A stretch of 64,000 nucleotides of DNA, from assembly GCF_018885265.1 (NCBI RefSeq), contig NZ_CP076538.1:1648001-1712000 (forward strand), read 5' to 3'. A program made the translations under genes and the position numbers. Positions 1 to 64,000 of this stretch are shown one piece after another. Positions within the stretch are counted from its first letter, which is position 1. The number at the start of each line of letters is the position of its first letter. This DNA is from Amycolatopsis aidingensis (GTDB lineage: Bacteria; Actinomycetota; Actinomycetes; Mycobacteriales; Pseudonocardiaceae). The notes beneath the pieces are model-generated. The model was not told where the DNA came from. It searched no databases and saw nothing but the letters and a program-made list of their open reading frames with translations.

Positions 1-3000
1 TTCCCCGGCACGCTGGCCAACGTCATCTCCGGGCGGATCGCCAACCGGCTGGACCTCGGCGGCCCGAACTACACGGTGGACGCCGCCTGCGCCTCCTCGC
101 TCGCCGCACTCGACCTGGCCTGCCGGGAGCTCACCGCGGGCACGAGCGACCTGGTGCTGTGCGGGGCGGTCGACCTGCACAATGGGATCAACGACTACCT
201 GATGTTCGCCTCGGCCGGGGCGCTGTCCCCGACCGGGCGCTGCCGTCCCTTCGACGGCTCCGGGGACGGGATCGCACTGGGCGAGGGCGTGGCTTGCCTG
301 GTGCTGAAGCGGCTGGCCGAAGCCGAGCGTGACGGTGACCGGATCTACGCGGTGGTCGATGCGGTGGGTGCGGCCAGTGACGGACGCTCGCTCGGCCTCA
401 CCGCGCCCCGTCCGGAGGGCCAGCGCAGGGCACTGGAACGGGCCTACGCCAGTGCGGGCCGCTCCCCGGCCGAGGTGGGAATGATCGAGGCGCACGGCAC
501 CGGAACCGTGGTCGGCGACGGTACCGAGCTCGGCACGCTGACCGAGTTCTTCACCGCGGCGGGTGCACGCCAAGGAACATGCGCCCTCGGCTCGGTGAAA
601 AGCCAGATCGGGCACACCAAGTGCGCCGCGGGGCTGGCCGGGCTGATCAAGACCGCGCTCTCGCTGTGGTTCGGGGTCATCCCGCCCACCCTGCACCTCA
701 CCGAACCGGTGGCGGCCTGGCGGCAACACGGCAGCCCGTTCACCTTCGGCACGACCACCCGCCCGTGGGCCGTGCCGAGGCCGGAGCGGGTCGCCGGGGT
801 GAGCGCGTTCGGGTTCGGCGGCACCAACTTCCACGCCGTGCTCAGTGCCGGTCCGGCCGCACCGATCGAGCGGCACGGCATGCGGGACTGGCCTGCCGAG
901 CTGTTCCTGTTCCGCGGCGAGTCCGCGATCCGCGAGCTGCTCGGGCCTGCCGAGGACGGCGCGCACTCGCTGGCCGAGCTGGCCGCGCTGGCCTCGGGCT
1001 GGGCGGACGCCGGGTCGGAACCGGTGCACGCCGCGGTGGTCGCCCGCGACCACCGGGAGCTGGTCGCGGCCCTCCGTGCCGCCATGGACGGCGGCACGGA
1101 CCCGAACCTGTACACCGCGGAGCCGGCCACCGAGGCAGGCGCGCTGGCCTTCCTCTTTCCAGGGCAGGGCAGTCAGCACACCGGCATGCTGGCCGAGCTG
1201 TTCACCGCCTCCGCCGATCTGCGCCGGTTCCTGGACACCGCACCGGCGGCCGCGGCCGCCGCCTTCCCGCCGCATGCCTTCACCCCCGAGGTCGGCGCGC
1301 AGCAGCAGGAGGCCTTGCGGGACACCAGGGTCGCCCAACCCGCACTGGGTTTCACCTGCTCGGCGCTCGCCGAGCTGCTCACCCGGCTGGACATCCGGCC
1401 CGAGCTGCTCGCCGGGCACAGCTACGGCGAACTGGTCGCGCTCTCGGTCGCCGGAGCCTTCGACCACCCCACCCTGCACCGGCTGAGCGAGGCCAGGGCC
1501 GAGGCCATCCTGGCCGCCGCGGGCGGCGAGCCCGGCGCGATGGCCGCGGTGCGAGCGGGCAGGGAGATGGTGTGCGCGGTGCTGGAACGGCATCCGGAGC
1601 TCGTGCTGGCCAACCACAACGCCCCGGAGCAGGTGGTGCTCTCCGGGCCTGCCGATGCGATCGACCGGGCGGTCGAGCAACTGCGCGCGGAGTCGGTCGC
1701 CGCCAAACGGATCCCGGTGGCCTGCGCCTTCCACAGCCCGCTGGTGGCGGGCGCGGCCACCGAGTTCGCCGCGTCGCTGGCGACCGAGCGGATCCAGCCG
1801 CCCAGCATCCCGGTGTGGTCGAACCGGACCGCGCGGGCCTATCCGTCCGATGTGGATGGACCGGGGGTGCGTGCCGAGCTGGCGGCGCAGCTGGGCGCGC
1901 CGGTGCGGTTCGCGGAGCAGATCGAGAACATGTATGCCGAGGGGGCACGCACCTTCGTCGAGGTCGGGCCGGGCTCGGTGCTCACCGGATTGGTTTCGGC
2001 CGTACTCGAAGGCAGGCCACACCGGGCGATCGCCTGCGAACCGGCGCCGGACGCGGGACTGCGCGGCCTGCTCACCGCCGTGGCCAGGCTGGCGACGGCC
2101 GGGGTGGAGGTGCGTACCGAATGGCTGTTCCGGGGCAGGGTGGAAGCCCGGCCCGCCGGCGCACCACGTCCCGGCTGGACCGTGGACGGGCAGCTGGCAC
2201 GGCGGGCGGACGGCACCAGGTTGCCGGGGGGACTCGTTCCAGCACAACGAATCTCGAGGTGGTCCATGCCGGACAACGCGAACAACCAGACCCAGGCCGA
2301 CCGGGACCAGGTCGTGGTCGACTTCCTGCGCGGAACGCGGGAGATGGTCGCAGCGCAACGGGACGTGCTGCTCGGCTACCTCGGCGGCGCAGCGGCCGCG
2401 CCGGTGCCGCCACCCGCACCGCCGGTGCTGGAAGCCCCCGCGCCACGGCAGGAACAGGTGGCCGAACCGGATGAGCCGCCGGTTGAGTCCGAAGTGGACG
2501 CATTCCGGTCGGTGCTCGAGGTGATCGGCGACCGGACCGGCTACCCGGCCGAGATGATCGACGGCGATCTCGACCTCGAGGCCGATCTCTCCATCGACTC
2601 AATCAAACGCACCGAGATCGCCGGCACCCTGATCGGCAAGCTCGGCCTGGACGCCGCGGAGTCCGACGACCTTGGCAGCAGGCGTACCGCGAGGGGGATG
2701 ACCGAGTGGATCGAGGGGCGGCTACGACCGGCGCAACCACCGGAACCCGATGGGGCACAGCCGCGGCGGTTCCTGCTGCGGCCGGTGTCCGTCACCGCAC
2801 AGCCCGCCGAGGGGGCGCTGCGCGGCAGGCGGGTCACCGTGGTGCACGGCCCCGCGCAGGAGGGGCTGGCCGCGGCACTGCTGCGCGGCCTGGTGGCGGC
2901 CGGTGCGGTGACCGACGGCAGCCCGGACACCGCCGTGCTGCTCGGCCCGCTCGGGCAGGCCGAGGAGCCGGTGGCGCCGCAGGTCTTCGGTGCGGTCCGG

Positions 3001-4188
3001 GACGCGGTGCACGGTGGGGTGACCTCGGTGCTGGTCGCCGCGCCGCATGCCGGTGGGCGGGTCGCCGAGCACGCGGCCGGCCTGCGTGGCCTGGTGCGGG
3101 CGATCGGCAAGGAGCGCGAGGACCTGGCGGTGCGGCTGGTCGAGCTGGACCCGGCCGAGGCCGAGCAGGAGCTGGTGGCCGGGCTGCTCGCCGAACTGGC
3201 AGGCGCGGAGCGGGTGCCGGTGGTGCGGCTGGCCGAGGGGCAGCGGTCCGCCTTCGAGCTGGCCGCGGCCGAGCTGGGCTCGGTGGCGCACGCCGGGGCC
3301 GGGCCGGCCGGTGCGGGGGAGGCCGAGGCGCGGGCGGTCGGGCTGGAGCGCGATTCGGTGGTGCTGCTGATCGGCGGGGCGCGCGGGATCACCGCCCGGT
3401 TCGCGGGCGCACTGGCGCTGGCCTCGGGTTGCCGGATCGAGCTGGCCGGGCGCACCCCGTGGCCACCCGAGCAGGAACTGCCTGCCGAGCTGGCGGAGGC
3501 GGGAGATGCCGAACTGCGCAGGGCGCTGGCGGCGGAGGGCCGCCCGCTGGCCGAGGTGGAAACCCAGGTACGTGCCATCCGCGCGCAGCGTGAGGTCGGC
3601 AGGACCATGGAGGCGGTACGCGCCGCGGGTGGCACGGCAGGGTACCGGCCGGTCGACGTGCGCGACGGCGCGGCGGTGCGCCAGCTGGTCAAGGACGTGC
3701 ACACCCGGTACGGCAGGCTGGACGGCGTCGTGTACGCGGCCGGGATCATCGACGACCGGCTGATGTCCGGTAAGGACGACGCCTCCTTCCGTAGGGTCTT
3801 CGGCACCAAGGTGGACGGGGCGCAGGCCCTGCTGGGCGCGCTGGAGGCGCAGGCCGTGCGGCCGCGGTTCGTCACCTTCTTCGGCAGCATCGCCGCGGTG
3901 CTCGGCAACCGCGGGCAGACCGACTACGCGGCGGCGAACGATGCCCTGGAGACCCTGGGTGCCAACTGGGCCGCCCGCACCGGAAACCGCGTACTCACGG
4001 TGCACTGGGGTCCCTGGGCGCCCGCGGACGAGCACGGCGGCATGGTGTCCGGCGAGCTGGCTCGCGAGTACCACCGGCGCGGGGTGCGGCTGATCGACCC
4101 GGAGGAGGGCACGGCCTGTCTGCTGCGGGAGCTCGCCTACGGCAGCCACGACACGCGGGCCGTGGTGTACACGGCTTCGGTGTGGTGA
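1..4188 (+). CDS. Type I PKS / Pfa-HglE-like synthase, KS-AT-ACP-KR (5' end outside window)
   Basis: The frame is open from the first base, so the N-terminus (about 170 residues of the KS) lies upstream. The order is ketosynthase, acyltransferase, carrier protein, ketoreductase. The KS keeps its catalytic Cys (VDAACASS, about residue 30 of the fragment) and both His motifs (EAHGTGT, KSQIGH). The AT begins at FLFPGQGSQ (about residue 384) and has GHSYGE with the active Ser. The ACP has LSIDSIKR near residue 865, the Ser context typical of PUFA-synthase (PfaA) carrier domains. The C-terminal KR has GGARGITARF and a Ser/Tyr pair in FFGSIAAV and TDYAAAN. All centres look active. By family knowledge such proteins elongate and reduce acyl chains iteratively in secondary lipid synthesis (PUFA or heterocyst-glycolipid type). 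It is the first gene here of a coupled operon with a second KS protein, ACP, hydrolase and glycosyltransferase. Confidence 0.88.
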   Translation, partial: FPGTLANVISGRIANRLDLGGPNYTVDAACASSLAALDLACRELTAGTSDLVLCGAVDLHNGINDYLMFASAGALSPTGRCRPFDGSGDGIALGEGVACLVLKRLAEAERDGDRIYAVVDAVGAASDGRSLGLTAPRPEGQRRALERAYASAGRSPAEVGMIEAHGTGTVVGDGTELGTLTEFFTAAGARQGTCALGSVKSQIGHTKCAAGLAGLIKTALSLWFGVIPPTLHLTEPVAAWRQHGSPFTFGTTTRPWAVPRPERVAGVSAFGFGGTNFHAVLSAGPAAPIERHGMRDWPAELFLFRGESAIRELLGPAEDGAHSLAELAALASGWADAGSEPVHAAVVARDHRELVAALRAAMDGGTDPNLYTAEPATEAGALAFLFPGQGSQHTGMLAELFTASADLRRFLDTAPAAAAAAFPPHAFTPEVGAQQQEALRDTRVAQPALGFTCSALAELLTRLDIRPELLAGHSYGELVALSVAGAFDHPTLHRLSEARAEAILAAAGGEPGAMAAVRAGREMVCAVLERHPELVLANHNAPEQVVLSGPADAIDRAVEQLRAESVAAKRIPVACAFHSPLVAGAATEFAASLATERIQPPSIPVWSNRTARAYPSDVDGPGVRAELAAQLGAPVRFAEQIENMYAEGARTFVEVGPGSVLTGLVSAVLEGRPHRAIACEPAPDAGLRGLLTAVARLATAGVEVRTEWLFRGRVEARPAGAPRPGWTVDGQLARRADGTRLPGGLVPAQRISRWSMPDNANNQTQADRDQVVVDFLRGTREMVAAQRDVLLGYLGGAAAAPVPPPAPPVLEAPAPRQEQVAEPDEPPVESEVDAFRSVLEVIGDRTGYPAEMIDGDLDLEADLSIDSIKRTEIAGTLIGKLGLDAAESDDLGSRRTARGMTEWIEGRLRPAQPPEPDGAQPRRFLLRPVSVTAQPAEGALRGRRVTVVHGPAQEGLAAALLRGLVAAGAVTDGSPDTAVLLGPLGQAEEPVAPQVFGAVRDAVHGGVTSVLVAAPHAGGRVAEHAAGLRGLVRAIGKEREDLAVRLVELDPAEAEQELVAGLLAELAGAERVPVVRLAEGQRSAFELAAAELGSVAHAGAGPAGAGEAEARAVGLERDSVVLLIGGARGITARFAGALALASGCRIELAGRTPWPPEQELPAELAEAGDAELRRALAAEGRPLAEVETQVRAIRAQREVGRTMEAVRAAGGTAGYRPVDVRDGAAVRQLVKDVHTRYGRLDGVVYAAGIIDDRLMSGKDDASFRRVFGTKVDGAQALLGALEAQAVRPRFVTFFGSIAAVLGNRGQTDYAAANDALETLGANWAARTGNRVLTVHWGPWAPADEHGGMVSGELAREYHRRGVRLIDPEEGTACLLRELAYGSHDTRAVVYTASVW

Positions 4189-7100
4189 TGGCGGAACGGG
4201 AGCCGGTCGCGATCGTCGGGATGGCGGTGCTGCTGCCCGGCGCGGTGGATCTCGTCGCCTACTGGCGCAACCTGACCGGCGGCTTCGACGCGATCACCGA
4301 GGTGCCCGCGGAACGGCTGGACTCCGGTTTCCACGCCGCAGATCCCGATGGCGAGCTGCCGCCGGAGCTGACCTACTGCCGCCGGGGCGGTTTCCTGGAC
4401 GAACCGGTCACGGTGGACGTGGGCGCGTTCGGGATCGTGCCGAACTCGATCGAGGGGATGGAGCCGGACCAGCTGATCGCCCTGCGGGTGGCGGCCGCCG
4501 CGGTTGCGGACGCGGGTGGGCTGCGCGGGCTGGGTGACCCGGCGCGGATCGGGGTGATCCTGGGTCGCGGCGGCTACCTCTCCCCTGGACTGATGCGGTT
4601 CGGCCAGCGGGTCCGCACCGTGCGGGAGGTGACCAGGGTGCTCACCGAGCTCGTACCCGGCCTGGCGGCCGAGCGGCTGGAGCAAGTGCGCGCGGCGCTG
4701 CTGGAACAGTTCGGTCCGATGCGGCCGGAGGCCACCATCGGGTTGGTGCCCAACCTCGCGGCCTCCAGGGTGGCCAACCGGCTGGACCTGCGGGGCCCGG
4801 CCTACACGGTGGACGCCGCCTGCGCCTCCTCGCTGCTCGCGGTGGATCAGGCGGTCGGTGAGCTGGCGAGCGGGCGCTGCGACGCGGTGCTGGCCGGCGG
4901 AGTGCACCACTGCCACGACGACACCCTGTGGTCGTTGTTCAGCCAGCTGCGCGCGCTCTCGCCGAGCCAGCGGATCCGGCCGCTTTCCCGCGAGGCGGAC
5001 GGGTTGCTGATTGGCGAGGGGACCGGGGTGGTGGTGCTCAAGCGGCTGGCCGACGCCCGCCGGGACGGGGACAGGGTGTATGCGGTGATCCTTGGCACCG
5101 GGACCTCGAGCGACGGGCGTGGGCAGAGCCTGTTCAACCCGGACGCCGGTGGTCAGGAGGTCGCGCTGCGGCGGGCGTGGCGGGCGGCAGGCCTGGACCC
5201 CGCGGAGCCGGATTCGGTGGGGCTGCTGGAGGCGCACGGCACAGCCACCAGGGCGGGGGACGATGCCGAGCTGACCACCTTGGCCAGGGTGTTCGGTGGC
5301 CCGTCCGGCAGGCCCGCGGTGATCGGTTCGGTGAAGTCGATGATCGGGCACACCATGCCGGCCGCCGGGATCGCCGGACTGGTCAAGGCGGCGCTGGCCG
5401 TGCACCATGCGACCCTGCTGCCCACCCTGCACTGCGAGAACCCGAACCCGCTGCTGGAGCGGACCCGGTTCTGCCCGATCGCCGCGGCCGTGCCATGGGA
5501 GTCGGCGACCCCGCGCCGCGCCGCGGTGGACGCGTTCGGCTTCGGCGGGATCAACGCGCATGTGGTGCTGGAGGAGGAACCCGGCCAGCAGGCGAGGGCG
5601 CCGGTGCGCACGGTGGAGCCGGAGCGAGTGGTGCGGCTGGCCGCGGACGGCCCCGAGCGGCTGCGCGAGCTGCTGGACCGGCCGGATGCCGAGCTGCGGG
5701 CGGCCACCGGGCAGCAGGGCGGCTGCCGGCTGGGTATCGTCGGCCCCACCGCGAAACGGCTGGCCGCCGCGCGCAGGGTGCTGGCCGCCGGGAAGCCATG
5801 GCGTGGTCGCGGGGACATCTGGTTCAGTCCAAGGCCGCTGCTGGCAACGGGCTCGGCGGCGCGGGTCGCCTTCCTGTTCCCCGGTCTCGAGGCCGAGTTC
5901 GCCCCGAACACTGCCGACGTGGCCGAGCACTTCGGATTCGTCCAGCCCCCGCTGGGCACGGACACGGTGCTGGCCAGGGCCGTTGCAGTCACCGAGGTCG
6001 GCATGCTGCTGGACGCCGCGGTGCGCCGGATCGGGATCCGGCCGGACGGGCTGGCCGGGCACAGCGTGGGGGAGTGGACCGCCATGGCCGTCGGCGGGCT
6101 GTGCGCGCGGAGCCCACTGGATCACTTCGGTGCCACCGATCTCCGGCTGCCCGAAGTGGACTTCCTCGCGCTGGGCTGTTCGGCGGAGGAGGCCGGCGCG
6201 CGCCTGGAGACCGAGCCGGACCTGGTGGTCTCGCACGACAACGCGCCCCGGCAGTCGATCGTCTGCGGTCCGCCCGCGGCGATCGGACGGCTGGCGGCCA
6301 CCATGCGCGCCGAGGGGATCGTCGCCCGGCCGCTGCCGTTCCGCTCGGGCTTCCACACCCCGGCCATGCGGCCCCTGCTGGCGCACTACGCAGAGGTGTT
6401 CGACGGGATGCGGCTCGGCGTGCCGGACATTCCGGTCTGGTCGGCGACCACGGCCGGGCCCTACCCGGATTCCACGGCGCAGCTGCGTGCCCTGTTCCTG
6501 GAGCACCTGGTGCGGCCGGTACGTTTCCGCGAACTGGTCGATCGGCTGTACCGGGAGGGCTTCCGGGCGTTCGTCCACCTCGGACCCGGGCAGCTCGGCT
6601 CGTTCGTCGACGACACCCTTGCCGACCGGGAGCATCTGACCGTCAGTGCCGGTTCCGCGCTGCGGCAGGGGATGGCGCAGTTGCGGCGGGTGGCGATCGC
6701 GTTCTGGACCGAGGGCGCCGAGCCCGACTTCGGCGTGCTGGAGCAGCGCGCGGAGCACGGGGTGCGGATCGGTACCGCCTGCCCACCGCTGTCCGTTCCG
6801 GCGCGCGCCCGCGGCCTGCTGGCCGGTGCGGTGGAACCGGAGGTGCCGGAGGGCCTGCCCGCTGGGGTGGCAGCCGAGTTCGCCGCGCTGCTGGCCGACA
6901 CCAGGGAGGCGGCCCGGTCGGTGCTGGCCCGCTATGGCGCTACGCTGCGGGTCTCCCTGACAGAGATGCCGTACCTGCGGGCGCACCGGTTCTTCCGGCA
7001 ACGGGAGGACTGGCCGGAGGAGACCGACCGCAGGCCGGTGGTTCCGGCGACCACCCTGGTCGAGTTCGCCATGCGGGAGGCCGAACGGACCCGTCCCGGC

Positions 7101-8099
7101 ATGGTGGCGATCGCCGTGCGCCAGGCGCGGTTCCACCGCTGGTTGACCGCGGCGCCCGCGCGGTCGGTGCGGCTGGAGCTGGAACACCCCGCCGCCGACC
7201 GGGTCGCGGTGCGGATCGGCGAGTTCGCCTCGATGACCGTACGGCTCGCCGAACGGCATCCGGTCGCACCTTCTCCCTGGGTGATCGCGGATCCCGAGCA
7301 GGCGCCGCCGCTGCCGGCCGCGGAGATCTACCGCAGGCGGGAGATGTTCCACGGTCCAGAGTTCCAGGGACTCGCCGAGATCGAGGCGCTGGGTGCGGGG
7401 CACATCCGGGGCACGCTGACGGTACTGCCCGCGCCGGGGGCGCTGCTGGACAACGTGGGCCAGCTGCTCGGATGCTGGCTGATGGCGACCCAGCGGGAGC
7501 GGCTGCTGGCCTTCCCTGCGAGTATCGACTCGATCGTGGTGTTCGGCCCGCCGTTGCCTGCGGGCACCAGGGTGGGTTGCACGGTCCGGGTACGTATCCC
7601 GCGCCCGGAGACCCTGGAGATGGCTGCCCAGATCGTCCACAACGGACAGGTATGGGCGGAGATCAGCGGCTGGCAGGATGTCCGGCTGGACTGCGACCGG
7701 CACGCGCACCGGGTGTACGCCTTTCCCAGGGACAATCTGCTCGCCCGACGGCAGCAGGACGGCTGGTGGCGGGTTGCCGACCCATGGACCTCGGTGGCCG
7801 CGCGGGAGTTGTACGCCGGGGTCTACCTCAGCGCGCCGGAACGGGCGGAGTACGAGCGCGTGCCGCCGCGGCGGCGCAGGGACTGGCTGCTCGGCCGGAT
7901 CGCGATCAAGGACGCGGTGCGGTCCATGCTCGCGGAGCCGGCCTTTCCCGCCGAGATCCTGGTTACCGGGGACGAGGAACCGAGCGTGCGGGGCCACCAC
8001 GGCAGATGGCTTCCGGAGTTGCGGGTCTCGCTCGCGCCCGGTGCCGAGCCGGGGGTGGTGCTCGCGAAGGCCGAACAGAGAGAGGACGTACCGGTATGA
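4188..8099 (+). CDS. Second KS-AT-DH-like synthase subunit with phosphopantetheinyl transferase-like tail
   Basis: A 1303-residue protein. The ATG overlaps the previous stop (TGATG), which favours it over an in-frame GTG at 4182. The KS has Cys in VDAACASSLL (about residue 211) and His in EAHGTATR and KSMIGH. The AT-like domain keeps GHSVGEW (about 625) and FHTPAM, but its usual GQGSQ entry loop reads GLEAE. Residues about 925-1170 look like a polyketide dehydratase double hot-dog (HRFF...VVPATT, then MFHGPEFQGL). The last 115 residues contain RDWLLGRIAIKDAVR followed by VSLAP, resembling the WxxKEA and SxSH parts of a 4'-phosphopantetheinyl transferase, with the final His missing. It probably works with the upstream synthase and the free ACP. 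Whether the tail is active is uncertain. Confidence 0.82.
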   Translation: MAEREPVAIVGMAVLLPGAVDLVAYWRNLTGGFDAITEVPAERLDSGFHAADPDGELPPELTYCRRGGFLDEPVTVDVGAFGIVPNSIEGMEPDQLIALRVAAAAVADAGGLRGLGDPARIGVILGRGGYLSPGLMRFGQRVRTVREVTRVLTELVPGLAAERLEQVRAALLEQFGPMRPEATIGLVPNLAASRVANRLDLRGPAYTVDAACASSLLAVDQAVGELASGRCDAVLAGGVHHCHDDTLWSLFSQLRALSPSQRIRPLSREADGLLIGEGTGVVVLKRLADARRDGDRVYAVILGTGTSSDGRGQSLFNPDAGGQEVALRRAWRAAGLDPAEPDSVGLLEAHGTATRAGDDAELTTLARVFGGPSGRPAVIGSVKSMIGHTMPAAGIAGLVKAALAVHHATLLPTLHCENPNPLLERTRFCPIAAAVPWESATPRRAAVDAFGFGGINAHVVLEEEPGQQARAPVRTVEPERVVRLAADGPERLRELLDRPDAELRAATGQQGGCRLGIVGPTAKRLAAARRVLAAGKPWRGRGDIWFSPRPLLATGSAARVAFLFPGLEAEFAPNTADVAEHFGFVQPPLGTDTVLARAVAVTEVGMLLDAAVRRIGIRPDGLAGHSVGEWTAMAVGGLCARSPLDHFGATDLRLPEVDFLALGCSAEEAGARLETEPDLVVSHDNAPRQSIVCGPPAAIGRLAATMRAEGIVARPLPFRSGFHTPAMRPLLAHYAEVFDGMRLGVPDIPVWSATTAGPYPDSTAQLRALFLEHLVRPVRFRELVDRLYREGFRAFVHLGPGQLGSFVDDTLADREHLTVSAGSALRQGMAQLRRVAIAFWTEGAEPDFGVLEQRAEHGVRIGTACPPLSVPARARGLLAGAVEPEVPEGLPAGVAAEFAALLADTREAARSVLARYGATLRVSLTEMPYLRAHRFFRQREDWPEETDRRPVVPATTLVEFAMREAERTRPGMVAIAVRQARFHRWLTAAPARSVRLELEHPAADRVAVRIGEFASMTVRLAERHPVAPSPWVIADPEQAPPLPAAEIYRRREMFHGPEFQGLAEIEALGAGHIRGTLTVLPAPGALLDNVGQLLGCWLMATQRERLLAFPASIDSIVVFGPPLPAGTRVGCTVRVRIPRPETLEMAAQIVHNGQVWAEISGWQDVRLDCDRHAHRVYAFPRDNLLARRQQDGWWRVADPWTSVAARELYAGVYLSAPERAEYERVPPRRRRDWLLGRIAIKDAVRSMLAEPAFPAEILVTGDEEPSVRGHHGRWLPELRVSLAPGAEPGVVLAKAEQREDVPV

Positions 8100-8395
8100 C
8101 CACAAAGGACACCGCTGAGGACACGACCTTCGGCACCGTCGCGCGGCTGCTCGGTGAGATCGTCGGTGATCTGGACATCCTCGGCGTGGAGATCACCAGG
8201 GAGACCACCTTCCACGAGGACCTCGGTCTGGAGAGCATCGACCTGGTGACCTTCGCCGGGATCCTCACCGAACACTTCGGCGAGCGGGTGAACCTCGCGG
8301 AACACCTCGCCGAGCTGGAGCTGGACGAGGTCATCGGGCTGCGAGTGGGCGATATCGCCGACTACGTGGCCCGGTGCGTGGCGGGGGAGCGCTGA
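8096..8395 (+). CDS. Acyl carrier protein
   Basis: A 99-residue stand-alone carrier protein starting in an ATGA overlap with the synthase upstream. The attachment motif is EDLGLESIDLVTF, with the phosphopantetheine Ser in LES-ID near residue 45, followed by an acidic helix-rich half (LAEHLAELELDEV). The family tethers acyl chains as thioesters. Lying between two KS proteins and a hydrolase plus glycosyltransferase, it probably carries the chain for elongation or hand-off. The sequence is too general to say which partner loads it. Confidence 0.88.
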   Translation: MTTKDTAEDTTFGTVARLLGEIVGDLDILGVEITRETTFHEDLGLESIDLVTFAGILTEHFGERVNLAEHLAELELDEVIGLRVGDIADYVARCVAGER

Positions 8396-8398
8396 ACC

Positions 8399-9175
8399 GT
8401 GCCCGAGTTGCTGGTCAACGGCCTGCGCACGAACTACCAGACGCTGCCGGTCGATCCGGAGGCGGAGTCGGTGGTGTTCATCCACGGGATGGGCACCGAC
8501 AGCCTGGCGAGCTTCTACCTGACCCTGGCCTCGCCGGTGGCGGCGGCCGGGATCAACGTGATCAGCTATGACCTGCGCGGGCACGGCAAGACCGAGCGGC
8601 CGCTGAGCGGGTACACGCTCAAGGAGTTCGTCGCGGACCTGGACGACCTGCTGCGCCAGGTGGCGGGTGAGCGGCCGGTGCACCTGGTCGGCAACAGCTT
8701 CGGCGGCACGATCGCCTACAGCTACGCGTGGACGTATCCGGAGCGGGTGCGCAGCATCGTGTGCATCGAGGCCGAGCCGCCCACCGAGATCTGGGCCGGG
8801 AAGATGGCGCAGATCCTTGCCGCGACGCTGGAGTTTCTCGCGGTGGAGGAGAACTTCGAGTGGATCGAGGCGAACTACAGCGCCCATCACCGCAGGCTGG
8901 CCAGGATGGCGGCGAAGCGGATCTCCGCAACCACGATGGCCGAGGAGGTGCCGAACGGCCCGCTGCTGACACTGGAGCAGGTGGCGTCGATCCAGTGCCC
9001 GGTGCTGTCCATCCTCGGGCAGTACGGTTACCAGGCGGACGATCTCGATGCGCTGACCTCGTTGCTGCCCCGCGGCGAGCTGTTCGTGTTCGAGGGGCAG
9101 GGGCATTCGGTGCTGGTCGAGCAGCACCGGGCGGTGCGCGGGTTGCTGCTGGACTGGGTGGCAAGGCACCGATGA
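8399..9175 (+). CDS. Alpha/beta hydrolase of the synthase operon (possible chain release)
   Basis: A 258-residue protein with a GTG start three bases after the ACP stop. The fold motifs are clear: oxyanion strand VVFIHGMG, nucleophile elbow GNSFGG (Ser about residue 99) and a late His in GQGHSVLVEQ. There is no signal peptide, so it is cytoplasmic. Its position directly after the ACP suggests it hydrolyses or transfers the finished acyl chain from the carrier, but alpha/beta hydrolases are functionally very diverse and this is inference from context. The stop overlaps the start of the glycosyltransferase. Confidence 0.82.
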   Translation: MPELLVNGLRTNYQTLPVDPEAESVVFIHGMGTDSLASFYLTLASPVAAAGINVISYDLRGHGKTERPLSGYTLKEFVADLDDLLRQVAGERPVHLVGNSFGGTIAYSYAWTYPERVRSIVCIEAEPPTEIWAGKMAQILAATLEFLAVEENFEWIEANYSAHHRRLARMAAKRISATTMAEEVPNGPLLTLEQVASIQCPVLSILGQYGYQADDLDALTSLLPRGELFVFEGQGHSVLVEQHRAVRGLLLDWVARHR

Positions 9176-10356
9176 GGTTGTTGTTCGTGGTGCCCCCGCT
9201 GGCCGGGCATGTGAACCCGCTGGCAGGCGTGGCGGCGGAGTTGGTGGCAGAGGGGCACCGGGTCGCCTGGGCCGGTCCGCAGCCGCTGGTCGGCGAGCTG
9301 CTGGGGGAGGATGCGCTGGTCTACCCGGCGGGTGAGGCGGCGGATTTCGCATTGTCCGGGCGTCCGGCCGGCCTGCGGGCCTTCGCCGCGCTGAAGTTCC
9401 TGTGGGAGAACTATCTGGTTCCGTTGGCCGACACCATGGTGGAGGGGGTCGGTGCCGCGGTCGCGGACTTCGTCCCGGACATGATCGTGGCCGATCAGCA
9501 GGCGCTCGCCGGTGCGCTGGTGGCGAGCAGGGCGGGGCTGCCATGGGCGACCTCGGCGACGACGTCGTCCGAGTTGGCCGATCCACTCGGCGCCATGCCC
9601 AAGGTGGCGGCCTGGATCCGCGGCCTGCAGCAGGGACTGCGCGAGCGGCATGCGGTGGACGGCGAGGCGGATCTGCGGTTCTCCCCGTACGCGGTGCTGG
9701 CATTCAGCACGGAGGAGCTGGCGGGGCGGCCGGTGGTGCCGTTGTCCGGCGAGCTGCACTATGTCGGTCCGTCCCTTTCCGAACGGCGGCAGACCGGGGA
9801 TTTCCCCTGGCACCGCATCGACGAGGGCAAGCCGCTGGCGCTGGTCACACTGGGCACCGCGAACGGTGCGGCGGGCGGCCGGTTCCTGACCGAGAGCGGG
9901 CAGGCGCTGGCGAACCTGCGGGATGAGTTCCAGGGGGTCATCGTGGATCCGGAAGGCTTCCTTCCCGAGGGGACGGGCAACGGTGTGCTGGTGGCCCGCG
10001 GTATCCCGCAGTTGGATGTGATCCAGCGGGCGGCTGTGGTGGTCTGTCACGGCGGGCACAACACGGTGTGCGAGTCCCTGTGGCATGGCGTTCCCCTGGT
10101 CGTGGCCCCGATCAGGGACGATCAGCCGGTGCTGGCGCAGCAGGTGGTCAACGCGGGTGCCGGTATGCGGCTCCGATTCGACCGCGCCAGGGCTGAGGAG
10201 ATCGGTCAGGCGATTCGTTCCGTGCGGCAGGAACCTGGGTACGCCGCACAAGCGCGGCGTATTCGCAGTTCGTTCCGCGAGGCCGGTGGCTCCACGGCGG
10301 CGGCCGAACACCTGTCGACGCTGGCTAGAAGGGTGGTTTGTCGTTGTCTGGGGTGA
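9172..10356 (+). CDS. Family-1 (UGT/MGT-like) glycosyltransferase
   Basis: A 394-residue GT-B enzyme starting in an ATGA overlap with the hydrolase. The N-terminal acceptor half opens with LLFVVPPLAGHVNPLAGVA. The C-terminal donor half has VCHGGHNTVCESLWHGVPLV, the sugar-nucleotide signature of macrolide-type GT1 enzymes. Enzymes of this type add a sugar to small lipophilic acceptors. As last gene of the operon it most likely glycosylates the lipid made by the two KS proteins and ACP, as in heterocyst glycolipid clusters; donor and acceptor cannot be read from sequence. The 3' end runs 32 bases into the convergent HNH gene and the last residues (VVCRCLG) look unconstrained. Confidence 0.85.
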   Translation: MRLLFVVPPLAGHVNPLAGVAAELVAEGHRVAWAGPQPLVGELLGEDALVYPAGEAADFALSGRPAGLRAFAALKFLWENYLVPLADTMVEGVGAAVADFVPDMIVADQQALAGALVASRAGLPWATSATTSSELADPLGAMPKVAAWIRGLQQGLRERHAVDGEADLRFSPYAVLAFSTEELAGRPVVPLSGELHYVGPSLSERRQTGDFPWHRIDEGKPLALVTLGTANGAAGGRFLTESGQALANLRDEFQGVIVDPEGFLPEGTGNGVLVARGIPQLDVIQRAAVVVCHGGHNTVCESLWHGVPLVVAPIRDDQPVLAQQVVNAGAGMRLRFDRARAEEIGQAIRSVRQEPGYAAQARRIRSSFREAGGSTAAAEHLSTLARRVVCRCLG

Positions 10357-11521
10357 GGGGTTCGTGCAGCGGCTCCCGTGGGCTTTGGTGGATGTCCCCG
10401 TGGGGTGTGGTGATGGTCGGCACCCCGTCGATCACCTCGTACTTCCACCCCGGCAGGTCCTTCAGATGGTGGTCGCGCTCGCAGTAGCCCACCAGCTCTT
10501 CTTCGTTGGTGCCTCCGCCCTGGGCCCAGTCGGTGGTGTGGTCGTTCTGGCACTGCTGCGAGGGCCGGTGGCACCCGATGCCCTGGCATTCCCGGTCCCG
10601 TACCCGCACGAACTCATCCAGCGCCGCCGGCGGCCGGTACCGCGTACGCCCCAGATCGATGGGATGCCCCGTGGCCGGGTCGGTCAACAGTCGGCGCCAC
10701 ACACTGTCCGGATGCGTAGCCAGCTCCCGCGCCAACGCCGCCGGGATATGCCCATGCCCGGCCACATATCCCGGCTGCTCGTCCAACCCCAGCAGGGAGC
10801 TGGCCGCGAAGTACAGGTACACCTCCGTCCGCGGCGCCCGGATCTCACCCTGCTCCCGCAGGGCCAAATCGGCGAACACATCCGCCCGCAACTGCTCCAA
10901 CGTGCGACTGTCCCCTTCTTTCCGCATCCGTCGGGCGGCCCGGTCACACCGCGCATAAATCGCACTGGCCACCTCCGTCGGGAGGTCGGCCATCAGGCTG
11001 GACACCCCATCGTCTTGATGGATGAGTTCCAGGGATCGTTGTGCCCGCCGCGCCCGGGTGCGCCGCGCCGCCCCGTCCGGGTCGACCGCGAGTACCTGGT
11101 AGCGCACCGACCGCCGCACACTCGTCCGGTCCTTGCGCTCCAGCTTGTCGCCCATCCGCTCATCCACCTCGCGGGCCTGGTGGTCGGTGAGGACCGCGGT
11201 GGGCTCGACCACCGCTTTCACCTTCTCCTGGTCAATCCGGCCCTCCCGGAACGCCGCCAGGGTGTTCGGTAACCGGGTGAGGTGCTGCCCCAGCGCCAGG
11301 GCTTCCTCCACCCGGTGCCGGGTCCAGTAGAGGCGTCCGGCGATCTCGGTCACCAGCGAGACCCGTTCGTCCCCGTCGTGGGCGAGGTCGGCCACCAGCA
11401 GCACCCGCCGCGCCTCCAGCCGGGCGATGGCGCGTTCGTTGGCCTCCAAGGCGTCGAGTGTGGTGAGTGCGTCTTCTGGGGGATCCGTGTGCGGATCAGA
11501 ACTGTGTCTGTCCATACCCAC
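10325..11521 (-). CDS. DUF222 / 13E12-repeat HNH endonuclease-like protein
   Basis: A 398-residue protein. The helical N-terminal part (RHRVEEALALGQHLTRLPNT, EGRIDQEKVKAVVE) matches the DUF222 or 13E12 family, which occurs in many copies in actinobacteria. The C-terminal part has an HNH-type zinc motif: C-x4-C in CQGIGC, then NDHTTDWAQGG and YCERDHHLKDLPGW. The family's role is poorly known; association with mobile or repeated sequence is common. The start is uncertain (GTG at 11521 or ATG at 11515) and no good ribosome site is seen. It is convergent with the glycosyltransferase, and a 21-bp repeat array lies beyond its 5' end. Confidence 0.85.
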   Translation of the reverse strand: MGMDRHSSDPHTDPPEDALTTLDALEANERAIARLEARRVLLVADLAHDGDERVSLVTEIAGRLYWTRHRVEEALALGQHLTRLPNTLAAFREGRIDQEKVKAVVEPTAVLTDHQAREVDERMGDKLERKDRTSVRRSVRYQVLAVDPDGAARRTRARRAQRSLELIHQDDGVSSLMADLPTEVASAIYARCDRAARRMRKEGDSRTLEQLRADVFADLALREQGEIRAPRTEVYLYFAASSLLGLDEQPGYVAGHGHIPAALARELATHPDSVWRRLLTDPATGHPIDLGRTRYRPPAALDEFVRVRDRECQGIGCHRPSQQCQNDHTTDWAQGGGTNEEELVGYCERDHHLKDLPGWKYEVIDGVPTITTPHGDIHQSPREPLHEPLTPDNDKPPF

Positions 11522-11747
11522 AATTGTATCGACGGGACCGACAAGAATTCCCCGCGTGAATGACTACCCGCTGGTATTCACTCGAATGCGTGTTCGACAT
11601 GAGATGTGCATGCCGGGCCGGGCCCGGGGTGCTCGTTCCGTGGGGTGCTGGCGCTAGCAACCAGCCCTGCTAGTGGTGATGCGTGGAGCGCCAGTGCCCC
11701 GCGGTGCGCCGGAGGCGTGCTTGAAACCCAGCCACAGACTCGTCACC

Positions 11748-11873
11748 GGCCAACACGTTTACCTGAGCGGCCAACGCGTGCGCGGGAACGGCCAAAGCAT
11801 GCGCGTGGGCAGCCAACGCGTGCGCGGGAACGGCAAACACACGCGCGTGGGGAGCAAACACGCGGGTCAGGTG
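11748..11873 (+). repeat. Six tandem 21-bp degenerate repeats (GCCAACGCG family)
   Basis: Six head-to-tail units of exactly 21 bases begin at 11748, 11769, 11790, 11811, 11832 and 11853. Each starts (G/A)GC(C/A)AA(C/A) and most continue with GCGTGCGCG-type sequence. The array occupies most of the 345-base gap between the HNH gene and the lytic transglycosylase; the rest of the gap (11522-11747) shows nothing recognisable. The same unit recurs, in inverted arrangement, at 38634-38733. There is no constant-repeat/variable-spacer pattern, so it is not CRISPR. Confidence 0.75.
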
Positions 11874-13141
11874 GTGCTGGTTTGGGCCTCCGAGGTTGTC
11901 GAGTTGGCGGTGTCGGAGGCCGGGTTGGATGGGGAGGGGTCGGTTGTCGGGTCCGGGGAGTCCGAGGCGGTTGGTTCCGGCGGGTCGGTTGGCTCCGGGG
12001 AGCTGGGCGGATTCGTGGTGTCCGTGGGATCGGAGGGATCCGTGGGGTCAGAGGGATCGCTGGGGTCGGACGGGTCCGTGGGGTCAGAGGGGTCGGTCGG
12101 ATCTGAAGGATCGCTGGGATCGGTGGGGTCCGAAGGGTCGGTGGGGTCGGGAGGATCGGTGGGATCAGGGGGATTCGTGGGGTCGGAGGGATCGTTCGGG
12201 TCGGAGGTGGGTGGTGGGTCCACCGGGTCGGGTCCGGGTGTGGTGATCGGGCTCGGGGCGCCGACGGGGACGTCGCTGTCCGGGGTGGGCTGCACGCCCT
12301 GCCGGTAGGCCTCCGCCCACAGGATCACCGTGTTCACATACGTCTGCGAATTGTTGTACCGGAACACCGCCGCCCGCAACTCACCATCCACCGTCATATC
12401 CAACCCACCCGAACACAAATACCGCCCCGTCGCCACGGTCGCGTCGTAAATATTGTTCGGATCCGAAACCCCATCACCATTACCATCCGCCGCATACCCC
12501 CGCCACGTCGACGGAATGAACTGCGTCGGACCCACCGCCCGATCCCACACCACATCCCCGTCAAACCGCCCACCATCCGTGTCCGGAATCGCCGCCACCG
12601 GACCCACACCATTCAAAACCGGACCCAAAATCGGCTCCAGCGTATTCCCATCCGCATCCACATACCCACCACGAGCATGATTCGACTCGATCCGCCCGAT
12701 ACTCGCGATCAACGCCCAGTCGATCCGGCACCCCGGCTGCTCCGCCCCCAACATCTCCGCCGCGTTCCGATACGCCCGCAACGCCGACCCCGGAATCCCC
12801 AACGGACCGGCGGGCAGGGTCTCACCGTAGGCCGGGCGGCGCGGATCGTTCGCCTTCTTCCTGGAGTCCTCGGCCGCCAGGGCCTCGGGCAGGGCGGGTT
12901 CCGGCAGGGTGCCGTTGACGTTCACCCTGGACGGCAGCTGTGCCGGGTCCAGCCCGCCCACCAGCGCGATGTTGCGGGTGTGCGTATCGGGCGCAGGCCC
13001 GGAGGCCAGCCACTGGGCGGCCGCGACCCCGGCAGCGGTGGTCGGCAGGACCGCGATCGTTCCACTGAGGACGGCGGCGGTCGTGCGGTGCCGTTTCCGG
13101 AACCGTCGTACCGCGTTCGCCCGGCGGATCCTCCGTGTCAC
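11867..13141 (-). CDS. Secreted lytic murein transglycosylase with Asp-Pro-rich C-terminal tail
   Basis: A 424-residue protein with a GTG start behind a GAGGGG ribosome site. The N-terminus is arginine-rich followed by a hydrophobic segment (TTAAVLSGTIAVLPTTAAGV), a signal or anchor. Residues about 135-285 form the catalytic domain: IASIGRIESNH with the likely catalytic Glu, AVGPTQFIPSTW, and FRYNNSQTYVNTVI, as in MltB/SLT_2-type transglycosylases that cleave peptidoglycan glycan strands. After about residue 300 come roughly 65 residues of D-P-T/S/P triplets, then a Ser/Thr/Pro-rich end, typical of a wall-spanning stalk. The gene is monocistronic in appearance and lies downstream of the SARP gene on the same strand. 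Confidence 0.85.
   Translation of the reverse strand: MTRRIRRANAVRRFRKRHRTTAAVLSGTIAVLPTTAAGVAAAQWLASGPAPDTHTRNIALVGGLDPAQLPSRVNVNGTLPEPALPEALAAEDSRKKANDPRRPAYGETLPAGPLGIPGSALRAYRNAAEMLGAEQPGCRIDWALIASIGRIESNHARGGYVDADGNTLEPILGPVLNGVGPVAAIPDTDGGRFDGDVVWDRAVGPTQFIPSTWRGYAADGNGDGVSDPNNIYDATVATGRYLCSGGLDMTVDGELRAAVFRYNNSQTYVNTVILWAEAYRQGVQPTPDSDVPVGAPSPITTPGPDPVDPPPTSDPNDPSDPTNPPDPTDPPDPTDPSDPTDPSDPSDPTDPSDPTDPSDPSDPSDPTDPSDPTDTTNPPSSPEPTDPPEPTASDSPDPTTDPSPSNPASDTANSTTSEAQTSTT
12015..12209 (-). repeat. 9-bp coding microsatellite encoding DP(T/S/P) triplets
   Basis: About 200 bases of imperfect 9-base units inside the transglycosylase gene encode repeated Asp-Pro-Thr or Asp-Pro-Ser triplets. Third-position and Thr/Ser changes between units show it is less homogeneous than the perfect Glu-Pro-Thr array at 21063-21386. 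Confidence 0.7.
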
Positions 13142-13168
13142 GTCACGCCCCTCACTGTCGGGAACATC

Positions 13169-15025
13169 TCACGAAGCCGTCGGAGCGACGGCGGCCAGGT
13201 ACATCGGGGAGTCGCCCGGCGTGGCGGGCGCCGTCAGGTGCCGGACGGCCCGCAGGTAGAGCGGGTCGATCCGGTACCGATAGCTTGCCTGCGACAGGTT
13301 CCGGCCGGGCGGCACCGGATCGGCGAGCCGGATCTCGACCAGCCGCTCGAGCAGGCTTTCCGCCGCCGGAAGGGAAATGTCCAGGTTCCTGGCGGTCCAG
13401 TCGACGGAGATCGAGCCGGGGCCGGGGTGCTGCCGTTCCAGCTGTACCAGCCCCGTCCACTCGACCGAGCCGAGTGCCATGGTGCTGCGCTGGACACTCG
13501 CCACCAGGTCGAGCGTTCCGGTGGGCAGCTCGACGAGGCTGTCGGGCGAGGTCACCTTGTGCAACAGCCGAGACAGCGACCAATGTGGACGGAGGCGAGC
13601 CAGGGATACGATCAGCGCTGCGACCAGCGGAAGTCCGGAGCACCATGCGACCAGCGAGTGCGCAGCCTCCGGCTCCCTGGCCACCCGCCTCCGCCCGATG
13701 CCTGCGCTGAGCAACTCGTACAGTTCGCCACCACCCAGCCTTGGCAGTTCCACCACCGCGGTGATGGTCGCATCGGACATCCGGGAGGAGCAGCCGAGCA
13801 GCATCCCGCCCGCGGGCGAGCCGGGTTGCAGCGCCGCCACGTCCATGCCCTCACGCACGTTGTCCAGCACGACCAGCACGCGCTTGCCCGCGGTCAGCCT
13901 GCGGAACAGCCGCACTCGCTCATGCACGTTGTCCGGAATGGAAAGATCGGCCCGGAAGGCGCGGATGAACCCGGCCAGCACCTCGGCCGGAGCCGCGGCG
14001 GCGAGGTCGGCGTGGAGCCGCCCGTCCGGGAAGGCCGCACCGGTCCGGTTGGCGAGGTGGATGCAGAACGTGCTCGTCCCTGCACCCGGCGCGCCGACCA
14101 CGGCCACGGTGGCCGGTCGCGTCCGCCGGGCGCGGGTCAGGGCGCTGGTCGCCGCGTCCAGCTGCGCGCCGAAGCCGATGAAGGCGACGTTGTCCGGTGG
14201 GATCTGCGCGGGTGCCTCCACGGTCACCCCGGTGGGCCGCGGGGGCGCGATCGGTGCGGCAGGCTCGGCGGGCTCGTCGCTGATGACCTGCTGGAAAGCC
14301 GCACGTACGGCCTGCCCCGGCTCGAGGCCGGACTCGCGCACGCGCTTCTTGCGCAGGTCATGGAACAGGTCGGTCGCCTCGGCTCGCTGCCCGACCGCGG
14401 CGAAGGCACGCATCAGGTTCGCGTAGAGCTCCTCGTGGCGGGTGTCCTCGCGGACGACCCGGTCGGTTTCCGCCAGCACGGCTTCGGCCTGGCCGAGTTC
14501 GAGCCGGGCGCGCAGGTAGCGGTCCAGCACGGCGACCCTGCTGGCGTCAAGCCTGGACTTGTGCGTGTGCAGCACCGGGCCGAGCGAGACATCGGCGAGC
14601 ACCTCGCCCCGGCACAGCCGGACCGCGGCCAGCAGTGTTTCGGCCGCGGGCTCGGTCTCCCCCGTGGCCAGCTGATGTTCGGCCTCGTCCCGCAACCGCA
14701 GGAAGTGCTCCGCATCCAGATACCCTGCCGGGCCGAGATGCAGCACGTACCCGACCCTCGGCGTATGCGCCAGCACGTAGGAGTCCGAAGTGGACGAAGC
14801 AAGCAGCTTGCGCAGCTGGGAGACATAGGTCTGCACGATCCTGGCCAGCTTGGCGCAGGGTTCGCTTCCCCACAGCTCCTCGGTGATCGTCTCGGTACGG
14901 ACGACGGTACCCGCGTTGATCGCCAGCAGGCCGAGCAGCTGGCGCAACTTCGGCTGGGATGGCGTCACCACCTCGTCGCCGTGCTCGACCCGAAGGGGGC
15001 CAAGCACCTTGATCCGTACCGTCAT
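13169..15025 (-). CDS. SARP/AfsR-like transcriptional regulator with degenerate NTPase domain
   Basis: A 618-residue protein with an ATG 6 bases behind AGGAG. The N-terminal winged helix (KVLGPLRVEHGDEVVTPSQP, LRQLLGLLAINAG) and the BTAD helical domain (DAEHFLRLRDEAEHQL to about 255) are those of Streptomyces antibiotic regulatory proteins. Residues about 280-530 resemble an NB-ARC/AP-ATPase: P-loop region VGAPGAGTSTF, Walker B VLVVLDNV and GLPLV. The Walker A lysine is Thr, so nucleotide binding is doubtful. The TPR domain found in full AfsR is absent. SARPs activate nearby secondary-metabolite operons; the Pfa/HglE-like operon and the exporter are plausible targets, but no SARP repeat was identified. 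Confidence 0.85.
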   Translation of the reverse strand: MTVRIKVLGPLRVEHGDEVVTPSQPKLRQLLGLLAINAGTVVRTETITEELWGSEPCAKLARIVQTYVSQLRKLLASSTSDSYVLAHTPRVGYVLHLGPAGYLDAEHFLRLRDEAEHQLATGETEPAAETLLAAVRLCRGEVLADVSLGPVLHTHKSRLDASRVAVLDRYLRARLELGQAEAVLAETDRVVREDTRHEELYANLMRAFAAVGQRAEATDLFHDLRKKRVRESGLEPGQAVRAAFQQVISDEPAEPAAPIAPPRPTGVTVEAPAQIPPDNVAFIGFGAQLDAATSALTRARRTRPATVAVVGAPGAGTSTFCIHLANRTGAAFPDGRLHADLAAAAPAEVLAGFIRAFRADLSIPDNVHERVRLFRRLTAGKRVLVVLDNVREGMDVAALQPGSPAGGMLLGCSSRMSDATITAVVELPRLGGGELYELLSAGIGRRRVAREPEAAHSLVAWCSGLPLVAALIVSLARLRPHWSLSRLLHKVTSPDSLVELPTGTLDLVASVQRSTMALGSVEWTGLVQLERQHPGPGSISVDWTARNLDISLPAAESLLERLVEIRLADPVPPGRNLSQASYRYRIDPLYLRAVRHLTAPATPGDSPMYLAAVAPTAS

Positions 15026-15195
15026 GATGACTCCTGCGTTCCGGCGATCATCAACGGTAGATGTTAACCGCCAGGGCGCCCCCGGTCATCGGCCGAATTG
15101 CGGGTGAACGCCAGTTTCCGGAAAGTCAGCATGCCGACGGGAAGATCGATGCGGCGTACTGTCACGCATCCATCAGTTTTACCGGGATCTCACGT

Positions 15196-16038
15196 CTACT
15201 CGTTCCGGCGGAAGTTGCGCACCGCGAGCGTGCCCCCCAGCAACGCCGTGACCAGCACCAGCGCCAACGCGAGCAGCAGAGCGGAGCCGAACGGCCTGCC
15301 GAGGGCCAGTCCTCTGGTCGCGTCGATCGCGTAGGTCAGCGGGTTGAGCGTGGACACGGTCCGTATCCAGGCCGGCATCGCCTCCAGCGGCATGTACGCG
15401 CTGGAGGAGAACATCAGCGGGAACATCGCGAAGAAGGACACCGCCTGCATGGTTTCCGCCTTGCGCAACCAGGTCGCCATGGCCACGAAAACCCAGCCCA
15501 GCCCCCAGCCGACGACCAGGGTGAGCAGCACCGCGGCGGTCACCCCGAACGGTCCGCCACCGGGACGGAAGCCGAGCACCAGTATGCCCGCGACCAGGGT
15601 GGCCACCAGCTGCACGGCCAGCCGGGCGGTGTCGGAGAGGGTCCTGGCGAGCAGTACGGAGAACAAGCTGATCGGCATGGTCCGGAACCGGCCGATCACC
15701 CCGGTGTAGGTCTCGGCGAGAAGCCCCGCGCCCGAGCTCATCGCGGCGATCATGGCAATGTTGATCATGGTCGCGGGCATCAGGAAGTTGAGGTAGCCGT
15801 CGTAGCCCGCCATCCCTGGCAGCGACCCGATGCGCTCGAAGACCTGGCTGAACAGTAACAACAGCACTACCGGCTGCATCAGGCCGAAGAAGACCAGCCG
15901 GTAGTCCCCGAAGGCCGCGCGCAGGGAGCGCGTGGTGAGCACCCACACCTGGGTGGGTAACCGGCTGCCGGTCCAGTCGCTGGCGACCGATGCGCCGGAG
16001 CCCGTGCCGGCCCGCCTGCTGGATACCGGGCTACTCAT
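15196..16038 (-). CDS. ABC exporter permease, DrrB/ABC-2 type
   Basis: A 280-residue membrane protein. The ATG at 16038 overlaps the end of the ATPase gene by 8 bases, favouring it over a longer frame reading into that gene. About six hydrophobic segments follow a cytoplasmic N-terminus (FFGLMQPVVLLLLFSQVF; MLPA-type loop NFLMPATMINIAMIAAM; signature region TMPISLFSVLLAR and a final VTALLGGTLAV). The ABC-2 family pumps drugs, lipids or polysaccharide precursors outward with a separate ATPase, here the upstream gene. The substrate is unknown; a link to self-resistance or lipid export from the neighbouring operon is speculative. Confidence 0.87.
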   Translation of the reverse strand: MSSPVSSRRAGTGSGASVASDWTGSRLPTQVWVLTTRSLRAAFGDYRLVFFGLMQPVVLLLLFSQVFERIGSLPGMAGYDGYLNFLMPATMINIAMIAAMSSGAGLLAETYTGVIGRFRTMPISLFSVLLARTLSDTARLAVQLVATLVAGILVLGFRPGGGPFGVTAAVLLTLVVGWGLGWVFVAMATWLRKAETMQAVSFFAMFPLMFSSSAYMPLEAMPAWIRTVSTLNPLTYAIDATRGLALGRPFGSALLLALALVLVTALLGGTLAVRNFRRNE

Positions 16039-16978
16039 GCCCGGCCAAGGACGTCCGGTGCAGGGAGAGATACACATCGTCCAGGCTCGGCTCGGTGACG
16101 GTAAGGTCGGCGATGCCGATCCCGAGGCCGTCCAGCGTGCGGACCAGCCCGGTGATCTGCCCGGCCGCCGAGATCGGCGCGGTCACCGTGCGTGCCCGTT
16201 CGTCGGTCACCGGCCGCAGCGCCAGCCGGTGCAGCGCGAAGGCGGCATGCCGGGTACTGGCCAGGTCGGCGAAGGTCAGGGTGGCGGTGCGCCTGCCGAT
16301 CCCCGCCTTCAGTCGTTCCGGGGTGCCCTCGGCGACGATGTGGCCCATGCCCAGCACTACGACCTGGTCGGCGAGCCGGTCGGCCTCCTCGAGGTACTGG
16401 GTCGTCAGCACCACCGTGGTGCCCTCGGCGGCCAGCCGGGCGACGATCTCCCACATACCGGTGCGGCTCACCGGGTCCAGCCCGGTGGTGGGCTCGTCGA
16501 GGAACAGCACCTTGGGCGCGCCGACCAGCCCCGCCGCGAGGTCGAGCCTGCGGCGCATCCCGCCGGAGTAGGTGCGGGCGGGCCGGTCGGCCGCATCCGC
16601 GAGGCCGAAGGACTCGATCAACTCGGCCGCCCGCGCCTTCGCCTGCCGGGTGGACGCGCCCAGCAGCCTGGCGACCAGCACCAGGTTGCCCCGTGCGGAG
16701 AGGTTGTCGTCCACGGCGGCGAACTGACCGGTCATCCCGATATGCCTGCGTACCTGGTGGTCGTCGGCGACCACGTCGAACCCGCACACCCGTGCGGCGC
16801 CGGTACTCGGCTTGGTGCGGGTGCCGAGGATGTTGATCAAGGTGGTCTTGCCCGCGCCGTTGTGCCCGAGCACCGCGAGCACGGTGCCGGCATCGGCGCG
16901 CAGGCTCACCCCGGCCAGCGCGGTCACCTGCGGGTAGGACTTGCCGAGACCGGTGACCTCGATCCGCGGGTGTCGCAT
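16031..16978 (-). CDS. ABC exporter ATPase, DrrA-like
   Basis: A 315-residue ATPase with all motifs: Walker A GHNGAGKTT, signature YSGGMRRRLDLA, Walker B VLFLDEP, and TTQYLEEADRLAD after the switch region. The C-terminal extension (TEPSLDDVYLSLHR) is the hallmark of the daunorubicin-resistance DrrA subfamily. It is coupled to the permease by an ATGAGTAG overlap, so the two form one exporter. The substrate cannot be assigned. Confidence 0.9.
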   Translation of the reverse strand: MRHPRIEVTGLGKSYPQVTALAGVSLRADAGTVLAVLGHNGAGKTTLINILGTRTKPSTGAARVCGFDVVADDHQVRRHIGMTGQFAAVDDNLSARGNLVLVARLLGASTRQAKARAAELIESFGLADAADRPARTYSGGMRRRLDLAAGLVGAPKVLFLDEPTTGLDPVSRTGMWEIVARLAAEGTTVVLTTQYLEEADRLADQVVVLGMGHIVAEGTPERLKAGIGRRTATLTFADLASTRHAAFALHRLALRPVTDERARTVTAPISAAGQITGLVRTLDGLGIGIADLTVTEPSLDDVYLSLHRTSLAGHE

Positions 16979-17089
16979 TTCCTGATCCCCCGACCTGGTT
17001 CCGGTTTGCCTGGACTTTCCGGACGATAGTGCCGGGGCAGGCCCGCCCGGCCCGGCTTGGGCGCGGCTTGAGTGGCGGTGGAGTGCGCC

Positions 17090-18883
17090 TTAGCGGGTCA
17101 GTTCCCGCACGTCCCACACCCAGACCCCGCCGGTCATCCGCGGTGGCTTCGCCAGCAGGGCCTGCACCGTCTCCAGCAGCGCATCCTGGTGCCTGCGCGG
17201 CGCGAGCACGACCACGTCCGCGCGCCAGAACCGCAGGTCCTGCTGCGCCCGCAGGCGATCCTTGAGGTCGACCGGCGCCGCGGCCCCGGTGTCGTCGACC
17301 CGTTCGAGCAGGCGGGAGGTCGGCCGCCGCCGCGCCCCGTAGTTGCCCTTGCGGTCCGGCCCGTGCGGGGCGACGAAGTAGCCCTCGGCAAGGGGGAAGG
17401 CCAGCCCCGCCTGCACCTGCCAGCGCAGGCCGCGCGCGTCCCCGGTGTCCGGGAGCGGCGCAAGGACCACGGACCCGCCGGGGTCCACGTACTCGCGCCA
17501 GCCGCCCTCGGCGAAGAAGTCGGGGGTGGGCGGCCGCGGCTCGGTGCGCAGCCCGGTCGGCGCGATCGGCAGCAGCGCGGCGAGCAGGGCCAGCACCCAC
17601 ACCGGCACCAGCAGCCTGCGCCGCCGCCGGGCCGCGGTGAGTACCCGGCGGGTAGCCATGGCGAGCAGGATTCCGATCAGCGGCACGCAGCCGAGGGCGA
17701 ACCGGGACTCCAGCACCGACTCGTACAGCGGCAGCTGGAACAGCCCGAGCCAGGGGCCAGGCACCCCGGTCACCTCGCCGTCCACGACCAGGATCACGCC
17801 GGTGGAGAGCCAGGCCATGCCAAGCAGGGCCACCGTGATCGCCCGCGCCACGGCGTCCCGGCACAGCCAGGCCGCGACCAGGAGCACCAGTACCACCAGC
17901 GGCCAGCCGAAGAAGGCGTTCTCCTCGGTGCGGTTCATCGACAGCTCCCGTGCCGTCGCGGGGTCGCCCGCCAGCGACTCGGTGGCGAAGGCGGTGAACG
18001 CCGCCGCGTCGTTGCCCACCAGGCCGTGTTCCAGGCTGTGATAGCTCTGCGGCCCGAAGAACTGCCACCACAGTGGATAGGCCACCAGCAGCGTGGACAC
18101 GCCCGCGGCCACCGCCAGCCCGATGCCGAGCGGGCGCAGCATCTCCAGCACCCGCTCGGCGCGCTGCACGGCGTAGGCGGCCGCGAAGAGCAGGAAGCCG
18201 GTGGCGCCGATCAGCAACGGTTCCTCGCCGAGGAAGATCTGCCAGGCCAGTAGCAGGCCCAGCAGGATGCCGGTACGTACCGGCCGGTGCCCGTGTGCCA
18301 GTTTGACCAGGCACAGCACCAGAAAGGGTAGCAGGAACAGCGCCACGAAGTTGGGATGCGCGTTGGCGTGCGAGATGATCGGCGGCGCGAAGGCGCAGAA
18401 CGCCGCCCCGACCGCCGCGGCCGCCCTGCTGGGCACCAGGTGCCTGGACAGCACCCAGTACCAGGCGGTCGCGGTGGCCAGCAGCCCGCCGGACAGCACC
18501 ATGGCCCAGGTCACGGTGGGTCCGAAGGCGAGGGTGAGCGGAGCCAGCGGCACGCCGAGTCCGAGCATGACCGTGTTGGCCATCAGGTTCACGCCGTCCG
18601 GATGGTTCTGCAGGGCGCTGAACAGCGGATTCTCGCCGTTGCTCAGCGCATGCGCGGTAACCGCGAAGAACCACTCCCACATGCGCTGGTCCTGCCCGCT
18701 GTTGACCAGGTAGCCGCTGCCCAGATTGTTCCATAGTGGACGGTAGAGTAGGAACGCGGCGAGCAGGAACACCGAGACGACGGCGAGGTCGGCGGGCTGC
18801 GGGCGGAGGCGTTCGGCCTCCGGAACGCGATCCGTCCGCTTGCAGGATGCGGTTTCGCTGGTCGTCGTCATCGCAGTTTCCAC
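17090..18883 (-). CDS. Large polytopic membrane protein, GT-C glycosyltransferase-like
   Basis: About 597 residues with roughly ten transmembrane segments and a C-terminal extracytoplasmic domain (after about residue 440). The first loop contains NSGQDQRMWEWFF, an acidic loop placed like that of lipid-linked-sugar dependent GT-C glycosyltransferases, and the overall layout fits that class. No specific family is recognised with confidence. The start is GTG at 18883 or ATG at 18871; an AAAGGA ribosome site lies upstream of both. It stands alone, with the ABC exporter downstream on the same strand. Confidence 0.7.
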   Translation of the reverse strand: METAMTTTSETASCKRTDRVPEAERLRPQPADLAVVSVFLLAAFLLYRPLWNNLGSGYLVNSGQDQRMWEWFFAVTAHALSNGENPLFSALQNHPDGVNLMANTVMLGLGVPLAPLTLAFGPTVTWAMVLSGGLLATATAWYWVLSRHLVPSRAAAAVGAAFCAFAPPIISHANAHPNFVALFLLPFLVLCLVKLAHGHRPVRTGILLGLLLAWQIFLGEEPLLIGATGFLLFAAAYAVQRAERVLEMLRPLGIGLAVAAGVSTLLVAYPLWWQFFGPQSYHSLEHGLVGNDAAAFTAFATESLAGDPATARELSMNRTEENAFFGWPLVVLVLLVAAWLCRDAVARAITVALLGMAWLSTGVILVVDGEVTGVPGPWLGLFQLPLYESVLESRFALGCVPLIGILLAMATRRVLTAARRRRRLLVPVWVLALLAALLPIAPTGLRTEPRPPTPDFFAEGGWREYVDPGGSVVLAPLPDTGDARGLRWQVQAGLAFPLAEGYFVAPHGPDRKGNYGARRRPTSRLLERVDDTGAAAPVDLKDRLRAQQDLRFWRADVVVLAPRRHQDALLETVQALLAKPPRMTGGVWVWDVRELTR

Positions 18884-18964
18884 TCGTCCTTTGTCAGGTG
18901 CGTGACAGTCCCTGCCCTGCGGAATCGAGCACGGATGACAGTTCTGGGCTCACCTGTCACAAGC

Positions 18965-18994
18965 TTTACATTTACACGAATTAATTAATACTAT
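18965..18994 (+). promoter_or_regulatory. AT-rich promoter-like element
   Basis: TTTACA, 18 bases, then TACTAT lie in the only strongly AT-rich stretch of the gap between the divergent membrane protein genes, about 40 bases before the downstream ATG. It would serve the small protein at 19034. The match is moderate. Confidence 0.35.
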
Positions 18995-19033
18995 GGTTCG
19001 TCTCATCGGGGAAACTGCCAACGGAGGTAGCCG

Positions 19034-19342
19034 ATGGTACGCGGACGGCTACCTGGGAGTAAGCGGGCACGACACCGCAGGCGCAGGGTCCTGCTCGAAC
19101 CCGCCGTCGGCGGATACCCCGGACTGTTGTTCAAGGGCGCAGGCGTGCTGGTGCTGCTCGGCGCACTCGGTGGCGCGGCTTTCGGTATCTGGGGTGGCTC
19201 GGATGGTGCGCCCGAAGCGCCGGCCGAGCGGACCATCCCGCCCATCAGCGATGTCGTCGAGGCCACCACGACCTCCACCACTCCGCCGGTTCCCCCGGTG
19301 CAGCGCCGCTTTCCCGGCTTCGGCGACCCGTGGGGCCGCTGA
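19034..19342 (+). CDS. Small single-pass membrane protein, unknown function
   Basis: A 102-residue protein with GGAGG placed 7 bases before the ATG. A basic N-terminus (RLPGSKRARHRRRR) is followed by one transmembrane helix (LLFKGAGVLVLLGALGGAAFGIW) and a Thr/Pro-rich outer segment (EATTTSTTPPVPPV). The composition indicates an inner-membrane anchor with a short wall-facing tail. No family was recognised. A similar layout is seen in the protein at 45780. Confidence 0.65.
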   Translation: MVRGRLPGSKRARHRRRRVLLEPAVGGYPGLLFKGAGVLVLLGALGGAAFGIWGGSDGAPEAPAERTIPPISDVVEATTTSTTPPVPPVQRRFPGFGDPWGR

Positions 19343-19865
19343 AGCCGGGCAGCCGGATGACAATGGCACGCCCGATTGTGCGCACCAGGGTGACAACCGG
19401 TGTGGTGCTTGCGGTAACGGGCGGGTAACCGTGCTCCTCACGTCCTGCCTTCCTTCTCGTCCACAGGTGACAACGTCCCGGCGCCGTGGTCGACCTGGGG
19501 TGACAAGTGTGCGATTTTCCGGTTCTTGACCAGATTGGTACGTGGCTGCCGATACTGTTTTTCTGCCATGCCTGCGCCGTTCGCGGGTCCGGGAGTCGTA
19601 CGTATTTGACAAAAAGATCGATGTCGAGCCTTGCTCGATTCACGATTAGGTCGCCTTCTGCTCGGCTTCGTGGTTCTTGCGGAGCGGTAGGTCGCGAGGT
19701 ACTTTAATCGCCCGTGGCCGTGATATTGCGGCCGCATTACCTGCATTTGGAGATGCCTGTCATCTCGGACGGTCGTCGAAAAGTCGCACGAAGCTGGGTG
19801 GCGACTCGTCTTTCTCTGCGCATCGTGCGATTTCTCGCGTCCGCCTCAATAGTAGGAGACAGCAG
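19343..19865. other. 523-base intergenic region without a recognisable gene
   Basis: Short open frames here lack ribosome sites and actinobacterial third-position GC bias. The second half is AT-richer than its surroundings and probably holds the promoter and a long untranslated leader of the secreted protein at 19866. No convincing -35/-10 pair or stem was found. Confidence 0.5.
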
Positions 19866-21908
19866 ATGAAAGTTCGTTGGAAGTCTCGAAGAGTGGCCCA
19901 CTCCCTGGCCTTCGCGACCGTGGGCTCGGTCGCGGTCGCCATGGTGGGCCTGGTCGGGATGGGTTCCAGCGCCGCCGAGGAAGTCTCGGTGACGCTGGAC
20001 TACACGTGTGAGTTCCCGGTGGTCGGGGCACAGTCGATGTCGGTGACGATCGACGCCCAGTTGCCGGACAACGCGATTGCCGAGCAGCCTTCTACGCCGA
20101 TCAGCTATGAGGCGACGGTGAACGTGTCGGCGAATGCCACCGACGGCCTTCGCCTGGTGGGTGCCGCAACGGTCGAGGGCTCGGCAACCACCAGCTCGAC
20201 CCTGGAGGCCCCTGGCCGGGACGAGCCGCTCGACCTGTGGCTGGACTCGCCGATCCCGGTCACCGACGTGCCTGCGGAGGGGCCGCTGACCGTGGTCACC
20301 GGAGGTACTACTCCCGCGGTGACCTATGAGGCCGGTGGCACCGCTTCGGTCTACATCGGAGACATCAGTACCTTCCTGCACCCCAAGCGGGCGGACGGTA
20401 CTGACACCGGTCTCGGGCAGTTCACCTCGCAGTGCACCCAGGACGCCGGTCAGGACAACCTGCTCGGCTCGTTCGAGGTGGCACCGCCCGACCCGAACCA
20501 CACCCCGACCCCGCCGACGACTCCGACCGAGGAGCCGCCGGACAACCCGCATGGTGAGGCCAGCCTGCGCTACACCTGCCCCTTCCCGTTGATCGGGAAC
20601 CAGGAGCTGGTGGTGGACGTCTCGTCCAACCTGCCGGAATCCCTTGACGTGGGCGAGGCGAGCGGCGACATCGCGTTCGACGCGGTGGTCACCGTTCCGG
20701 CCGAGGCCACCCAGGGGCTCAACCTGGTTGGCGCCGCCACGATCGAAGGCGACGCCACGGCGAAGGCCACCCTGACCGCGCCTGGGCTGAACCTGCCACT
20801 GGATCTGCCGCTTCCGGTGCCCTCCACGGAGATCCCGGACGAGGGTGAGTTCCAGATCCAGACCAGCGGCACCGCGCCGTCGATCACCTTCCCGGAGCCG
20901 GGTACCGCCGAGGTCACCGTTGGTGACTTCGCCAGCACCCTGACCCCGAAGAAGGAGGACGGCACGCCCACCGGGCTGGGTACGTTCACCTCGGAGTGCA
21001 CGCAGCTGCCGGGGCAGAACAACTCCCTCGGCGAGATCGAGATCGTTGGCGACCCGACCACGGAGCCCACGGAGCCCACGGAGCCGACCGAGCCGACCGA
21101 GCCGACGGAGCCCACGGAGCCCACGGAGCCGACCGAGCCGACCGAGCCGACGGAGCCGACGGAGCCGACGGAGCCGACGGAGCCCACGGAGCCCACGGAG
21201 CCGACGGAGCCGACCGAGCCCACGGAGCCGACGGAGCCGACGGAGCCCACGGAGCCCACGGAGCCGACTGAGCCGACGGAGCCGACTGAGCCGACTGAGC
21301 CGACGGAGCCGACTGAGCCGACCGAGCCGACTGAGCCGACCGAGCCCACGGAGCCGACGGAGCCGACGGAACCCACGGAACCCACGGATCCGCCGGACGA
21401 GCCGGTTGAGCTGTCCTACGACGTCGATGGCGAGACGCTGATCAAGAAGCTGAACGCCATGCTGTCGCTGGACAACGGCAGCCTGGACGCCAAGCTCGAC
21501 ACCGCGAGCGGAGACTTCGAGGGTGACCTGACCCTGCCGAAGTCGAAGCTGCGGTTCAAGCTGTTCGGTCTGCTTCCGGCCAGCGCCAAGGTGGTGCTGG
21601 ACGATGTCGGTGGCACCAACGGGAACGTGCAGGACGGCAAGGTGACGGCCAACTCGCAGGTCAGCATCAAGCTGGTCGACGTGCGGATGCTCGGGCTGCC
21701 GCTGCTCTACTCGAACAGCTGCCAGACCGTCGAGCCCGCTGATGTCGACGTCCAGTCCGGCCCGAACTTCGACCCGCTGACCGGTGGCACCCTGACCGGT
21801 GAGTACAGCATTCCGAAGTTCTCCGGCTGCGGCTTCATCACCGGGTTCATCAACGCGATGGTGCCCGGGCCGGGTAACACCCTCGAGCTGAACATCGACA
21901 GGAGGTAA
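19866..21908 (+). CDS. Secreted modular protein: two A domains, 36x EPT linker, one B domain
   Basis: A 680-residue protein with a signal peptide (about residues 1-37, ending SSAA). Two homologous domains follow, A1 (about 38-200, YTCEFPVVGAQ to SQCTQDAGQDN) and A2 (about 228-395, YTCPFPLIGNQ to SECTQLPGQNN). Each starts and ends with a Cys, probably a disulfide. A flexible rod of exactly 36 Glu-Pro-Thr triplets (400-507) leads to B (about 513-680), which has two Cys (SNSC and SGCGF). The A domain resembles the actinobacterial DUF6801-type secreted domain; this name is from memory. The stand-alone proteins at 33066 (B) and 38969 (A) are homologous. It is probably an exported, wall-spanning protein. 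No enzyme motif is seen; a lipid- or surface-related role beside the mce operon is inference. Confidence 0.82.
   Translation: MKVRWKSRRVAHSLAFATVGSVAVAMVGLVGMGSSAAEEVSVTLDYTCEFPVVGAQSMSVTIDAQLPDNAIAEQPSTPISYEATVNVSANATDGLRLVGAATVEGSATTSSTLEAPGRDEPLDLWLDSPIPVTDVPAEGPLTVVTGGTTPAVTYEAGGTASVYIGDISTFLHPKRADGTDTGLGQFTSQCTQDAGQDNLLGSFEVAPPDPNHTPTPPTTPTEEPPDNPHGEASLRYTCPFPLIGNQELVVDVSSNLPESLDVGEASGDIAFDAVVTVPAEATQGLNLVGAATIEGDATAKATLTAPGLNLPLDLPLPVPSTEIPDEGEFQIQTSGTAPSITFPEPGTAEVTVGDFASTLTPKKEDGTPTGLGTFTSECTQLPGQNNSLGEIEIVGDPTTEPTEPTEPTEPTEPTEPTEPTEPTEPTEPTEPTEPTEPTEPTEPTEPTEPTEPTEPTEPTEPTEPTEPTEPTEPTEPTEPTEPTEPTEPTEPTEPTEPTEPTEPTEPTDPPDEPVELSYDVDGETLIKKLNAMLSLDNGSLDAKLDTASGDFEGDLTLPKSKLRFKLFGLLPASAKVVLDDVGGTNGNVQDGKVTANSQVSIKLVDVRMLGLPLLYSNSCQTVEPADVDVQSGPNFDPLTGGTLTGEYSIPKFSGCGFITGFINAMVPGPGNTLELNIDRR
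21063..21386 (+). repeat. Perfect-phase 9-bp array encoding (Glu-Pro-Thr)36
   Basis: 324 bases made of 36 units of the form GA(G/A)CC(C/G/T)AC(C/G/T). Every unit encodes Glu-Pro-Thr without exception; unit differences are synonymous (mainly CCC/CCG and ACC/ACG/ACT). This shows selection for the peptide as well as repeat expansion. The array forms the linker of the secreted A-A-B protein. Confidence 0.93.
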
Positions 21909-21918
21909 CGTCCCAAAG

Positions 21919-21957
21919 GAACCGCCCCCGGCATCCGTTGCCGGGGGCGGTTTCTTT
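21919..21957 (+). terminator. Intrinsic terminator, possibly bidirectional
   Basis: A perfect 13-base stem (AACCGCCCCCGGC with its complement) around a 7-base loop is followed by TTCTTTGTT. It starts about 10 bases after the stop of the secreted A-A-B gene and lies just before the end of the convergent lipoprotein gene, so it may serve both strands. Confidence 0.85.
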
Positions 21958-21969
21958 GTTGCGGTGCCG

Positions 21970-22563
21970 CTACTTGGCCGGGGGAACCGCCCCCGGCTTG
22001 GCCTGCTGGCAGGGCGGAGCCTGCCCGAATGCCTTGCCCAGTTCCTGGCTCAGCCGCAGGTCGCGCAGCGGATCGTCCAGCCGCCCGAGCGCGGTCAGGT
22101 CCGCGCCAACCGAACCCATGGTGTCCCGGAACGCCGCGTCGTTCTCCGGCGTGGCCGCGGCGAGTTTCTCCTTGGCGCTGTTGATGGACTGCCTTGCCTC
22201 GCGCAGCTTGCCGACGGTCCGCTCGATGACCGGCGCGGCGTCCTCGGCGGGTGGCAGCCCGGCCTCGGTTATGCCGTTCGCCACGGCGCCGACCGCCTCG
22301 GCCAGTTCGCCGAGATGAGTCAGCATGAGCTGCTTGCTCTTCGCCAGGTCCTGTGCGTCCACGGCGGGACCGCCGGTCAGGGTGTCCATCTGATCCGCCG
22401 TCACGGTGCACACCTTGGCCGCCCAGTCCGTCGCGGGGTCCCGGATCGGCTCGGAGGAACCGGAGCCGCAGCCGGAAAGGGCAAGGCCACCCACGGCCGC
22501 GCAGGTCATGGTCAGTCCGAAGCGTCGTCTCAGTGCTTGTTTCGTCAGCACGGCTGACCTCAT
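21970..22563 (-). CDS. Secreted lipoprotein, second of a paralogous pair
   Basis: A 197-residue lipoprotein: signal peptide with lipobox LALSGC (Cys about residue 32), then a mostly helical domain with a Cys in WAAKVCTVTADQ and another near the end in APPCQQ. The pattern W...VCT...LTHLGELA...VIERTVGKLREARQSINSAKEKL closely matches the upstream gene, so the two are paralogs. The start overlaps the upstream stop (ATGA). The function is unknown. The pair is divergent from the mce operon, which suggests an outer-surface accessory role, but this is context only. Confidence 0.75.
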   Translation of the reverse strand: MRSAVLTKQALRRRFGLTMTCAAVGGLALSGCGSGSSEPIRDPATDWAAKVCTVTADQMDTLTGGPAVDAQDLAKSKQLMLTHLGELAEAVGAVANGITEAGLPPAEDAAPVIERTVGKLREARQSINSAKEKLAAATPENDAAFRDTMGSVGADLTALGRLDDPLRDLRLSQELGKAFGQAPPCQQAKPGAVPPAK

Positions 22564-23150
22564 TCCCCCTCGAGCCGCTTGCAGGCCGGCGCCTCGGCGA
22601 AGGCGCTCTGCAGCACGGGGTTCTGCTTGAGGTTCTTCGTCGGGTCGTCCATGCCCTGCAGTTCCTGGATCTTCTTGCCGACCTCGGTCATGGTCGACTG
22701 GAACGCGGCCGGATCGCCTGGACTCGCACCCTCGGCCTTGGACCGCGCGTTGTCCAGCGTCTGCTTGGTCTCCCGCAGGGTGCCGATGGTCTCCTCGACC
22801 AGCTCACCGCCACCCGTCACCGGCGGCGGCCCCACCGCCTCGATCCGGCTGGACAGATCCGCGAACGCCCCGGAGAGCGTGTCCAGATAGGTGAGCATCG
22901 CCTGCCGGACCTCCTGCGGCTGGTTGGAGTTCAGCGCGGGCAGGGTGGTCATCTTGCTGGCCTGCGCCTGGATCGCGGTGCATACCTGGTCGGCCCATGC
23001 GCTGGCCTCGGATCCGGCTTCGGCGGAACCGGTCGGTGCCTGCTGGCCCGCGGGCTGCCCCGATGCGGCGGGCTCCTCCGAACCACCGCACCCTGCGGCC
23101 AGCGCCAGCCCGCAGGCCGCTACCGCACCAATGACGAGTCGAGGAATCAT
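22560..23150 (-). CDS. Secreted lipoprotein, first of a paralogous pair
   Basis: A 196-residue lipoprotein. The ATG at 23150 is chosen because AAGGAAG precedes it by 6-7 bases and the lipobox LALAAGC follows directly; a longer open frame upstream has no signal features. The mature part is helical with ADQVCTAIQAQ, then VEETIGTLRETKQTLDNARSKAEG and a terminal Cys in APACKRL, matching the downstream paralog position by position. It is translationally coupled to that gene. No known family was recognised; the helical shape with two conserved Cys is typical of small actinobacterial surface lipoproteins. Confidence 0.75.
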   Translation of the reverse strand: MIPRLVIGAVAACGLALAAGCGGSEEPAASGQPAGQQAPTGSAEAGSEASAWADQVCTAIQAQASKMTTLPALNSNQPQEVRQAMLTYLDTLSGAFADLSSRIEAVGPPPVTGGGELVEETIGTLRETKQTLDNARSKAEGASPGDPAAFQSTMTEVGKKIQELQGMDDPTKNLKQNPVLQSAFAEAPACKRLEGE

Positions 23151-23624
23151 GCCGTTCTTCCTTCGTTGTCGGCTGAGTTGGAATGAGCGGCCGTCCACCG
23201 GCGCGGACTGCTGCCGCGATGTTTCCCGGTATGACTCTAACGACCGAATCGTCGCCCGGATATGGATTCGGTGCCGCGATAACAGGTCTCGATCGGGCCT
23301 CGGTGCGCAATTCCTCACCACGGTCCGACTAGCTCGGGTCGCGGATGTCACGCGCATGATAGAACCCGGTGTTCGGCCAGGTCGACGCCTGGTCCACTGG
23401 TGCTGTTGTGTTGTGCGGGCGAACCACGGGGTGCCGGATAGTCATGTGGGTAACAAGAAAACCGACCCCTGTCGATCTCATGTCCATGATTCGTGTCGAG
23501 TTCTTGTGTGCCCTGTGGCGCCCCAGTAACGTACACCAAAGTCAAGGGGCCGGTGATCCGGTAATTCGCGTTGCGCAATGCAATTCTGGTGAACATGAAG
23601 CCGCGTGGGAACAGGGGTGACGTG
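23151..23624. other. Divergent regulatory region between lipoprotein pair and mce operon
   Basis: 474 bases without a credible gene. It contains the conserved two-part element at 23504-23533 reading toward mce. Nothing else is recognised on the lipoprotein side beyond a modestly AT-rich stretch near 23225-23285. Confidence 0.5.
23504..23533 (+). promoter_or_regulatory. Shared two-part promoter-like element upstream of the mce operon
   Basis: TTGTGTGCC, 11 bases, then CAGTAACGTA. The same element with the same spacing stands at 32940-32969 before the secreted B protein and, on the other strand, at 41098-41127 before the first PucR gene. It lies 92 bases before the mce operon start codon. The spacing would suit a sigma-factor -35/-10 pair or a bipartite operator. 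Confidence 0.6.
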
Positions 23625-24707
23625 ATGGGTGTGGAGGTGGTCGTCGAGGGCCTGCGCAAGTCGTTCGGCAGCCAGAACATCCTGCGGGACGTGGCGTTCA
23701 GCCTGCCTGCCGGTGAGGTCAGCGCGCTGCTCGGTCCGTCCGGCACCGGGAAGTCGGTGTTCCTGAAATGCCTGATCGGCCTGATCCGGCCGGAGGCGGG
23801 GCGCATCGTGGTCAACGGGGTGGACCTGTGCTCCTGCCCGGAACGCACTCTGTACGAGACGCGGAAGCTGTTCGGGGTGCTGTTCCAGGACGGCGCACTG
23901 TTCGGCTCGATGAACCTCTACGACAACGTCGCCTTCCCGCTGCGCGAGCACACCAAGAAGTCCGAATCCGAGATCAAGCGGATCGTGCTGGAGAAACTGG
24001 AGATCACCGGTCTGTCCGGGGCCGAGACGAAGCTGCCCGGCGAGATCTCCGGTGGGATGCGCAAGCGTGCCGGGCTGGCGCGGGCGCTGGTGCTGGACCC
24101 GGAGATCCTGCTGGTGGACGAGCCGGACTCCGGACTGGACCCGGTGCGCACCGCCTATCTGTCCCAGTTGTTGATCGACCTGAACGCGCAGATCGACGCG
24201 ACCATCCTGCTGGTCACGCACAACATCAACGTCGCCCGCACCGTCCCGGACAACCTTGGCATGCTGTTCCGCAAGGAACTGCTCATGTTCGGCCCGCGCG
24301 AGGTACTGCTGACCTCCGAGGAACCCGCGGTCGCGCAGTTCCTGAACGGGCGGACCCTCGGCCCGATCGGAATGTCGGAGGAGAAGGACTCCGCGCAGCT
24401 GGCAAGGGAACAGGCCAACGCGGAGGCCGGGCACCGGGACGGGTCCGGCGAGGACGTGCGCGGGATCGTGCCGCAGATCGAGCCCACCCCCGGCATGCCG
24501 GAGCGGATGGGCGTGCGCCGCCGCAAGGACCGGGTGATGAAGATCCTGCACACCCTCCCTGCCCTTGCCCAGCACGGGATCGTGGCGAGCCTCAGTGCCG
24601 AGGACCGGCACCGTTACGGCCTGCGGCCGGTGACGAAACACCGGCAGGAGGCCCGAACCACCCAGTTCGCGACGGAATCCGTGACCGGGCGCTGGGAGCT
24701 GCCGTGA
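23625..24707 (+). CDS. mceG: MceG/Mkl-family ATPase of the Mce lipid importer
   Basis: A 360-residue ABC ATPase, the same size as mycobacterial Mkl (about 359). The ATG at 23625 is preferred because AGGGG stands 7 bases before it; an earlier ATG at 23595 is possible. Motifs: Walker A GPSGTGKS, signature EISGGMRKRAGLARAL, Walker B ILLVDEPDSGLDP, switch VTHNIN. The C-terminal extension beyond residue 240 (QFATESVTGRW at the end) is the mark of the MceG group rather than proteobacterial MlaF. It powers lipid uptake through YrbE/Mce proteins. It is the first gene of the operon and overlaps the next start (GTGA). Confidence 0.92.
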   Translation: MGVEVVVEGLRKSFGSQNILRDVAFSLPAGEVSALLGPSGTGKSVFLKCLIGLIRPEAGRIVVNGVDLCSCPERTLYETRKLFGVLFQDGALFGSMNLYDNVAFPLREHTKKSESEIKRIVLEKLEITGLSGAETKLPGEISGGMRKRAGLARALVLDPEILLVDEPDSGLDPVRTAYLSQLLIDLNAQIDATILLVTHNINVARTVPDNLGMLFRKELLMFGPREVLLTSEEPAVAQFLNGRTLGPIGMSEEKDSAQLAREQANAEAGHRDGSGEDVRGIVPQIEPTPGMPERMGVRRRKDRVMKILHTLPALAQHGIVASLSAEDRHRYGLRPVTKHRQEARTTQFATESVTGRWELP

Positions 24708-25504
24708 CCACACCGACCTACCGGCTGCCGGGCCTGGACCGCGTCGCGGCGGCGATGCGGGAGTTCGGTCGTGGCTTCTCGCTCGGCCTGGACGTGATCG
24801 TCGCCATCTTCAAGCGCCCCTTTCAGGCCCGCGAGTTCATCCAGCAGTTCTGGTTCATTGCCAGCGTGTCGATCACCCCGGCGATCCTGGTCGCGATCCC
24901 GTTCGGCGCGGTGATCTCGCTCCAGCTCGGCACCCTCACCAGCCAGATCGGTGCCTCCTCCTTCAACGGCGCGGCCAGCGTGCTCGCCGTGGTACAGCAG
25001 GCCAGCCCGATCGTCACCACCCTGATCATCGCGGGCGCGGGCGGCTCAGCGATCTGCGCGGACCTCGGCTCGCGCAAGATCCGCGAGGAGATCGACGCGA
25101 TGGAGGTGCTCGGTGTCTCGCCGATCCAGCGGCTGATCGTGCCGAGGGTGCTTGCCGCGATACTGGCCGCGGTACTGCTCAACGGCCTGGTCAGCGTGGT
25201 CGGCGTCGCCGGGGGCTACTTCTTCAACGTCATCGTGCAGGGTGGTACCCCCGGCGCGTACCTGGCCAGCTTCAACGCGCTGGCCCAGCTGCCGGACCTG
25301 TGGGTCGGCATGATCAAGGCGTTCATCTTCGGTTTCCTCGCCGGTGTCGTCGCCGCCTACCGGGGGCTGAACCCGCGAGGCGGACCCAAGGGCGTCGGCG
25401 ACGTGGTGAACCAGTCGGTGGTGATCACCTTCCTGCTGCTGTTCTTCGTCAACACCGTGATCACCGGGCTGTACCTGCAGCTGGTGCCTGCGAAGGGAAC
25501 GTAG
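24704..25504 (+). CDS. yrbEA: Mce permease YrbEA (MlaE family)
   Basis: A 266-residue membrane protein with a GTG start overlapping the mceG stop. It has five to six transmembrane helices and the MlaE signature REEIDAMEVLGVSPIQRL (about residues 127-144), which contacts the ATPase. The end, VVITFLLLFFVNTVITGLYL, is typical of YrbE. By family knowledge it pairs with YrbEB to form the inner-membrane channel for lipid substrates delivered by the Mce hexamer. Confidence 0.93.
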   Translation: MTTPTYRLPGLDRVAAAMREFGRGFSLGLDVIVAIFKRPFQAREFIQQFWFIASVSITPAILVAIPFGAVISLQLGTLTSQIGASSFNGAASVLAVVQQASPIVTTLIIAGAGGSAICADLGSRKIREEIDAMEVLGVSPIQRLIVPRVLAAILAAVLLNGLVSVVGVAGGYFFNVIVQGGTPGAYLASFNALAQLPDLWVGMIKAFIFGFLAGVVAAYRGLNPRGGPKGVGDVVNQSVVITFLLLFFVNTVITGLYLQLVPAKGT

Positions 25505-25506
25505 CC

Positions 25507-26346
25507 GTGACCACTGTGGGCGAGCGGGCGAAGGCGACGTTGCGGCGTCCAGGGGACAGTTTGTTCAGCTTGGGCGACCAGCTGCTGTTCTATGTGCGGG
25601 CACTGGCCGCGGCGCCGCTGACGATCCGGCGCTACTTCAAGGAAGTCGTCCGGCTGCTGGCCGAGGTGACCTTCGGCAGCGGTGCGCTCGCGGTCATCGG
25701 CGGCACCATCGGCGTGATGGTCGGCCTGACCCTGTTCACCGGGGTCACCGTGGGGCTGCAGGGTTTCAGCGCGCTGAACCAGATCGGCGTTTCGGCGCTG
25801 ACCGGGTTCATGACCGCCTACTTCAACACCAGGGAGATCGCGCCACTCTCCGCGGGGCTCGCGCTGTCCGCGACGGTCGGAGCCGGGTTTACCGCGCAGC
25901 TCGGCGCGATGCGGATCTCCGAGGAGATCGACGCGCTCGAGGTGATGGCGGTGCGCAGCCTGCCCTTCCTGGTCACCACCCGGATCATCGCCGGATTCGT
26001 CGCGATCATCCCGCTGTACGTGATCGGCCTGCTGACCTCGTACGTGGCCTCCCGGCAGGTGACGGTATGGATACTCGGGCAGTCCGGCGGCACCTATGAC
26101 CACTACTTCGCCCTGTTCCTGCCGCCGGAGGACGTGCTCTGGTCCTTCGGCAAGGTACTGGTCTTCAGCGTGGCGGTGATCCTCACCCACTGCTTCTACG
26201 GCTACCGCGCGGCGGGCGGGCCCGCCGGTGTCGGTGTGGCCGTCGGGCGGGCGGTGCGGACCTCGATCGTGCTGATCAGCGTCCTCGACCTCTTCCTCAG
26301 CCTGGCGATCTGGGGCGTGAACACGACGGTGCAGGTGGCTGGATGA
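25507..26346 (+). CDS. yrbEB: Mce permease YrbEB (MlaE family)
   Basis: A 279-residue MlaE-type permease with a GTG start two bases after the yrbEA stop. The conserved loop is SEEIDALEVMAVRSLPFL, followed by RIIAGFVAIIPLYVIGLL. It is homologous to the upstream permease, and the two are expected to form a heterodimer. The stop overlaps the mceA start (ATGA). Confidence 0.93.
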   Translation: MTTVGERAKATLRRPGDSLFSLGDQLLFYVRALAAAPLTIRRYFKEVVRLLAEVTFGSGALAVIGGTIGVMVGLTLFTGVTVGLQGFSALNQIGVSALTGFMTAYFNTREIAPLSAGLALSATVGAGFTAQLGAMRISEEIDALEVMAVRSLPFLVTTRIIAGFVAIIPLYVIGLLTSYVASRQVTVWILGQSGGTYDHYFALFLPPEDVLWSFGKVLVFSVAVILTHCFYGYRAAGGPAGVGVAVGRAVRTSIVLISVLDLFLSLAIWGVNTTVQVAG

Positions 26347-27641
26347 GCAAGAAGGAAACCGGAAAGCGGCTGGGCACCCAGCTCGCCGGGGTCGCGTTCC
26401 TGATGATCCTGGTGCTGATGCTGTGGTTCACGGTCGCGATCTACGAGCGACGGTTCGAGGACGTGGAAACGGTCACCCTGCGCACCGACCGGATCGGGAA
26501 CCAGATGGAGATCAACTCCGAGGTGAAGTCCCGGGGTGTCCCCTTCGGTTACGTCTCGGATGTCCGTACCACCGACGCCGGTGCGGAGATCGAGCTGGCG
26601 ATGGACCCGGCCACGATCGAGCAGCTGCCGAGCAACGTCTCCGCCCGGCTGCTGCCGAAGACCGTCTTCGGGCAGCGGTATGTCAACCTGGTGCTACCGG
26701 AGGAGCCATCGAAGGACCGCCTTTCCGGTGGGGACGTGATTCCGCAGGACCGCTCGAAGAACGCCATCGAGCTGGAACGGGTGCTCGGCAACCTGCTGCC
26801 GTTGCTGCGGGCCGTGCAACCGCAGAAGCTGTCCGCCTCGCTGGGTGCGGTGTCCCAGGCGCTCGACCAACGCGGTGAGCCGCTCGGCGACAGCATCGTC
26901 AAGCTGAACAAGCTGCTGTCCGAGCTCAACCCACTGATGCCGGAGTTCAAGGCCGATATCAGCGGGGTAGCAGACGTCGCCGAGTTGTACGACGAGGCCG
27001 CGCCGGACATCCTGCGCGCACTGGCCGACCTCACCGTGACCGGGCGGACGGTGACCGAGCATCGCGGTGACCTCGAGGCGCTCTACGGCGATCTCACCGC
27101 GACCTCCGACGACCTGAACGCCTTCCTGCGGGAGAACAAGGACAACCTGATCGGGGTCAGCGATGCCAGCAGGCCGACCCTGGAGCTGCTGGCCAGGTAC
27201 TCCCCGTCCTTCCCCTGCCTTTTCGACGCGGTGAACCGGTTCAAGCCGGTGATGGAGAAGGCACTGGGCGCCGGGACGAACGAACCCGGCCTGCATGTCG
27301 ACATCTCGGTACAGCAGCCGCGCGGCAAGTACGTACCGGGCAGGGACACCCCGGTCTACAACGCGGGCGGCGGCCCGCGTTGCTATCCCCCCGGCGCGGG
27401 CCCGGGGCAGGGCGTGCGCCCGGCGGGAGGTGCCCGCGGCGCGGCGGGCACCGCCGAGGAGCCGGCCACGGGTGCCCCGCTGGCGCTGGAGCGCGGCGGG
27501 CTCGCCAACTCGCCCTATGAGCGGCAACTGGTCACCGAGCTGATGGCGGCCAGGCTGGGCACCACCCCGGACGCGGTGCCCGGTTGGAGCAGCCTGCTGG
27601 TCGGGCCGCTGCTGCGTGGAGCGGAGGTGACGTTGAAGTGA
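26343..27641 (+). CDS. mceA: Mce family protein A
   Basis: A 432-residue protein with one N-terminal transmembrane helix (LAGVAFLMILVLMLWFTVAI), an MCE beta-barrel domain (about 40-120, NSEVKSRGVPFGYVSDV, LLPKTVFGQRYVNLV) and a long helical part (about 140-310) that forms the needle in Mce complexes. The tail after 340 is Gly/Pro/Ala-rich with a Cys in PRCYPPG, as in mycobacterial MceA. It is the first of six MCE proteins in one operon, expected to form a hetero-hexameric lipid conduit. Confidence 0.92.
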   Translation: MSKKETGKRLGTQLAGVAFLMILVLMLWFTVAIYERRFEDVETVTLRTDRIGNQMEINSEVKSRGVPFGYVSDVRTTDAGAEIELAMDPATIEQLPSNVSARLLPKTVFGQRYVNLVLPEEPSKDRLSGGDVIPQDRSKNAIELERVLGNLLPLLRAVQPQKLSASLGAVSQALDQRGEPLGDSIVKLNKLLSELNPLMPEFKADISGVADVAELYDEAAPDILRALADLTVTGRTVTEHRGDLEALYGDLTATSDDLNAFLRENKDNLIGVSDASRPTLELLARYSPSFPCLFDAVNRFKPVMEKALGAGTNEPGLHVDISVQQPRGKYVPGRDTPVYNAGGGPRCYPPGAGPGQGVRPAGGARGAAGTAEEPATGAPLALERGGLANSPYERQLVTELMAARLGTTPDAVPGWSSLLVGPLLRGAEVTLK

Positions 27642-28657
27642 AGGGCATCGCGGCACCCCTGGTCAAGGGTCTGATCTTCCTGCTGGTCACCGGGATGGCC
27701 TCGGTGGTCCTCGGGATCACCATCGCCAATGTCGGGGTCGGGGACACGGTCAGCTATACCGCCCGGTTCACCGACGCCACCTCGGTGAACCCCGGGGACG
27801 ACGTGCGGATGGCCGGGGTGCGGATCGGGCAGGTCGAGGACGTCGAGGTGGTGGAGCGGCGCTACGCCGACGTTACCTTCGGAGTGGACGCCGGGCGTCC
27901 GCTCGCGGCCTCGGCCACCGTGGCGATCCGCTACCGCAACCTGGTCGGCCAGCGCTACCTCGCCGTGGACCAGGGCGACTTCCCGATGGGGGAGAAGTTG
28001 TCCGCGGGCACGCATATCCCGCTGGAGCGGACCACCCCCGCGCTGGACCTGACCGCGATGTTCAACGGTTTCAAACCACTGTTCCAGGCGATGAACCCGG
28101 ATGACGTGAACAAGCTGTCCTACGAGCTGATCCAGGTGTTGCAGGGCGAGGGGCCGACGTTGAACAGCTTCCTGCGGCACACCGCCTCGCTCACCTCCAC
28201 CCTGGCGGACAAGGACAAGGTGATCGGCGAGGTGATCACCAACCTGAACACGGTGCTGGACACGGTGAACGCCAAGGGCGACGAGCTCGGCACGCTGATC
28301 ACCACCACCAAGCAGCTGGTGGAAGGGCTGGCCGCGGACGCGAAACCGATCGGCCAGGCGATCGGCGGGCTCGGCGAGCTGGCCAGCAGTACCGCGGACC
28401 TGCTGCAGGAGGGCAGGAAGCCGCTGCAGCAGGGCATCAACACCCTCGGCGACCTCTCCCGCAACCTCGCCGACAACACCGCGGTGTTCGAGAAGTTCCT
28501 GAACAACCTGCCTGCCAAGTACGACCGGATCGGCACCCTGGTCTCCTACGGGTCCTGGTTCAACTTCTACCTGTGCTCGGCTTCCTCGGACGCCGACCGC
28601 GCACCGGGCGGGCCGCCGGTCGGAATCCCGATCACTCAGCCGAGGTGCCGCCGATGA
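27638..28657 (+). CDS. mceB: Mce family protein B
   Basis: A 339-residue protein starting with GTG in an overlap with the mceA stop, with GGAGG 11 bases upstream. It has an N-terminal helix (LIFLLVTGMASVVLGITIA), MCE domain (DVRMAGVRIGQVEDVEV, YRNLVGQRYLAV) and helical region to about residue 300. It ends in a short Cys-containing segment (YLCSASS, QPRCRR). It is the second subunit of the predicted MceA-F hexamer. Confidence 0.92.
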   Translation: MKGIAAPLVKGLIFLLVTGMASVVLGITIANVGVGDTVSYTARFTDATSVNPGDDVRMAGVRIGQVEDVEVVERRYADVTFGVDAGRPLAASATVAIRYRNLVGQRYLAVDQGDFPMGEKLSAGTHIPLERTTPALDLTAMFNGFKPLFQAMNPDDVNKLSYELIQVLQGEGPTLNSFLRHTASLTSTLADKDKVIGEVITNLNTVLDTVNAKGDELGTLITTTKQLVEGLAADAKPIGQAIGGLGELASSTADLLQEGRKPLQQGINTLGDLSRNLADNTAVFEKFLNNLPAKYDRIGTLVSYGSWFNFYLCSASSDADRAPGGPPVGIPITQPRCRR

Positions 28658-29646
28658 AGCCCTTCCGCGAACGCAACCCGATCGTCGTCGGCACCCTCGG
28701 CGTGCTGATCATGGGGCTGATCGGCCTTGCCGTCTTCAATATCGACGACCTGCCGGTGGTGGGCGGCGGGACCACCTACACCGCGGAGTTCGACGAGGGC
28801 GCCGGGCTCAGGTCCGGCGACGAGGTGCGGGTCGCCGGGGTCAAGGTCGGCGAGGTCAGCGACATCGAACTGGATGGCGACCACGCGAAGGTCACCTTCC
28901 GGGTCCGGGACACCTGGCTCGGCGACCGCACCACCGCCAGCATCAAGATCAAGACCTTGCTCGGGCAGAAGAACCTGGTGCTGGACCCGCTCGGTGACAC
29001 CGAGCTGGACCCTGGCACCCCGATTCCGCGCGAGCGCACCATGTCGCCCTATGACGTGACCGACGTGTTCAACGACCTCGGCAAGACCACCGGCCAGATC
29101 GACACCGACCGGCTGGCCTCGGCTTTCCGCACCTTGTCCGAAACCCTCGGGGACTCCACCCCGCAGGAGGTGCGCGGCGCGCTGGAAGGGATGTCCGAGC
29201 TGTCCAGGACGCTGGCGTCCAGGGACGACGAGCTGATCAAGCTGTTCGAGAACACCAAGGACCTTTCCAAGACCCTTGCCGACCGTAGCGACCAGGTCGA
29301 ATCCCTGATCAAGAACGGGAACGTGCTGCTGACCGAGCTGAACGCGCGCAAGGAGGCGATCGGCAAGCTGTTCACCGGATCCCGCAGGCTCGCCGAGCAG
29401 CTCCGGGGCCTGGTCGCGGACAACCAGGAAACCCTGAATCCCGCGCTGCGGCAGCTGGAACGGGTCACCACCGTACTGCAGCGCAACCAGGCGAAGCTGG
29501 AGGAAAGCCTGCGCCTCGCCGGGCCGTACTACCGGCTGCTCGGCAACGCGGTCGGCAACGGGCGCTGGGTGGACACCTACATCTGCGGGCTCGTTCCCTC
29601 CGGCACCCCCGGTAGCTGCATGCCACCACGATCGGGAGGGCGCTGA
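28654..29646 (+). CDS. mceC: Mce family protein C
   Basis: A 330-residue protein with the ATG overlapping the mceB stop (ATGA). N-terminal helix VGTLGVLIMGLIGLAVF, MCE domain (EVRVAGVKVGEVSDIEL, IKTLLGQKNLVLDP), then a long coiled helical part (about 140-300) and a C-terminal Cys pair (YICGLVPSG, GSCMPP). It is part of the predicted lipid-transfer needle. Confidence 0.92.
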   Translation: MKPFRERNPIVVGTLGVLIMGLIGLAVFNIDDLPVVGGGTTYTAEFDEGAGLRSGDEVRVAGVKVGEVSDIELDGDHAKVTFRVRDTWLGDRTTASIKIKTLLGQKNLVLDPLGDTELDPGTPIPRERTMSPYDVTDVFNDLGKTTGQIDTDRLASAFRTLSETLGDSTPQEVRGALEGMSELSRTLASRDDELIKLFENTKDLSKTLADRSDQVESLIKNGNVLLTELNARKEAIGKLFTGSRRLAEQLRGLVADNQETLNPALRQLERVTTVLQRNQAKLEESLRLAGPYYRLLGNAVGNGRWVDTYICGLVPSGTPGSCMPPRSGGR

Positions 29647-30716
29647 TGCACACCCTGCAGCTGGAGGACATGGGGCGGACGCAGCGCAGGCGTTCGTTGC
29701 TGCGCTGGGGCGCGCTGGGCGTGATCGCCGCGATGCTCGCCGCCGCGGTCTGGTTCATCGTCGACCCCGGCGGGGACCGGCGGATCACCGCCTACTTCAG
29801 CGCGGCCGTCGGTATCTATCCGGACTCCGATGTCCGGGTGGTCGGGGTCCCGATCGGTTCGGTGGACTCGGTCGAACCGCAGGGGGAGAAGGTCAGGGTG
29901 GAGCTGACCATCGACGGGGACGTGGACCTGCCTGCCGACGCCAAGGCGCTGGTGGTCACGCCGAGCCTGGTCGCGGACCGGTACGTGCAGCTGTCCCCGG
30001 TTTACCAGGGCGGGCCGCGGCTGGCCGACGGCGCCGAGATCCCCATCGAGCGCACCGTCACCCCGGTGGAGATCGACGAGCTGTTCGCCAGCCTGAACGA
30101 CCTCACCGTCGCGCTCGGGCCGGAGGGCGCGAACTCCGACGGGGCGGTCAGCGATGTGCTGGAGCAGGGCGCGAAGACGCTGGACGGCAACGGCAAGGCC
30201 TGGGGCGAGTCGATCCGGCAGCTCGGTGAGTTCGCCAGAACACTGAACGGCTCCAAGGAGGAGATGTTCCAGACGGTCGACCAGCTGAGCAAGTTCACCA
30301 GGATGCTCGCCACCAACGACAAGCAGATCAACGAGGCCACCGAGCAGCTGTCCGAGATCACCAAGGTGCTCGCCGAGGACCGCGGGGACCTCGCCGCCGC
30401 ACTGAGCGAGCTCGGCGGCGCGCTGGACACCGTGCAGGGCTTCATCCGGGACAACCGCGGACTCGTTCAATCCAATGTGGACAAGCTGGCCGGGGTCGCG
30501 CAGATGCTCGGCAGGCAGAAGGATTCTCTCGCCGAGGCCCTGGACACCGCGCCGAACGCGCTGACCAACCTGCTGGAGACCTACAACCCCGCCACCCGCA
30601 CGATCGACGGGCGGGCGAACCTGCTGGAGTACTCCGCTTCGGGCGGAGGCGGCTCCGGCGGCCCCGCCCTTCCGCTGCCCCGTACCGGGGAGTTCCGGCC
30701 CGCTGGAGGTGAGTGA
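29646..30716 (+). CDS. mceD: Mce family protein D
   Basis: A 356-residue protein sharing one base with the mceC stop (TGATG). A single helix (LGVIAAMLAAAVWFIV) is followed by the MCE domain (SDVRVVGVPIGSVDSVEP, TPSLVADRYVQLSP), a helical region and a Gly/Ser/Pro tail (SASGGGGSGG). MceD proteins of mycobacteria carry a comparable disordered tail. Confidence 0.92.
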   Translation: MHTLQLEDMGRTQRRRSLLRWGALGVIAAMLAAAVWFIVDPGGDRRITAYFSAAVGIYPDSDVRVVGVPIGSVDSVEPQGEKVRVELTIDGDVDLPADAKALVVTPSLVADRYVQLSPVYQGGPRLADGAEIPIERTVTPVEIDELFASLNDLTVALGPEGANSDGAVSDVLEQGAKTLDGNGKAWGESIRQLGEFARTLNGSKEEMFQTVDQLSKFTRMLATNDKQINEATEQLSEITKVLAEDRGDLAAALSELGGALDTVQGFIRDNRGLVQSNVDKLAGVAQMLGRQKDSLAEALDTAPNALTNLLETYNPATRTIDGRANLLEYSASGGGGSGGPALPLPRTGEFRPAGGE

Positions 30717-30720
30717 GGAG

Positions 30721-31710
30721 ATGATCCGCAGGTTCGGCGCCCTGGCCGCGGTGCTGCTGCTGGTGGGCGTGGCCACGGGATGCAGCCAGGACGGTTTCGA
30801 CGGGGTCTACGACGTTCCGTTGCCGGGGGGCCCCGACCTCGGCGCCAACCCGTATCACGTGACCGCCAGCTTCACCAACGTGCTGGACCTGGTGCCGCAG
30901 TCCGGGGTGCGGGTGAACGATGTCGGTGTCGGCAAGGTCCAGGAGATCGAGCTGGCGCACGACGGCAAGACCGCACTGGTCACCATGGCCGTGCGGGGGG
31001 ACGTCCGGTTGCCGGCCAACGCGGTGGCGCTGCTGCGCCAGTCCAGTGTGCTCGGTGAGAAGTTCGTCGAGCTGGCCCCGCCGGAGCTGGAGCAGCCACG
31101 CGGCAGGCTCGCCGAGGGCGCCACCATCCCGGTGGAGCGGACCAACCGCAACACCGAGATCGAGGAGGTCTTCGGTGCGCTGTCCCTGTTGCTCAACGGC
31201 GGCGGGGTGGCGCAGATCCAGACCATCACCAGGGAACTGAACAAGGCACTCGGCGGGAACGAGCAGGAAACCAAGGAACTGCTGGGAAACCTGAACACTC
31301 TGGTCACCGGGCTGGACGAGCACCGCACCGAGATCAGCAGGGCGCTGGACGGGGTTGCCAAGCTCGGCAAGACGTTGAGCGGCCGCAAGGAGCAGATCGA
31401 CACCGCGCTCACCGACCTCACCCCGGGGATCGAAACCCTTTCCCAGCAACGAGAGCAGCTGGTCACCCTGCTGAAGTCGCTGGCGAACCTGAGCGACGTC
31501 GCGGTGGAAACCGTGAACAAGAGCAAGGAGGACCTGGTCGCCGATCTCCGCGCGCTGGAGCCGATCCTGCGCAGGCTGGCCGAGTCCGGGGACGCGCTGC
31601 CCAAGGCCATGGAGATGCTGCTGACCTACCCGTTCCCTGATTCCGCGCTGGAAGCCATCAAGGGTGACTATCTCAATTCCTACGTGAACTTCGACTCCGC
31701 GACGGGGTGA
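30721..31710 (+). CDS. mceE: Mce family lipoprotein E
   Basis: A 329-residue lipoprotein. The ATG at 30721 is preferred to an overlapping GTG at 30709 because GGAGG lies 11 bases upstream and the lipobox LLVGVATGC follows directly. The MCE domain (VRVNDVGVGKVQEIEL, LLRQSSVLGEKFVEL) is followed by a long helical segment. The E subunit is the lipoprotein member in mycobacterial mce operons (LprK type), and its position fifth in the series fits. Confidence 0.92.
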   Translation: MIRRFGALAAVLLLVGVATGCSQDGFDGVYDVPLPGGPDLGANPYHVTASFTNVLDLVPQSGVRVNDVGVGKVQEIELAHDGKTALVTMAVRGDVRLPANAVALLRQSSVLGEKFVELAPPELEQPRGRLAEGATIPVERTNRNTEIEEVFGALSLLLNGGGVAQIQTITRELNKALGGNEQETKELLGNLNTLVTGLDEHRTEISRALDGVAKLGKTLSGRKEQIDTALTDLTPGIETLSQQREQLVTLLKSLANLSDVAVETVNKSKEDLVADLRALEPILRRLAESGDALPKAMEMLLTYPFPDSALEAIKGDYLNSYVNFDSATG

Positions 31711-31716
31711 CCACCG

Positions 31717-32826
31717 ATGCTCACCAAACTCGTTCGCTGGCAGATACTGATCTTCCTGGTGATCGCGCTGGTCGGGATCAGCTATGTCGGCGCGAACTAC
31801 GTCGGTTTGCAGAAAATGCTGTTCGACAGCGGCTACGTCGTGCACGCCCGTTTTGTCAGTGGCGGCGGGATGTTCACCAACTCCGAGGTCACCTATCGTG
31901 GGGTTGGCGTCGGCAGGGTCGGTGAACTGCGGCTCACCGAGACCGGAATGGAAGCCGATCTTGTCATCGAGCCGGGCGCCCCGCCGATTCCAGCCGACCT
32001 GGAGGCGGTGGTGCGCAGCCGCTCGGCGGCCGGTGAGCAGTTCGTGGACCTGCGACCGCGCACCGATGAAGGCCCGATGTTGCACGACGGCTCGGTGATC
32101 GAGCAGGACCGCACCGATATCCCGCTGCCGGTGCACACGGTGCTGACGAACCTGGACGCGCTGGTGCAGTCGGTGCCGAAACCGGCGCTGCGCACCGTGG
32201 TGGACGAACTCTACGACGCGACCTCCGGTGCCGGGCCCAACCTGGAAGTACTGGTGGACAGCGGGATCGAGTTCATCCAGGAGGCCACCGAGCACGTCCC
32301 ACAGGTCACCAGCCTTGTGACCGACTCGGAAACCGTGTTGCGGACCCAGGTCCGGCAGTCCGAGGCGATCAAGTCCTTCGGCGCGGACGCCAGGGCGCTC
32401 GCCGAGCAGCTGAAGAAGTCCGATGGTGACTTGCGGGAGGTGATCACGGCCGTGCCGCCGGTCGCCCGCGAGGTCGGTGCACTGGTCCGGGAGTCGGGTC
32501 CGCGGCTGGGCGTGCTGCTTGCGAACCTGCTGACCGTATCCAATGTGGTCGAAGTGCGCCAGAACGGGCTGGAGCAGCTACTGGTGAAGGCGCCGGAGGC
32601 GGTCGCGGCCGGCTCGCAGGTGGTCCGTGCCGACGGTGCCCACTTCGGGCTCGCGCTGACCTTCTTCGACCCGCCGCCGTGCACCAGCGGGTACGACACG
32701 CGGTACCGCAACGGCCTGGACACCTCGGCAGGCGGCCCGTTGAACACCGGCGCCCGATGCACCCTGCCGAAGAACGACCCCACCGGGGTGCGCGGCTCGC
32801 GCAACGTTCCCCGGCCGGGTGGCTGA
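31717..32826 (+). CDS. mceF: Mce family protein F
   Basis: A 369-residue protein, ATG 5 bases after GGGGTGA. One N-terminal helix (QILIFLVIALVGISYVGANY), MCE domain (TYRGVGVGRVGELRL, VRSRSAAGEQFVDLRP), helical part and a C-terminal Cys segment (PPPCTSGYD, GARCTLP). It closes the mce operon. No Mce-associated (mas) gene follows; a secreted B-domain protein comes next, after its own promoter-like element. Confidence 0.92.
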   Translation: MLTKLVRWQILIFLVIALVGISYVGANYVGLQKMLFDSGYVVHARFVSGGGMFTNSEVTYRGVGVGRVGELRLTETGMEADLVIEPGAPPIPADLEAVVRSRSAAGEQFVDLRPRTDEGPMLHDGSVIEQDRTDIPLPVHTVLTNLDALVQSVPKPALRTVVDELYDATSGAGPNLEVLVDSGIEFIQEATEHVPQVTSLVTDSETVLRTQVRQSEAIKSFGADARALAEQLKKSDGDLREVITAVPPVAREVGALVRESGPRLGVLLANLLTVSNVVEVRQNGLEQLLVKAPEAVAAGSQVVRADGAHFGLALTFFDPPPCTSGYDTRYRNGLDTSAGGPLNTGARCTLPKNDPTGVRGSRNVPRPGG

Positions 32827-32939
32827 GATGGCTGGGAAGTATTCGCACTTCGAGCAGATGTCGGCGCCGCATCGCTATTCCGTGGATAACAATTTTCGGC
32901 CAGGTGGGACCTTTTTCGTCCGCCTGTTATCGGAACGTC

Positions 32940-32969
32940 TTGTGTGCCGCGTTACACGGCAGTAAAGTA
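32940..32969 (+). promoter_or_regulatory. Shared two-part promoter-like element upstream of the secreted B protein
   Basis: TTGTGTGCC, 11 bases, CAGTAAAGTA: identical in the first half and 9 of 10 in the second half to the element before the mce operon, with unrelated sequence between. It is 97 bases before the start codon, compared with 92 at mce. Confidence 0.6.
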
Positions 32970-33065
32970 TTTTATGGGCGGAAACGAAGCGGAAAATCGA
33001 AACCGTGGCCGCTCTCCGACATAACGTCCCTGTCTGAAGCGCCCTAAGGTGCGAGGAGATTTGAG

Positions 33066-33680
33066 ATGAAGAAAATTCGTACGATGGCGAGCGTGGCGGC
33101 CGTGGGTGCCAGTGCTGCCCTCGTCGGCGGCGTGCTGAGCCCCGGCGTCGCCGCGGCCGAGCCGCTCGAGCTCAGCTACACGGTGACCGGATCGGCGCAT
33201 GTGGCGAAGATGAACACCGACATCCCCATCGAAGCCACTGTGGACGTTCAGCTCGACCTGAAGACCGGTGAGTTCGACAGCCAGTTCACGCAGACCAGCG
33301 TGCCGCACGTGAAGTTCAAGGCTTTCGGCATGTTCGACAGCGAGCTGGACGTGGAGTTCTACGAAGCGGCGCCCTCCAGCGGCACCTTCAAGGCGGGTGA
33401 GGTGGACTTCACCCTCCCGCTGCAGATCAGGCTGAAGAACCTCACCGCGATGGGCTTCCCGCTGATGGTGGGCGAGAACTGCGTGCAGCAGCAGCCGCCG
33501 ACGCTGAACCTGAGCTCGACGGACGAGTTCATCCCGACCGAGGGCGGCAGCCTGGAGACCAGCGAGCCCTACACGCTCTCCGAGTGGTCGGAGGACTGCG
33601 GGTTCTCCACCTTCCTGATCAACATGAACTCCGCGGGCGGGAACAACACCGCACAGGTGACGCTGACCGCGAAGGAGTAA
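33066..33680 (+). CDS. Secreted single B-domain protein, mce-adjacent
   Basis: A 204-residue protein behind a GAGGAG ribosome site. The signal peptide ends near residue 31 (SPGVAAAEP). The mature protein (LELSYTVTGSAHVAKMNTDI ...) aligns along its length with the C-terminal B domain of the protein at 19866. Shared features are the opening ELSY, a central K-F-K-x-F-G-x-(F/L), the segment LPL or FPL before the first Cys (GENC), and a second Cys in DCGF before the final beta strand. No catalytic motif is visible; it is likely a beta-rich exported binding or structural module. It has its own copy of the mce promoter-like element, so co-expression with the importer is likely. Confidence 0.8.
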   Translation: MKKIRTMASVAAVGASAALVGGVLSPGVAAAEPLELSYTVTGSAHVAKMNTDIPIEATVDVQLDLKTGEFDSQFTQTSVPHVKFKAFGMFDSELDVEFYEAAPSSGTFKAGEVDFTLPLQIRLKNLTAMGFPLMVGENCVQQQPPTLNLSSTDEFIPTEGGSLETSEPYTLSEWSEDCGFSTFLINMNSAGGNNTAQVTLTAKE

Positions 33681-33808
33681 CCGCAGGACCGCCCCGGTTC
33701 GAAGGGAACCACAGGCCACGGCGGGCCGGGGCCGGTTCGTGGCGGGCCGTGCGATCGCAGGCGTCGGTGCACGGTCCGCCACGGGCCATTCCAGTGTGTG
33801 GAGAACCA

Positions 33809-35587
33809 ATGTTGACGAGCTCGGATCCCATCCCGGCGAGCGGGACCGCGCCGGAGGCCGCCGGGGACGGACCACGGGCCGATACGCTTCCCGCCCTGCT
33901 GGAGAACTGGGCGAGGAACCAGGGCGAGAAGATCGCCCTCAGCTGTCTCGACCACCACACCGGCCCCGAGGACCGGATCGTGTCGCTGACCTGGAGCGAA
34001 CTGGAGCACCGGGTACGGGAGACCGCGACCTGGCTGCGGCACCGGGTGGAACCGGGCGGGCGGGTCGCACTGCTGGTCCCGCACGGACCCGAGTACGTGC
34101 TCGGGTTCCTCGCCGCCCTGCATGCGGGCCTGGTCGCGGTGCCGCTGTTCGCGCCGGTCCGGCCGGCACACGGTGACCGGCTGGACGCAATCCTTGCCGA
34201 TGCCGGGGTTTCGGTGGTGCTGACCACCCGCGCCCAGCAGTCGAGGACACAGGATGTGGTGCACCGGCTGTGCGCACCCCGGCCGGAGGTGGTGGCCGTT
34301 GAGGCCACCCGCGCCGATCCGGAACCCGCGCCGTTGCCTGCCAGGGACGATCTCGCGTACCTGCAGTACACCTCCGGCTCCACCCGCGTCCCCGCCGGGG
34401 TGATGATCACGCACGGGAACCTGGTGGCCTGCGCCCGCCAGGCCGCGGTCACCTACGGCGTGCTTCCGGGGCGTTCGGTGACGGTGAGCTGGCTGCCGCT
34501 TTACCACGACATGGGCCTGATGCTGGCCGTGCTGGCGCCCTGCGTGCTGGGGATCCGTTCGGTGCTGCTGGATCCCGCCGCGTTCCTGGAGCGGCCGGCC
34601 CGGTGGCTGCGCGCGCTGTCCACCTTCCCCGGCGCGATCAGCGCGGCGCCCAGCTTCGCCTACGGGTACGCCGCGGCCAGGGTCACCGAACGGGAGCGGT
34701 CCGGGCTGCGGCTGGACCAGGTGGGCGCCCTGATCGACGGTGGGGAGCCGGTGCGGGCCGAGTTGTTCGCCCGCTTCCGCGAGCGGTTCGCCTGCTGCGG
34801 GCTGCCCGCCACCGCGCACTGCCCCTCCTACGGCCTCGCCGAGTCCACGGTCCTGGTGGCAGGCGTTCCCGCCGCGGCCGCGCCGGTGTCCACCACCTTC
34901 TACCGCGCGCAACTGGCCAGGGGGGACGCGGTGCAGGCCGAGCACGGCGAGCAGAGCACGGTCACCCTCACCAGCTGCGGCTGGCCCGCGGGTCAGGAAG
35001 TCCGGATCGTGCATCCGCAGACCGGTGCCGAGCTTCCGGACGGCAAGGTCGGCGAGATCTGGGTGAACGGGCCGAATGTCGGCCGCGGGTACTGGCAGCG
35101 GCCCGCGGAATCCGCGGCCACCTTCTGCGCGCTGCTGGCCGGGGACGAGGAGCCCCGCTGGTGGCTGCGCACCGGCGACCTCGGCCTGCGGTTCGACAGC
35201 AGGCTCTATGTCACCGGCAGGCTCAAGGACCTGATCGTGGTGGACGGTCGCAAGCACTACCCGCAGGATGTGGAGGCCACCGTCGAGGGCGCCCACCCTG
35301 CGATCCGCCCGCATATGGTGGCCGCGTTCGCGGTACCGGACAGCAACGGGGACCAGGTGGTGGTGCTCGCGGAGCGGTCCGGCTGGGTGATCGAATGCGA
35401 ACTCGATCCCGAGGAGGTCACCCGCGCGATCCGGCATTCGGTCGCAAGGGAACACGGCCTTCCGCTGCACGATGTGCTGCTGCTGGCCCCGGACGAGGTG
35501 CCGAGGACGACCAGCGGGAAGATCGCTCGCGCCGCCTGCCGGGAACGTTATGTCTGCGGTGGGTTCGCCGGGAGCCGGGTCTCGTGA
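33809..35587 (+). CDS. Fatty-acyl-AMP ligase (FAAL/FadD32-like)
   Basis: A 592-residue adenylate-forming enzyme with GGAGA 6 bases before the ATG. Motifs: ATP loop YTSGSTRVPAGVMITHGN, SWLPLYHDMGL, YGLAEST, RTGDLG, and the final lysine in RTTSGKIARA. The spacing and the SWLPxYHDMGL motif are typical of fatty-acyl-AMP ligases, which activate long fatty acids for transfer to a carrier protein or PKS instead of CoA. It is coupled (GTGA) to a PKS-like gene, matching the FAAL-PKS pairing of mycobacterial lipid loci, yet no acyl carrier domain is present in the pair. Situated beside mce, it may activate imported or exported acyl chains; that is inference. Confidence 0.88.
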   Translation: MLTSSDPIPASGTAPEAAGDGPRADTLPALLENWARNQGEKIALSCLDHHTGPEDRIVSLTWSELEHRVRETATWLRHRVEPGGRVALLVPHGPEYVLGFLAALHAGLVAVPLFAPVRPAHGDRLDAILADAGVSVVLTTRAQQSRTQDVVHRLCAPRPEVVAVEATRADPEPAPLPARDDLAYLQYTSGSTRVPAGVMITHGNLVACARQAAVTYGVLPGRSVTVSWLPLYHDMGLMLAVLAPCVLGIRSVLLDPAAFLERPARWLRALSTFPGAISAAPSFAYGYAAARVTERERSGLRLDQVGALIDGGEPVRAELFARFRERFACCGLPATAHCPSYGLAESTVLVAGVPAAAAPVSTTFYRAQLARGDAVQAEHGEQSTVTLTSCGWPAGQEVRIVHPQTGAELPDGKVGEIWVNGPNVGRGYWQRPAESAATFCALLAGDEEPRWWLRTGDLGLRFDSRLYVTGRLKDLIVVDGRKHYPQDVEATVEGAHPAIRPHMVAAFAVPDSNGDQVVVLAERSGWVIECELDPEEVTRAIRHSVAREHGLPLHDVLLLAPDEVPRTTSGKIARAACRERYVCGGFAGSRVS

Positions 35588-38500
35588 CCGAGGGCGCGGC
35601 GTCCGGTGCCTCCCGGAACGGGCACCCCGAGCCGGGGGAGCCGATCGCCGTCATCGGCGCGGGCTGCCGCATGCCCGGCGAGGTCACCGGGTTCGACGCC
35701 GGGTTCTTCGGTATCTCCGCGAGCGAGGCCCGCGCCCTGGACCCGTGGCACGGCGTGCTGCTGGAGGCCGTCTGGTCGGCGCTGGAACACGCCGGTATCC
35801 CACCGCGGGCGTTACGCGGCAGCGAGACTGGGGTGTTCGTCGTCGCCGGGCCGGGGGCCGTCGAACTGCTCGCGGGCCGGTTCGACCTGCGCGGCCCGTG
35901 CGCGCGGGTGGACCAGGGGCGCGCGCCCGAGGCGGTGCACCGGGCGGCGTGGAGCCTGCGCCGCGGGGAATGCGCGCTGGCGGTGGCCTGCGCGGTCGTG
36001 CCTGGCAACGGCTGCGGGGTGCTGGTGCTCGAGCGGCTCGATCGGGCAAGGGCGGACGGCGACCGGACACTGGCCGTGCTCGGCGCTGGCGGCAGTGCCG
36101 AGGGGCCACTGGAGGCGGTACTCGCCCTGCGTGAGGGCAGGGTGCCCGCGGGCTACGGCGGTCCCGGTGCGGCGATGCCCCGGCCCCGCCCCGGGTTTTC
36201 CGCAGGCAGGGAGCATGTGTTCGCGCTGTCCGCGCATACCGAGCAGGCCCTGCGCAGGCGGGCCCGCGATCTCGTGCGCTGGCTGGAGACGCCCGCCGGG
36301 CGCGCGGTGGAGGCATGCGATCTCGCGGCGGCACTCGCGGTGCGCAGGGAGCATCTGGACCTGCGGGCGACCGTGGTGGCCGCGGGCAGGGGCGGGCTGG
36401 CCAGCGGGCTGCGGGCTATCTCCATCGGTGCCACGGCGGCGCAGGTGTGCAGGGGCCGAGGCGAGGGCGCGGGGGGAGCGGTGTTCGTGTTCTCCGGCAG
36501 CGGGTCGCAGTGGCCGGGCATGGGGCGGCGACTGCTGACCGGGGAGCCGGCCTTCCGCGCCGAGGTCGAGGCGCTGGAGCCGGTTTTCCTCGGCACGGCG
36601 GGGTTCTCCCTGCGCAAGCAGCTGCGGCAGGCGGGGAAGCAGGCCGGTGCCGAGCGCTCCGGGATGGTGTTGTTCGGCATGCAGCTGGCACTGGCCGGGC
36701 TGTGGCGTGCGCACGGGGTGGAGCCGGTGGCCGTGCTCGGCCATGGCGCGGGGGAGATCGCGGCCGCGGTGCTGGCCGGCGCGCTGGAGATCCCGGACGG
36801 CCTGGCACTGCTCGGTTCCGGCGCGCGGCAGGTGCTGCCCGGCCCGCCGCGGCTCGCCTGCTATTCCGGGATGCCGGGGGATCCCGATCCGGTGCCGTTG
36901 CGTGCGGCGCTGGCCACGGCGATGTCCGAGGGGCACCGGGTGTTCCTCGAGGTATCGCCGCATCCGATCGCGCTGGCCGCGGTGCGGGCGACCGCGGTGG
37001 AGGAAGGCGTACCCGGGATTTCGGCTCTGCCCAGCATGAGCCGGTATGCCGGGCGGCGGGAGGAGTTCGTGGCCAGCCTCGCCGCCCTGCACGCCGCGGG
37101 CCACGCCACGGTGCTGGGACGCCGCTACCCGGATGCGCCGGTGCTGGACCTACCCGAACCGCCGTGGCCACCCACCGCCGCAGGCCCGGCCGTGCCATCG
37201 CAGGCGGAACCGGCGGGCGACGGCACCGTGTTCGAGCTCGGCTGGGAACGCGTCCCGAGCTCGGAACCGCCGCCCGGCCCCTCGCGGACCTGGCTGCTGC
37301 TGCCGGACGACTCCTCCACCGCGCTCAAGCAGTCCTTCATGGTGGCCGCGGGGCTTGCCCTGCGCGGCGATCGTGGTTACGCGCTGCCGCAGGACGACGC
37401 CGAGGAACTGCCTGCGGTGCTGGCCGAGCTGAGCACGGACCGGTCCTCGCCACTGGCCGGGGTGGTGCTGTTCGCCGGCTCCCTCGCCGAGTACCGGTTT
37501 CCCGAGCTCGCCCAGCACTTGCTGCTGACGGTCACCGAGGTGGTGCGCCGGGTGACCGAGCTGGGCGGGACGTTGCCCCGGTTGTGGCTGGTGACCGCGC
37601 ACGGGACGGCCGTGCTCGACGGTGAGCCCGGCGAGCCGGGGCTGGCCTTCCTGCGCGGGCTGGTGCGGGTGCTGGCCTTCGAACATCCCGGGCTGCACGC
37701 CACCATGGTGGACCTGGACGGGCTGACCGGAACCGGGGCGCTGCCCGCGGAGCTGCGGGCGGGCCGCGCCGATGACGAGGTCGCCTGGCGCCGTGGCGAG
37801 CGGTTCGTCGCCCGGCTGCGCGGGGTCACGCTGCCCGCGCGGCGGGGCCCGGTGGCCGGTGCGGGTGCCTACGTGATCACCGGCGGGCTCGGCCGCCTCG
37901 GCCCGTTGCTGGCGACCTGGCTCGCGGAACAGGGGGCGAGCCGGATCGTGCTGTGCGGGCGTGGCGGCGCCGGGGCCGAGGCGCGGGCCGCGCTGGCCGG
38001 GCTGCGTGCCGCGGGGACGGAGATCGAGCTGGTGCGCGGGGATATCGCCGCGCCGGGCGTCGCCGAGGCCGTGGTCGCCGCCGCCACCGCGGGCGGGCTG
38101 ACCCTGCGCGGGGTGGCGCATGCGGCGGGGGTGCTCGATGACCGTGCGCTGATCGAAGTGGACGGTGCGGACCTGGCGCGGGCCTGGCGGCCGAAGGTGC
38201 TCGGTGGCTGGCGGCTGCACAAGGCGACCGAAGGGTTCGAGCTGGACTGGTGGCTGGCCTTCTCCGCAACCACCGCGCTGTTCGGCGCGCCGGGGCGGGT
38301 CGCGGACGCCGCCGCGAACGCCTGGCTGGACGCGCTGGTGCGCTGGCGCCGGGCGAACGGCCTCACCGGAACCACGGTCAACTGGGGCGCCTGGGACACC
38401 GGACCCGGCCAGCGGGCGGACCCGCTGGCCGAGCCGATGGCCCCCGCGCAGTGCCTCGCCGCGCTGTCCGCCGTGCTCGCCGGTGACCGACCCGCCACCG

Positions 38501-38622
38501 CGGTGGCCTGTGTGGACCTTCCCGGCGCGTTACGCACCTTCCCCGGCCTCGCCCGCCGTCCGTTCCTGGAGGCACTGGCCCGCGAAGGCCGCCCGGACCC
38601 GTTGTACCTCCCCTCCGTCTGA
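35584..38622 (+). CDS. PKS-like protein with KS, AT and KR remnants lacking catalytic residues
   Basis: An intact 1012-residue frame with a GTG start overlapping the FAAL stop. Residues about 17-200 are half a ketosynthase: IAVIGAGCRMPG is present, but the Cys motif DTACSSS reads VDQGRAPEA and the two His motifs are missing. Residues about 300-500 are AT-like (VFSGSGSQWPGMG), but the nucleophile motif GHSxGE is GHGAGE. Residues about 760-980 are KR-like with a normal cofactor loop (ITGGLGRLG), but the YAAAN motif is VADAAAN, losing the Tyr. There is no carrier or thioesterase domain. The frame shows no stops over 3 kb, which argues for selection rather than decay. It may be a scaffold or regulator of the FAAL, or have a new activity. 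Confidence 0.8.
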   Translation: MTEGAASGASRNGHPEPGEPIAVIGAGCRMPGEVTGFDAGFFGISASEARALDPWHGVLLEAVWSALEHAGIPPRALRGSETGVFVVAGPGAVELLAGRFDLRGPCARVDQGRAPEAVHRAAWSLRRGECALAVACAVVPGNGCGVLVLERLDRARADGDRTLAVLGAGGSAEGPLEAVLALREGRVPAGYGGPGAAMPRPRPGFSAGREHVFALSAHTEQALRRRARDLVRWLETPAGRAVEACDLAAALAVRREHLDLRATVVAAGRGGLASGLRAISIGATAAQVCRGRGEGAGGAVFVFSGSGSQWPGMGRRLLTGEPAFRAEVEALEPVFLGTAGFSLRKQLRQAGKQAGAERSGMVLFGMQLALAGLWRAHGVEPVAVLGHGAGEIAAAVLAGALEIPDGLALLGSGARQVLPGPPRLACYSGMPGDPDPVPLRAALATAMSEGHRVFLEVSPHPIALAAVRATAVEEGVPGISALPSMSRYAGRREEFVASLAALHAAGHATVLGRRYPDAPVLDLPEPPWPPTAAGPAVPSQAEPAGDGTVFELGWERVPSSEPPPGPSRTWLLLPDDSSTALKQSFMVAAGLALRGDRGYALPQDDAEELPAVLAELSTDRSSPLAGVVLFAGSLAEYRFPELAQHLLLTVTEVVRRVTELGGTLPRLWLVTAHGTAVLDGEPGEPGLAFLRGLVRVLAFEHPGLHATMVDLDGLTGTGALPAELRAGRADDEVAWRRGERFVARLRGVTLPARRGPVAGAGAYVITGGLGRLGPLLATWLAEQGASRIVLCGRGGAGAEARAALAGLRAAGTEIELVRGDIAAPGVAEAVVAAATAGGLTLRGVAHAAGVLDDRALIEVDGADLARAWRPKVLGGWRLHKATEGFELDWWLAFSATTALFGAPGRVADAAANAWLDALVRWRRANGLTGTTVNWGAWDTGPGQRADPLAEPMAPAQCLAALSAVLAGDRPATAVACVDLPGALRTFPGLARRPFLEALAREGRPDPLYLPSV

Positions 38623-38633
38623 CCCGCCGGAAC

Positions 38634-38733
38634 GGCCAACACGCCTGCATGAGCGGCAAACACAATCGCGCCGGCGTGTTTGCTCCCCACGCGCACGCGT
38701 TTGCCGTCCACATCCGCGCGTTTGCTCCCCACA
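38634..38733. repeat. Inverted cluster of the 21-bp repeat, hairpin-forming
   Basis: Two units on the + strand (from 38634 and 38655) face about three units on the - strand, using the same GC(C/A)AACxCG unit as the array at 11748. The junction forms a stem GCAAACAC/GTGTTTGC around 12 bases, about 35 bases after the stop of the PKS-like gene, so it may act as a terminator. The rest of the 346-base gap (38734-38968) holds only AT-richer leader sequence of the next gene. Confidence 0.7.
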
Positions 38734-38968
38734 TACCCGATTCGGCCGCGATTCAGTCATGCAGGGCAGGGTCGTATTTCGCCGAACGCTGAGTCCGGTG
38801 ACAATAATTTCGTCAACTGGTAAATGGTAACCGCGGCGACTTGTTGGGTCCGTCAATCACACACTAGCCTGTTGATTGGCAAGTCCGGGCCCGGGCTACC
38901 ACTGGTTGTGAGTTTCGTTGCGCGTTCCGCGTTTGCGGACGGTGTTTTCAACGACGAAAGGGCTGGAA

Positions 38969-39541
38969 ATGACGACTACCAAGGTGCGGGCCGGAATTGT
39001 CGCCGCCGTCGCGGCGGTCGGTTTGTTCGGTGCCGGCACGGCCAGTGCCGCGGACACGACGTTGACCTGGAAGGGCGCCTTCCCGATCATCGGCGAGCAG
39101 ACCGTGGAAACGGTTGTGCACGTGGACATCCCGGAGCAGGCCACGCCCGGTGAGCAGCTTTCGGTCCCGTTCAGCATCGACGTGGACGCGGGCACCGCGG
39201 CGGCGGACGGGCTGCGGCTGGTCGGGGCGACCCAGATCTCCGGCGAGATCAGCAGTTCGGTGACCATCACCGCCAGCGACGGCCAGAGCGTTCCGCTCAC
39301 CATCAAGCTGCCCATTCCGGAGACTCCGGTCCCCGCGGAGGGCTCGCTGACCTTCGCCGCCGAGGGTTCCGTCGACTTCGCCATTCCCGAGGGCGTCCCC
39401 TCCGGCCCTGCGGAGACCACCGTGGACCCGGAGGCCAGCACGCATGTGGTGACCGACAGCTCGCTCGGTGAGTTCGATGTCGAGCTGGCGCTGGACCCGC
39501 CGGACCAGGACACCCTGCTGGGCACCACCGAGGTCGGCTGA
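38969..39541 (+). CDS. Secreted single A-domain protein
   Basis: A 190-residue protein; the ATG at 38969 is followed directly by a signal peptide (GIVAAVAAVGLFGAGTASA), and an upstream in-frame start would only add a charged extension. The mature protein matches the A1 and A2 domains of the protein at 19866: FPIIGEQ, ADGLRLVGATQISGE, PIPETPVPAEGSLTF, then a threonine/serine stretch before the end. Unlike A1 and A2 it lacks both flanking Cys residues (WKGAF instead of YTCEF). The role is unknown. A strong hairpin terminator follows. Confidence 0.8.
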   Translation: MTTTKVRAGIVAAVAAVGLFGAGTASAADTTLTWKGAFPIIGEQTVETVVHVDIPEQATPGEQLSVPFSIDVDAGTAAADGLRLVGATQISGEISSSVTITASDGQSVPLTIKLPIPETPVPAEGSLTFAAEGSVDFAIPEGVPSGPAETTVDPEASTHVVTDSSLGEFDVELALDPPDQDTLLGTTEVG

Positions 39542-39557
39542 CCGCGACACCCCTGCT

Positions 39558-39605
39558 GTGAGTGGCCCGTTCCCTGCGGAAAAATGCAGGGAACGGGCCA
39601 CTCAC
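39558..39605 (+). terminator. Perfect 20-bp inverted repeat between convergent genes
   Basis: A 20-base perfect stem (GTGAGTGGCCCGTTCCCTGC and its complement) with an 8-base loop lies between the A-domain gene and the convergent PucR gene. There is no T-run. It is long enough to stop transcription from both sides and may belong to a dispersed repeat family. Confidence 0.75.
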
Positions 39606-39610
39606 TGCGG

Positions 39611-40924
39611 TCAGGTGAGCTGTTCGGTGTCCACCTCGCCGAGGGTGCCGCGTGCCCGCAGGGCGAGTACCAGCTCGAACCGCGCCTGCGGATCGTCCAG
39701 CTTGGCACCGAAAAGGGCCTGCAGCTCCTGCACCCGCGCCCGCACGGTCTGCGGGTGAATTGCCAGCGACCGGGCCACCTCGCGCACGTTGCCCCTGGTC
39801 TCCAGCCAGGCCAGCAACGTGCCGGAAAGCCGCCGGTACTGCTTGTCCTTGAGCTGTTCCAGCGGGGCAAGAGTGCGTTGCATCAGCTCGCGCACCAGGA
39901 ACGGATCCTGCAACAACCACAGCGTGCAAAGATGCCGCTCACACCAGGTGAGCTGGACATCGGGCAGCACCCCGGACTGCACCAGGCGCAGCGCCCTGCG
40001 AGCCCATTCCAGCGAGCGGGTGGTTTCCTCCAGCGAAACGGTTGGCCCGACCGCCGCACGCCGGTTGCCGAGCCCATGGGCCAGCCTGCGCCCGCCGTCC
40101 CGCGGCTCGGCCAGCACGAGCACCGGGGCGCTGCCCTCGAACTCCATCAGCACGTCGTGGCCGAACGGCGGGGCCGGCGGGTCGTCCTGCCCCGTCCATG
40201 GCTCCACCGCCACCGTGACGATCCGCTCCGGAATCTCCCAGCGCGCGGCCCTCGCCAGTTCGGTGATCGGCTGCGCGCCCGCGCCCTGCCTGCCGAGCAC
40301 GGCGTCCAGCAGCTTGCGCCTGCGGCGTTCCAACGTGCCAACCGCACGCTCCTGCGCGGCGGCGTACCCCTCGATGGAGAGCGCGGAGAGTTCGTCGATG
40401 TAGGCGAAGATGGCCTCGGCGAGCAGGCACAGCGTGGTAGCGCGGATGCCGGCCTGCGTGCCGATCTCCGACATCCGCCGCCAGGCCACCCTGGCGCCGA
40501 CCCGGTAGGCGGTCTGTAGCACGTCCAGGCTGCGTCCCTGCTGGGCCTCGTGCTGGCCGAGCCGCTGGAACACCTGACGCCGGTCGGGCTGTGGCGCCGC
40601 CGGATCACCGATCCGGTCCAGGAAGGCCAGCAGCGCCTGCCGCACCCCCGCGGTGATGGTCCTGCCGAACCGGCCCTCCAGCGGACCGGCGTACTCCGGA
40701 ACCGAAATCTGGATCTCGAGCAGCACCTCGTCGGCCACCTTGGATACCGAGGGCCGGAAGACATCGGCCAGCTCGCGGGGCAGCAAGGACCACAGCCGCA
40801 CCACCCGTGCGTTGTCGCCCTGCCCCGCGCCGGTATGCCGGCCCGGCGGGGTCAGCAGGGAGTCATAGCTCGCTTCCAGTGGTGCTGCCTGCCGGACTGA
40901 GGTGTCGTTCCATGAGTCGGTCAC
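39611..40924 (-). CDS. PucR/CdaR-family transcriptional regulator (first of tandem pair)
   Basis: 437 residues from a GTG at 40924, chosen because GGGGAG precedes it by four bases; the frame continues upstream without a credible signal. The N-terminal helical domain (ELADVFRPSVSKVADEVLLEI, LDVLQTAYRVGARVAWRRM) is the RsbT-co-antagonist/GGDEF-like sensor region of this group. The C-terminal helix-turn-helix (REVARSLAIHPQTVRARVQEL) is the PucR type. It is paralogous to the next gene on the same strand. Its leader carries the same two-part element as the mce operon, so it is the best candidate for a regulator of, or member of, that regulon. Confidence 0.87.
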   Translation of the reverse strand: MTDSWNDTSVRQAAPLEASYDSLLTPPGRHTGAGQGDNARVVRLWSLLPRELADVFRPSVSKVADEVLLEIQISVPEYAGPLEGRFGRTITAGVRQALLAFLDRIGDPAAPQPDRRQVFQRLGQHEAQQGRSLDVLQTAYRVGARVAWRRMSEIGTQAGIRATTLCLLAEAIFAYIDELSALSIEGYAAAQERAVGTLERRRRKLLDAVLGRQGAGAQPITELARAARWEIPERIVTVAVEPWTGQDDPPAPPFGHDVLMEFEGSAPVLVLAEPRDGGRRLAHGLGNRRAAVGPTVSLEETTRSLEWARRALRLVQSGVLPDVQLTWCERHLCTLWLLQDPFLVRELMQRTLAPLEQLKDKQYRRLSGTLLAWLETRGNVREVARSLAIHPQTVRARVQELQALFGAKLDDPQARFELVLALRARGTLGEVDTEQLT

Positions 40925-41097
40925 CGTGCTCCCCGTGATCGGTTTCGTCGACGGCGCTGTCGCACAGGCCTGCAAATCGTCCAACGGAGTGGTGGCGGGA
41001 CAACGAATCCCCTGAATTCGCGCCGAACCACGATCCGCGCCGACAACGTACAACGCCACGCCGCGCAAAATCTAGCGCACGACCATCGAAATAAATG

Positions 41098-41127
41098 GTC
41101 CTTATGGGTGTATTGAGCGGCACACAG
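41098..41127 (-). promoter_or_regulatory. Shared two-part promoter-like element upstream of the PucR gene
   Basis: Read on the minus strand: CTGTGTGCC, 11 bases, CCATAAGGAC. The first half differs by one base from the mce and B-protein elements, the spacing is the same, and the second half keeps CnnTAAnG. It lies about 175 bases before the chosen start codon, farther than at the other two sites. Confidence 0.5.
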
Positions 41128-41210
41128 GGATGGTTTTCGTTTAAATTGTTTCGTTAGTGACATCCTGGACAGGCGAAAAGCGTTCGCGGATGAGTAACCC
41201 TGGATGTCGT

Positions 41211-42551
41211 TCAGGGCTTGCCGGTGAGTCGTTCCGCGCGCAGCGCGATCTCCATCTCCAGCCTGGCGTCCGCGTCGGACAGCTTGTCGCCGAACAGATT
41301 CTCCAGCTGGTGCATCCGATACCGGATTGTCTGCGGGTGCACATTGAGCTTCGCGGCGAGTTCCGGGGCGCTGCCGCGGGACTGCAGCCAGGCCAGCAGG
41401 GTTTCGCTCAGGCGCGCCCGCTGCTTGGCGGTGAGCCCGTCGAAGGGGGCCAGGCTGCGCGCGCTCAGCTGCCGGACCAGGAACTCGTCGGTCAGCAGCC
41501 ACATCGTCGCCAGGTGATCATCACAGCGGGTCACCGGTGCGTCCTCGATGGCGCCCCGGTGCACCAGGCCCAGCGCACGCCTCGCCCAGCGTAACGAGAT
41601 GCGCGCATCGCTCAGCCGCACCGTCGGGCCCACCGCGGCCCGCCAGCCCTGCAGCTCCGCCTCCAGCTGGCCGAGGTCGCGCTCCGGGTCGGTGGTGAGC
41701 ATGCACGGCTCGGCGCTCTCCAGGTCGAGCAGTACCTCCTCGTGCACGGCCGGGGTGGTCAGCTTGTGCTGGTCCGGCCGCGGCTCCAGGGCGACCATGG
41801 TGACCCATTCCGGCAGGGTCCAGCGCGCGGCGGCGGCGAGCCCGGAGATGGCCTGCGGGGAGGCAGGCGGGCTGGCCAGGATCATCTCCAGCAGCCTGCG
41901 CTTGCGCCGCGCGATCATCCCGGCCGCGCGGGTGCGTGCCGCCGTGTAGCCCTGGATGGACAGCGCCGAGATCTCGTCGACGTAGGCGAAGATCGCCTCC
42001 GCGGCCCGGCAGAGCTCGTCGGTGGACACACCGCGGGCGTGCGCGAACTCGGCGACGTGCCGCCAGGCGACCCTGCCGCCGACCCGGTAGGCCGTCTGCA
42101 GGCAGTCCAGGCTGCGGCCCTCGTTGAACTCCACCTTGCCGAGCTGCCGGAACACGTGCACCCAGTTGTCGGCGGGCGCCGCTGGGTTCTTGATGGTGTC
42201 CACACAGTGCAGGATCGCCTGCTCGATGCCCTGGGTCATGATGTCGCCGAAGGGGCCCTCCAGCGGCTGCTGGTACTCCGGGATCGCGCGCTGGATCTCC
42301 TGCACCATGTCCCGCGCCATCCGGTCCACATGAGGCCGGAACTGCTCGGCGAGGTCGTTGGAGAGCGAGGCCCACAGCTTGCTGGCCCGGCCGGCGCCGG
42401 TCGCGGGCTCCGTGGAGCTGCGCGGGCGAGGGGCAACCGAACGTGATCGAACTTCGCCCGCTCGGGTGAGAGCGGCATTCGACGACCTCCGCTGGAAGTT
42501 GCTCGGTGCCGGTAGGTTGTCCGCACGTCCGTTACTCAGGTCCGCCTTCAT
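41211..42551 (-). CDS. PucR/CdaR-family transcriptional regulator (second of tandem pair)
   Basis: A 446-residue protein. It is homologous over most of its length to the neighbouring regulator: sensor region (DLAEQFRPHVDRMARDMVQEIQ, LDCLQTAYRVGGRVAWRHV), linker and C-terminal helix-turn-helix (PELAAKLNVHPQTIRYRMHQLENL). About 30 extra basic and Ser/Pro-rich residues lead the protein. A classic promoter stands upstream (42622-42651). PucR regulators sense small metabolites and usually control catabolic or transport genes. The tandem duplicates may have different effectors. Confidence 0.87.
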   Translation of the reverse strand: MKADLSNGRADNLPAPSNFQRRSSNAALTRAGEVRSRSVAPRPRSSTEPATGAGRASKLWASLSNDLAEQFRPHVDRMARDMVQEIQRAIPEYQQPLEGPFGDIMTQGIEQAILHCVDTIKNPAAPADNWVHVFRQLGKVEFNEGRSLDCLQTAYRVGGRVAWRHVAEFAHARGVSTDELCRAAEAIFAYVDEISALSIQGYTAARTRAAGMIARRKRRLLEMILASPPASPQAISGLAAAARWTLPEWVTMVALEPRPDQHKLTTPAVHEEVLLDLESAEPCMLTTDPERDLGQLEAELQGWRAAVGPTVRLSDARISLRWARRALGLVHRGAIEDAPVTRCDDHLATMWLLTDEFLVRQLSARSLAPFDGLTAKQRARLSETLLAWLQSRGSAPELAAKLNVHPQTIRYRMHQLENLFGDKLSDADARLEMEIALRAERLTGKP

Positions 42552-42621
42552 CGCCGCCCCTAGGTCGCAACAAAACCAGCGTCTTCACCCTCGAAGCTGA
42601 TCCAGTTTTTGTGGCCCGGGT

Positions 42622-42651
42622 AACATAATTTCAGGCGCGAGAACCTGTCAA
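42622..42651 (-). promoter_or_regulatory. Sigma-70-type promoter of the second PucR gene
   Basis: On the minus strand TTGACA, 18 bases, TATGTT, about 75-100 bases before the start codon and in locally AT-rich sequence. It is the best housekeeping-type promoter in the window. Confidence 0.6.
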
Positions 42652-42789
42652 CCGCACTTACCCGCTGCTTGCGCCCGCCCCCCTGCTCTCGCCCGGTCGA
42701 GTGGTGTGGATGCGATCCGGGGTGCGGGTTGTTCGTTTTGTCCCTCGTGTTCCGGTGACAAAAACACGTGTTACGTATTCGGCGCCGGT

Positions 42790-43773
42790 TCAACGTGTGC
42801 TCGCCGTGGGCTCGCTGATGTGCGCGTCGATCGCGGGGTCGTCGAGCAGCAGCGACCTGAGTTCTTCAATTTTCAACCGTGCCGCCGTGGTTCCGGCCAG
42901 AAACCCGGTCAGCACCTCGGCGAACCGCTCGGGCGCGGACACATGTGGGAAGTGTCTGGCCCCGTTGAACATCTGCACCTGCGCCCCGGGCATCAGCACG
43001 GTGGCGCGGTGCGCGTGCGAGGGCGGGATGAGCCAGTCCCGGTTACCCCAGGCGACCAGGGTCGGCACGCCGGCCGCGAGGTACAGCCGGTTGGTGGCGC
43101 TCACCCGCTGGCCACGCAGGTCGATCAGGCTGCGCGCGGTGTGCACGAACGCGGTCCGCCGTCGCGGGTCGGCCAGCGAGGCGAGATGCCGGGCCAGCTC
43201 CCTGCCCTCGGCGGAAAGGCGCAGCCCGAGCTTGCCTGCGAGCCAGGCGAGTCCCCTGGTCAGCGCCAGTGTCGCCCGGTTGACCGTGAGCCGCAGGGTC
43301 AGCTTGGCACCGGGCAGCGAGGTGGCCCGCAGCACCACGGTGACCTCGGGGCCGAGGCCGCCGCTGCCGACCAGGCCGAGCCGCCCGCACATCTCAGGGA
43401 ACTGGTAGGCGAACTGCATGGCGATGCCGCCGCCGAGCGAATGCCCGAGCACGGTCGCGTGCTGGTGACCCAGCAGCAGAAGCAGGTCGCGGACGGTGTT
43501 GGCGAACGCTCCCACCGAGTAGTCACCGCCCGCGCTCGCCGACTCCCCGTGACCGGGCAGGTCGGGCACGAGCACCCGGCGGTCGAACCCCCTGCGCTCC
43601 AGTTCGGCCAGCAGTGGCATCCAGGTGTGCCCGCTGCCCGCGATCCCGTGCAGCAGCACCAGCACGTCCTCATCCGCGCTGGTGCCGGCACCGGCGATGG
43701 CCGCGTCCGGAACGTACTCCCAGAAGTGCAGTTGGTGGCCGTGCAGGACGGCGTCGTACTCGCTGATGGGCAT
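42790..43773 (-). CDS. Alpha/beta hydrolase
   Basis: A 327-residue protein. The ATG at 43773 has GAGGAG 9 bases upstream; a longer frame adds 16 residues without a ribosome site. Motifs: VLVLLHGIAGSGHTW (oxyanion hole), LGHSLGGG (Ser nucleophile), and a late His in GARHFPHVSAPERF. The lid region is long and basic. There is no signal peptide. It resembles general lipase/esterase-like hydrolases; the substrate is unknown. It may belong to the lipid island, being next to the PucR pair. Confidence 0.82.
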   Translation of the reverse strand: MPISEYDAVLHGHQLHFWEYVPDAAIAGAGTSADEDVLVLLHGIAGSGHTWMPLLAELERRGFDRRVLVPDLPGHGESASAGGDYSVGAFANTVRDLLLLLGHQHATVLGHSLGGGIAMQFAYQFPEMCGRLGLVGSGGLGPEVTVVLRATSLPGAKLTLRLTVNRATLALTRGLAWLAGKLGLRLSAEGRELARHLASLADPRRRTAFVHTARSLIDLRGQRVSATNRLYLAAGVPTLVAWGNRDWLIPPSHAHRATVLMPGAQVQMFNGARHFPHVSAPERFAEVLTGFLAGTTAARLKIEELRSLLLDDPAIDAHISEPTASTR

Positions 43774-43993
43774 GGCGGTTTGCTCCTCGCAATTCGCGGG
43801 CGGAAGGTGGTGCCGGAACAAATTACCGGAATTGAGCCGTTATAGGTAAACCAGTCATATTCGCGACAGTCGGGTGCGCTGCTTTTCGTTCACCGGTGAC
43901 AGGTATCGCGGGAAGGCAATCACGAGAGCAATGTGCTGGCGGGTTTCCGGATTACCGTTGACACTTCCGGGGCGGCCCCAGAAACTCCGGCGG

Positions 43994-44707
43994 ATGGCGT
44001 ATCGTTCCTGGAACGACCATGCCCTGCCCGGCGACTGTGACATTCTCGCCGAGGTGGTCACGGTCGGCAGGGTGACCCGGGACCTGCTGAGTGTCGTGTT
44101 GCGACCGTCGCGCCGGTGGCGGGGGTTTCGCGCCGGTCAGTACGTGCGGCTCGCCGTGCGGGTCGATGGGGTGCGGCGCACCCGGTGCTTTCCGCTGGCC
44201 GGCTCGCAGCACCGCGCGGACGGGCGGATCGAACTCGCGATACGTGCGTGCGGGAACCCTTGGCTCGCCGGGTATACGGCGGCGATCCGGCCGGGAACCG
44301 TGCTCGAGCTCTCCCGTGCGCGTGGCGGGTTCCTGCTGCCGCAGCCCCGGCCGCGGCACCTGCTGCTGATCGGCGCCGGTTACGGAGTCGTGCCGCTGCT
44401 CTCGATGCTGCGCACACTCGCCGACGAGTGTCATACCGGCGCGGTGGCCCTGCTGCACTACCCCGGAGCCTGCGGCGAGGTCCCGTACCGGGAGGAACTG
44501 GCCCGGCTGCGCGATACCTGCGCCGATCTCCGGATCTCGTATGCCGATCCCGGCCGGCACGGTCCGTTCAGCCCCGCGCACCTGCTCGCCGTGGCGCCCT
44601 GGTACCCGGAGGCCGAGACCTACCTGTGCGGTGACGTCACGCTGACCGAGGCGGTGCGCCGGATGTACCGGGACACCGCGCTCGCTCACCGGCTGCAGAG
44701 GGCATGA
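43994..44707 (+). CDS. Flavin reductase-like protein without iron-sulfur domain
   Basis: A 237-residue protein of the ferredoxin-reductase superfamily. The FAD-binding barrel has FRAGQYVRL and RCFPLAGS (the R-x-x-S flavin motif in altered form). The NAD(P) domain has LLLIGAGYGVVPLLSML and YLCGDVTLTEAV. The [2Fe-2S] domain normally fused to such reductases is absent, so electrons must pass to a separate partner or directly to substrate. The ATG at 43994 has only a weak ribosome site. The gene directly precedes the DoxX gene with a 56-base gap. Confidence 0.75.
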   Translation: MAYRSWNDHALPGDCDILAEVVTVGRVTRDLLSVVLRPSRRWRGFRAGQYVRLAVRVDGVRRTRCFPLAGSQHRADGRIELAIRACGNPWLAGYTAAIRPGTVLELSRARGGFLLPQPRPRHLLLIGAGYGVVPLLSMLRTLADECHTGAVALLHYPGACGEVPYREELARLRDTCADLRISYADPGRHGPFSPAHLLAVAPWYPEAETYLCGDVTLTEAVRRMYRDTALAHRLQRA

Positions 44708-44763
44708 GCCGTTCCCGGGTACCATCGCGGGGGACCGGCCACCCTCGCTTATCGGGAGCTCCT

Positions 44764-45114
44764 GTGTCCGTCGTCGCCGCGATCATCTCCCTCCTGCTCA
44801 CGCTCACCTTCCTCGGTATGGGCGCGGGGAAGGTGGCGGGGATCGAGCAGATGCGACGGTCGGCCGATCATCTGGGCGTCCCACCCGGCCTGAACCGCTC
44901 GATCGGCGTGCTCGAACTGGCGGCGGCCGCCGGGCTGATCGCCGGATTCTGGATCCAGTCCCTCGGCCTCGCCGCCTCGATCGGACTGGTACTGCTGATG
45001 GTCGGGGCGGTCTACTACCACGTGCGGGCCAGGGACCCCGCCGGGCAGCTGCTGCCGCCAGCGGGCCTCGGCGTGCTCGCGGTGATCAATGCCGTGCTGC
45101 TCGGCCTGACCTGA
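44764..45114 (+). CDS. DoxX-family small membrane protein
   Basis: A 116-residue protein with a GTG start 5 bases after GGGAG. It has four hydrophobic helices (VVAAIISLLLTLTFLGMGAGKVAG, IGVLELAAAAGLIAGFWI, LAASIGLVLLMVGAVYYH, LAVINAVLLGLT), and the GAGK-VAG and VLELAAA motifs are typical of the DoxX/DoxX-like family. Members are linked to quinol oxidation or thiol stress; the exact role is unclear here. Confidence 0.8.
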   Translation: MSVVAAIISLLLTLTFLGMGAGKVAGIEQMRRSADHLGVPPGLNRSIGVLELAAAAGLIAGFWIQSLGLAASIGLVLLMVGAVYYHVRARDPAGQLLPPAGLGVLAVINAVLLGLT

Positions 45115-45282
45115 ACGCACCCGCGAAGGTCAAGTCCGGGACCCGGAATCGTGCCCGACTCGTTGTCTTGATCGATGCGTCCATCCTGGCCGGTCCGGGA
45201 GGATGAACCCCCTGGAGCTTGACGATCGTCGAGTTGGCAAGATACGGCTTTCGCCGGACGCGGACGAAGGAAGTGATCTCAG

Positions 45283-45729
45283 GTGCATTCCCAGACCGCG
45301 CAGGTTGACGACCTTCAGCTCGTAGCGATGCCGAGCGCCATGAACTGCGCCGACTTGTTCGTCCGGTTCACCCTCGCCGAGTGGTCCCTGCGGCCGATGC
45401 AGGAGGACGCGGCGAACGCGGTGCGCGGGTTCGTCTCGGCGGTCGTGGACCGGTCCAATGAGCGCTCGCCCGCGTTCATCACGGTCCGGTTACGGGTGAG
45501 CGGTGCCTACCTGGTGGTCGAGGTGTTCGACGACCAGGGGATCCAGCGGCCCTCGGTGCGGGAGCTGCCGCTGCCCTCCGGGGTGACTGCGGAGGCGGTC
45601 CCGCTGCCACGGCGAGAGGCGCGCCGGTCGATGGTGGACGAGCAGATGCAAGGCGAGAACGTGGAGGTCGACCCGCAGCTGGTGCGCCGGGTGCTGACCG
45701 GGTTGACCCGCTCCGCCGAGGAGCAGTGA
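45283..45729 (+). CDS. Degenerate HATPase/anti-sigma-like protein
   Basis: A 148-residue protein with a GTG start and AAGGAAG 9 bases upstream. The layout FVRFTLAEWSLRP...AVRGFVSAVV...LVVEVFDDQG follows the GHKL ATP-binding domain of anti-sigma kinases (RsbW-like). The Asn of the N-box helix is missing (the region reads RGFVSAVVDRS) and only the D-D-x-G-like G1 loop remains. It probably cannot bind ATP normally, and may act as a binding protein in a partner-switch system. The family assignment is moderate. Confidence 0.6.
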   Translation: MHSQTAQVDDLQLVAMPSAMNCADLFVRFTLAEWSLRPMQEDAANAVRGFVSAVVDRSNERSPAFITVRLRVSGAYLVVEVFDDQGIQRPSVRELPLPSGVTAEAVPLPRREARRSMVDEQMQGENVEVDPQLVRRVLTGLTRSAEEQ

Positions 45730-45779
45730 GGTATAGGCTGAGTTCGCGCTTACCCCGGTACCCCCGATGGAGGTAGCAG

Positions 45780-46367
45780 ATGGCGCGCTCGGCACCACGC
45801 GGTACCGATGAGCAGGTGACGGTGGCCGACCTCGTCGGCAGGGCCCGCACCACGCCACTGCGGCGCGCGCCCGAGAACGACGACACCAAGCCGTTCTTCA
45901 CCGACGCACTCGCGGTCGCCCTCGGTGAGCAGGATGAAGCCGGCCGCGGAGCCCGGCACCGCGCCCCCGAGGCCGCCCCCGCGCGCGGGCGGGACCGCCG
46001 TGGCCTGCTGCTGCTCGCGGCGGGCGGGGTGCTGCTGTTCGGGCTGACCGGCGCCGTGGTGTTCGGCCTGGCGGGGGAGACCGTGCGCGGTTCGGCCCAG
46101 CCCGGCGGCCTGCCCCCGCCGGCCACCGGGGAGACCAGTACGGGGACCACCACGACCACGACGACCACCACCACGACCGCACCGCCCGCGAGCACGACGA
46201 ACCAGCGGCCGCCCGCCGAGACCCGGCCGCGCCGCACGGTCACCAAGACCACCCCGCCGCCGGAGCGCGAGCCCCGCAGCGACCGGGAACGGGTCGAGGA
46301 CGCGGTCAGCTCCATGCTGAGCGAGGTGTCCAGCAGGCTGGATGACTGGCCCTCCCGCGACTGGTGA
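45780..46367 (+). CDS. Single-pass membrane protein with Thr/Pro-rich outer region
   Basis: A 195-residue protein with GGAGG 7 bases before the ATG. It has a cytoplasmic N-terminus of about 75 residues (VTVADLVGRARTTPLRR), one transmembrane helix (LLLLAAGGVLLFGLTGAVVFGLA), a poly-Thr stretch of 12 (about residues 120-131) and a charged C-terminus with a short amphipathic helix (VEDAVSSMLSEVSSRLDDW). No known domain is recognised. It follows the anti-sigma-like gene by 50 bases and may be co-transcribed. Confidence 0.65.
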   Translation: MARSAPRGTDEQVTVADLVGRARTTPLRRAPENDDTKPFFTDALAVALGEQDEAGRGARHRAPEAAPARGRDRRGLLLLAAGGVLLFGLTGAVVFGLAGETVRGSAQPGGLPPPATGETSTGTTTTTTTTTTTAPPASTTNQRPPAETRPRRTVTKTTPPPEREPRSDRERVEDAVSSMLSEVSSRLDDWPSRDW

Positions 46368-46376
46368 ACCGCCCGC

Positions 46377-47210
46377 TCAGCTACCCCGCAGCTGCTCCAG
46401 CAGGAGCGCGGCCATGGCGTCGGCCGCTTCCTCCGGTACCCAGTGCGTGACGTCCTCCAGCATCTCGAACCGGTAAGGACCGGTCACCCAGCGCTCGGTC
46501 GCCAGCGCCGCGGTGGAGCCGAAGGCCACGTCCTCGGTACCCCACACGTACATCGTGGGCACCGGGACGGTGTCGATCTTGCCGTCCGGCCTGCCGGCGC
46601 GGTACCAGTTCAGGGCGGCGGTGAGCGCGCCCGGCTCGAACAGCCGTTGCAGGTACTCCTCGACGTGACTCTCCGGCACCCGCCACTCGAACATCCTGCG
46701 CAGTGCCTCGCCTTCGTTGTCCAGCATCCGCCGCTCGGTGATCCGGGGCTGCCGCCATTCGGTGAGGTAGCCAGAGCGCAGCTGCTGGTCCTCGTCGGTG
46801 CGCAGGGCCTCGGCCAGCGCCGCCGGATGCGGGGTGGACACGGCGGTGAGCGAGCGCACCCGCTCGGGGTGCTCCGCGGCCGTCCACCAGGCCACCGCCC
46901 CGCCCCAGTCGTGCCCCACCAGGTCGAAGCGGTGCCAGCCCAGCTCGTCCGCCATCGCCAGCACATCGCCGACCAGCTCCGGCATCGCGTACTCGGCTGG
47001 CTGCTCCGGGCGCACCCCTGGGGAATAGCCCCGCTGGTCCGGTGCCACGGCGCGGTACTCGCGCGCGCCGAGTACGGCGAGCTGGTGCTCCCACTCGATC
47101 GCCGCCTCGGGGAAGCCATGCAGCAGCAGGACCGGCCTGCCGTCCGCCGGGCCTGCCGCGATCGCGTCGAAGCTGCCCGCCGGGGTGGGAATGCTGAGAT
47201 GCTCGATCAT
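46377..47210 (-). CDS. Alpha/beta hydrolase, epoxide-hydrolase-like
   Basis: A 277-residue protein from ATG at 47210 (an in-frame GTG-type extension to 47234 is possible; neither has a clear ribosome site). Motifs: VLLLHGFPEAAIEWEHQ (HGFP), GHDWGGAVAWW where the nucleophile is Asp, VWGTEDVAF for the acid, and THWVPEE for the His. Asp in HDWGG indicates an epoxide hydrolase or haloalkane dehalogenase-type ester intermediate. Substrate unknown. Confidence 0.83.
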   Translation of the reverse strand: MIEHLSIPTPAGSFDAIAAGPADGRPVLLLHGFPEAAIEWEHQLAVLGAREYRAVAPDQRGYSPGVRPEQPAEYAMPELVGDVLAMADELGWHRFDLVGHDWGGAVAWWTAAEHPERVRSLTAVSTPHPAALAEALRTDEDQQLRSGYLTEWRQPRITERRMLDNEGEALRRMFEWRVPESHVEEYLQRLFEPGALTAALNWYRAGRPDGKIDTVPVPTMYVWGTEDVAFGSTAALATERWVTGPYRFEMLEDVTHWVPEEAADAMAALLLEQLRGS

Positions 47211-47376
47211 CACGGTCACCGTAGCCTGGGCCACCGACAGCCGGGCACGGCCGCTACCGCCCTCCTTTCCGGAATGGGAGCACGGAAATCACGTGGATAT
47301 GTGATCACCCGTCGGCGCGACGATTGGGTCGGGATTTTCCGGCTTCACCGGTAGCGTGTCCCCCGGTAGTCCAAAC

Positions 47377-47432
47377 GGGGGTAGATCCTTAGGTCGCGCC
47401 GCCGAACGGGGTAGGCTTCCCCCTCGGTGTGC
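47377..47432 (+). promoter_or_regulatory. Conserved leader element of the first GGDEF/EAL-like gene
   Basis: GGGGGTAG and GGGGTAGGCT with the two TAG triplets exactly 30 bases apart, then 9 bases, then GTGTGC. The same arrangement and spacing occur at 53983-54038 before the paralogous gene. TAGGCT could be a -10 hexamer. It is about 90-105 bases before the start codon. Confidence 0.5.
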
Positions 47433-47518
47433 GCGGAACGGAATAGGTCGATGCCGGCTGTTCCCGGCCGTACGACAGTGTGCGTAATGTGGGCCTTCGT
47501 CGAAATCGGACAGGTGAC

Positions 47519-49651
47519 ATGACCTTGTCGCTCTCCGGCGATCTTTCCGCGTCGGCAGGCGTACCGGAGCCACGCGGTACCGACAGCCGATGGCGGGTGA
47601 AGCTCGCCCGCAAGTGGGCCCGCAGGCTCAGCGCGGGTGAGTCCCCCGGGCCCGGTGCGGATGAGCTGGAACGGCAGCTGGCCGAGCTGGTCGACCAGCT
47701 GTGCACGATCGTGACCGGTGAGCCCTTCTCCGCAGGGGAGGCGGTCGGGCTCGGCGCTCGCCTGGTCGAGCTGGACTGCACCGGTGAGACCACCCTGCGC
47801 TGCACCCTGGAGGTGCTGGGCAAGAACCTGCTGCGCGGCCTCGGACCACGCCGCGAGGGCGACCTGGCCGAGCGGGTGCTCGCCGCGCTGGCGGCGCTGG
47901 CCGCGGGCTACAGCGGTGCGCTGCGCTCAGCCGTGGCCGAGTCGCAGGAGAGTTCCCTTGTGGAGAGCCTGCGCCAGGCACACGGCAACCTGGAGCTGAG
48001 CAGGGCGCAGTTCGACGAGCTGTTCATCCGCTCGACGAGTGGGGTGGCGATCACCGACCTGGACGGCCGCCTGCTGCGCACGAACGAGGCCTTCCAGCGG
48101 ATCCTGGACCGCTCCGCGGCCGACCTCGCCGCGTGCACGCTGTTCGACGTGGTGCAGGCTTCGGAGGCCGAGGCGCTGCGCGGGTACTGGCAGGACCTGC
48201 TGGACGGGATGCCGCAGCCGTTGCGGCAGTGGCGCACCCTGATGCGCAGCGATGGCGAGGCGGTGCTGGCGAGCCTGTCGATCTCGTTGCTGCGGGACGC
48301 CGATGGCAGGCCGGACCGGTACGTCACGATGGTCGAGGACGACACCGACCTGGCGTTGCTGCAGAACCGGATGAGCCACCAGTCCCTGCACGATATGACG
48401 ACCGGGTTGCCGAACCGGCAGTTCTTCACCTCCTACCTGGAGAAGGCGCTCGGCCGGGCCGATCCGCTGACCGGGGTGACCGTCTACCACCTGGACCTGG
48501 ACGCCTTCTCACTGGTCGCCGACGGCCTCGGCAGGCAGGCGGGGGACCGGCTGTTGCGCTGGGTGTCCGACCGGTTGCGCCAGGTGTTCGCCGGCGAGGA
48601 GTCGATGGTCGCCCGGTTCAGCGGGGACGAGTTCGCCGTGGCCGTGGAGAACGCGCCAGGCGGCCCGGACGTGGTGAGCACGGTGACCCGGATCAACGAG
48701 GCGCTTGCCGAGCCGGTGTACCTGGACGGCCACGGGGTGGCCGCCTCAGCCTCCATCGGCGTGGTGCACCGCCCGCCACCGGACATCCCACCGGAGGAAC
48801 TGCTGCGCGCCGCCGATATGACCCTGCGCAGGGCCCGCCGGAACGGGTGCAGGCAGTGGGAACTGTTCGACGCGGGCAAGGATCTCGCCGAGCGCGAGCG
48901 GTTCAGCCTGGCCGCCGCCATGCCGGGTGCGTGGGAGACCGGCCAGGTCAGGCCGGTGTACGCCCCGATCGTGGATCTCGCGCGGGACAAGGTGGTCGGC
49001 ATCGAGGCGATGCTGCGCTGGGAGCATCCCGAGTTCGGCGCGCTGCCGCACGAGAAGTGCGTCGAGCTCGCCGAGCAGACCGGGCTGACGCTGTCGCTGG
49101 GAACCTGGCTGATGAAGGTGGCCTGCGCGCGGATCAGCGAGGCAGGCGAGCTGCCGTTCAGCGTCAACCTCACGCCCAACCAGGCGGTCGATCCGGACCT
49201 CGTCGGCAACGTGCTGCGGGCACTGGAGGACAGCGGGCTGCATCCGCACCGGTTGCGCCTGGTCTTTCCGCTGCGCGAGCTGGTGACCGAGCGCGGCGAG
49301 GCGGTGGACAACCTGCGGGTGCTCGCCGAGGTCGGGGTCTGCATCGTGGTGCGCGACTTCGACGGCGGCCTGGCCGACCTGGCCTGCCTCGAGGACCTTC
49401 CGGTGTGCGCCGTGCGGCTGGCCAGGCGGCTGGTCGACCGGCTGGCCCCGAGCACGGGCCGGTTCCAGGTCGACGAGGTGCTCGGCGACCTGGTGCGGCT
49501 GATGCACTCGGCCGGGGTGCTCGTGGTGATCGACGGCGTGGAAACGGCCGAGCAGGCCGCCTGGTGGCGGGAGGTCGGCGCCGACCGGGTCCTCGGCAGC
49601 CTGTTCACGCCCGAGGGCCCGGTCGATGATCCCGCCGTCCTCCTTCCCTGA
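47519..49651 (+). CDS. PAS-GGDEF-EAL-like signalling protein with degenerate EAL domain
   Basis: A 710-residue cytoplasmic protein. N-terminal helical region (about 20-160), PAS domain (about 170-290, FIRSTSGVAITDLDGRLLRT), GGDEF domain (about 300-460) with active-site loop FSGDEF and metal Asp in DLDAFS, then an EAL-like domain (about 475-700). In the EAL part the motif is EAM, the DDF motif is RDFDGG, and the catalytic Lys and Glu positions are not conserved (VRLARR, IDGVET); only FSVNLTPN keeps its Asn. It is therefore a likely diguanylate cyclase whose EAL part is catalytically dead and may act as a sensor. There are no transmembrane segments. It is paralogous to 54119-56257. Confidence 0.85.
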   Translation: MTLSLSGDLSASAGVPEPRGTDSRWRVKLARKWARRLSAGESPGPGADELERQLAELVDQLCTIVTGEPFSAGEAVGLGARLVELDCTGETTLRCTLEVLGKNLLRGLGPRREGDLAERVLAALAALAAGYSGALRSAVAESQESSLVESLRQAHGNLELSRAQFDELFIRSTSGVAITDLDGRLLRTNEAFQRILDRSAADLAACTLFDVVQASEAEALRGYWQDLLDGMPQPLRQWRTLMRSDGEAVLASLSISLLRDADGRPDRYVTMVEDDTDLALLQNRMSHQSLHDMTTGLPNRQFFTSYLEKALGRADPLTGVTVYHLDLDAFSLVADGLGRQAGDRLLRWVSDRLRQVFAGEESMVARFSGDEFAVAVENAPGGPDVVSTVTRINEALAEPVYLDGHGVAASASIGVVHRPPPDIPPEELLRAADMTLRRARRNGCRQWELFDAGKDLAERERFSLAAAMPGAWETGQVRPVYAPIVDLARDKVVGIEAMLRWEHPEFGALPHEKCVELAEQTGLTLSLGTWLMKVACARISEAGELPFSVNLTPNQAVDPDLVGNVLRALEDSGLHPHRLRLVFPLRELVTERGEAVDNLRVLAEVGVCIVVRDFDGGLADLACLEDLPVCAVRLARRLVDRLAPSTGRFQVDEVLGDLVRLMHSAGVLVVIDGVETAEQAAWWREVGADRVLGSLFTPEGPVDDPAVLLP

Positions 49652-49652
49652 C

Positions 49653-50753
49653 TCAGGGGGTGAGGGTGGTGGCCCAGTCCACCACCTCGGCGTGGAAGTG
49701 GTCGGCGTTGGGCGCGTAGTTGAAGGCATGCCCGTAGTTGCCCGGTAGTACGTAGGTCCGCAACCGCGCGGCCGCGGAGAAGTACGGTGCCTCGGCCTGA
49801 TAAACCGTCTCCGCCGAGGTGCAGTCGATGGCCAGCGGGGAACACAGCAGCGGGTCGTGCCCGCCCAGCGCGAGCAGCACCGGGACGTCCACCAGCAGCG
49901 AGTACGGCGACACGTAGGCCACGCCGATCCCGTCGGCGGCCTCGGTCACGGAGAAGACGTCCTTGGTCGCCTCGTCCAGCGCGATCGCCTCCGGCTCGGC
50001 CTGCGCGGGCTGGTGGAAGGACTTGTCCCTGGTGCCCGGCTGGGTGGTCAGGTACACCGGGTCCAGAACCTTGCCGGTGAACTTCGGATCGAGCATCGCA
50101 GGGTAGAAGTTGGCGAAGGCGGCGGCGACGTTCACCGGGTCGATGCGGTGCGCCAGCCCGGTGAGCAGCACCCCGTCCACATCGTGGAAGGTGGCCGCCT
50201 CGATCAGGCTGATCGCCGCGCCGAGCGAGTGCCCGCCGATGATCACCTTTTCGAAGCGCGGCCCGAAGGCACCGGAACGCAGCCGCTGCACCACCCGGTG
50301 CATCAGCTCGGCCTGCTGGATCGCGGTGAGGGTGACGCCGAGCGGGATGCTGCTGCGCCCGGTGCCGAGCCGGTCGACCGTGAGCGTGGCATATCCGGCC
50401 TCGTTCATCGCCGCGCGGAAGGAGTGCACCCCGGAGGCCGCAGGCGGGTCCCAGTACGTGCTGTTGAACGTGCCGCCTGGGATGAGCAACTGCACCGTTT
50501 CGGCCGGTTCCGCGGGTACGCACAGCTTGCCGTACATGGTCGCGGGCAGCAGCGCCACGGTCAGCTCGATGTTCAGCTCGGTGCAGGTGGGTTCGCTCGC
50601 CGCGGCCGGTGGCTGCACGGGTGTCAGCGCGGTGCCAGCCCCGAGCGTGACCAGCCCGACGGCCAGGGCGCGCCGCCACCAGGCCTTCCCGTGGCCGGGA
50701 CGTCGATTACCGGGGTGTCGCAAGGATATTCCTTTCTCTTTTCGGTTTTCCAC
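49653..50753 (-). CDS. Secreted alpha/beta hydrolase
   Basis: A 366-residue protein with a GTG start 6 bases after AAAGGG; a TTG at 50723 with AAAGGA is an alternative. A basic leader and signal peptide (RALAVGLVTLGAGTALTPV, ending near AAASEP) is followed by Cys-containing N-terminal strands. Motifs: LLIPGGTFNSTYW (oxyanion region), IIGGHSLGAAISLIEA (Ser nucleophile), ALGGHDPLLC (acid) and NYGHAFNYAPNADHFHAEV (His). It is an exported lipase/esterase-like enzyme of unknown substrate. It ends next to the GGDEF gene, tail to tail. Confidence 0.82.
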   Translation of the reverse strand: MENRKEKGISLRHPGNRRPGHGKAWWRRALAVGLVTLGAGTALTPVQPPAAASEPTCTELNIELTVALLPATMYGKLCVPAEPAETVQLLIPGGTFNSTYWDPPAASGVHSFRAAMNEAGYATLTVDRLGTGRSSIPLGVTLTAIQQAELMHRVVQRLRSGAFGPRFEKVIIGGHSLGAAISLIEAATFHDVDGVLLTGLAHRIDPVNVAAAFANFYPAMLDPKFTGKVLDPVYLTTQPGTRDKSFHQPAQAEPEAIALDEATKDVFSVTEAADGIGVAYVSPYSLLVDVPVLLALGGHDPLLCSPLAIDCTSAETVYQAEAPYFSAAARLRTYVLPGNYGHAFNYAPNADHFHAEVVDWATTLTP

Positions 50754-50779
50754 CTGGATCCCTTTAAATCCTTTGTGGA

Positions 50780-52126
50780 CTAATGACGGGGGATCGGGGT
50801 CATCGGGAGCCGGTCGGGGTAGGCCATCCCGAGCACCTTGGTGCGGACCCGCTTGCCCAGCACCGGAACCAGCCGCCAGCGCGCGCCGACCGTGGCCGCG
50901 ACCACCGCCAGTTCCGCGTGTGCGAACAGCCGTCCCGGGCAGCGGTGCAGCCCTTCACCGAAGGGCAGGTATGCCTCCCTCGGCAGGCTCGCGGCCCGCT
51001 CCGGTGTCCAGCGGTCCGGGTCGAACCGGTCCGGATCGGCGAAGTTGCGCGGATCGTGGTGCAGCGCATGCGGGCTGAGCGCGACCTCGGTACCCTGCGG
51101 TAGCCGCAGGCCGCCGAGCTCGACCTCCCGCGTGGTCCGCCGCATGATCAGCCAGGGTGCGCGCACCCGCAGCACCTCGTTGATCACCTGCCCGGTGTAG
51201 GTCAGCCTGCGCAGGTCCGCATAGCCCGGCACGCGACCGCCCAGCACCGCGTCGACCTCGGCATGGAACCGCCGTTCCACCTCGCGGTGCCTGCCGAGCT
51301 CGTGGAAGAGCCAGGCGAGCACGATCGCGCTGGTCTCGGTGCCCGCGGTGAGCAGCGTGACCACCTCGTCCTGCACCTGCTGATCGCTCATCCCCTCGCC
51401 GGTCTCCTCGTCCCGTGCCAGCAGCAGCATGGACAGCAGGTCCCCGCGGTCCGTGCCATCGGCCCTCGCCTCCCGCACCATCGCCTGGACGACCCCGCGC
51501 ACCCTGGCGATGGCCCGGTCGAACCGGCGGTTGCCGGGAATCGGTAGCCGCTCGACCAGCCTTGGCGAGAAGGCCCGCACGATCCCCTCCTTGAGCAGCA
51601 CCGGGACCGAGCGCTGGATCTCGGTGACCGCGCGCCTGCCGAGTTCGGCCGAGAACAGCGTGCGGCCGATCACGGCGAGCGCGAGGTCCTGCATGCAGCG
51701 GTCCACCGCAACCACCCGGCCCGGTTCCCAGGATCCGGTCATCGCCTCGGCCAGCTCGGCCATGATCGTCGTGTACCGGGCGATCCGGCCGCGGTGCAGT
51801 GCGGGCTGGACCAGCCTGCGTTGCCGGCGGTAGAAATCACCCGAGGACAGCGCGAGTCCGTTGCCGAAATACGGTCGGAACTTTTCGAAGAAGATTCCTT
51901 TCTCGAACTTCTCCGCCTTGGCGGCGAGTACCGTGCCGGCCAGCCGGGGCTCGGTGACCATGTAGGCGGGCAGCGTGCCGAGGTGGATGGTGACCACATC
52001 GCCGTACTCGCGCAGGCCGCGGACGAATCGCAACGGCCGGTGCAGCAGCGAGATCGTGTGGCCGAGCAGGGGGAGCCCGCCGGGTGCCACCGGGGCGGCG
52101 GGAACCGGTCCAGGGTGGGTTCTCAC
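50780..52126 (-). CDS. Cytochrome P450
   Basis: A 448-residue P450. The GTG at 52126 with AAGGTG four bases upstream is chosen; the open frame continues about 220 residues further but without P450 character. Motifs: I-helix LLTAGTETSAIVLAW, ExxR in INEVLRVRAP, meander FDPDRW, heme loop FGEGLHRCPGR with the Cys ligand. The N-terminus (PGGLPLLGHTISLLHRPLRF) is soluble in type. It hydroxylates an unknown, probably lipophilic substrate. It is divergent from the DUF574 methyltransferase pair, with a shared 178-base control region. Confidence 0.9.
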   Translation of the reverse strand: MRTHPGPVPAAPVAPGGLPLLGHTISLLHRPLRFVRGLREYGDVVTIHLGTLPAYMVTEPRLAGTVLAAKAEKFEKGIFFEKFRPYFGNGLALSSGDFYRRQRRLVQPALHRGRIARYTTIMAELAEAMTGSWEPGRVVAVDRCMQDLALAVIGRTLFSAELGRRAVTEIQRSVPVLLKEGIVRAFSPRLVERLPIPGNRRFDRAIARVRGVVQAMVREARADGTDRGDLLSMLLLARDEETGEGMSDQQVQDEVVTLLTAGTETSAIVLAWLFHELGRHREVERRFHAEVDAVLGGRVPGYADLRRLTYTGQVINEVLRVRAPWLIMRRTTREVELGGLRLPQGTEVALSPHALHHDPRNFADPDRFDPDRWTPERAASLPREAYLPFGEGLHRCPGRLFAHAELAVVAATVGARWRLVPVLGKRVRTKVLGMAYPDRLPMTPIPRH

Positions 52127-52304
52127 GGGACACCTTGTCTTCGAGGCCTTCGAGTGATCGAATCGAGGATTTTCTACGGTGAGTGCGAAGCACTGCATAC
52201 AAGACACCCGTTGCGGCCGTAAAAACATCGCACAATCGGGTGACGGTAGCTGATCTTTGTGGTCGGTAGGCTTCCGGCCGGACCAAATATGGTGAGGTGT
52301 CGAA

Positions 52305-53120
52305 GTGACCGAGAATCCGACATGGACTCCTGCCGGGATCGATATCACCGTACCCAGCGTCGCCAGGGTGTATGACTTCCTGCTGGGAGGCGCGCACAAT
52401 TTCGAGTCGGACCGCGCGCTGGCAGGCAAGATCGAACAGAGTATGCCCGGGGTTCGGGACGTGGTGCGGCTGAACCGTTCCTTCCTGCGCAGAGCCGTAC
52501 TTTTCATGATCGAGTCCGGGGTTCGACAGTTTCTCGACATCGGCTCTGGTATCCCGACAGTCGGTAACGTGCACGAGATCGCCCAGCAGGCCGACCCGGA
52601 GTGCCGGGTGGTGTACGTGGACAAGGAACCGGTCGCGGTGCGGCACAGCACGGCCCTGCTGGCCGGCGACGACCGGGCCGTCGCGATCCAGGCGGATGTG
52701 TGTTCGCCGCGGGAGGTGCTCGGCGATCCGGCCGTGCTGTCCATGCTGGACTTCGACCGGCCGGTCGGTCTGCTCAACCTGTTGCTGTGGCACTTCATTC
52801 CGGACGAGGCCGACCCGCAGGGCCTGCTGGCCGCTTACCGGAACGCGCTCGCGCCGGGCAGCTTTCTCGCCATCACCCACACCACCTATGACAGCGAGCC
52901 GGACGAGCTTCAGGAGGCGGTGCACGAGGTTCGCCAGCGCAGCAGGCAACAGGCCTTCCCGCGCAGCTACCGGGAGATCACCGCGCTTTTCGACGGCTAC
53001 CAGCTGGTCGAACCGGGAGTGGTCGGATGCGCGGCCTGGCGGCCCGGCGGTCCTGGTGACATCTCCGAGGACCCTGCCGCCAACGTCCGGCTATACGCCG
53101 GCGTCGGCCGCAAGCCGTAG
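52305..53120 (+). CDS. SAM-dependent methyltransferase, DUF574/Methyltransf_19 type (first of pair)
   Basis: A 271-residue protein with a GTG start 7 bases after GAGGTG. It has the family opening PSVARVYDFLLGGAHNFESDR, a SAM loop FLDIGSGIPTVGNVHEIA, the strand-end acid in RVVYVDKEP, and LNLLLWHFIPDEADPQ. The family is abundant in actinomycetes with largely unknown substrates. The downstream gene is a diverged paralog 2 bases away. Confidence 0.87.
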   Translation: MTENPTWTPAGIDITVPSVARVYDFLLGGAHNFESDRALAGKIEQSMPGVRDVVRLNRSFLRRAVLFMIESGVRQFLDIGSGIPTVGNVHEIAQQADPECRVVYVDKEPVAVRHSTALLAGDDRAVAIQADVCSPREVLGDPAVLSMLDFDRPVGLLNLLLWHFIPDEADPQGLLAAYRNALAPGSFLAITHTTYDSEPDELQEAVHEVRQRSRQQAFPRSYREITALFDGYQLVEPGVVGCAAWRPGGPGDISEDPAANVRLYAGVGRKP

Positions 53121-53122
53121 CG

Positions 53123-53923
53123 ATGGTGGAACTCGCTGGTGGCGCGGACCCGGGACTCGCCAGGGCGGGGCGGATCCGGGACTTCCTGCTCGGGGACGGG
53201 CACAACCTCGCGGCCGACCGCAGGCTTGCCGCGGAGCTGGAGGCCGCGGTACCGGACATCCGGCAGGTGATCCGGCTGAACCGGATATTCCTGCACCGCG
53301 CGGTGTGTTTCCTGCTCGCCGCCGGAATCCGGCAGTTTCTCGATCTCGGATCGAGCGTGCTGGCCGCTGGCAACGTCCGGCAGATCGTGCGGCAGTCCGG
53401 CCCCGGTTGCCGGACAGTGCACGTGGACGCCGATCCGATCACGGTACGGCAGGGCAGGTCGCTGCTGGGCGAACTGGCGGACACGGCGGTGCTGCTGGCC
53501 GATCCGGCGGACGCGCGCGAGGTGTTCGATCATCCGGACACGCTCGGCCTACTGGATCTGGAGCAGCCGGTCGGAGTGATCATGGTCGACCTGTTGCACT
53601 TCCTTCCGGACGCGGCGGATCCGGCCGCGATCGTGGCCGGGTACCGGCGGCGGCTGGTGCCCGGCAGCCAGGTGGTGCTGTCGCACTTCACCGGCGACCA
53701 CTGGCCCGCGCGGCTGACCCGCGCCACGGTCGAGGTGATGTCCGCCAGCGGGGACCCGATCCACCCCCGTACTCACGAACAGGTGACCGCGATGTTCGCC
53801 GGGTTCGAACTGCTCGAACCCGGTGTGGTCGGGGTCGGGGAGTGGCACCCGGATCGGCGCCTTGACCCGGCCGAGGAGCGGGCGGCCGCCGCCCTGCACG
53901 TCGGTGTGGCGCGGGTACCATGA
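53123..53923 (+). CDS. DUF574-type methyltransferase-like protein (second of pair)
   Basis: A 266-residue paralog of the upstream gene: RIRDFLLGDGHNLAADRR, LNRIFLHRAVCFLL and the same C-terminal ending (FELLEPGVVGVGEW). The SAM loop is altered, GSSVLAAGN in place of GSGIPTVGN, and the N-terminal segment is shorter, so SAM binding may be weakened. It may form a heterodimer with the intact partner. Co-transcription with the first gene is almost certain (2-base gap). Confidence 0.82.
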   Translation: MVELAGGADPGLARAGRIRDFLLGDGHNLAADRRLAAELEAAVPDIRQVIRLNRIFLHRAVCFLLAAGIRQFLDLGSSVLAAGNVRQIVRQSGPGCRTVHVDADPITVRQGRSLLGELADTAVLLADPADAREVFDHPDTLGLLDLEQPVGVIMVDLLHFLPDAADPAAIVAGYRRRLVPGSQVVLSHFTGDHWPARLTRATVEVMSASGDPIHPRTHEQVTAMFAGFELLEPGVVGVGEWHPDRRLDPAEERAAAALHVGVARVP

Positions 53924-53982
53924 CTCCGCCGACTACCTCGTGCGAATCGCGAATGACTGTCCGTTCTGCGAATGGTCCGAAC

Positions 53983-54038
53983 GAGGGTAGCGGCTTCGGG
54001 GAGATCGCGGCGAGGGGTAGGCTCCTGTTCTCGTGTGC
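53983..54038 (+). promoter_or_regulatory. Conserved leader element of the second GGDEF/EAL-like gene
   Basis: GAGGGTAG and GGGGTAGGCT with TAG triplets 30 bases apart, then 9 bases, then GTGTGC: the same arrangement as at 47377-47432. A related GGTAGGCTTCC also stands at 52265-52275 before the methyltransferase pair. Confidence 0.5.
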
Positions 54039-54118
54039 ACCGGAATCGAGGGCACCGTGAAAATGATTTTGGCCCGCCGTCAACACGAGTGGATCCGATT
54101 CGGGAAGGTGACCTGACG

Positions 54119-56257
54119 ATGTCGCTCCCGGACGACGGCCCGCATCCACTCGCCAGTCACTCGACCGTCCGAGAACAGGCTCGCTGGCGACTGAAACTCG
54201 CCAGAAAATGGGCCTACCGGTTGAGCATGACGGTGTATCTCCCGATGCCGCATGAGCAGCTGGAAGAGGAACTGCTGCGGCTGGTCGACATGTTGTGCAC
54301 GGCCGTCTCCGCGGAACCGTTCGGCACCGAAGCCGCGGCGGAGGCCGGTGCGCGCCTGGTCGAGTTGCACGCCACCGGCCGGACGAGCCTGCAGTGCACG
54401 ATGGAGATCCTCGGCAGAGGCCTGCTCGCCCGGCAGCTGCCAAGGGACGGGGAGCGGACCGAACGGGTACTCGCGCTGCTGTCCGCACTCGCCTCCGGCT
54501 ACAGCGAGCGACTGCGGATGTCGGTGTTCGACCAGCAGGAGAGCGTGAACGGCGCGCTGATCGACACCCTGCAGGAGGCGAGCCGGAACCTGCGGGCGAG
54601 TGAGGCGCAGTTCGACGAGCTGTTCGCGCGGTCGGCCAGTGGCGTGGTGATCACCGATCTGGACGGGAACCTGGTGCGGACGAACAGTTCCTTCCAGAAG
54701 ATCCTGGACCGTGGCACCGAGGACCTGGCGGGGCTGAACGTGTTCGACCTGGTCGCACCGGGCGAATCCGCCTCGCTCCGGGATGCCTGGCAGGACCTGC
54801 TGCGCGGCGGGCCACAGCTCCCGCAGGTGCAGCAGTGGCGCCGGTTCACCCGCGGCGACGGCGAGACGGTACTGACCAACCTTTCGCTGGCGTTACTGCG
54901 CGACGGCGCCGACCGGCCGGAGCGGTACGTGGTGATCATCGAGGACGACACCGAGATCACCCTGCTGCAACGCAGGCTCAGCCACCAGTCCCTGCACGAC
55001 ATGCTCACCGGCCTGCCGAACCGCCAGTACTTCACCAGCAGGCTGGAACAGGTGCTCCGGCAGGCCGACCCCTCGGCCGGCATCACCCTGTACCACCTGG
55101 ACCTGGACGGGTTCTCGCTGATCGCCGACGGCCTCGGCAGGGCGGCTGGTGACCGGCTGCTGTGTGTCGTGGCCGACCGGCTGGAGCAGGTCGTACGGGC
55201 GGAGCGGGCGATGGTGGCCAGGTTCGGCGGCGACGAGTTCGCGATCATGATCGAGAACGGCCCTGCGAGCTCGGATGTGCTCGGCATCGTGCAGGCGATC
55301 AACGACACCCTGGCCGAGCCGGTCCAGCTCGCCGATCGCGGGGTCGCCATACCGGCGAGTATCGGCGTGGTGCATCGCCCGCCGCCGGACCTCCCGCCGG
55401 ACGAACTGCTGCGCGCGGCCGACCTCACCCTGCGCAGGGCGCGGCGCAAGGGCCGCGGGCAGTGGGAGCTGTACGACGCGAGCGAGGACGCGCGGGATCG
55501 CACCCGGTTCGGCCTGGCGGCGCAGATGGCGGGCGCCTGGGACAACGACGAGATCAGCGTCGGCTACCGGCCGGTGTTCGGCCTGGCCGAGGGCAGGACC
55601 GTCGGGGTGGAGGCGGTGCTGCGCTGGGACCTCGACGGCATGGGCGTACTGGACCACGACCGGTGCGTCGCACTGGCCGAGGAGACCGGGTTGACCGTGC
55701 CGCTGGGCGCCTGGCTGCTGCGCACGGCCTGTGCCCAGGTCGCAGGGTACGGTCAGCTCCCGCTGAGCGTGGTGCTGACGCCGAACCAGGCAGGCGATCC
55801 GGACCTGGTCAGCAAGGTACTGCGGGCGCTGGAGCAGGCCGACATGCTCGCGCACCGGCTGCGGCTGGTGTTCCCGCTGCCGGAACTGGTGGCCGGGCGC
55901 GGCGAGGTACTTGACAACGTGCGGGTGCTCACCGAACTCGGGGTGTGCGTGGTGCTCGGCGACTTCGCTGGCGGGCTGGCCGATCTCGCCGGGCTCGAGG
56001 ACGTGCCGGTGTGCGCGGTCCGGTTCTCCCGGCGGCTGGTACGTCAGCTGACCCGCCCGGCGGGCCGCTTCGCCATCCGTGCGGAGCTCGCCGGGCTGGT
56101 GCGGCTGATGCACTCGGCCGAGGTGCTCGTGGTGGCGGACGGCATCGAGACCGAGGAACAGGCGCGGTGGTGGCGGGAGATCGGCGCGGACCGGGCGCTC
56201 GGCGGGTACTTCTCCCCTGGCGAGCCTGCGCAGGACGTCGGCTCCCTCCTGCGCTAG
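54119..56257 (+). CDS. PAS-GGDEF-EAL-like signalling protein, paralog of 47519
   Basis: A 712-residue protein with AAGGTG 9 bases before the ATG. The domain order equals that of the paralog: helical N-terminus, PAS (FARSASGVVITDLDGNLVRT), GGDEF with the full motif FGGDEFAIMI and DLDGFS, and an EAL-like domain. Here the EAL part is more eroded: EAV, SVVLTPNQ (Asn replaced by Val), LGDFAGG and ADGIET. A cyclase activity is plausible; phosphodiesterase activity is not expected. The duplicates flank the hydrolase, P450 and methyltransferase genes. Confidence 0.86.
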   Translation: MSLPDDGPHPLASHSTVREQARWRLKLARKWAYRLSMTVYLPMPHEQLEEELLRLVDMLCTAVSAEPFGTEAAAEAGARLVELHATGRTSLQCTMEILGRGLLARQLPRDGERTERVLALLSALASGYSERLRMSVFDQQESVNGALIDTLQEASRNLRASEAQFDELFARSASGVVITDLDGNLVRTNSSFQKILDRGTEDLAGLNVFDLVAPGESASLRDAWQDLLRGGPQLPQVQQWRRFTRGDGETVLTNLSLALLRDGADRPERYVVIIEDDTEITLLQRRLSHQSLHDMLTGLPNRQYFTSRLEQVLRQADPSAGITLYHLDLDGFSLIADGLGRAAGDRLLCVVADRLEQVVRAERAMVARFGGDEFAIMIENGPASSDVLGIVQAINDTLAEPVQLADRGVAIPASIGVVHRPPPDLPPDELLRAADLTLRRARRKGRGQWELYDASEDARDRTRFGLAAQMAGAWDNDEISVGYRPVFGLAEGRTVGVEAVLRWDLDGMGVLDHDRCVALAEETGLTVPLGAWLLRTACAQVAGYGQLPLSVVLTPNQAGDPDLVSKVLRALEQADMLAHRLRLVFPLPELVAGRGEVLDNVRVLTELGVCVVLGDFAGGLADLAGLEDVPVCAVRFSRRLVRQLTRPAGRFAIRAELAGLVRLMHSAEVLVVADGIETEEQARWWREIGADRALGGYFSPGEPAQDVGSLLR

Positions 56258-56283
56258 CCGGCCGCTGCTGCCAGTATTGCGGC

Positions 56284-57114
56284 ATGAACCCGTTGACCAC
56301 GGTCTCCGAACTGCGGAACGCGCTGGACGCGCAGCACCCTCCGACGCTCATCGACGTCCGCTGGAGCCTTGGCGGACCGCCGGGTATCGAGGCATACCGT
56401 GCCGGCCACCTGCCAGGGGCGGTGTTCGCCGACCTGGACACCGATCTCGCGGGCCCACCCGGCGCGGGCGGAAGGCACCCGTTGCCGGATATGGCCGACT
56501 TCGAGGCGGCCATGCGCAGGCTCGGGGTATGCGCGGGTCATCCGGTGGTCTGCTACGACCAGCGCGACTCCGTGGTCGCGGCGCGGTTGTGGTGGATGCT
56601 GCGGTACTGCGGGCACTCCGAGGTGCGGGTGCTGGACGGTGGCTACGAGGCCTGGATGCGGGCCGGGCTGCCGGTGCGGACCGGGATGCAGGAGGCTGCC
56701 CGGCCCGGTGACTTCCGGGCCGAGCCCGGCGCGCTGCCGGTGGTCAGCGCGGAGGAGGCCGCGGCCATCGCGCGTGGCGGGTTCCTGCTGGACGCGCGGG
56801 CGGGGGAACGTTACCGCGGCGAGGTGGAGCCGGTCGATCCGGTTGCGGGTCACATCCCCGGTGCGGTGTCCGCGCCCAGTATCGACAACGTTGACACCGA
56901 AGGATACTTTCGTTCCCCCGCGCGACTGCGGGAGCGGTTCACCGCGCTCGGCATCGATCAAGACGCCGAGGTCGCCGCCTACTGCGGTTCCGGCGTCACC
57001 GCAGCGCATGAGGTGCTTGCGCTGCATATGGCCGGGTTCCGGGCCGGGTTGTACGTCGGTTCGTGGAGCGACTGGGTGCGCGATCCCGCGCGGGAGGTGG
57101 CCGTGGGTGGCTGA
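56284..57114 (+). CDS. Sulfurtransferase, tandem rhodanese domains
   Basis: A 276-residue protein, the usual size for SseA-type thiosulfate or 3-mercaptopyruvate sulfurtransferases. The N-terminal rhodanese domain (LIDVRWSLGG, YRAGHLPGAVF) has Asp in place of the active Cys (CYDQRDS). The C-terminal domain has the persulfide Cys in AAYCGSGVTAAH and ends LYVGSWSDWVRD. CGSGVT is the loop of thiosulfate:cyanide/mercaptopyruvate enzymes. It starts 26 bases after the GGDEF gene stop and probably shares its transcript. Confidence 0.87.
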   Translation: MNPLTTVSELRNALDAQHPPTLIDVRWSLGGPPGIEAYRAGHLPGAVFADLDTDLAGPPGAGGRHPLPDMADFEAAMRRLGVCAGHPVVCYDQRDSVVAARLWWMLRYCGHSEVRVLDGGYEAWMRAGLPVRTGMQEAARPGDFRAEPGALPVVSAEEAAAIARGGFLLDARAGERYRGEVEPVDPVAGHIPGAVSAPSIDNVDTEGYFRSPARLRERFTALGIDQDAEVAAYCGSGVTAAHEVLALHMAGFRAGLYVGSWSDWVRDPAREVAVGG

Positions 57115-57117
57115 GTT

Positions 57118-57133
57118 GCTGGTCTAGACCGGT
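57118..57133 (+). promoter_or_regulatory. DasR-type operator, site 1
   Basis: GCTGGTCTAGACCGGT, close to the published DasR responsive element (ACTGGTCTAGACCAGT), four bases after the sulfurtransferase stop and about 80 bases before the chitinase start. Confidence 0.75.
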
Positions 57134-57157
57134 TGGGCCGACGCGGGGTACATTCAT

Positions 57158-57175
57158 CTGTGGTCTAGACCACAG
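57158..57175 (+). promoter_or_regulatory. DasR-type operator, site 2 (perfect palindrome)
   Basis: CTGTGGTCTAGACCACAG, an 18-base perfect palindrome with the TGGTCTAGACCA core of DasR elements. It lies 38 bases before the chitinase start codon. DasR is the N-acetylglucosamine-responsive repressor of chitin genes in Streptomyces; the regulator itself is not in this window. Confidence 0.82.
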
Positions 57176-57213
57176 GACATGTTCGCCTTCCACCCTGCGT
57201 TAGGGGAACAGCA

Positions 57214-59472
57214 ATGAGATCCACCCTGCATCGAGTGCTCAGAGCCACGGTCGCCGCCTTGCTCACCATCACGGCGGCCGTTGCCCTGAGCACGCCAGCA
57301 CGCGCGGCGGGCGACCTCACCGCCACGTTCACACTGTCCGGCAACACCGGCGAGTACACGGTCACCAACAACGGCAGTGCCGCGGTCTCCGGATGGGCGG
57401 TGACCTTCGAGCTTCCCGAGGGTGTCACCGCCAGCACCGGGGCGCACGGCACGGTGAGCCAGACCGGGACCAGGGTGACCCTGACCCCGGCCTTCTACAT
57501 CGAGACGCTGCAACCCGGCGCCTCGACCTATCCATACAGTCCGACCTTCCGGCTCAGCTCACCGGTTGAGCCCACCATGTGCCGGGTGGACGACGCGAAC
57601 TGCGACGGTTCACCGGACACCCCGCCGACGCCACCGGCCAATCCGCGGGTGACGGTCAAGACGACCACCACGGTGGCGCTGGCCTGGGACGCGGCCGGGC
57701 CGGGATCGCTTCCGGTCGCAGAGTACGAGGTGTACCGCGGGGAGACCCTCGCCGCCACGGTCACCGGTACCTCGGCCACGGTGACCGGGCTGACCCCGAA
57801 CACCGAGTACACCTTCACCGTGGTGGCCAAGGACCGCAAGGGAACGGCATCCGAGCCGAGCGCCCCGGTGACGGTCAGCACCAACAACCCGTCCGACGAC
57901 ACGCAGGCGCCGACTGTCCCCGGCAACCTGCGTGCCACCGACGCGACCTCGAGCAGCGTCTCGCTCACCTGGAACGCCGCCACGGACAACACCGGGGTCG
58001 CCGCCTACGACGTGTACCGGGACGGCACGCTGAGCACCACGGTGACCGGTACCTCGGCCACCGTGGACGGGCTTTCACCGTCCACAAGCTACTCGTTCAC
58101 GGTCCGGGCACGGGACGGCTACGACAACACCTCGGCACCAAGCTCCGCGATCACGGTGTCCACAAGCGACGTCGTGGAGGGACACGCCAAGGTCGGGTAC
58201 TTCGTGCAGTGGGGTATCTACGGCAGGCAGTACTTCGTCAAGAACCTGGACACCAGTGGTGCGGCCGCGCGGCTGACGCATATCAACTACGCCTTCGGCA
58301 ACATCGACCCGGACGACCTGACCTGCCTGCAGGGGGTCACCAAGGGAACCTCCCCCGACCCGCAGGATCCCAACCAGGGTGACGGCGCGGGTGACGCGGA
58401 AGCCGACTACGGGCGGCCGATGAGCGCGGCCCAGTCGGTGGACGGGGTCGGTGACACCGGCTGGGAGGACCTGCGCGGCAACTTCAACGAACTGCGGGAG
58501 CTGAAGGCCAAGTACCCGCACCTGAAGGTGATGATGTCGCTCGGTGGCTGGACGTACTCGAAGTACTTCTCCGATGTGGCAGCGACCGAGGCCGCCAGGG
58601 AGAAGTTCGTGCGCTCCTGCATCGACATCTACATCAAGGGCAACCTGCCGGAGTACAACGGGGCGGGTGGTCCTGGCAGTGCCGCGGGCATCTTCGACGG
58701 TATCGACCTCGACTGGGAGTGGCCGGGTGCCGAGGGGCATGCGGGTAACCACGTCAGCCCGGAGGACAAGCGGAACAACACCTTGCTGATCAAGGAGTTC
58801 CGGGAGCAACTCGACGCGCTCGGCGAGCAGACCGGGGAGCGCTACCAGCTCACCGCGTTCACCCCTGCGGACCCGGCCAAGATCGAGGCGGGCTGGGAGC
58901 TGAAGGAGGTCGCGAAGTACCTGGACTTCATGAACGTGCAGGGCTACGACTTCCACGGCTCCGGCAGCGACAACTCCTGGGAACCGAACCGCACCGGGCA
59001 CCAGGGCAACCTGTTCGTGGATCCGGACGATCCCTACGACTTCCACTTCAGCGTGGAGAACGCGATCGACGTCTATCTTGACGCCGGGGTGAATCCGCGC
59101 AAGCTGACCATCGGGCTGGCCTTCTACGGACGGGGCTGGCAAGGGGTTGCCGATGGTGGCGCGAACGGTGAATGGCAGTCGGCGAACGGGGCCGCACCGG
59201 GGCAGTTCGCCGAGGAAGCGGGTACCCGCGGGTACAGCAACCTGATGTCCAGCGTGTCGAACTGTTCGGTGCACCACGATCCGGTCGCCGTGGCCAGCTA
59301 CTGCTACACCGGCAACGGCGGGCAGTGGTGGACCTTCGACGACACCTGGTCGATCGAACGCAAGACCGACTGGATCAAGGAGAAGGGCCTGCTCGGCGCG
59401 ATGATCTGGGAAATGTCCGGGGACACCCGGAACGGAACCCTGATGCGGGCCGTCGATTCCGGCCTGAACTAG
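57214..59472 (+). CDS. Secreted GH18 chitinase with CBM and two fibronectin III domains
   Basis: A 752-residue secreted enzyme with AGGGGA before the ATG. Signal peptide (about 1-30, ending ARAA), then a cellulose/chitin-binding module of the CBM2 type (about 31-130, GEYTVTNNGSAAVSGWAVTFEL), two FN3 domains (about 147-228 and 232-318, each ending in VTVST or ITVST), and a GH18 catalytic domain (about 325-752). The GH18 core has FDGIDLDWEWPG with the catalytic Glu (about residue 503), YAFGNI and MIWEMSGD. It hydrolyses chitin outside the cell. Two DasR-type operators upstream predict induction by chitin-derived amino sugar. A hairpin terminator follows. Confidence 0.92.
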   Translation: MRSTLHRVLRATVAALLTITAAVALSTPARAAGDLTATFTLSGNTGEYTVTNNGSAAVSGWAVTFELPEGVTASTGAHGTVSQTGTRVTLTPAFYIETLQPGASTYPYSPTFRLSSPVEPTMCRVDDANCDGSPDTPPTPPANPRVTVKTTTTVALAWDAAGPGSLPVAEYEVYRGETLAATVTGTSATVTGLTPNTEYTFTVVAKDRKGTASEPSAPVTVSTNNPSDDTQAPTVPGNLRATDATSSSVSLTWNAATDNTGVAAYDVYRDGTLSTTVTGTSATVDGLSPSTSYSFTVRARDGYDNTSAPSSAITVSTSDVVEGHAKVGYFVQWGIYGRQYFVKNLDTSGAAARLTHINYAFGNIDPDDLTCLQGVTKGTSPDPQDPNQGDGAGDAEADYGRPMSAAQSVDGVGDTGWEDLRGNFNELRELKAKYPHLKVMMSLGGWTYSKYFSDVAATEAAREKFVRSCIDIYIKGNLPEYNGAGGPGSAAGIFDGIDLDWEWPGAEGHAGNHVSPEDKRNNTLLIKEFREQLDALGEQTGERYQLTAFTPADPAKIEAGWELKEVAKYLDFMNVQGYDFHGSGSDNSWEPNRTGHQGNLFVDPDDPYDFHFSVENAIDVYLDAGVNPRKLTIGLAFYGRGWQGVADGGANGEWQSANGAAPGQFAEEAGTRGYSNLMSSVSNCSVHHDPVAVASYCYTGNGGQWWTFDDTWSIERKTDWIKEKGLLGAMIWEMSGDTRNGTLMRAVDSGLN

Positions 59473-59481
59473 AAGGCGGTG

Positions 59482-59520
59482 GGGTCGTGGGTGTTCCGGC
59501 GCGGGGAGCACCCACGACCC
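59482..59520 (+). terminator. Terminator hairpin between convergent genes
   Basis: A 12-base perfect stem (GGGTCGTGGGTG and complement) around a 15-base loop, starting 10 bases after the chitinase stop and just before the end of the convergent carboxypeptidase gene. No T-run, as is common in GC-rich actinobacteria. Confidence 0.7.
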
Positions 59521-59527
59521 GCTGTCG

Positions 59528-60559
59528 TCAGGCGCTGTCCGCGGTCCGTGCGGCGCCGATCGGTTCGCCGCGGGGCGGGATCCGCTCGGCCGCTTCCGGG
59601 TCGATCTTCCGCAGCGAGCCGTTCGCCGTGCCCCGCGCGACGGCCAGCATGGCATGGGTCGCCCTGCGGATCTGTGCCTGCTCGTGCTCGGCCGGCATGG
59701 CGCTCAGCTCGACCAGCACGCTCCCGCTGCCACGCAGGCCGTAGGCGTTGCGGGCGATGCCCTGGTAGTTCCCGCCGGGGTACTGGGAGATGTTGCCGCC
59801 TGCCGCGTTCATTGCCGCCGCGGCGACCACGGTGACCTGCTTGGAAAGGGTGACGGCCCGCTCGGCCACCTCGGGGTGCGTCGGCCACTTGACCGAGCCG
59901 GTGAGCTCCCTGCCCGCATCGTCGCGGTACCGGCCCTGCATGTGGTAGTCCACCACGATGTCCGGCTGGAACCCGGCGTAGTGCCGCTGGATCAGCCCGG
60001 CCTCGGTGGCCGGGTTGTCCTCCGGCGCGAGCTCGGGGTTGTGGTAGCGGTTGATGTCGTAGCCCTTGCCCGGTTCGCCGAACTCCGGATCGGCCTCGGG
60101 CGCGTAGTTGTACCGCCAGTTCCGTTCATGCCCGTCGGGGTTGGCCCGCACCACGATGTCCACGGTCACTCTGGAGCGCAGCCAGCGCTGGTAGGGACTG
60201 TTACCGAGCCCGGTCTCGCGGAGGAACTCCAGCGCGGCGGGTGTACCAAGCGGCTCGTTCCCGTGTTGCTGGGTGAGGTACAGGATGCGCAGCGGGCCGT
60301 GGCCGACCCTGGCGCTCCACACCGGCCTGCCCTCGTTCGACCGGCCGATCGGGGAGACCTGGACGGCCCCGCGGCTGAACAGCCGCAGCTTGTGCAGCTC
60401 GAAGGCGAGCTTCGCGGTGCTCGGCCGCGGATCGACCCAGCGGTGCCCGCCCTGCTGCTCCGGCGCGGGCGCGGCCTGCGCCGGGGCTGCCAGCAGGGCA
60501 GGAAGGACCAGGAAAGCGGATAAGGCGGACAATACGGAAGCGAACCGTGTTTTCCCCAT
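59528..60559 (-). CDS. Secreted M14-family zinc carboxypeptidase
   Basis: A 343-residue exported protein: signal peptide (SVLSALSAFLVLPALLAAPAQA) then the catalytic domain. Zinc ligands: HGNE (His-x-x-Glu) in LTQQHGNEPLG and a His in VDYHMQG; substrate residues in NPDGHERNWRYN; proton-donor Glu in SVLVELSAMP. It removes C-terminal residues from peptides outside the cell. It is next to the chitinase but on the opposite strand with a separate promoter, so co-regulation is not shown. Confidence 0.85.
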   Translation of the reverse strand: MGKTRFASVLSALSAFLVLPALLAAPAQAAPAPEQQGGHRWVDPRPSTAKLAFELHKLRLFSRGAVQVSPIGRSNEGRPVWSARVGHGPLRILYLTQQHGNEPLGTPAALEFLRETGLGNSPYQRWLRSRVTVDIVVRANPDGHERNWRYNYAPEADPEFGEPGKGYDINRYHNPELAPEDNPATEAGLIQRHYAGFQPDIVVDYHMQGRYRDDAGRELTGSVKWPTHPEVAERAVTLSKQVTVVAAAAMNAAGGNISQYPGGNYQGIARNAYGLRGSGSVLVELSAMPAEHEQAQIRRATHAMLAVARGTANGSLRKIDPEAAERIPPRGEPIGAARTADSA

Positions 60560-60651
60560 AACGGGTCAGTCTGCCCCGGTGGCGCGGCTACCGGCAAGGC
60601 GCCGGTGAAGGCGGTCCCGCCGGTGGCCGCCCGGAGCCGGAGCTCTACAGT

Positions 60652-61596
60652 TTGCGCATGCCCACCCCTTGGAAACAGGCGCCGCTCAACGTCGTCCGCG
60701 GTGGCCTCATCGGCACGGCGGAGACCATCCCCGGGGTCAGCGGCGGCACGCTCGCGCTGGTCACCGGCGTCTACACCAACCTGATCGACGCGGCGGGCGA
60801 GCTGCTGAGCGCGTTGCGCCTGCTGTTCGGCGATCTGGCCAAGGGCAAGGGCACCGCACGTGGCCGCACGGCGCTGCGCGGGATCGACTGGGCGCTGGTG
60901 CTGCCGGTGCTGGCCGGGATGGCGGTCGCGCTGGTGCTGGCGGCCAAGCTGCTCGCGCCGATCCTGGAGAACCATCCCGAGCACGCGCTCGGCGCCTTCG
61001 GCGGCATGATCCTCGCCTCGATCATCGTGCCGCTGCGCGCGATGGGCGCGGCTCCGCGCGGGCTGGACTACCTGCTCATGCTGCTGGCAGCGGTGGCCTG
61101 CGCCGTGCTCACCGGGCTGCCTGCCGGAGAGATCGCGGACCCCCCGCTGTGGCTGGTCGGCATCGTGGCGGCCTTCGCGATCAACGCGCTGGTGCTGCCC
61201 GGGGTGTCCGGTTCCTTCCTGATGCTGACGGTGGGCATCTACGGCCCGACGATCGCCGCGGTGAACGACCGCAACCTGGCCTACCTCGGGGCGTTCGCGC
61301 TCGGTGCGCTGATCGGTCTCGGCCTGTTCGTCAAGGGGCTGCAGTGGCTGCTGCACCACCGTAGGCAGGCCACGCTGGCGGTGATGACCGGGCTGATGAT
61401 CGGTTCGCTGCGGGCACTGTGGCCGTGGCAGGACGAGGACCGCACGCTGCTTGCCCCCTACGGCGATGTCGGCGGGGTGGTCGCCCTCGCGGTCGCCGGT
61501 GCCGTGCTGGTGATCGTGCTGGTGGTGGCCGAGGCCAAGATCCATGCCAGGCAGCACGCCGGCCGGGAGAACGACGGCGCCACCGCGAGCGTGTAG
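60652..61596 (+). CDS. DUF368 membrane protein, PopT-like
   Basis: A 314-residue protein with about eight transmembrane helices. The TTG at 60652 has GGAG 9 bases upstream; the ATG at 60658 is the alternative. Family features: GLIGTAETIPGVSGGTLALVTGVY near the N-terminus and VLPGVSGSFLMLTVGIY in the second half, two copies of the PGVSG motif. Recent work identifies DUF368 proteins as undecaprenyl-phosphate translocases (PopT) recycling the lipid carrier for wall synthesis; other lipid substrates are possible. It stands alone. Confidence 0.88.
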   Translation: MRMPTPWKQAPLNVVRGGLIGTAETIPGVSGGTLALVTGVYTNLIDAAGELLSALRLLFGDLAKGKGTARGRTALRGIDWALVLPVLAGMAVALVLAAKLLAPILENHPEHALGAFGGMILASIIVPLRAMGAAPRGLDYLLMLLAAVACAVLTGLPAGEIADPPLWLVGIVAAFAINALVLPGVSGSFLMLTVGIYGPTIAAVNDRNLAYLGAFALGALIGLGLFVKGLQWLLHHRRQATLAVMTGLMIGSLRALWPWQDEDRTLLAPYGDVGGVVALAVAGAVLVIVLVVAEAKIHARQHAGRENDGATASV

Positions 61597-61602
61597 CGGG
61601 CC

Positions 61603-62463
61603 TCAGCCGTGCCGCTGGTCCAGGAAGCCGGTGACCAGCGAGTAGAAGTCGTACGGGCGTTCCTCCTGCAGGTGGTGCCCGGCCCGGTCCATGACGTACA
61701 GCTGCCCTCGCTCGATCATCCTGGCCAGCATCAGCGGGTAGTCCGGGGTGAGGAAGGCGTCGTGCATCCCCCAGGCGAACAGCACCGGCGCGGTGATCCG
61801 GCCGAGCTGGTCGGTGAGGTCCTGCCACTCGCCCCGCGGCTGGTCGGAGGCCCCGGCCAGGGCCCGCTCGCCGGGGTCGAGGCTCTGCTCGTAGCGCAGC
61901 CGCACGGTGGACTCCGGGATGGCGTCCGGGTCGTACCACTCCAGCCGGGCCATCAGCGCGCGCATCTTGGCCAGGCTCGGACCCTCGCCGCCGTAGTAGG
62001 CGTCCCTGGCGTTGCGCCCGCGCCTGCCCCCTTCCGGCAGCGGGGCCAGCGGGCCGTAGTGCACTGGCATGCTGCCGGTGACCACCAGGGCCCGCACCCG
62101 GTCGGGATAATGGGCGGCGAGGTTCAGCGCGATCGTCCCGCCCCAGGAGTTGCACACGAAGTCGGCGCGGTCGATGCCGAGGGTGTCCAGTAGGGCGACG
62201 GTCCTTGCGGCGTGGAAGTCCCACATCGGCCCGGAGATGACGCACTTGTCCGACTTGCCGTACTGCAGGATGTCCACCAGCAGGCAGCGGCGGTCGGCGG
62301 CGAACAGCGGCGCCACCGGGCCGAAGTCCGACCAGGCGGTGCAGCCGGGCCCGCCGCCGTGCAGGAAGACCGTCGGGCTGCCGGCGCCGAGGTCGAGGTA
62401 GTGGTAGCGGACCCCGTCCGCTTCGGCGAAGTGTCCCGGTGGTTCTGGAGTCACCCTCGGCAT
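61603..62463 (-). CDS. Alpha/beta hydrolase, meta-cleavage-product hydrolase-like
   Basis: A 286-residue protein with the C-C bond hydrolase features of MhpC/BphD/HsaD-type enzymes: FLHGGGPGCTAWSDF (oxyanion loop), VCNSWGGTIAL (Ser nucleophile), FAWGMHDAFLTPDYPL (acid) and GHHLQEERP (His). Such enzymes cleave the ring-opened products of aromatic or steroid degradation. The paired MaoC-like proteins and a Rieske oxygenase on the other side support a catabolic locus, but the pathway is unknown. Confidence 0.8.
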   Translation of the reverse strand: MPRVTPEPPGHFAEADGVRYHYLDLGAGSPTVFLHGGGPGCTAWSDFGPVAPLFAADRRCLLVDILQYGKSDKCVISGPMWDFHAARTVALLDTLGIDRADFVCNSWGGTIALNLAAHYPDRVRALVVTGSMPVHYGPLAPLPEGGRRGRNARDAYYGGEGPSLAKMRALMARLEWYDPDAIPESTVRLRYEQSLDPGERALAGASDQPRGEWQDLTDQLGRITAPVLFAWGMHDAFLTPDYPLMLARMIERGQLYVMDRAGHHLQEERPYDFYSLVTGFLDQRHG

Positions 62464-62558
62464 CCTGGTCCCGCGCCCGCCCTGTGGGAAAGCGGGCTGT
62501 TTCGTTCAGCGGTCCGCCCCGCTGTCCATGGCGCGGGCTTCGCTTAGTCTCGGCTGTC

Positions 62559-63035
62559 ATGCGAACCGAGTTGGAACTGGCCGAAAGCCGGGCACTGGCC
62601 CTGGTGGACCGCGAGGAGCACCGGGATCTCGGCCCGGTGCGTACGGTGGACGCGGTGGCCTTCGCCCGCGCGGCGGGGGAGACCGACCCCCGGTTGCTCG
62701 ACGCCTCCCGGCCGGACTTCCTGGTGCACCCGATGTTCCTGCCCAGCCTGCTGCGCGGGCCCGCAGGGGCGCAGGCGGAGGAGTACCGGCCGGACGGGAT
62801 GTACCGGGACGAGGTGCCCGGCACCGAAGGGCTGGACGTCCGGCTGATGGCGGGCGGGCAGGAGGTGCGGTTCACCGCGCCGGTGCCGACCGGCGAACCC
62901 GTGTGGCTCACCCGCAGGCTGGTTTCGGTGCAGCGCAAGGGAAGCACGGTGTTCCTGCTGCTCACCGTCGACAAGACCTACACGGCAGGCACGCGGGTGC
63001 TGGCCGAGGTGACCGAAAGGTTCATCGTCCGATGA
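62559..63035 (+). CDS. MaoC-like N-terminal (FAS1-type) dehydratase subunit
   Basis: A 158-residue hot-dog protein. The ATG at 62559 fits the family start; upstream in-frame sequence lacks domain character. GPVRTVDAVAFARAAGETDP matches the N-terminal dehydratase-like half of MaoC fusion proteins, ending in VTERFIVR. It is coupled by ATGA to the second half, and together they probably form a heterodimeric enoyl-CoA hydratase. Neither partner alone is expected to be complete. Confidence 0.75.
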   Translation: MRTELELAESRALALVDREEHRDLGPVRTVDAVAFARAAGETDPRLLDASRPDFLVHPMFLPSLLRGPAGAQAEEYRPDGMYRDEVPGTEGLDVRLMAGGQEVRFTAPVPTGEPVWLTRRLVSVQRKGSTVFLLLTVDKTYTAGTRVLAEVTERFIVR

Positions 63036-63427
63036 CCGAGCCCGTGGTGCAGCCCACCGAGTTGGCGGCGGATGCCGTGCGCCTGCTGCGGTTCGGCGCC
63101 GTCACGCGCAACGCGCACCGGATCCACTACGACGCGGGCTTCGCAGCCGCGGAGGGTCTGGCCGCCCCGGTCGTCATGGCCCAGCTGCATGGTTGCGGCT
63201 TCTTCCGCGCGGCGGCCGAGTGGGCAGGCGATCCGGCGGCCGTGCTTTCGGTGAACTGGCGCAACCGCGCGCCCGCACCCGCCGGGTCCCGGCTGGTCGT
63301 CACCGGGACGGTACGCGAGGTGCGGGACGGTCAGGCCGTGCTGGACCTGGAACAGCGCTGCGACGCCGAAACCGTCTGCTGCCACGGCACCGCCACGGTC
63401 CGCCTCACCTCCCCAGCGGGGCCCTGA
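63032..63427 (+). CDS. MaoC-like hydratase subunit (catalytic half)
   Basis: A 131-residue hot-dog protein starting in an overlap with its partner. TRNAHRIHYD contains the hydratase-2 catalytic Asp/His signature, followed by the hot-dog helix and sheet (VVMAQLHGCGFFRAA, SVNWRNRAPAPAGSRL). It likely hydrates an enoyl-CoA with the upstream subunit. The stop codon lies inside a 14-base inverted repeat. Confidence 0.78.
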   Translation: MTEPVVQPTELAADAVRLLRFGAVTRNAHRIHYDAGFAAAEGLAAPVVMAQLHGCGFFRAAAEWAGDPAAVLSVNWRNRAPAPAGSRLVVTGTVREVRDGQAVLDLEQRCDAETVCCHGTATVRLTSPAGP

Positions 63428-63503
63428 ACGTGGCTTTCGCGACGTCAGATGTCTCAATCGTGCCGTTCGCGACGTTGAACGTCCTGATCGCCACGTTCAG
63501 GGC
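63421..63503. repeat. Palindrome-flanked intergenic element
   Basis: A 14-base perfect inverted repeat (GCCCTGAACGTGGC and its complement) encloses 55 bases holding two TCGCGACGT copies and other ACGT-rich short repeats. The left arm overlaps the last codons and stop of the MaoC-like gene. It resembles a dispersed intergenic repeat and could also terminate transcription. Confidence 0.65.
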
Positions 63504-63612
63504 ACCCCTCCGGTGTGGGTCTGCTGAGCGGAACGGGGTGGTGGATCAGGCGCGGCAGGCGGGTCGATGATCCAGGCCCGCCGATCTCGTACGCGCAGGG
63601 AAGGTGTCCTCG

Positions 63613-64000
63613 ATGGCTGGTCCCGATTCGCTGCGATGGCGCCCGCGCGCCGCTGGCAGGCAGGACTGGGCCTCCTGGCCGCACTACGACGCGGCGGGCA
63701 GCGGTTTCCCTGGCTACTGGTACCCGGTCACCTGGGGCAGCCATGTCGACGGTACCCCGCGGGCCTTCACCATCTGCGGGGAACGGCTGGTGCTGCTGCG
63801 CGACGGCGGGACGGTGTACGCGCTGCACGACCGTTGCCCGCATCGCGGTGTGCCACTGTCCGAAGGGGACCAGCAGTTCCCCGGCACGATCAGCTGTCCC
63901 TACCACGGCTGGACCTACCGGCTCACCGACGGCAAGTTGTGCGCGGTGATCACTGACGGGCCGGACTCCCCGATCTGCGGGAAGGTCACCGTCCGGACCT
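63613..64000 (+). CDS. Rieske non-haem iron oxygenase, alpha-subunit type (3' end outside window)
   Basis: 129 residues are visible from an ATG 7 bases after AAGGTG; the frame is open to the last base. The Rieske cluster motif is complete: Cys and His in DRCPHRGVPLSEG and Cys/His in SCPYHGWTY. The aromatic N-terminus (FPGYWYPVTWGSHVDGTP) is typical of ring-hydroxylating or demethylating oxygenases, whose catalytic mononuclear iron domain would follow outside the window. It probably continues the catabolic group that starts at 62559. Confidence 0.85.
   Translation, partial: MAGPDSLRWRPRAAGRQDWASWPHYDAAGSGFPGYWYPVTWGSHVDGTPRAFTICGERLVLLRDGGTVYALHDRCPHRGVPLSEGDQQFPGTISCPYHGWTYRLTDGKLCAVITDGPDSPICGKVTVRT

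Follow-up and report, generated by a model that had tools for sequence, protein, structure and literature searches.

Does a pair of secreted protein domains, found once fused and twice as separate neighbours around an mce operon, work together with the importer encoded between them? The question is raised by a window of 64,000 nucleotides (positions 1,648,001 to 1,712,000 of contig NZ_CP076538.1) in the genome of Amycolatopsis aidingensis, which consists of a single contig of 7.66 Mb. A preliminary description, made from the letters of the window, had named the two domains A and B and proposed them as outer partners of the Mce lipid system. Below, we discuss the architecture of these proteins, their linkage to mce genes in other genomes, their predicted folds, and a possible role in bringing lipids to the importer.

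Architecture of the A/B proteins in the window

The first gene (positions 19866-21908 of the window, plus strand) encodes a secreted A-A-(EPT)36-B protein of 680 residues, as delineated by a Pfam search and alignments. A signal peptide (residues ~1-37, by eye) is followed by A1 (~40-205), A2 (~232-394), an EPT linker (400-507) and B (512-680). The linker, encoded with its flanks at 21051-21398 on the plus strand, contains exactly 36 perfect EPT units with no interruption. Both N-terminal repeats match DUF6801 (PF20611), in two stretches and with 220.3 bits against a Pfam cut-off of 26; this family has no described function, and a literature search for it found no paper. An A-only secreted protein of 190 residues (38969-39541, plus strand) likewise exceeds the DUF6801 gathering cut-off (50.3 bits vs 26), while a B-only secreted protein of 204 residues (33066-33680, plus strand) was assigned by alignment and is predicted to form a closed beta-barrel with an invariant cysteine pair. 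The closest named relative of B is an Amycolatopsis cihanbeyliensis protein (88%). The layout given in the preliminary description is borne out by translation and domain searches, and so is the homology of the stand-alone proteins to the fused domains: stand-alone A shares 30% identity with fused A2 (E 4e-9), and stand-alone B shares 29% with fused B over 173 columns (E 1e-23). The sequence motifs offered for A require correction in A2, which has GLNLVGA and PDEG where GLRLVGA and PAEG were given.

The mce operon between the A/B genes

A complete importer lies between these genes on the plus strand, as had been claimed. It comprises an MceG/Mkl-like ABC ATPase (23589-24707; PF00005), the permeases YrbEA (24704-25504, with an MlaE match at 24836-25465) and YrbEB (25525-26346, assigned by profile and probe matches), both with uncertain starts, and MceA (26343-27641; PF11887 and PF02470), MceB (27638-28657), MceC (28573-29646, open reading frame bounds), MceD (29646-30716), MceE (30709-31710) and MceF (31717-32826). 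The defining arrangement of actinobacterial mce operons, a YrbE pair and then six mce genes, is found at 24704-32826.

The A/B genes flank this operon as described, but the A-A-B gene stands outside it in this window because two minus-strand genes (21970-23357) separate it from MceG. The first of these is lipoprotein-like by eye and has no Pfam match (21970-22563); the second, also lipoprotein-like, belongs to the same similarity group and has no Pfam match above cut-off (22560-23357). On the other side, the B gene follows MceF after a gap of 239 bp, and two plus-strand genes, one for an AMP-binding ligase with a DIP2-like C-terminal domain (33848-35587) and one for a PKS-like protein with partial KS, AT and KR domains (35584-38622), separate B from the stand-alone A gene. 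Among the three A/B genes of the window, only B looks as if it could be part of the importer's operon.

The same genome holds ten MlaE matches, corresponding to five YrbE pairs, and both domains are present at two of the five mce loci. At the second such locus (L013) the order is A-A, A, A-linker-B, MceG, YrbEA, YrbEB and MceA-F, with ~15 bp between the A-B gene and MceG; two Mas-like genes (by eye) and then a convergent B gene lie 3' of MceA-F. One more A gene (L015) and one more B-like gene (L014) are located far from the MlaE matches.

Co-occurrence and linkage to mce genes across the family

Profiles for A, B and MlaE were searched in a sample of 60 genomes of the family, the A. aidingensis genome included. 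A and B are each found in 31 genomes, and 29 of the 33 genomes bearing either domain carry both; A occurs without B in G007 and G051, and B without A in G006 and G011. Seven of the 60 genomes have no MlaE match among the matches listed, and of these none has A and one has B, namely G011, whose assembly is 74% complete.

The A and B matches in these 33 genomes group into 86 clusters. At least 35 clusters (27 genomes), a lower bound in which MlaE rows were counted mostly one per operon and related genomes are not independent of one another, lie within 10 kb of an Mce or YrbE gene, compared with 1.19 (sd 1.08) expected for randomly scattered clusters when each mce operon is given a zone of 30 kb. 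A further A-B gene beside MceG in G045 (L144) makes this the 28th genome with an mce-linked cluster. The enrichment near mce operons on which the preliminary description had made its proposal depend is therefore present. For the other 51 clusters, no mce genes were found nearby in the family genomes among the matches listed; confinement of A/B to mce loci is rejected on this ground, and the module is not exclusive to mce.

Outside the A. aidingensis genome, 79 of 82 clusters were fetched (all except G011:C361, G045:C48 and G045:C56), and genes were called with a simple codon-position scorer, which leaves starts uncertain and misses some genes. The fetched loci contain 115 called A/B-bearing genes: 42 fused (22 genomes), 37 with A only and 36 with B only. 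A and B are often joined by low-complexity linkers of the EPT, PTT, PT or GGTD type; in an alignment of 24 fused proteins these span ~6 to 120 residues, many being rich in P/T, EPT, PTT or GGTD. By eye, A/B proteins have N termini resembling signal peptides. A/B genes can stand before or after an mce operon. Some of the gene contacts are tight, with gaps that are approximate: A-B has a 4-bp overlap with the gene in the YrbEA position (L060 and L080) or with MceA (L072), and B extends 10-13 bp into the YrbEA position in L070, L087 and L097. B is also found directly 5' of MceG (L075 and L105).

mce loci without an adjoining permease

Several A/B clusters without a nearby MlaE match turned out to adjoin mce genes. 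Seven loci, a figure biased by the fact that they were found through A/B, combine mce genes with A and/or B, and in-frame probes detected neither YrbE nor MceG in the stretches fetched (L072, L103, L093, L092, L081, L107 and L108). They come from seven genomes in five genera (G016, G055, G034, G032, G021, G059 and G029). MceA-F is complete in six of the seven; the G029 locus is cut by a contig end, with A-B directly before MceB and MceA missing. The idea that A/B always stand beside a permease is rejected by these loci. Six-frame scans with four A/B profiles found A/B at none of nine YrbE-bearing loci of the same genomes, among the matches listed, and recovered the positive controls L072 and L144; the nine loci were taken from Mce4_CUP1 and MlaE searches, and two of them (in G021 and G059) hold mce remnants only. 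Since A/B are retained at the permease-less loci and absent at the YrbE-bearing ones of these genomes, they go with the MceA-F needle and not with the permease.

G021 and G059 each have one YrbE pair among the matches listed. There, MceG and both YrbE genes are intact and the adjoining mce genes are reduced to fragments, while the sole complete MceA-F set lies elsewhere in the genome, accompanied by A-B and B. Read most simply, this means that the complete needle uses the unlinked motor and that A/B are tied to the needle, on the outer side of the system. In an MceA tree of 43 rows, sampled around A/B, the A/B-linked operons, including those of Streptomyces-like genomes, fall on several branches. 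On this tree, two changes are needed to explain the permease-less label, and well-supported branches force at least one.

Distribution beyond the family

Among 296 genomes across the phylum, A is found in five and B in five, with A. aidingensis counted in both. Match numbers per genome are minima in this search and in that of the order. Three of the A-bearing phylum genomes share one genus, g53, which appears Streptomyces-like by a single comparison, the 86% identity of the A-B protein of one of its genomes to a named Streptomyces protein; at least five other g53 genomes in the sample lack A. A-B lies beside an mce operon in all three A-bearing g53 genomes; in two (L129 and L130) it immediately precedes MceG on the same strand, and in the third (L128) it is divergent, with one gene between. 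In G273, from another family of the class, ~6 kb separate B from a YrbE pair, and a PucR regulator lies in this interval. The A gene of G180, with ~190 kb between it and the closest MlaE match, has no mce link.

Within the order (249 genomes), A is found in 28 genomes, 23 of them from the family of A. aidingensis. Genomes of another family, f72, carry A-B arrays with at least 14 A matches per genome, mostly away from their single YrbE pair; one A-B copy in G355 of this family lies ~10 kb from the pair. In G400, A is present and no MlaE match was found. The f72 arrays, G180 and G400 speak against an exclusive Mce role of A/B.

These exceptions bear on the possibility that A/B are generic surface proteins, such as adhesins or wall-binding domains, that lie near mce operons as fellow surface genes and do no joint work with them. 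Such proteins could well form arrays like those of f72, sit in the 51 family clusters not found near mce, and pair A with a fibronectin type III domain, as in protein P0081; they would hardly be expected to overlap permease or mceA genes by 4 bp, to be kept with mce genes in seven genomes in which the permease is not, or to show an mce link that spans several branches of the MceA tree as well as Streptomyces-like genomes, and we regard this explanation as rather unlikely. A partnership with the Mce system, as first proposed for this window, appears well supported by the enrichment, the frequency of fusion, and the recurrence in Streptomyces-like genomes and in another family of the class.

Neighbouring lipase, regulator and ligase genes

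At 12 of the 86 clusters, a gene for a secretory lipase (PF03583) is found no more than 10 kb from A/B, compared with 1.08 expected (29 genomes). One similarity group, with a raw count of 49 genes in 24 genomes, recurs beside A/B loci; its scanned member (at L079) is a PucR-type regulator by Pfam. Regulators of this type also adjoin L132, the second A/B-flanked Mce locus of A. aidingensis (L013) and the A gene of the window (39611-41068, minus strand; HTH_30). AMP-ligase, ACP and thioesterase-like genes recur at some A/B loci, as they do in the window, likewise as a raw observation. Mas-like genes (by eye) adjoin A/B genes in some loci.

The presence of biosynthetic genes raises the alternative of export, in which MceA-F and A/B would move lipids outward or along the wall after their synthesis by the flanking AMP-ligase and PKS. 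The ligase and PKS-like genes between B and A in the window fit this direction, as do the similar genes that recur near other A/B loci, and permease-less mce sets could work in this manner without an adjoining importer. Against this, YrbE genes accompany most linked operons in the gene-order comparison, and the neighbours whose enrichment was tested are secretory lipases. We consider export unlikely.

Predicted folds and conserved residues

AlphaFold predicts a closed beta-barrel for B (pLDDT 95), and A is modelled as a beta-sandwich; both predicted folds are thus all-beta. B alone matches no family in Pfam or NCBIfam. Searching 49 diverse B members against these collections yielded single-member matches only (best E 0.0055), another search yielded none at 0.01, and PDB sequence searches with B and with A-B gave no significant match. 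Neither A nor B matches profiles of substrate-binding proteins of ABC importers in Pfam or NCBIfam, and the 49 B domains have no Pfam match to YceI or lipocalin profiles at E 0.1. In fold, B comes close to several closed barrels, among them DynF, avidins and a protein that binds polyisoprenoids. Two cysteines and one asparagine are conserved in 49 of 49 aligned B domains, and tyrosine columns reach 38/49 and 36/49. The A copies of the 19866 protein and of L013 have two cysteines each; in the alignment, the stand-alone A protein (38969) and four relatives have none. The top Foldseek match of B, to the C-terminal domain of HtaA (6jsc, E 0.022), would suggest that B binds heme or another cofactor like this corynebacterial domain, which we judge highly improbable and, for heme, reject: no histidine column reaches 60% of the 49 B domains, in which the cysteine pair and the asparagine are invariant, and none of the 49 matches the Pfam HtaA profile at E 0.1.

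Relation to known proteins and Mce accessories

The putative membrane-anchored protein 3lso of Corynebacterium diphtheriae shares 17% identity with B, with no sequence match, and no account of its function was found. The polyisoprenoid-binding YceI-type barrel 1wub and DynF (6ubl) share 7-8%, with no Pfam YceI match, and B is set apart from both by its own invariant cysteine pair and asparagine. Identity to the outer-membrane barrels OmpW, NspA and OmpA is 1-7%, and an outer membrane is not known from hosts such as Streptomyces.

Two kinds of Mce accessory can also be compared with A/B. Mas proteins are described as extracytoplasmic, encoded beside actinobacterial mce operons and suggested to have an accessory ligand-binding role (PMC1810536). 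A/B also appear extracytoplasmic and are encoded next to actinobacterial mce operons, but differ from Mas in being predicted all-beta, often upstream, and fused to each other. LucB, with orthologues reported in Pseudonocardiaceae (PMC9882608), is accessory to Mce transporters, as is LucA and as A/B are proposed to be. LucB is, however, a membrane protein that binds the Mce1C helix, whereas A/B look secreted: by eye, nothing after their signal peptide resembles a membrane helix. In its discussion of lipid entry into the portal, the Mce1 structure paper leaves open whether entry is direct or occurs via additional factors (PMC9882608). A/B are candidates for such additional factors in these hosts. 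The titles and abstracts returned by literature searches on DUF6801, Mce accessories, the Mce1 structure, Pseudonocardiaceae and Crossiella mce genes, and yrbE-less mce loci contain no account of A/B.

A possible lipid-delivery role for A/B

We favor, as reasonably likely, the view that A/B form an extracytoplasmic secreted accessory module of actinobacterial Mce importers, which captures lipid for the outer end of the needle. A/B would then probably be an outer component that passes lipids on to the importer; the linkage to mce genes is observed, and we infer the binding of lipid, the contact with the needle and the direction of transfer. We likewise infer the role as substrate-binding or wall-spanning parts that the preliminary description had considered. 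Several steps can be envisaged. Firstly, lipases at the outer wall would set free fatty acids or sterols; a lipid of this kind may sit in the B barrel, which bears the invariant cysteine pair. The A beta-sandwich may contact the wall or the MceA-F portal as an anchor or docking part, and the flexible linker would allow B to shuttle between the outer wall and the outer end of the needle. Finally, B would deliver its lipid to the needle tip, from which the MceA-F tunnel and the YrbE/MceG motor would import it. Where a genome has several paralogues, these would handle different lipids.

More tentatively, and with some doubt, this delivery role could extend to a general relay for lipids outside the cell in actinobacteria that lack a mycolate outer membrane, in which a secreted lipase frees lipids, the B barrel, on a flexible tether that A anchors, carries them and the needle takes them up. 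The needle and A/B would form a separable module able to share one unlinked YrbE/MceG motor, which, if true, would explain the MceA-F and A/B loci that have no permease. These permease-less loci indicate in any case that the genes for the needle need not be linked to those for the motor. One half of the putative secreted partner lies in DUF6801, and the other half in no Pfam or NCBIfam family. For the route by which lipids reach the outer end of the Mce needle, A/B offer a testable two-domain candidate in tractable soil bacteria.

Variant A and B proteins and mce loci

In Herbihabitans rhizosphaerae, one protein (P0081) combines the A domain (DUF6801) with a fibronectin type III domain, and very long proteins of about 1000-1100 aa at three loci (L067, L088 and L099) carry two successive A domains, about 550 residues, and then the secreted domain B. 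A-linker-B proteins with a PTPV-rich linker form arrays at loci L138, L139 and L141 in genomes G355 and G379, which are 4-5 Mb in size and each contain at least 14 A matches; these arrays lie for the most part distant from the YrbE pair.

At the mce locus L108 (G029:C18), where neither YrbE nor MceG is present in the fetched stretch, MceA is absent and MceB is immediately preceded by an A-B gene. At L133 and L134 (genomes G021 and G059), the mce genes are fragments only, adjoining an intact MceG and YrbE pair. Locus L132 (G273) encodes secreted-looking proteins in tandem (about 9463-13246), each about 200-258 aa long and beginning with a VAVGGSSA-like sequence. Close to them lie B and B-like genes, as well as an mce operon that has a PucR regulator.

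Genes surrounding the window importer

Two mutually similar lipoprotein-like genes lie on the reverse strand (21970-23357). They match no Pfam family, and their similarity group comprises eight genes from seven genomes, located near A/B loci. Preceded by an AMP-ligase gene, a PKS-like gene (35584-38622) encodes a partial ketosynthase, of which just 56 residues aligned, together with AT and KR; the protein looks atypical or degenerate.
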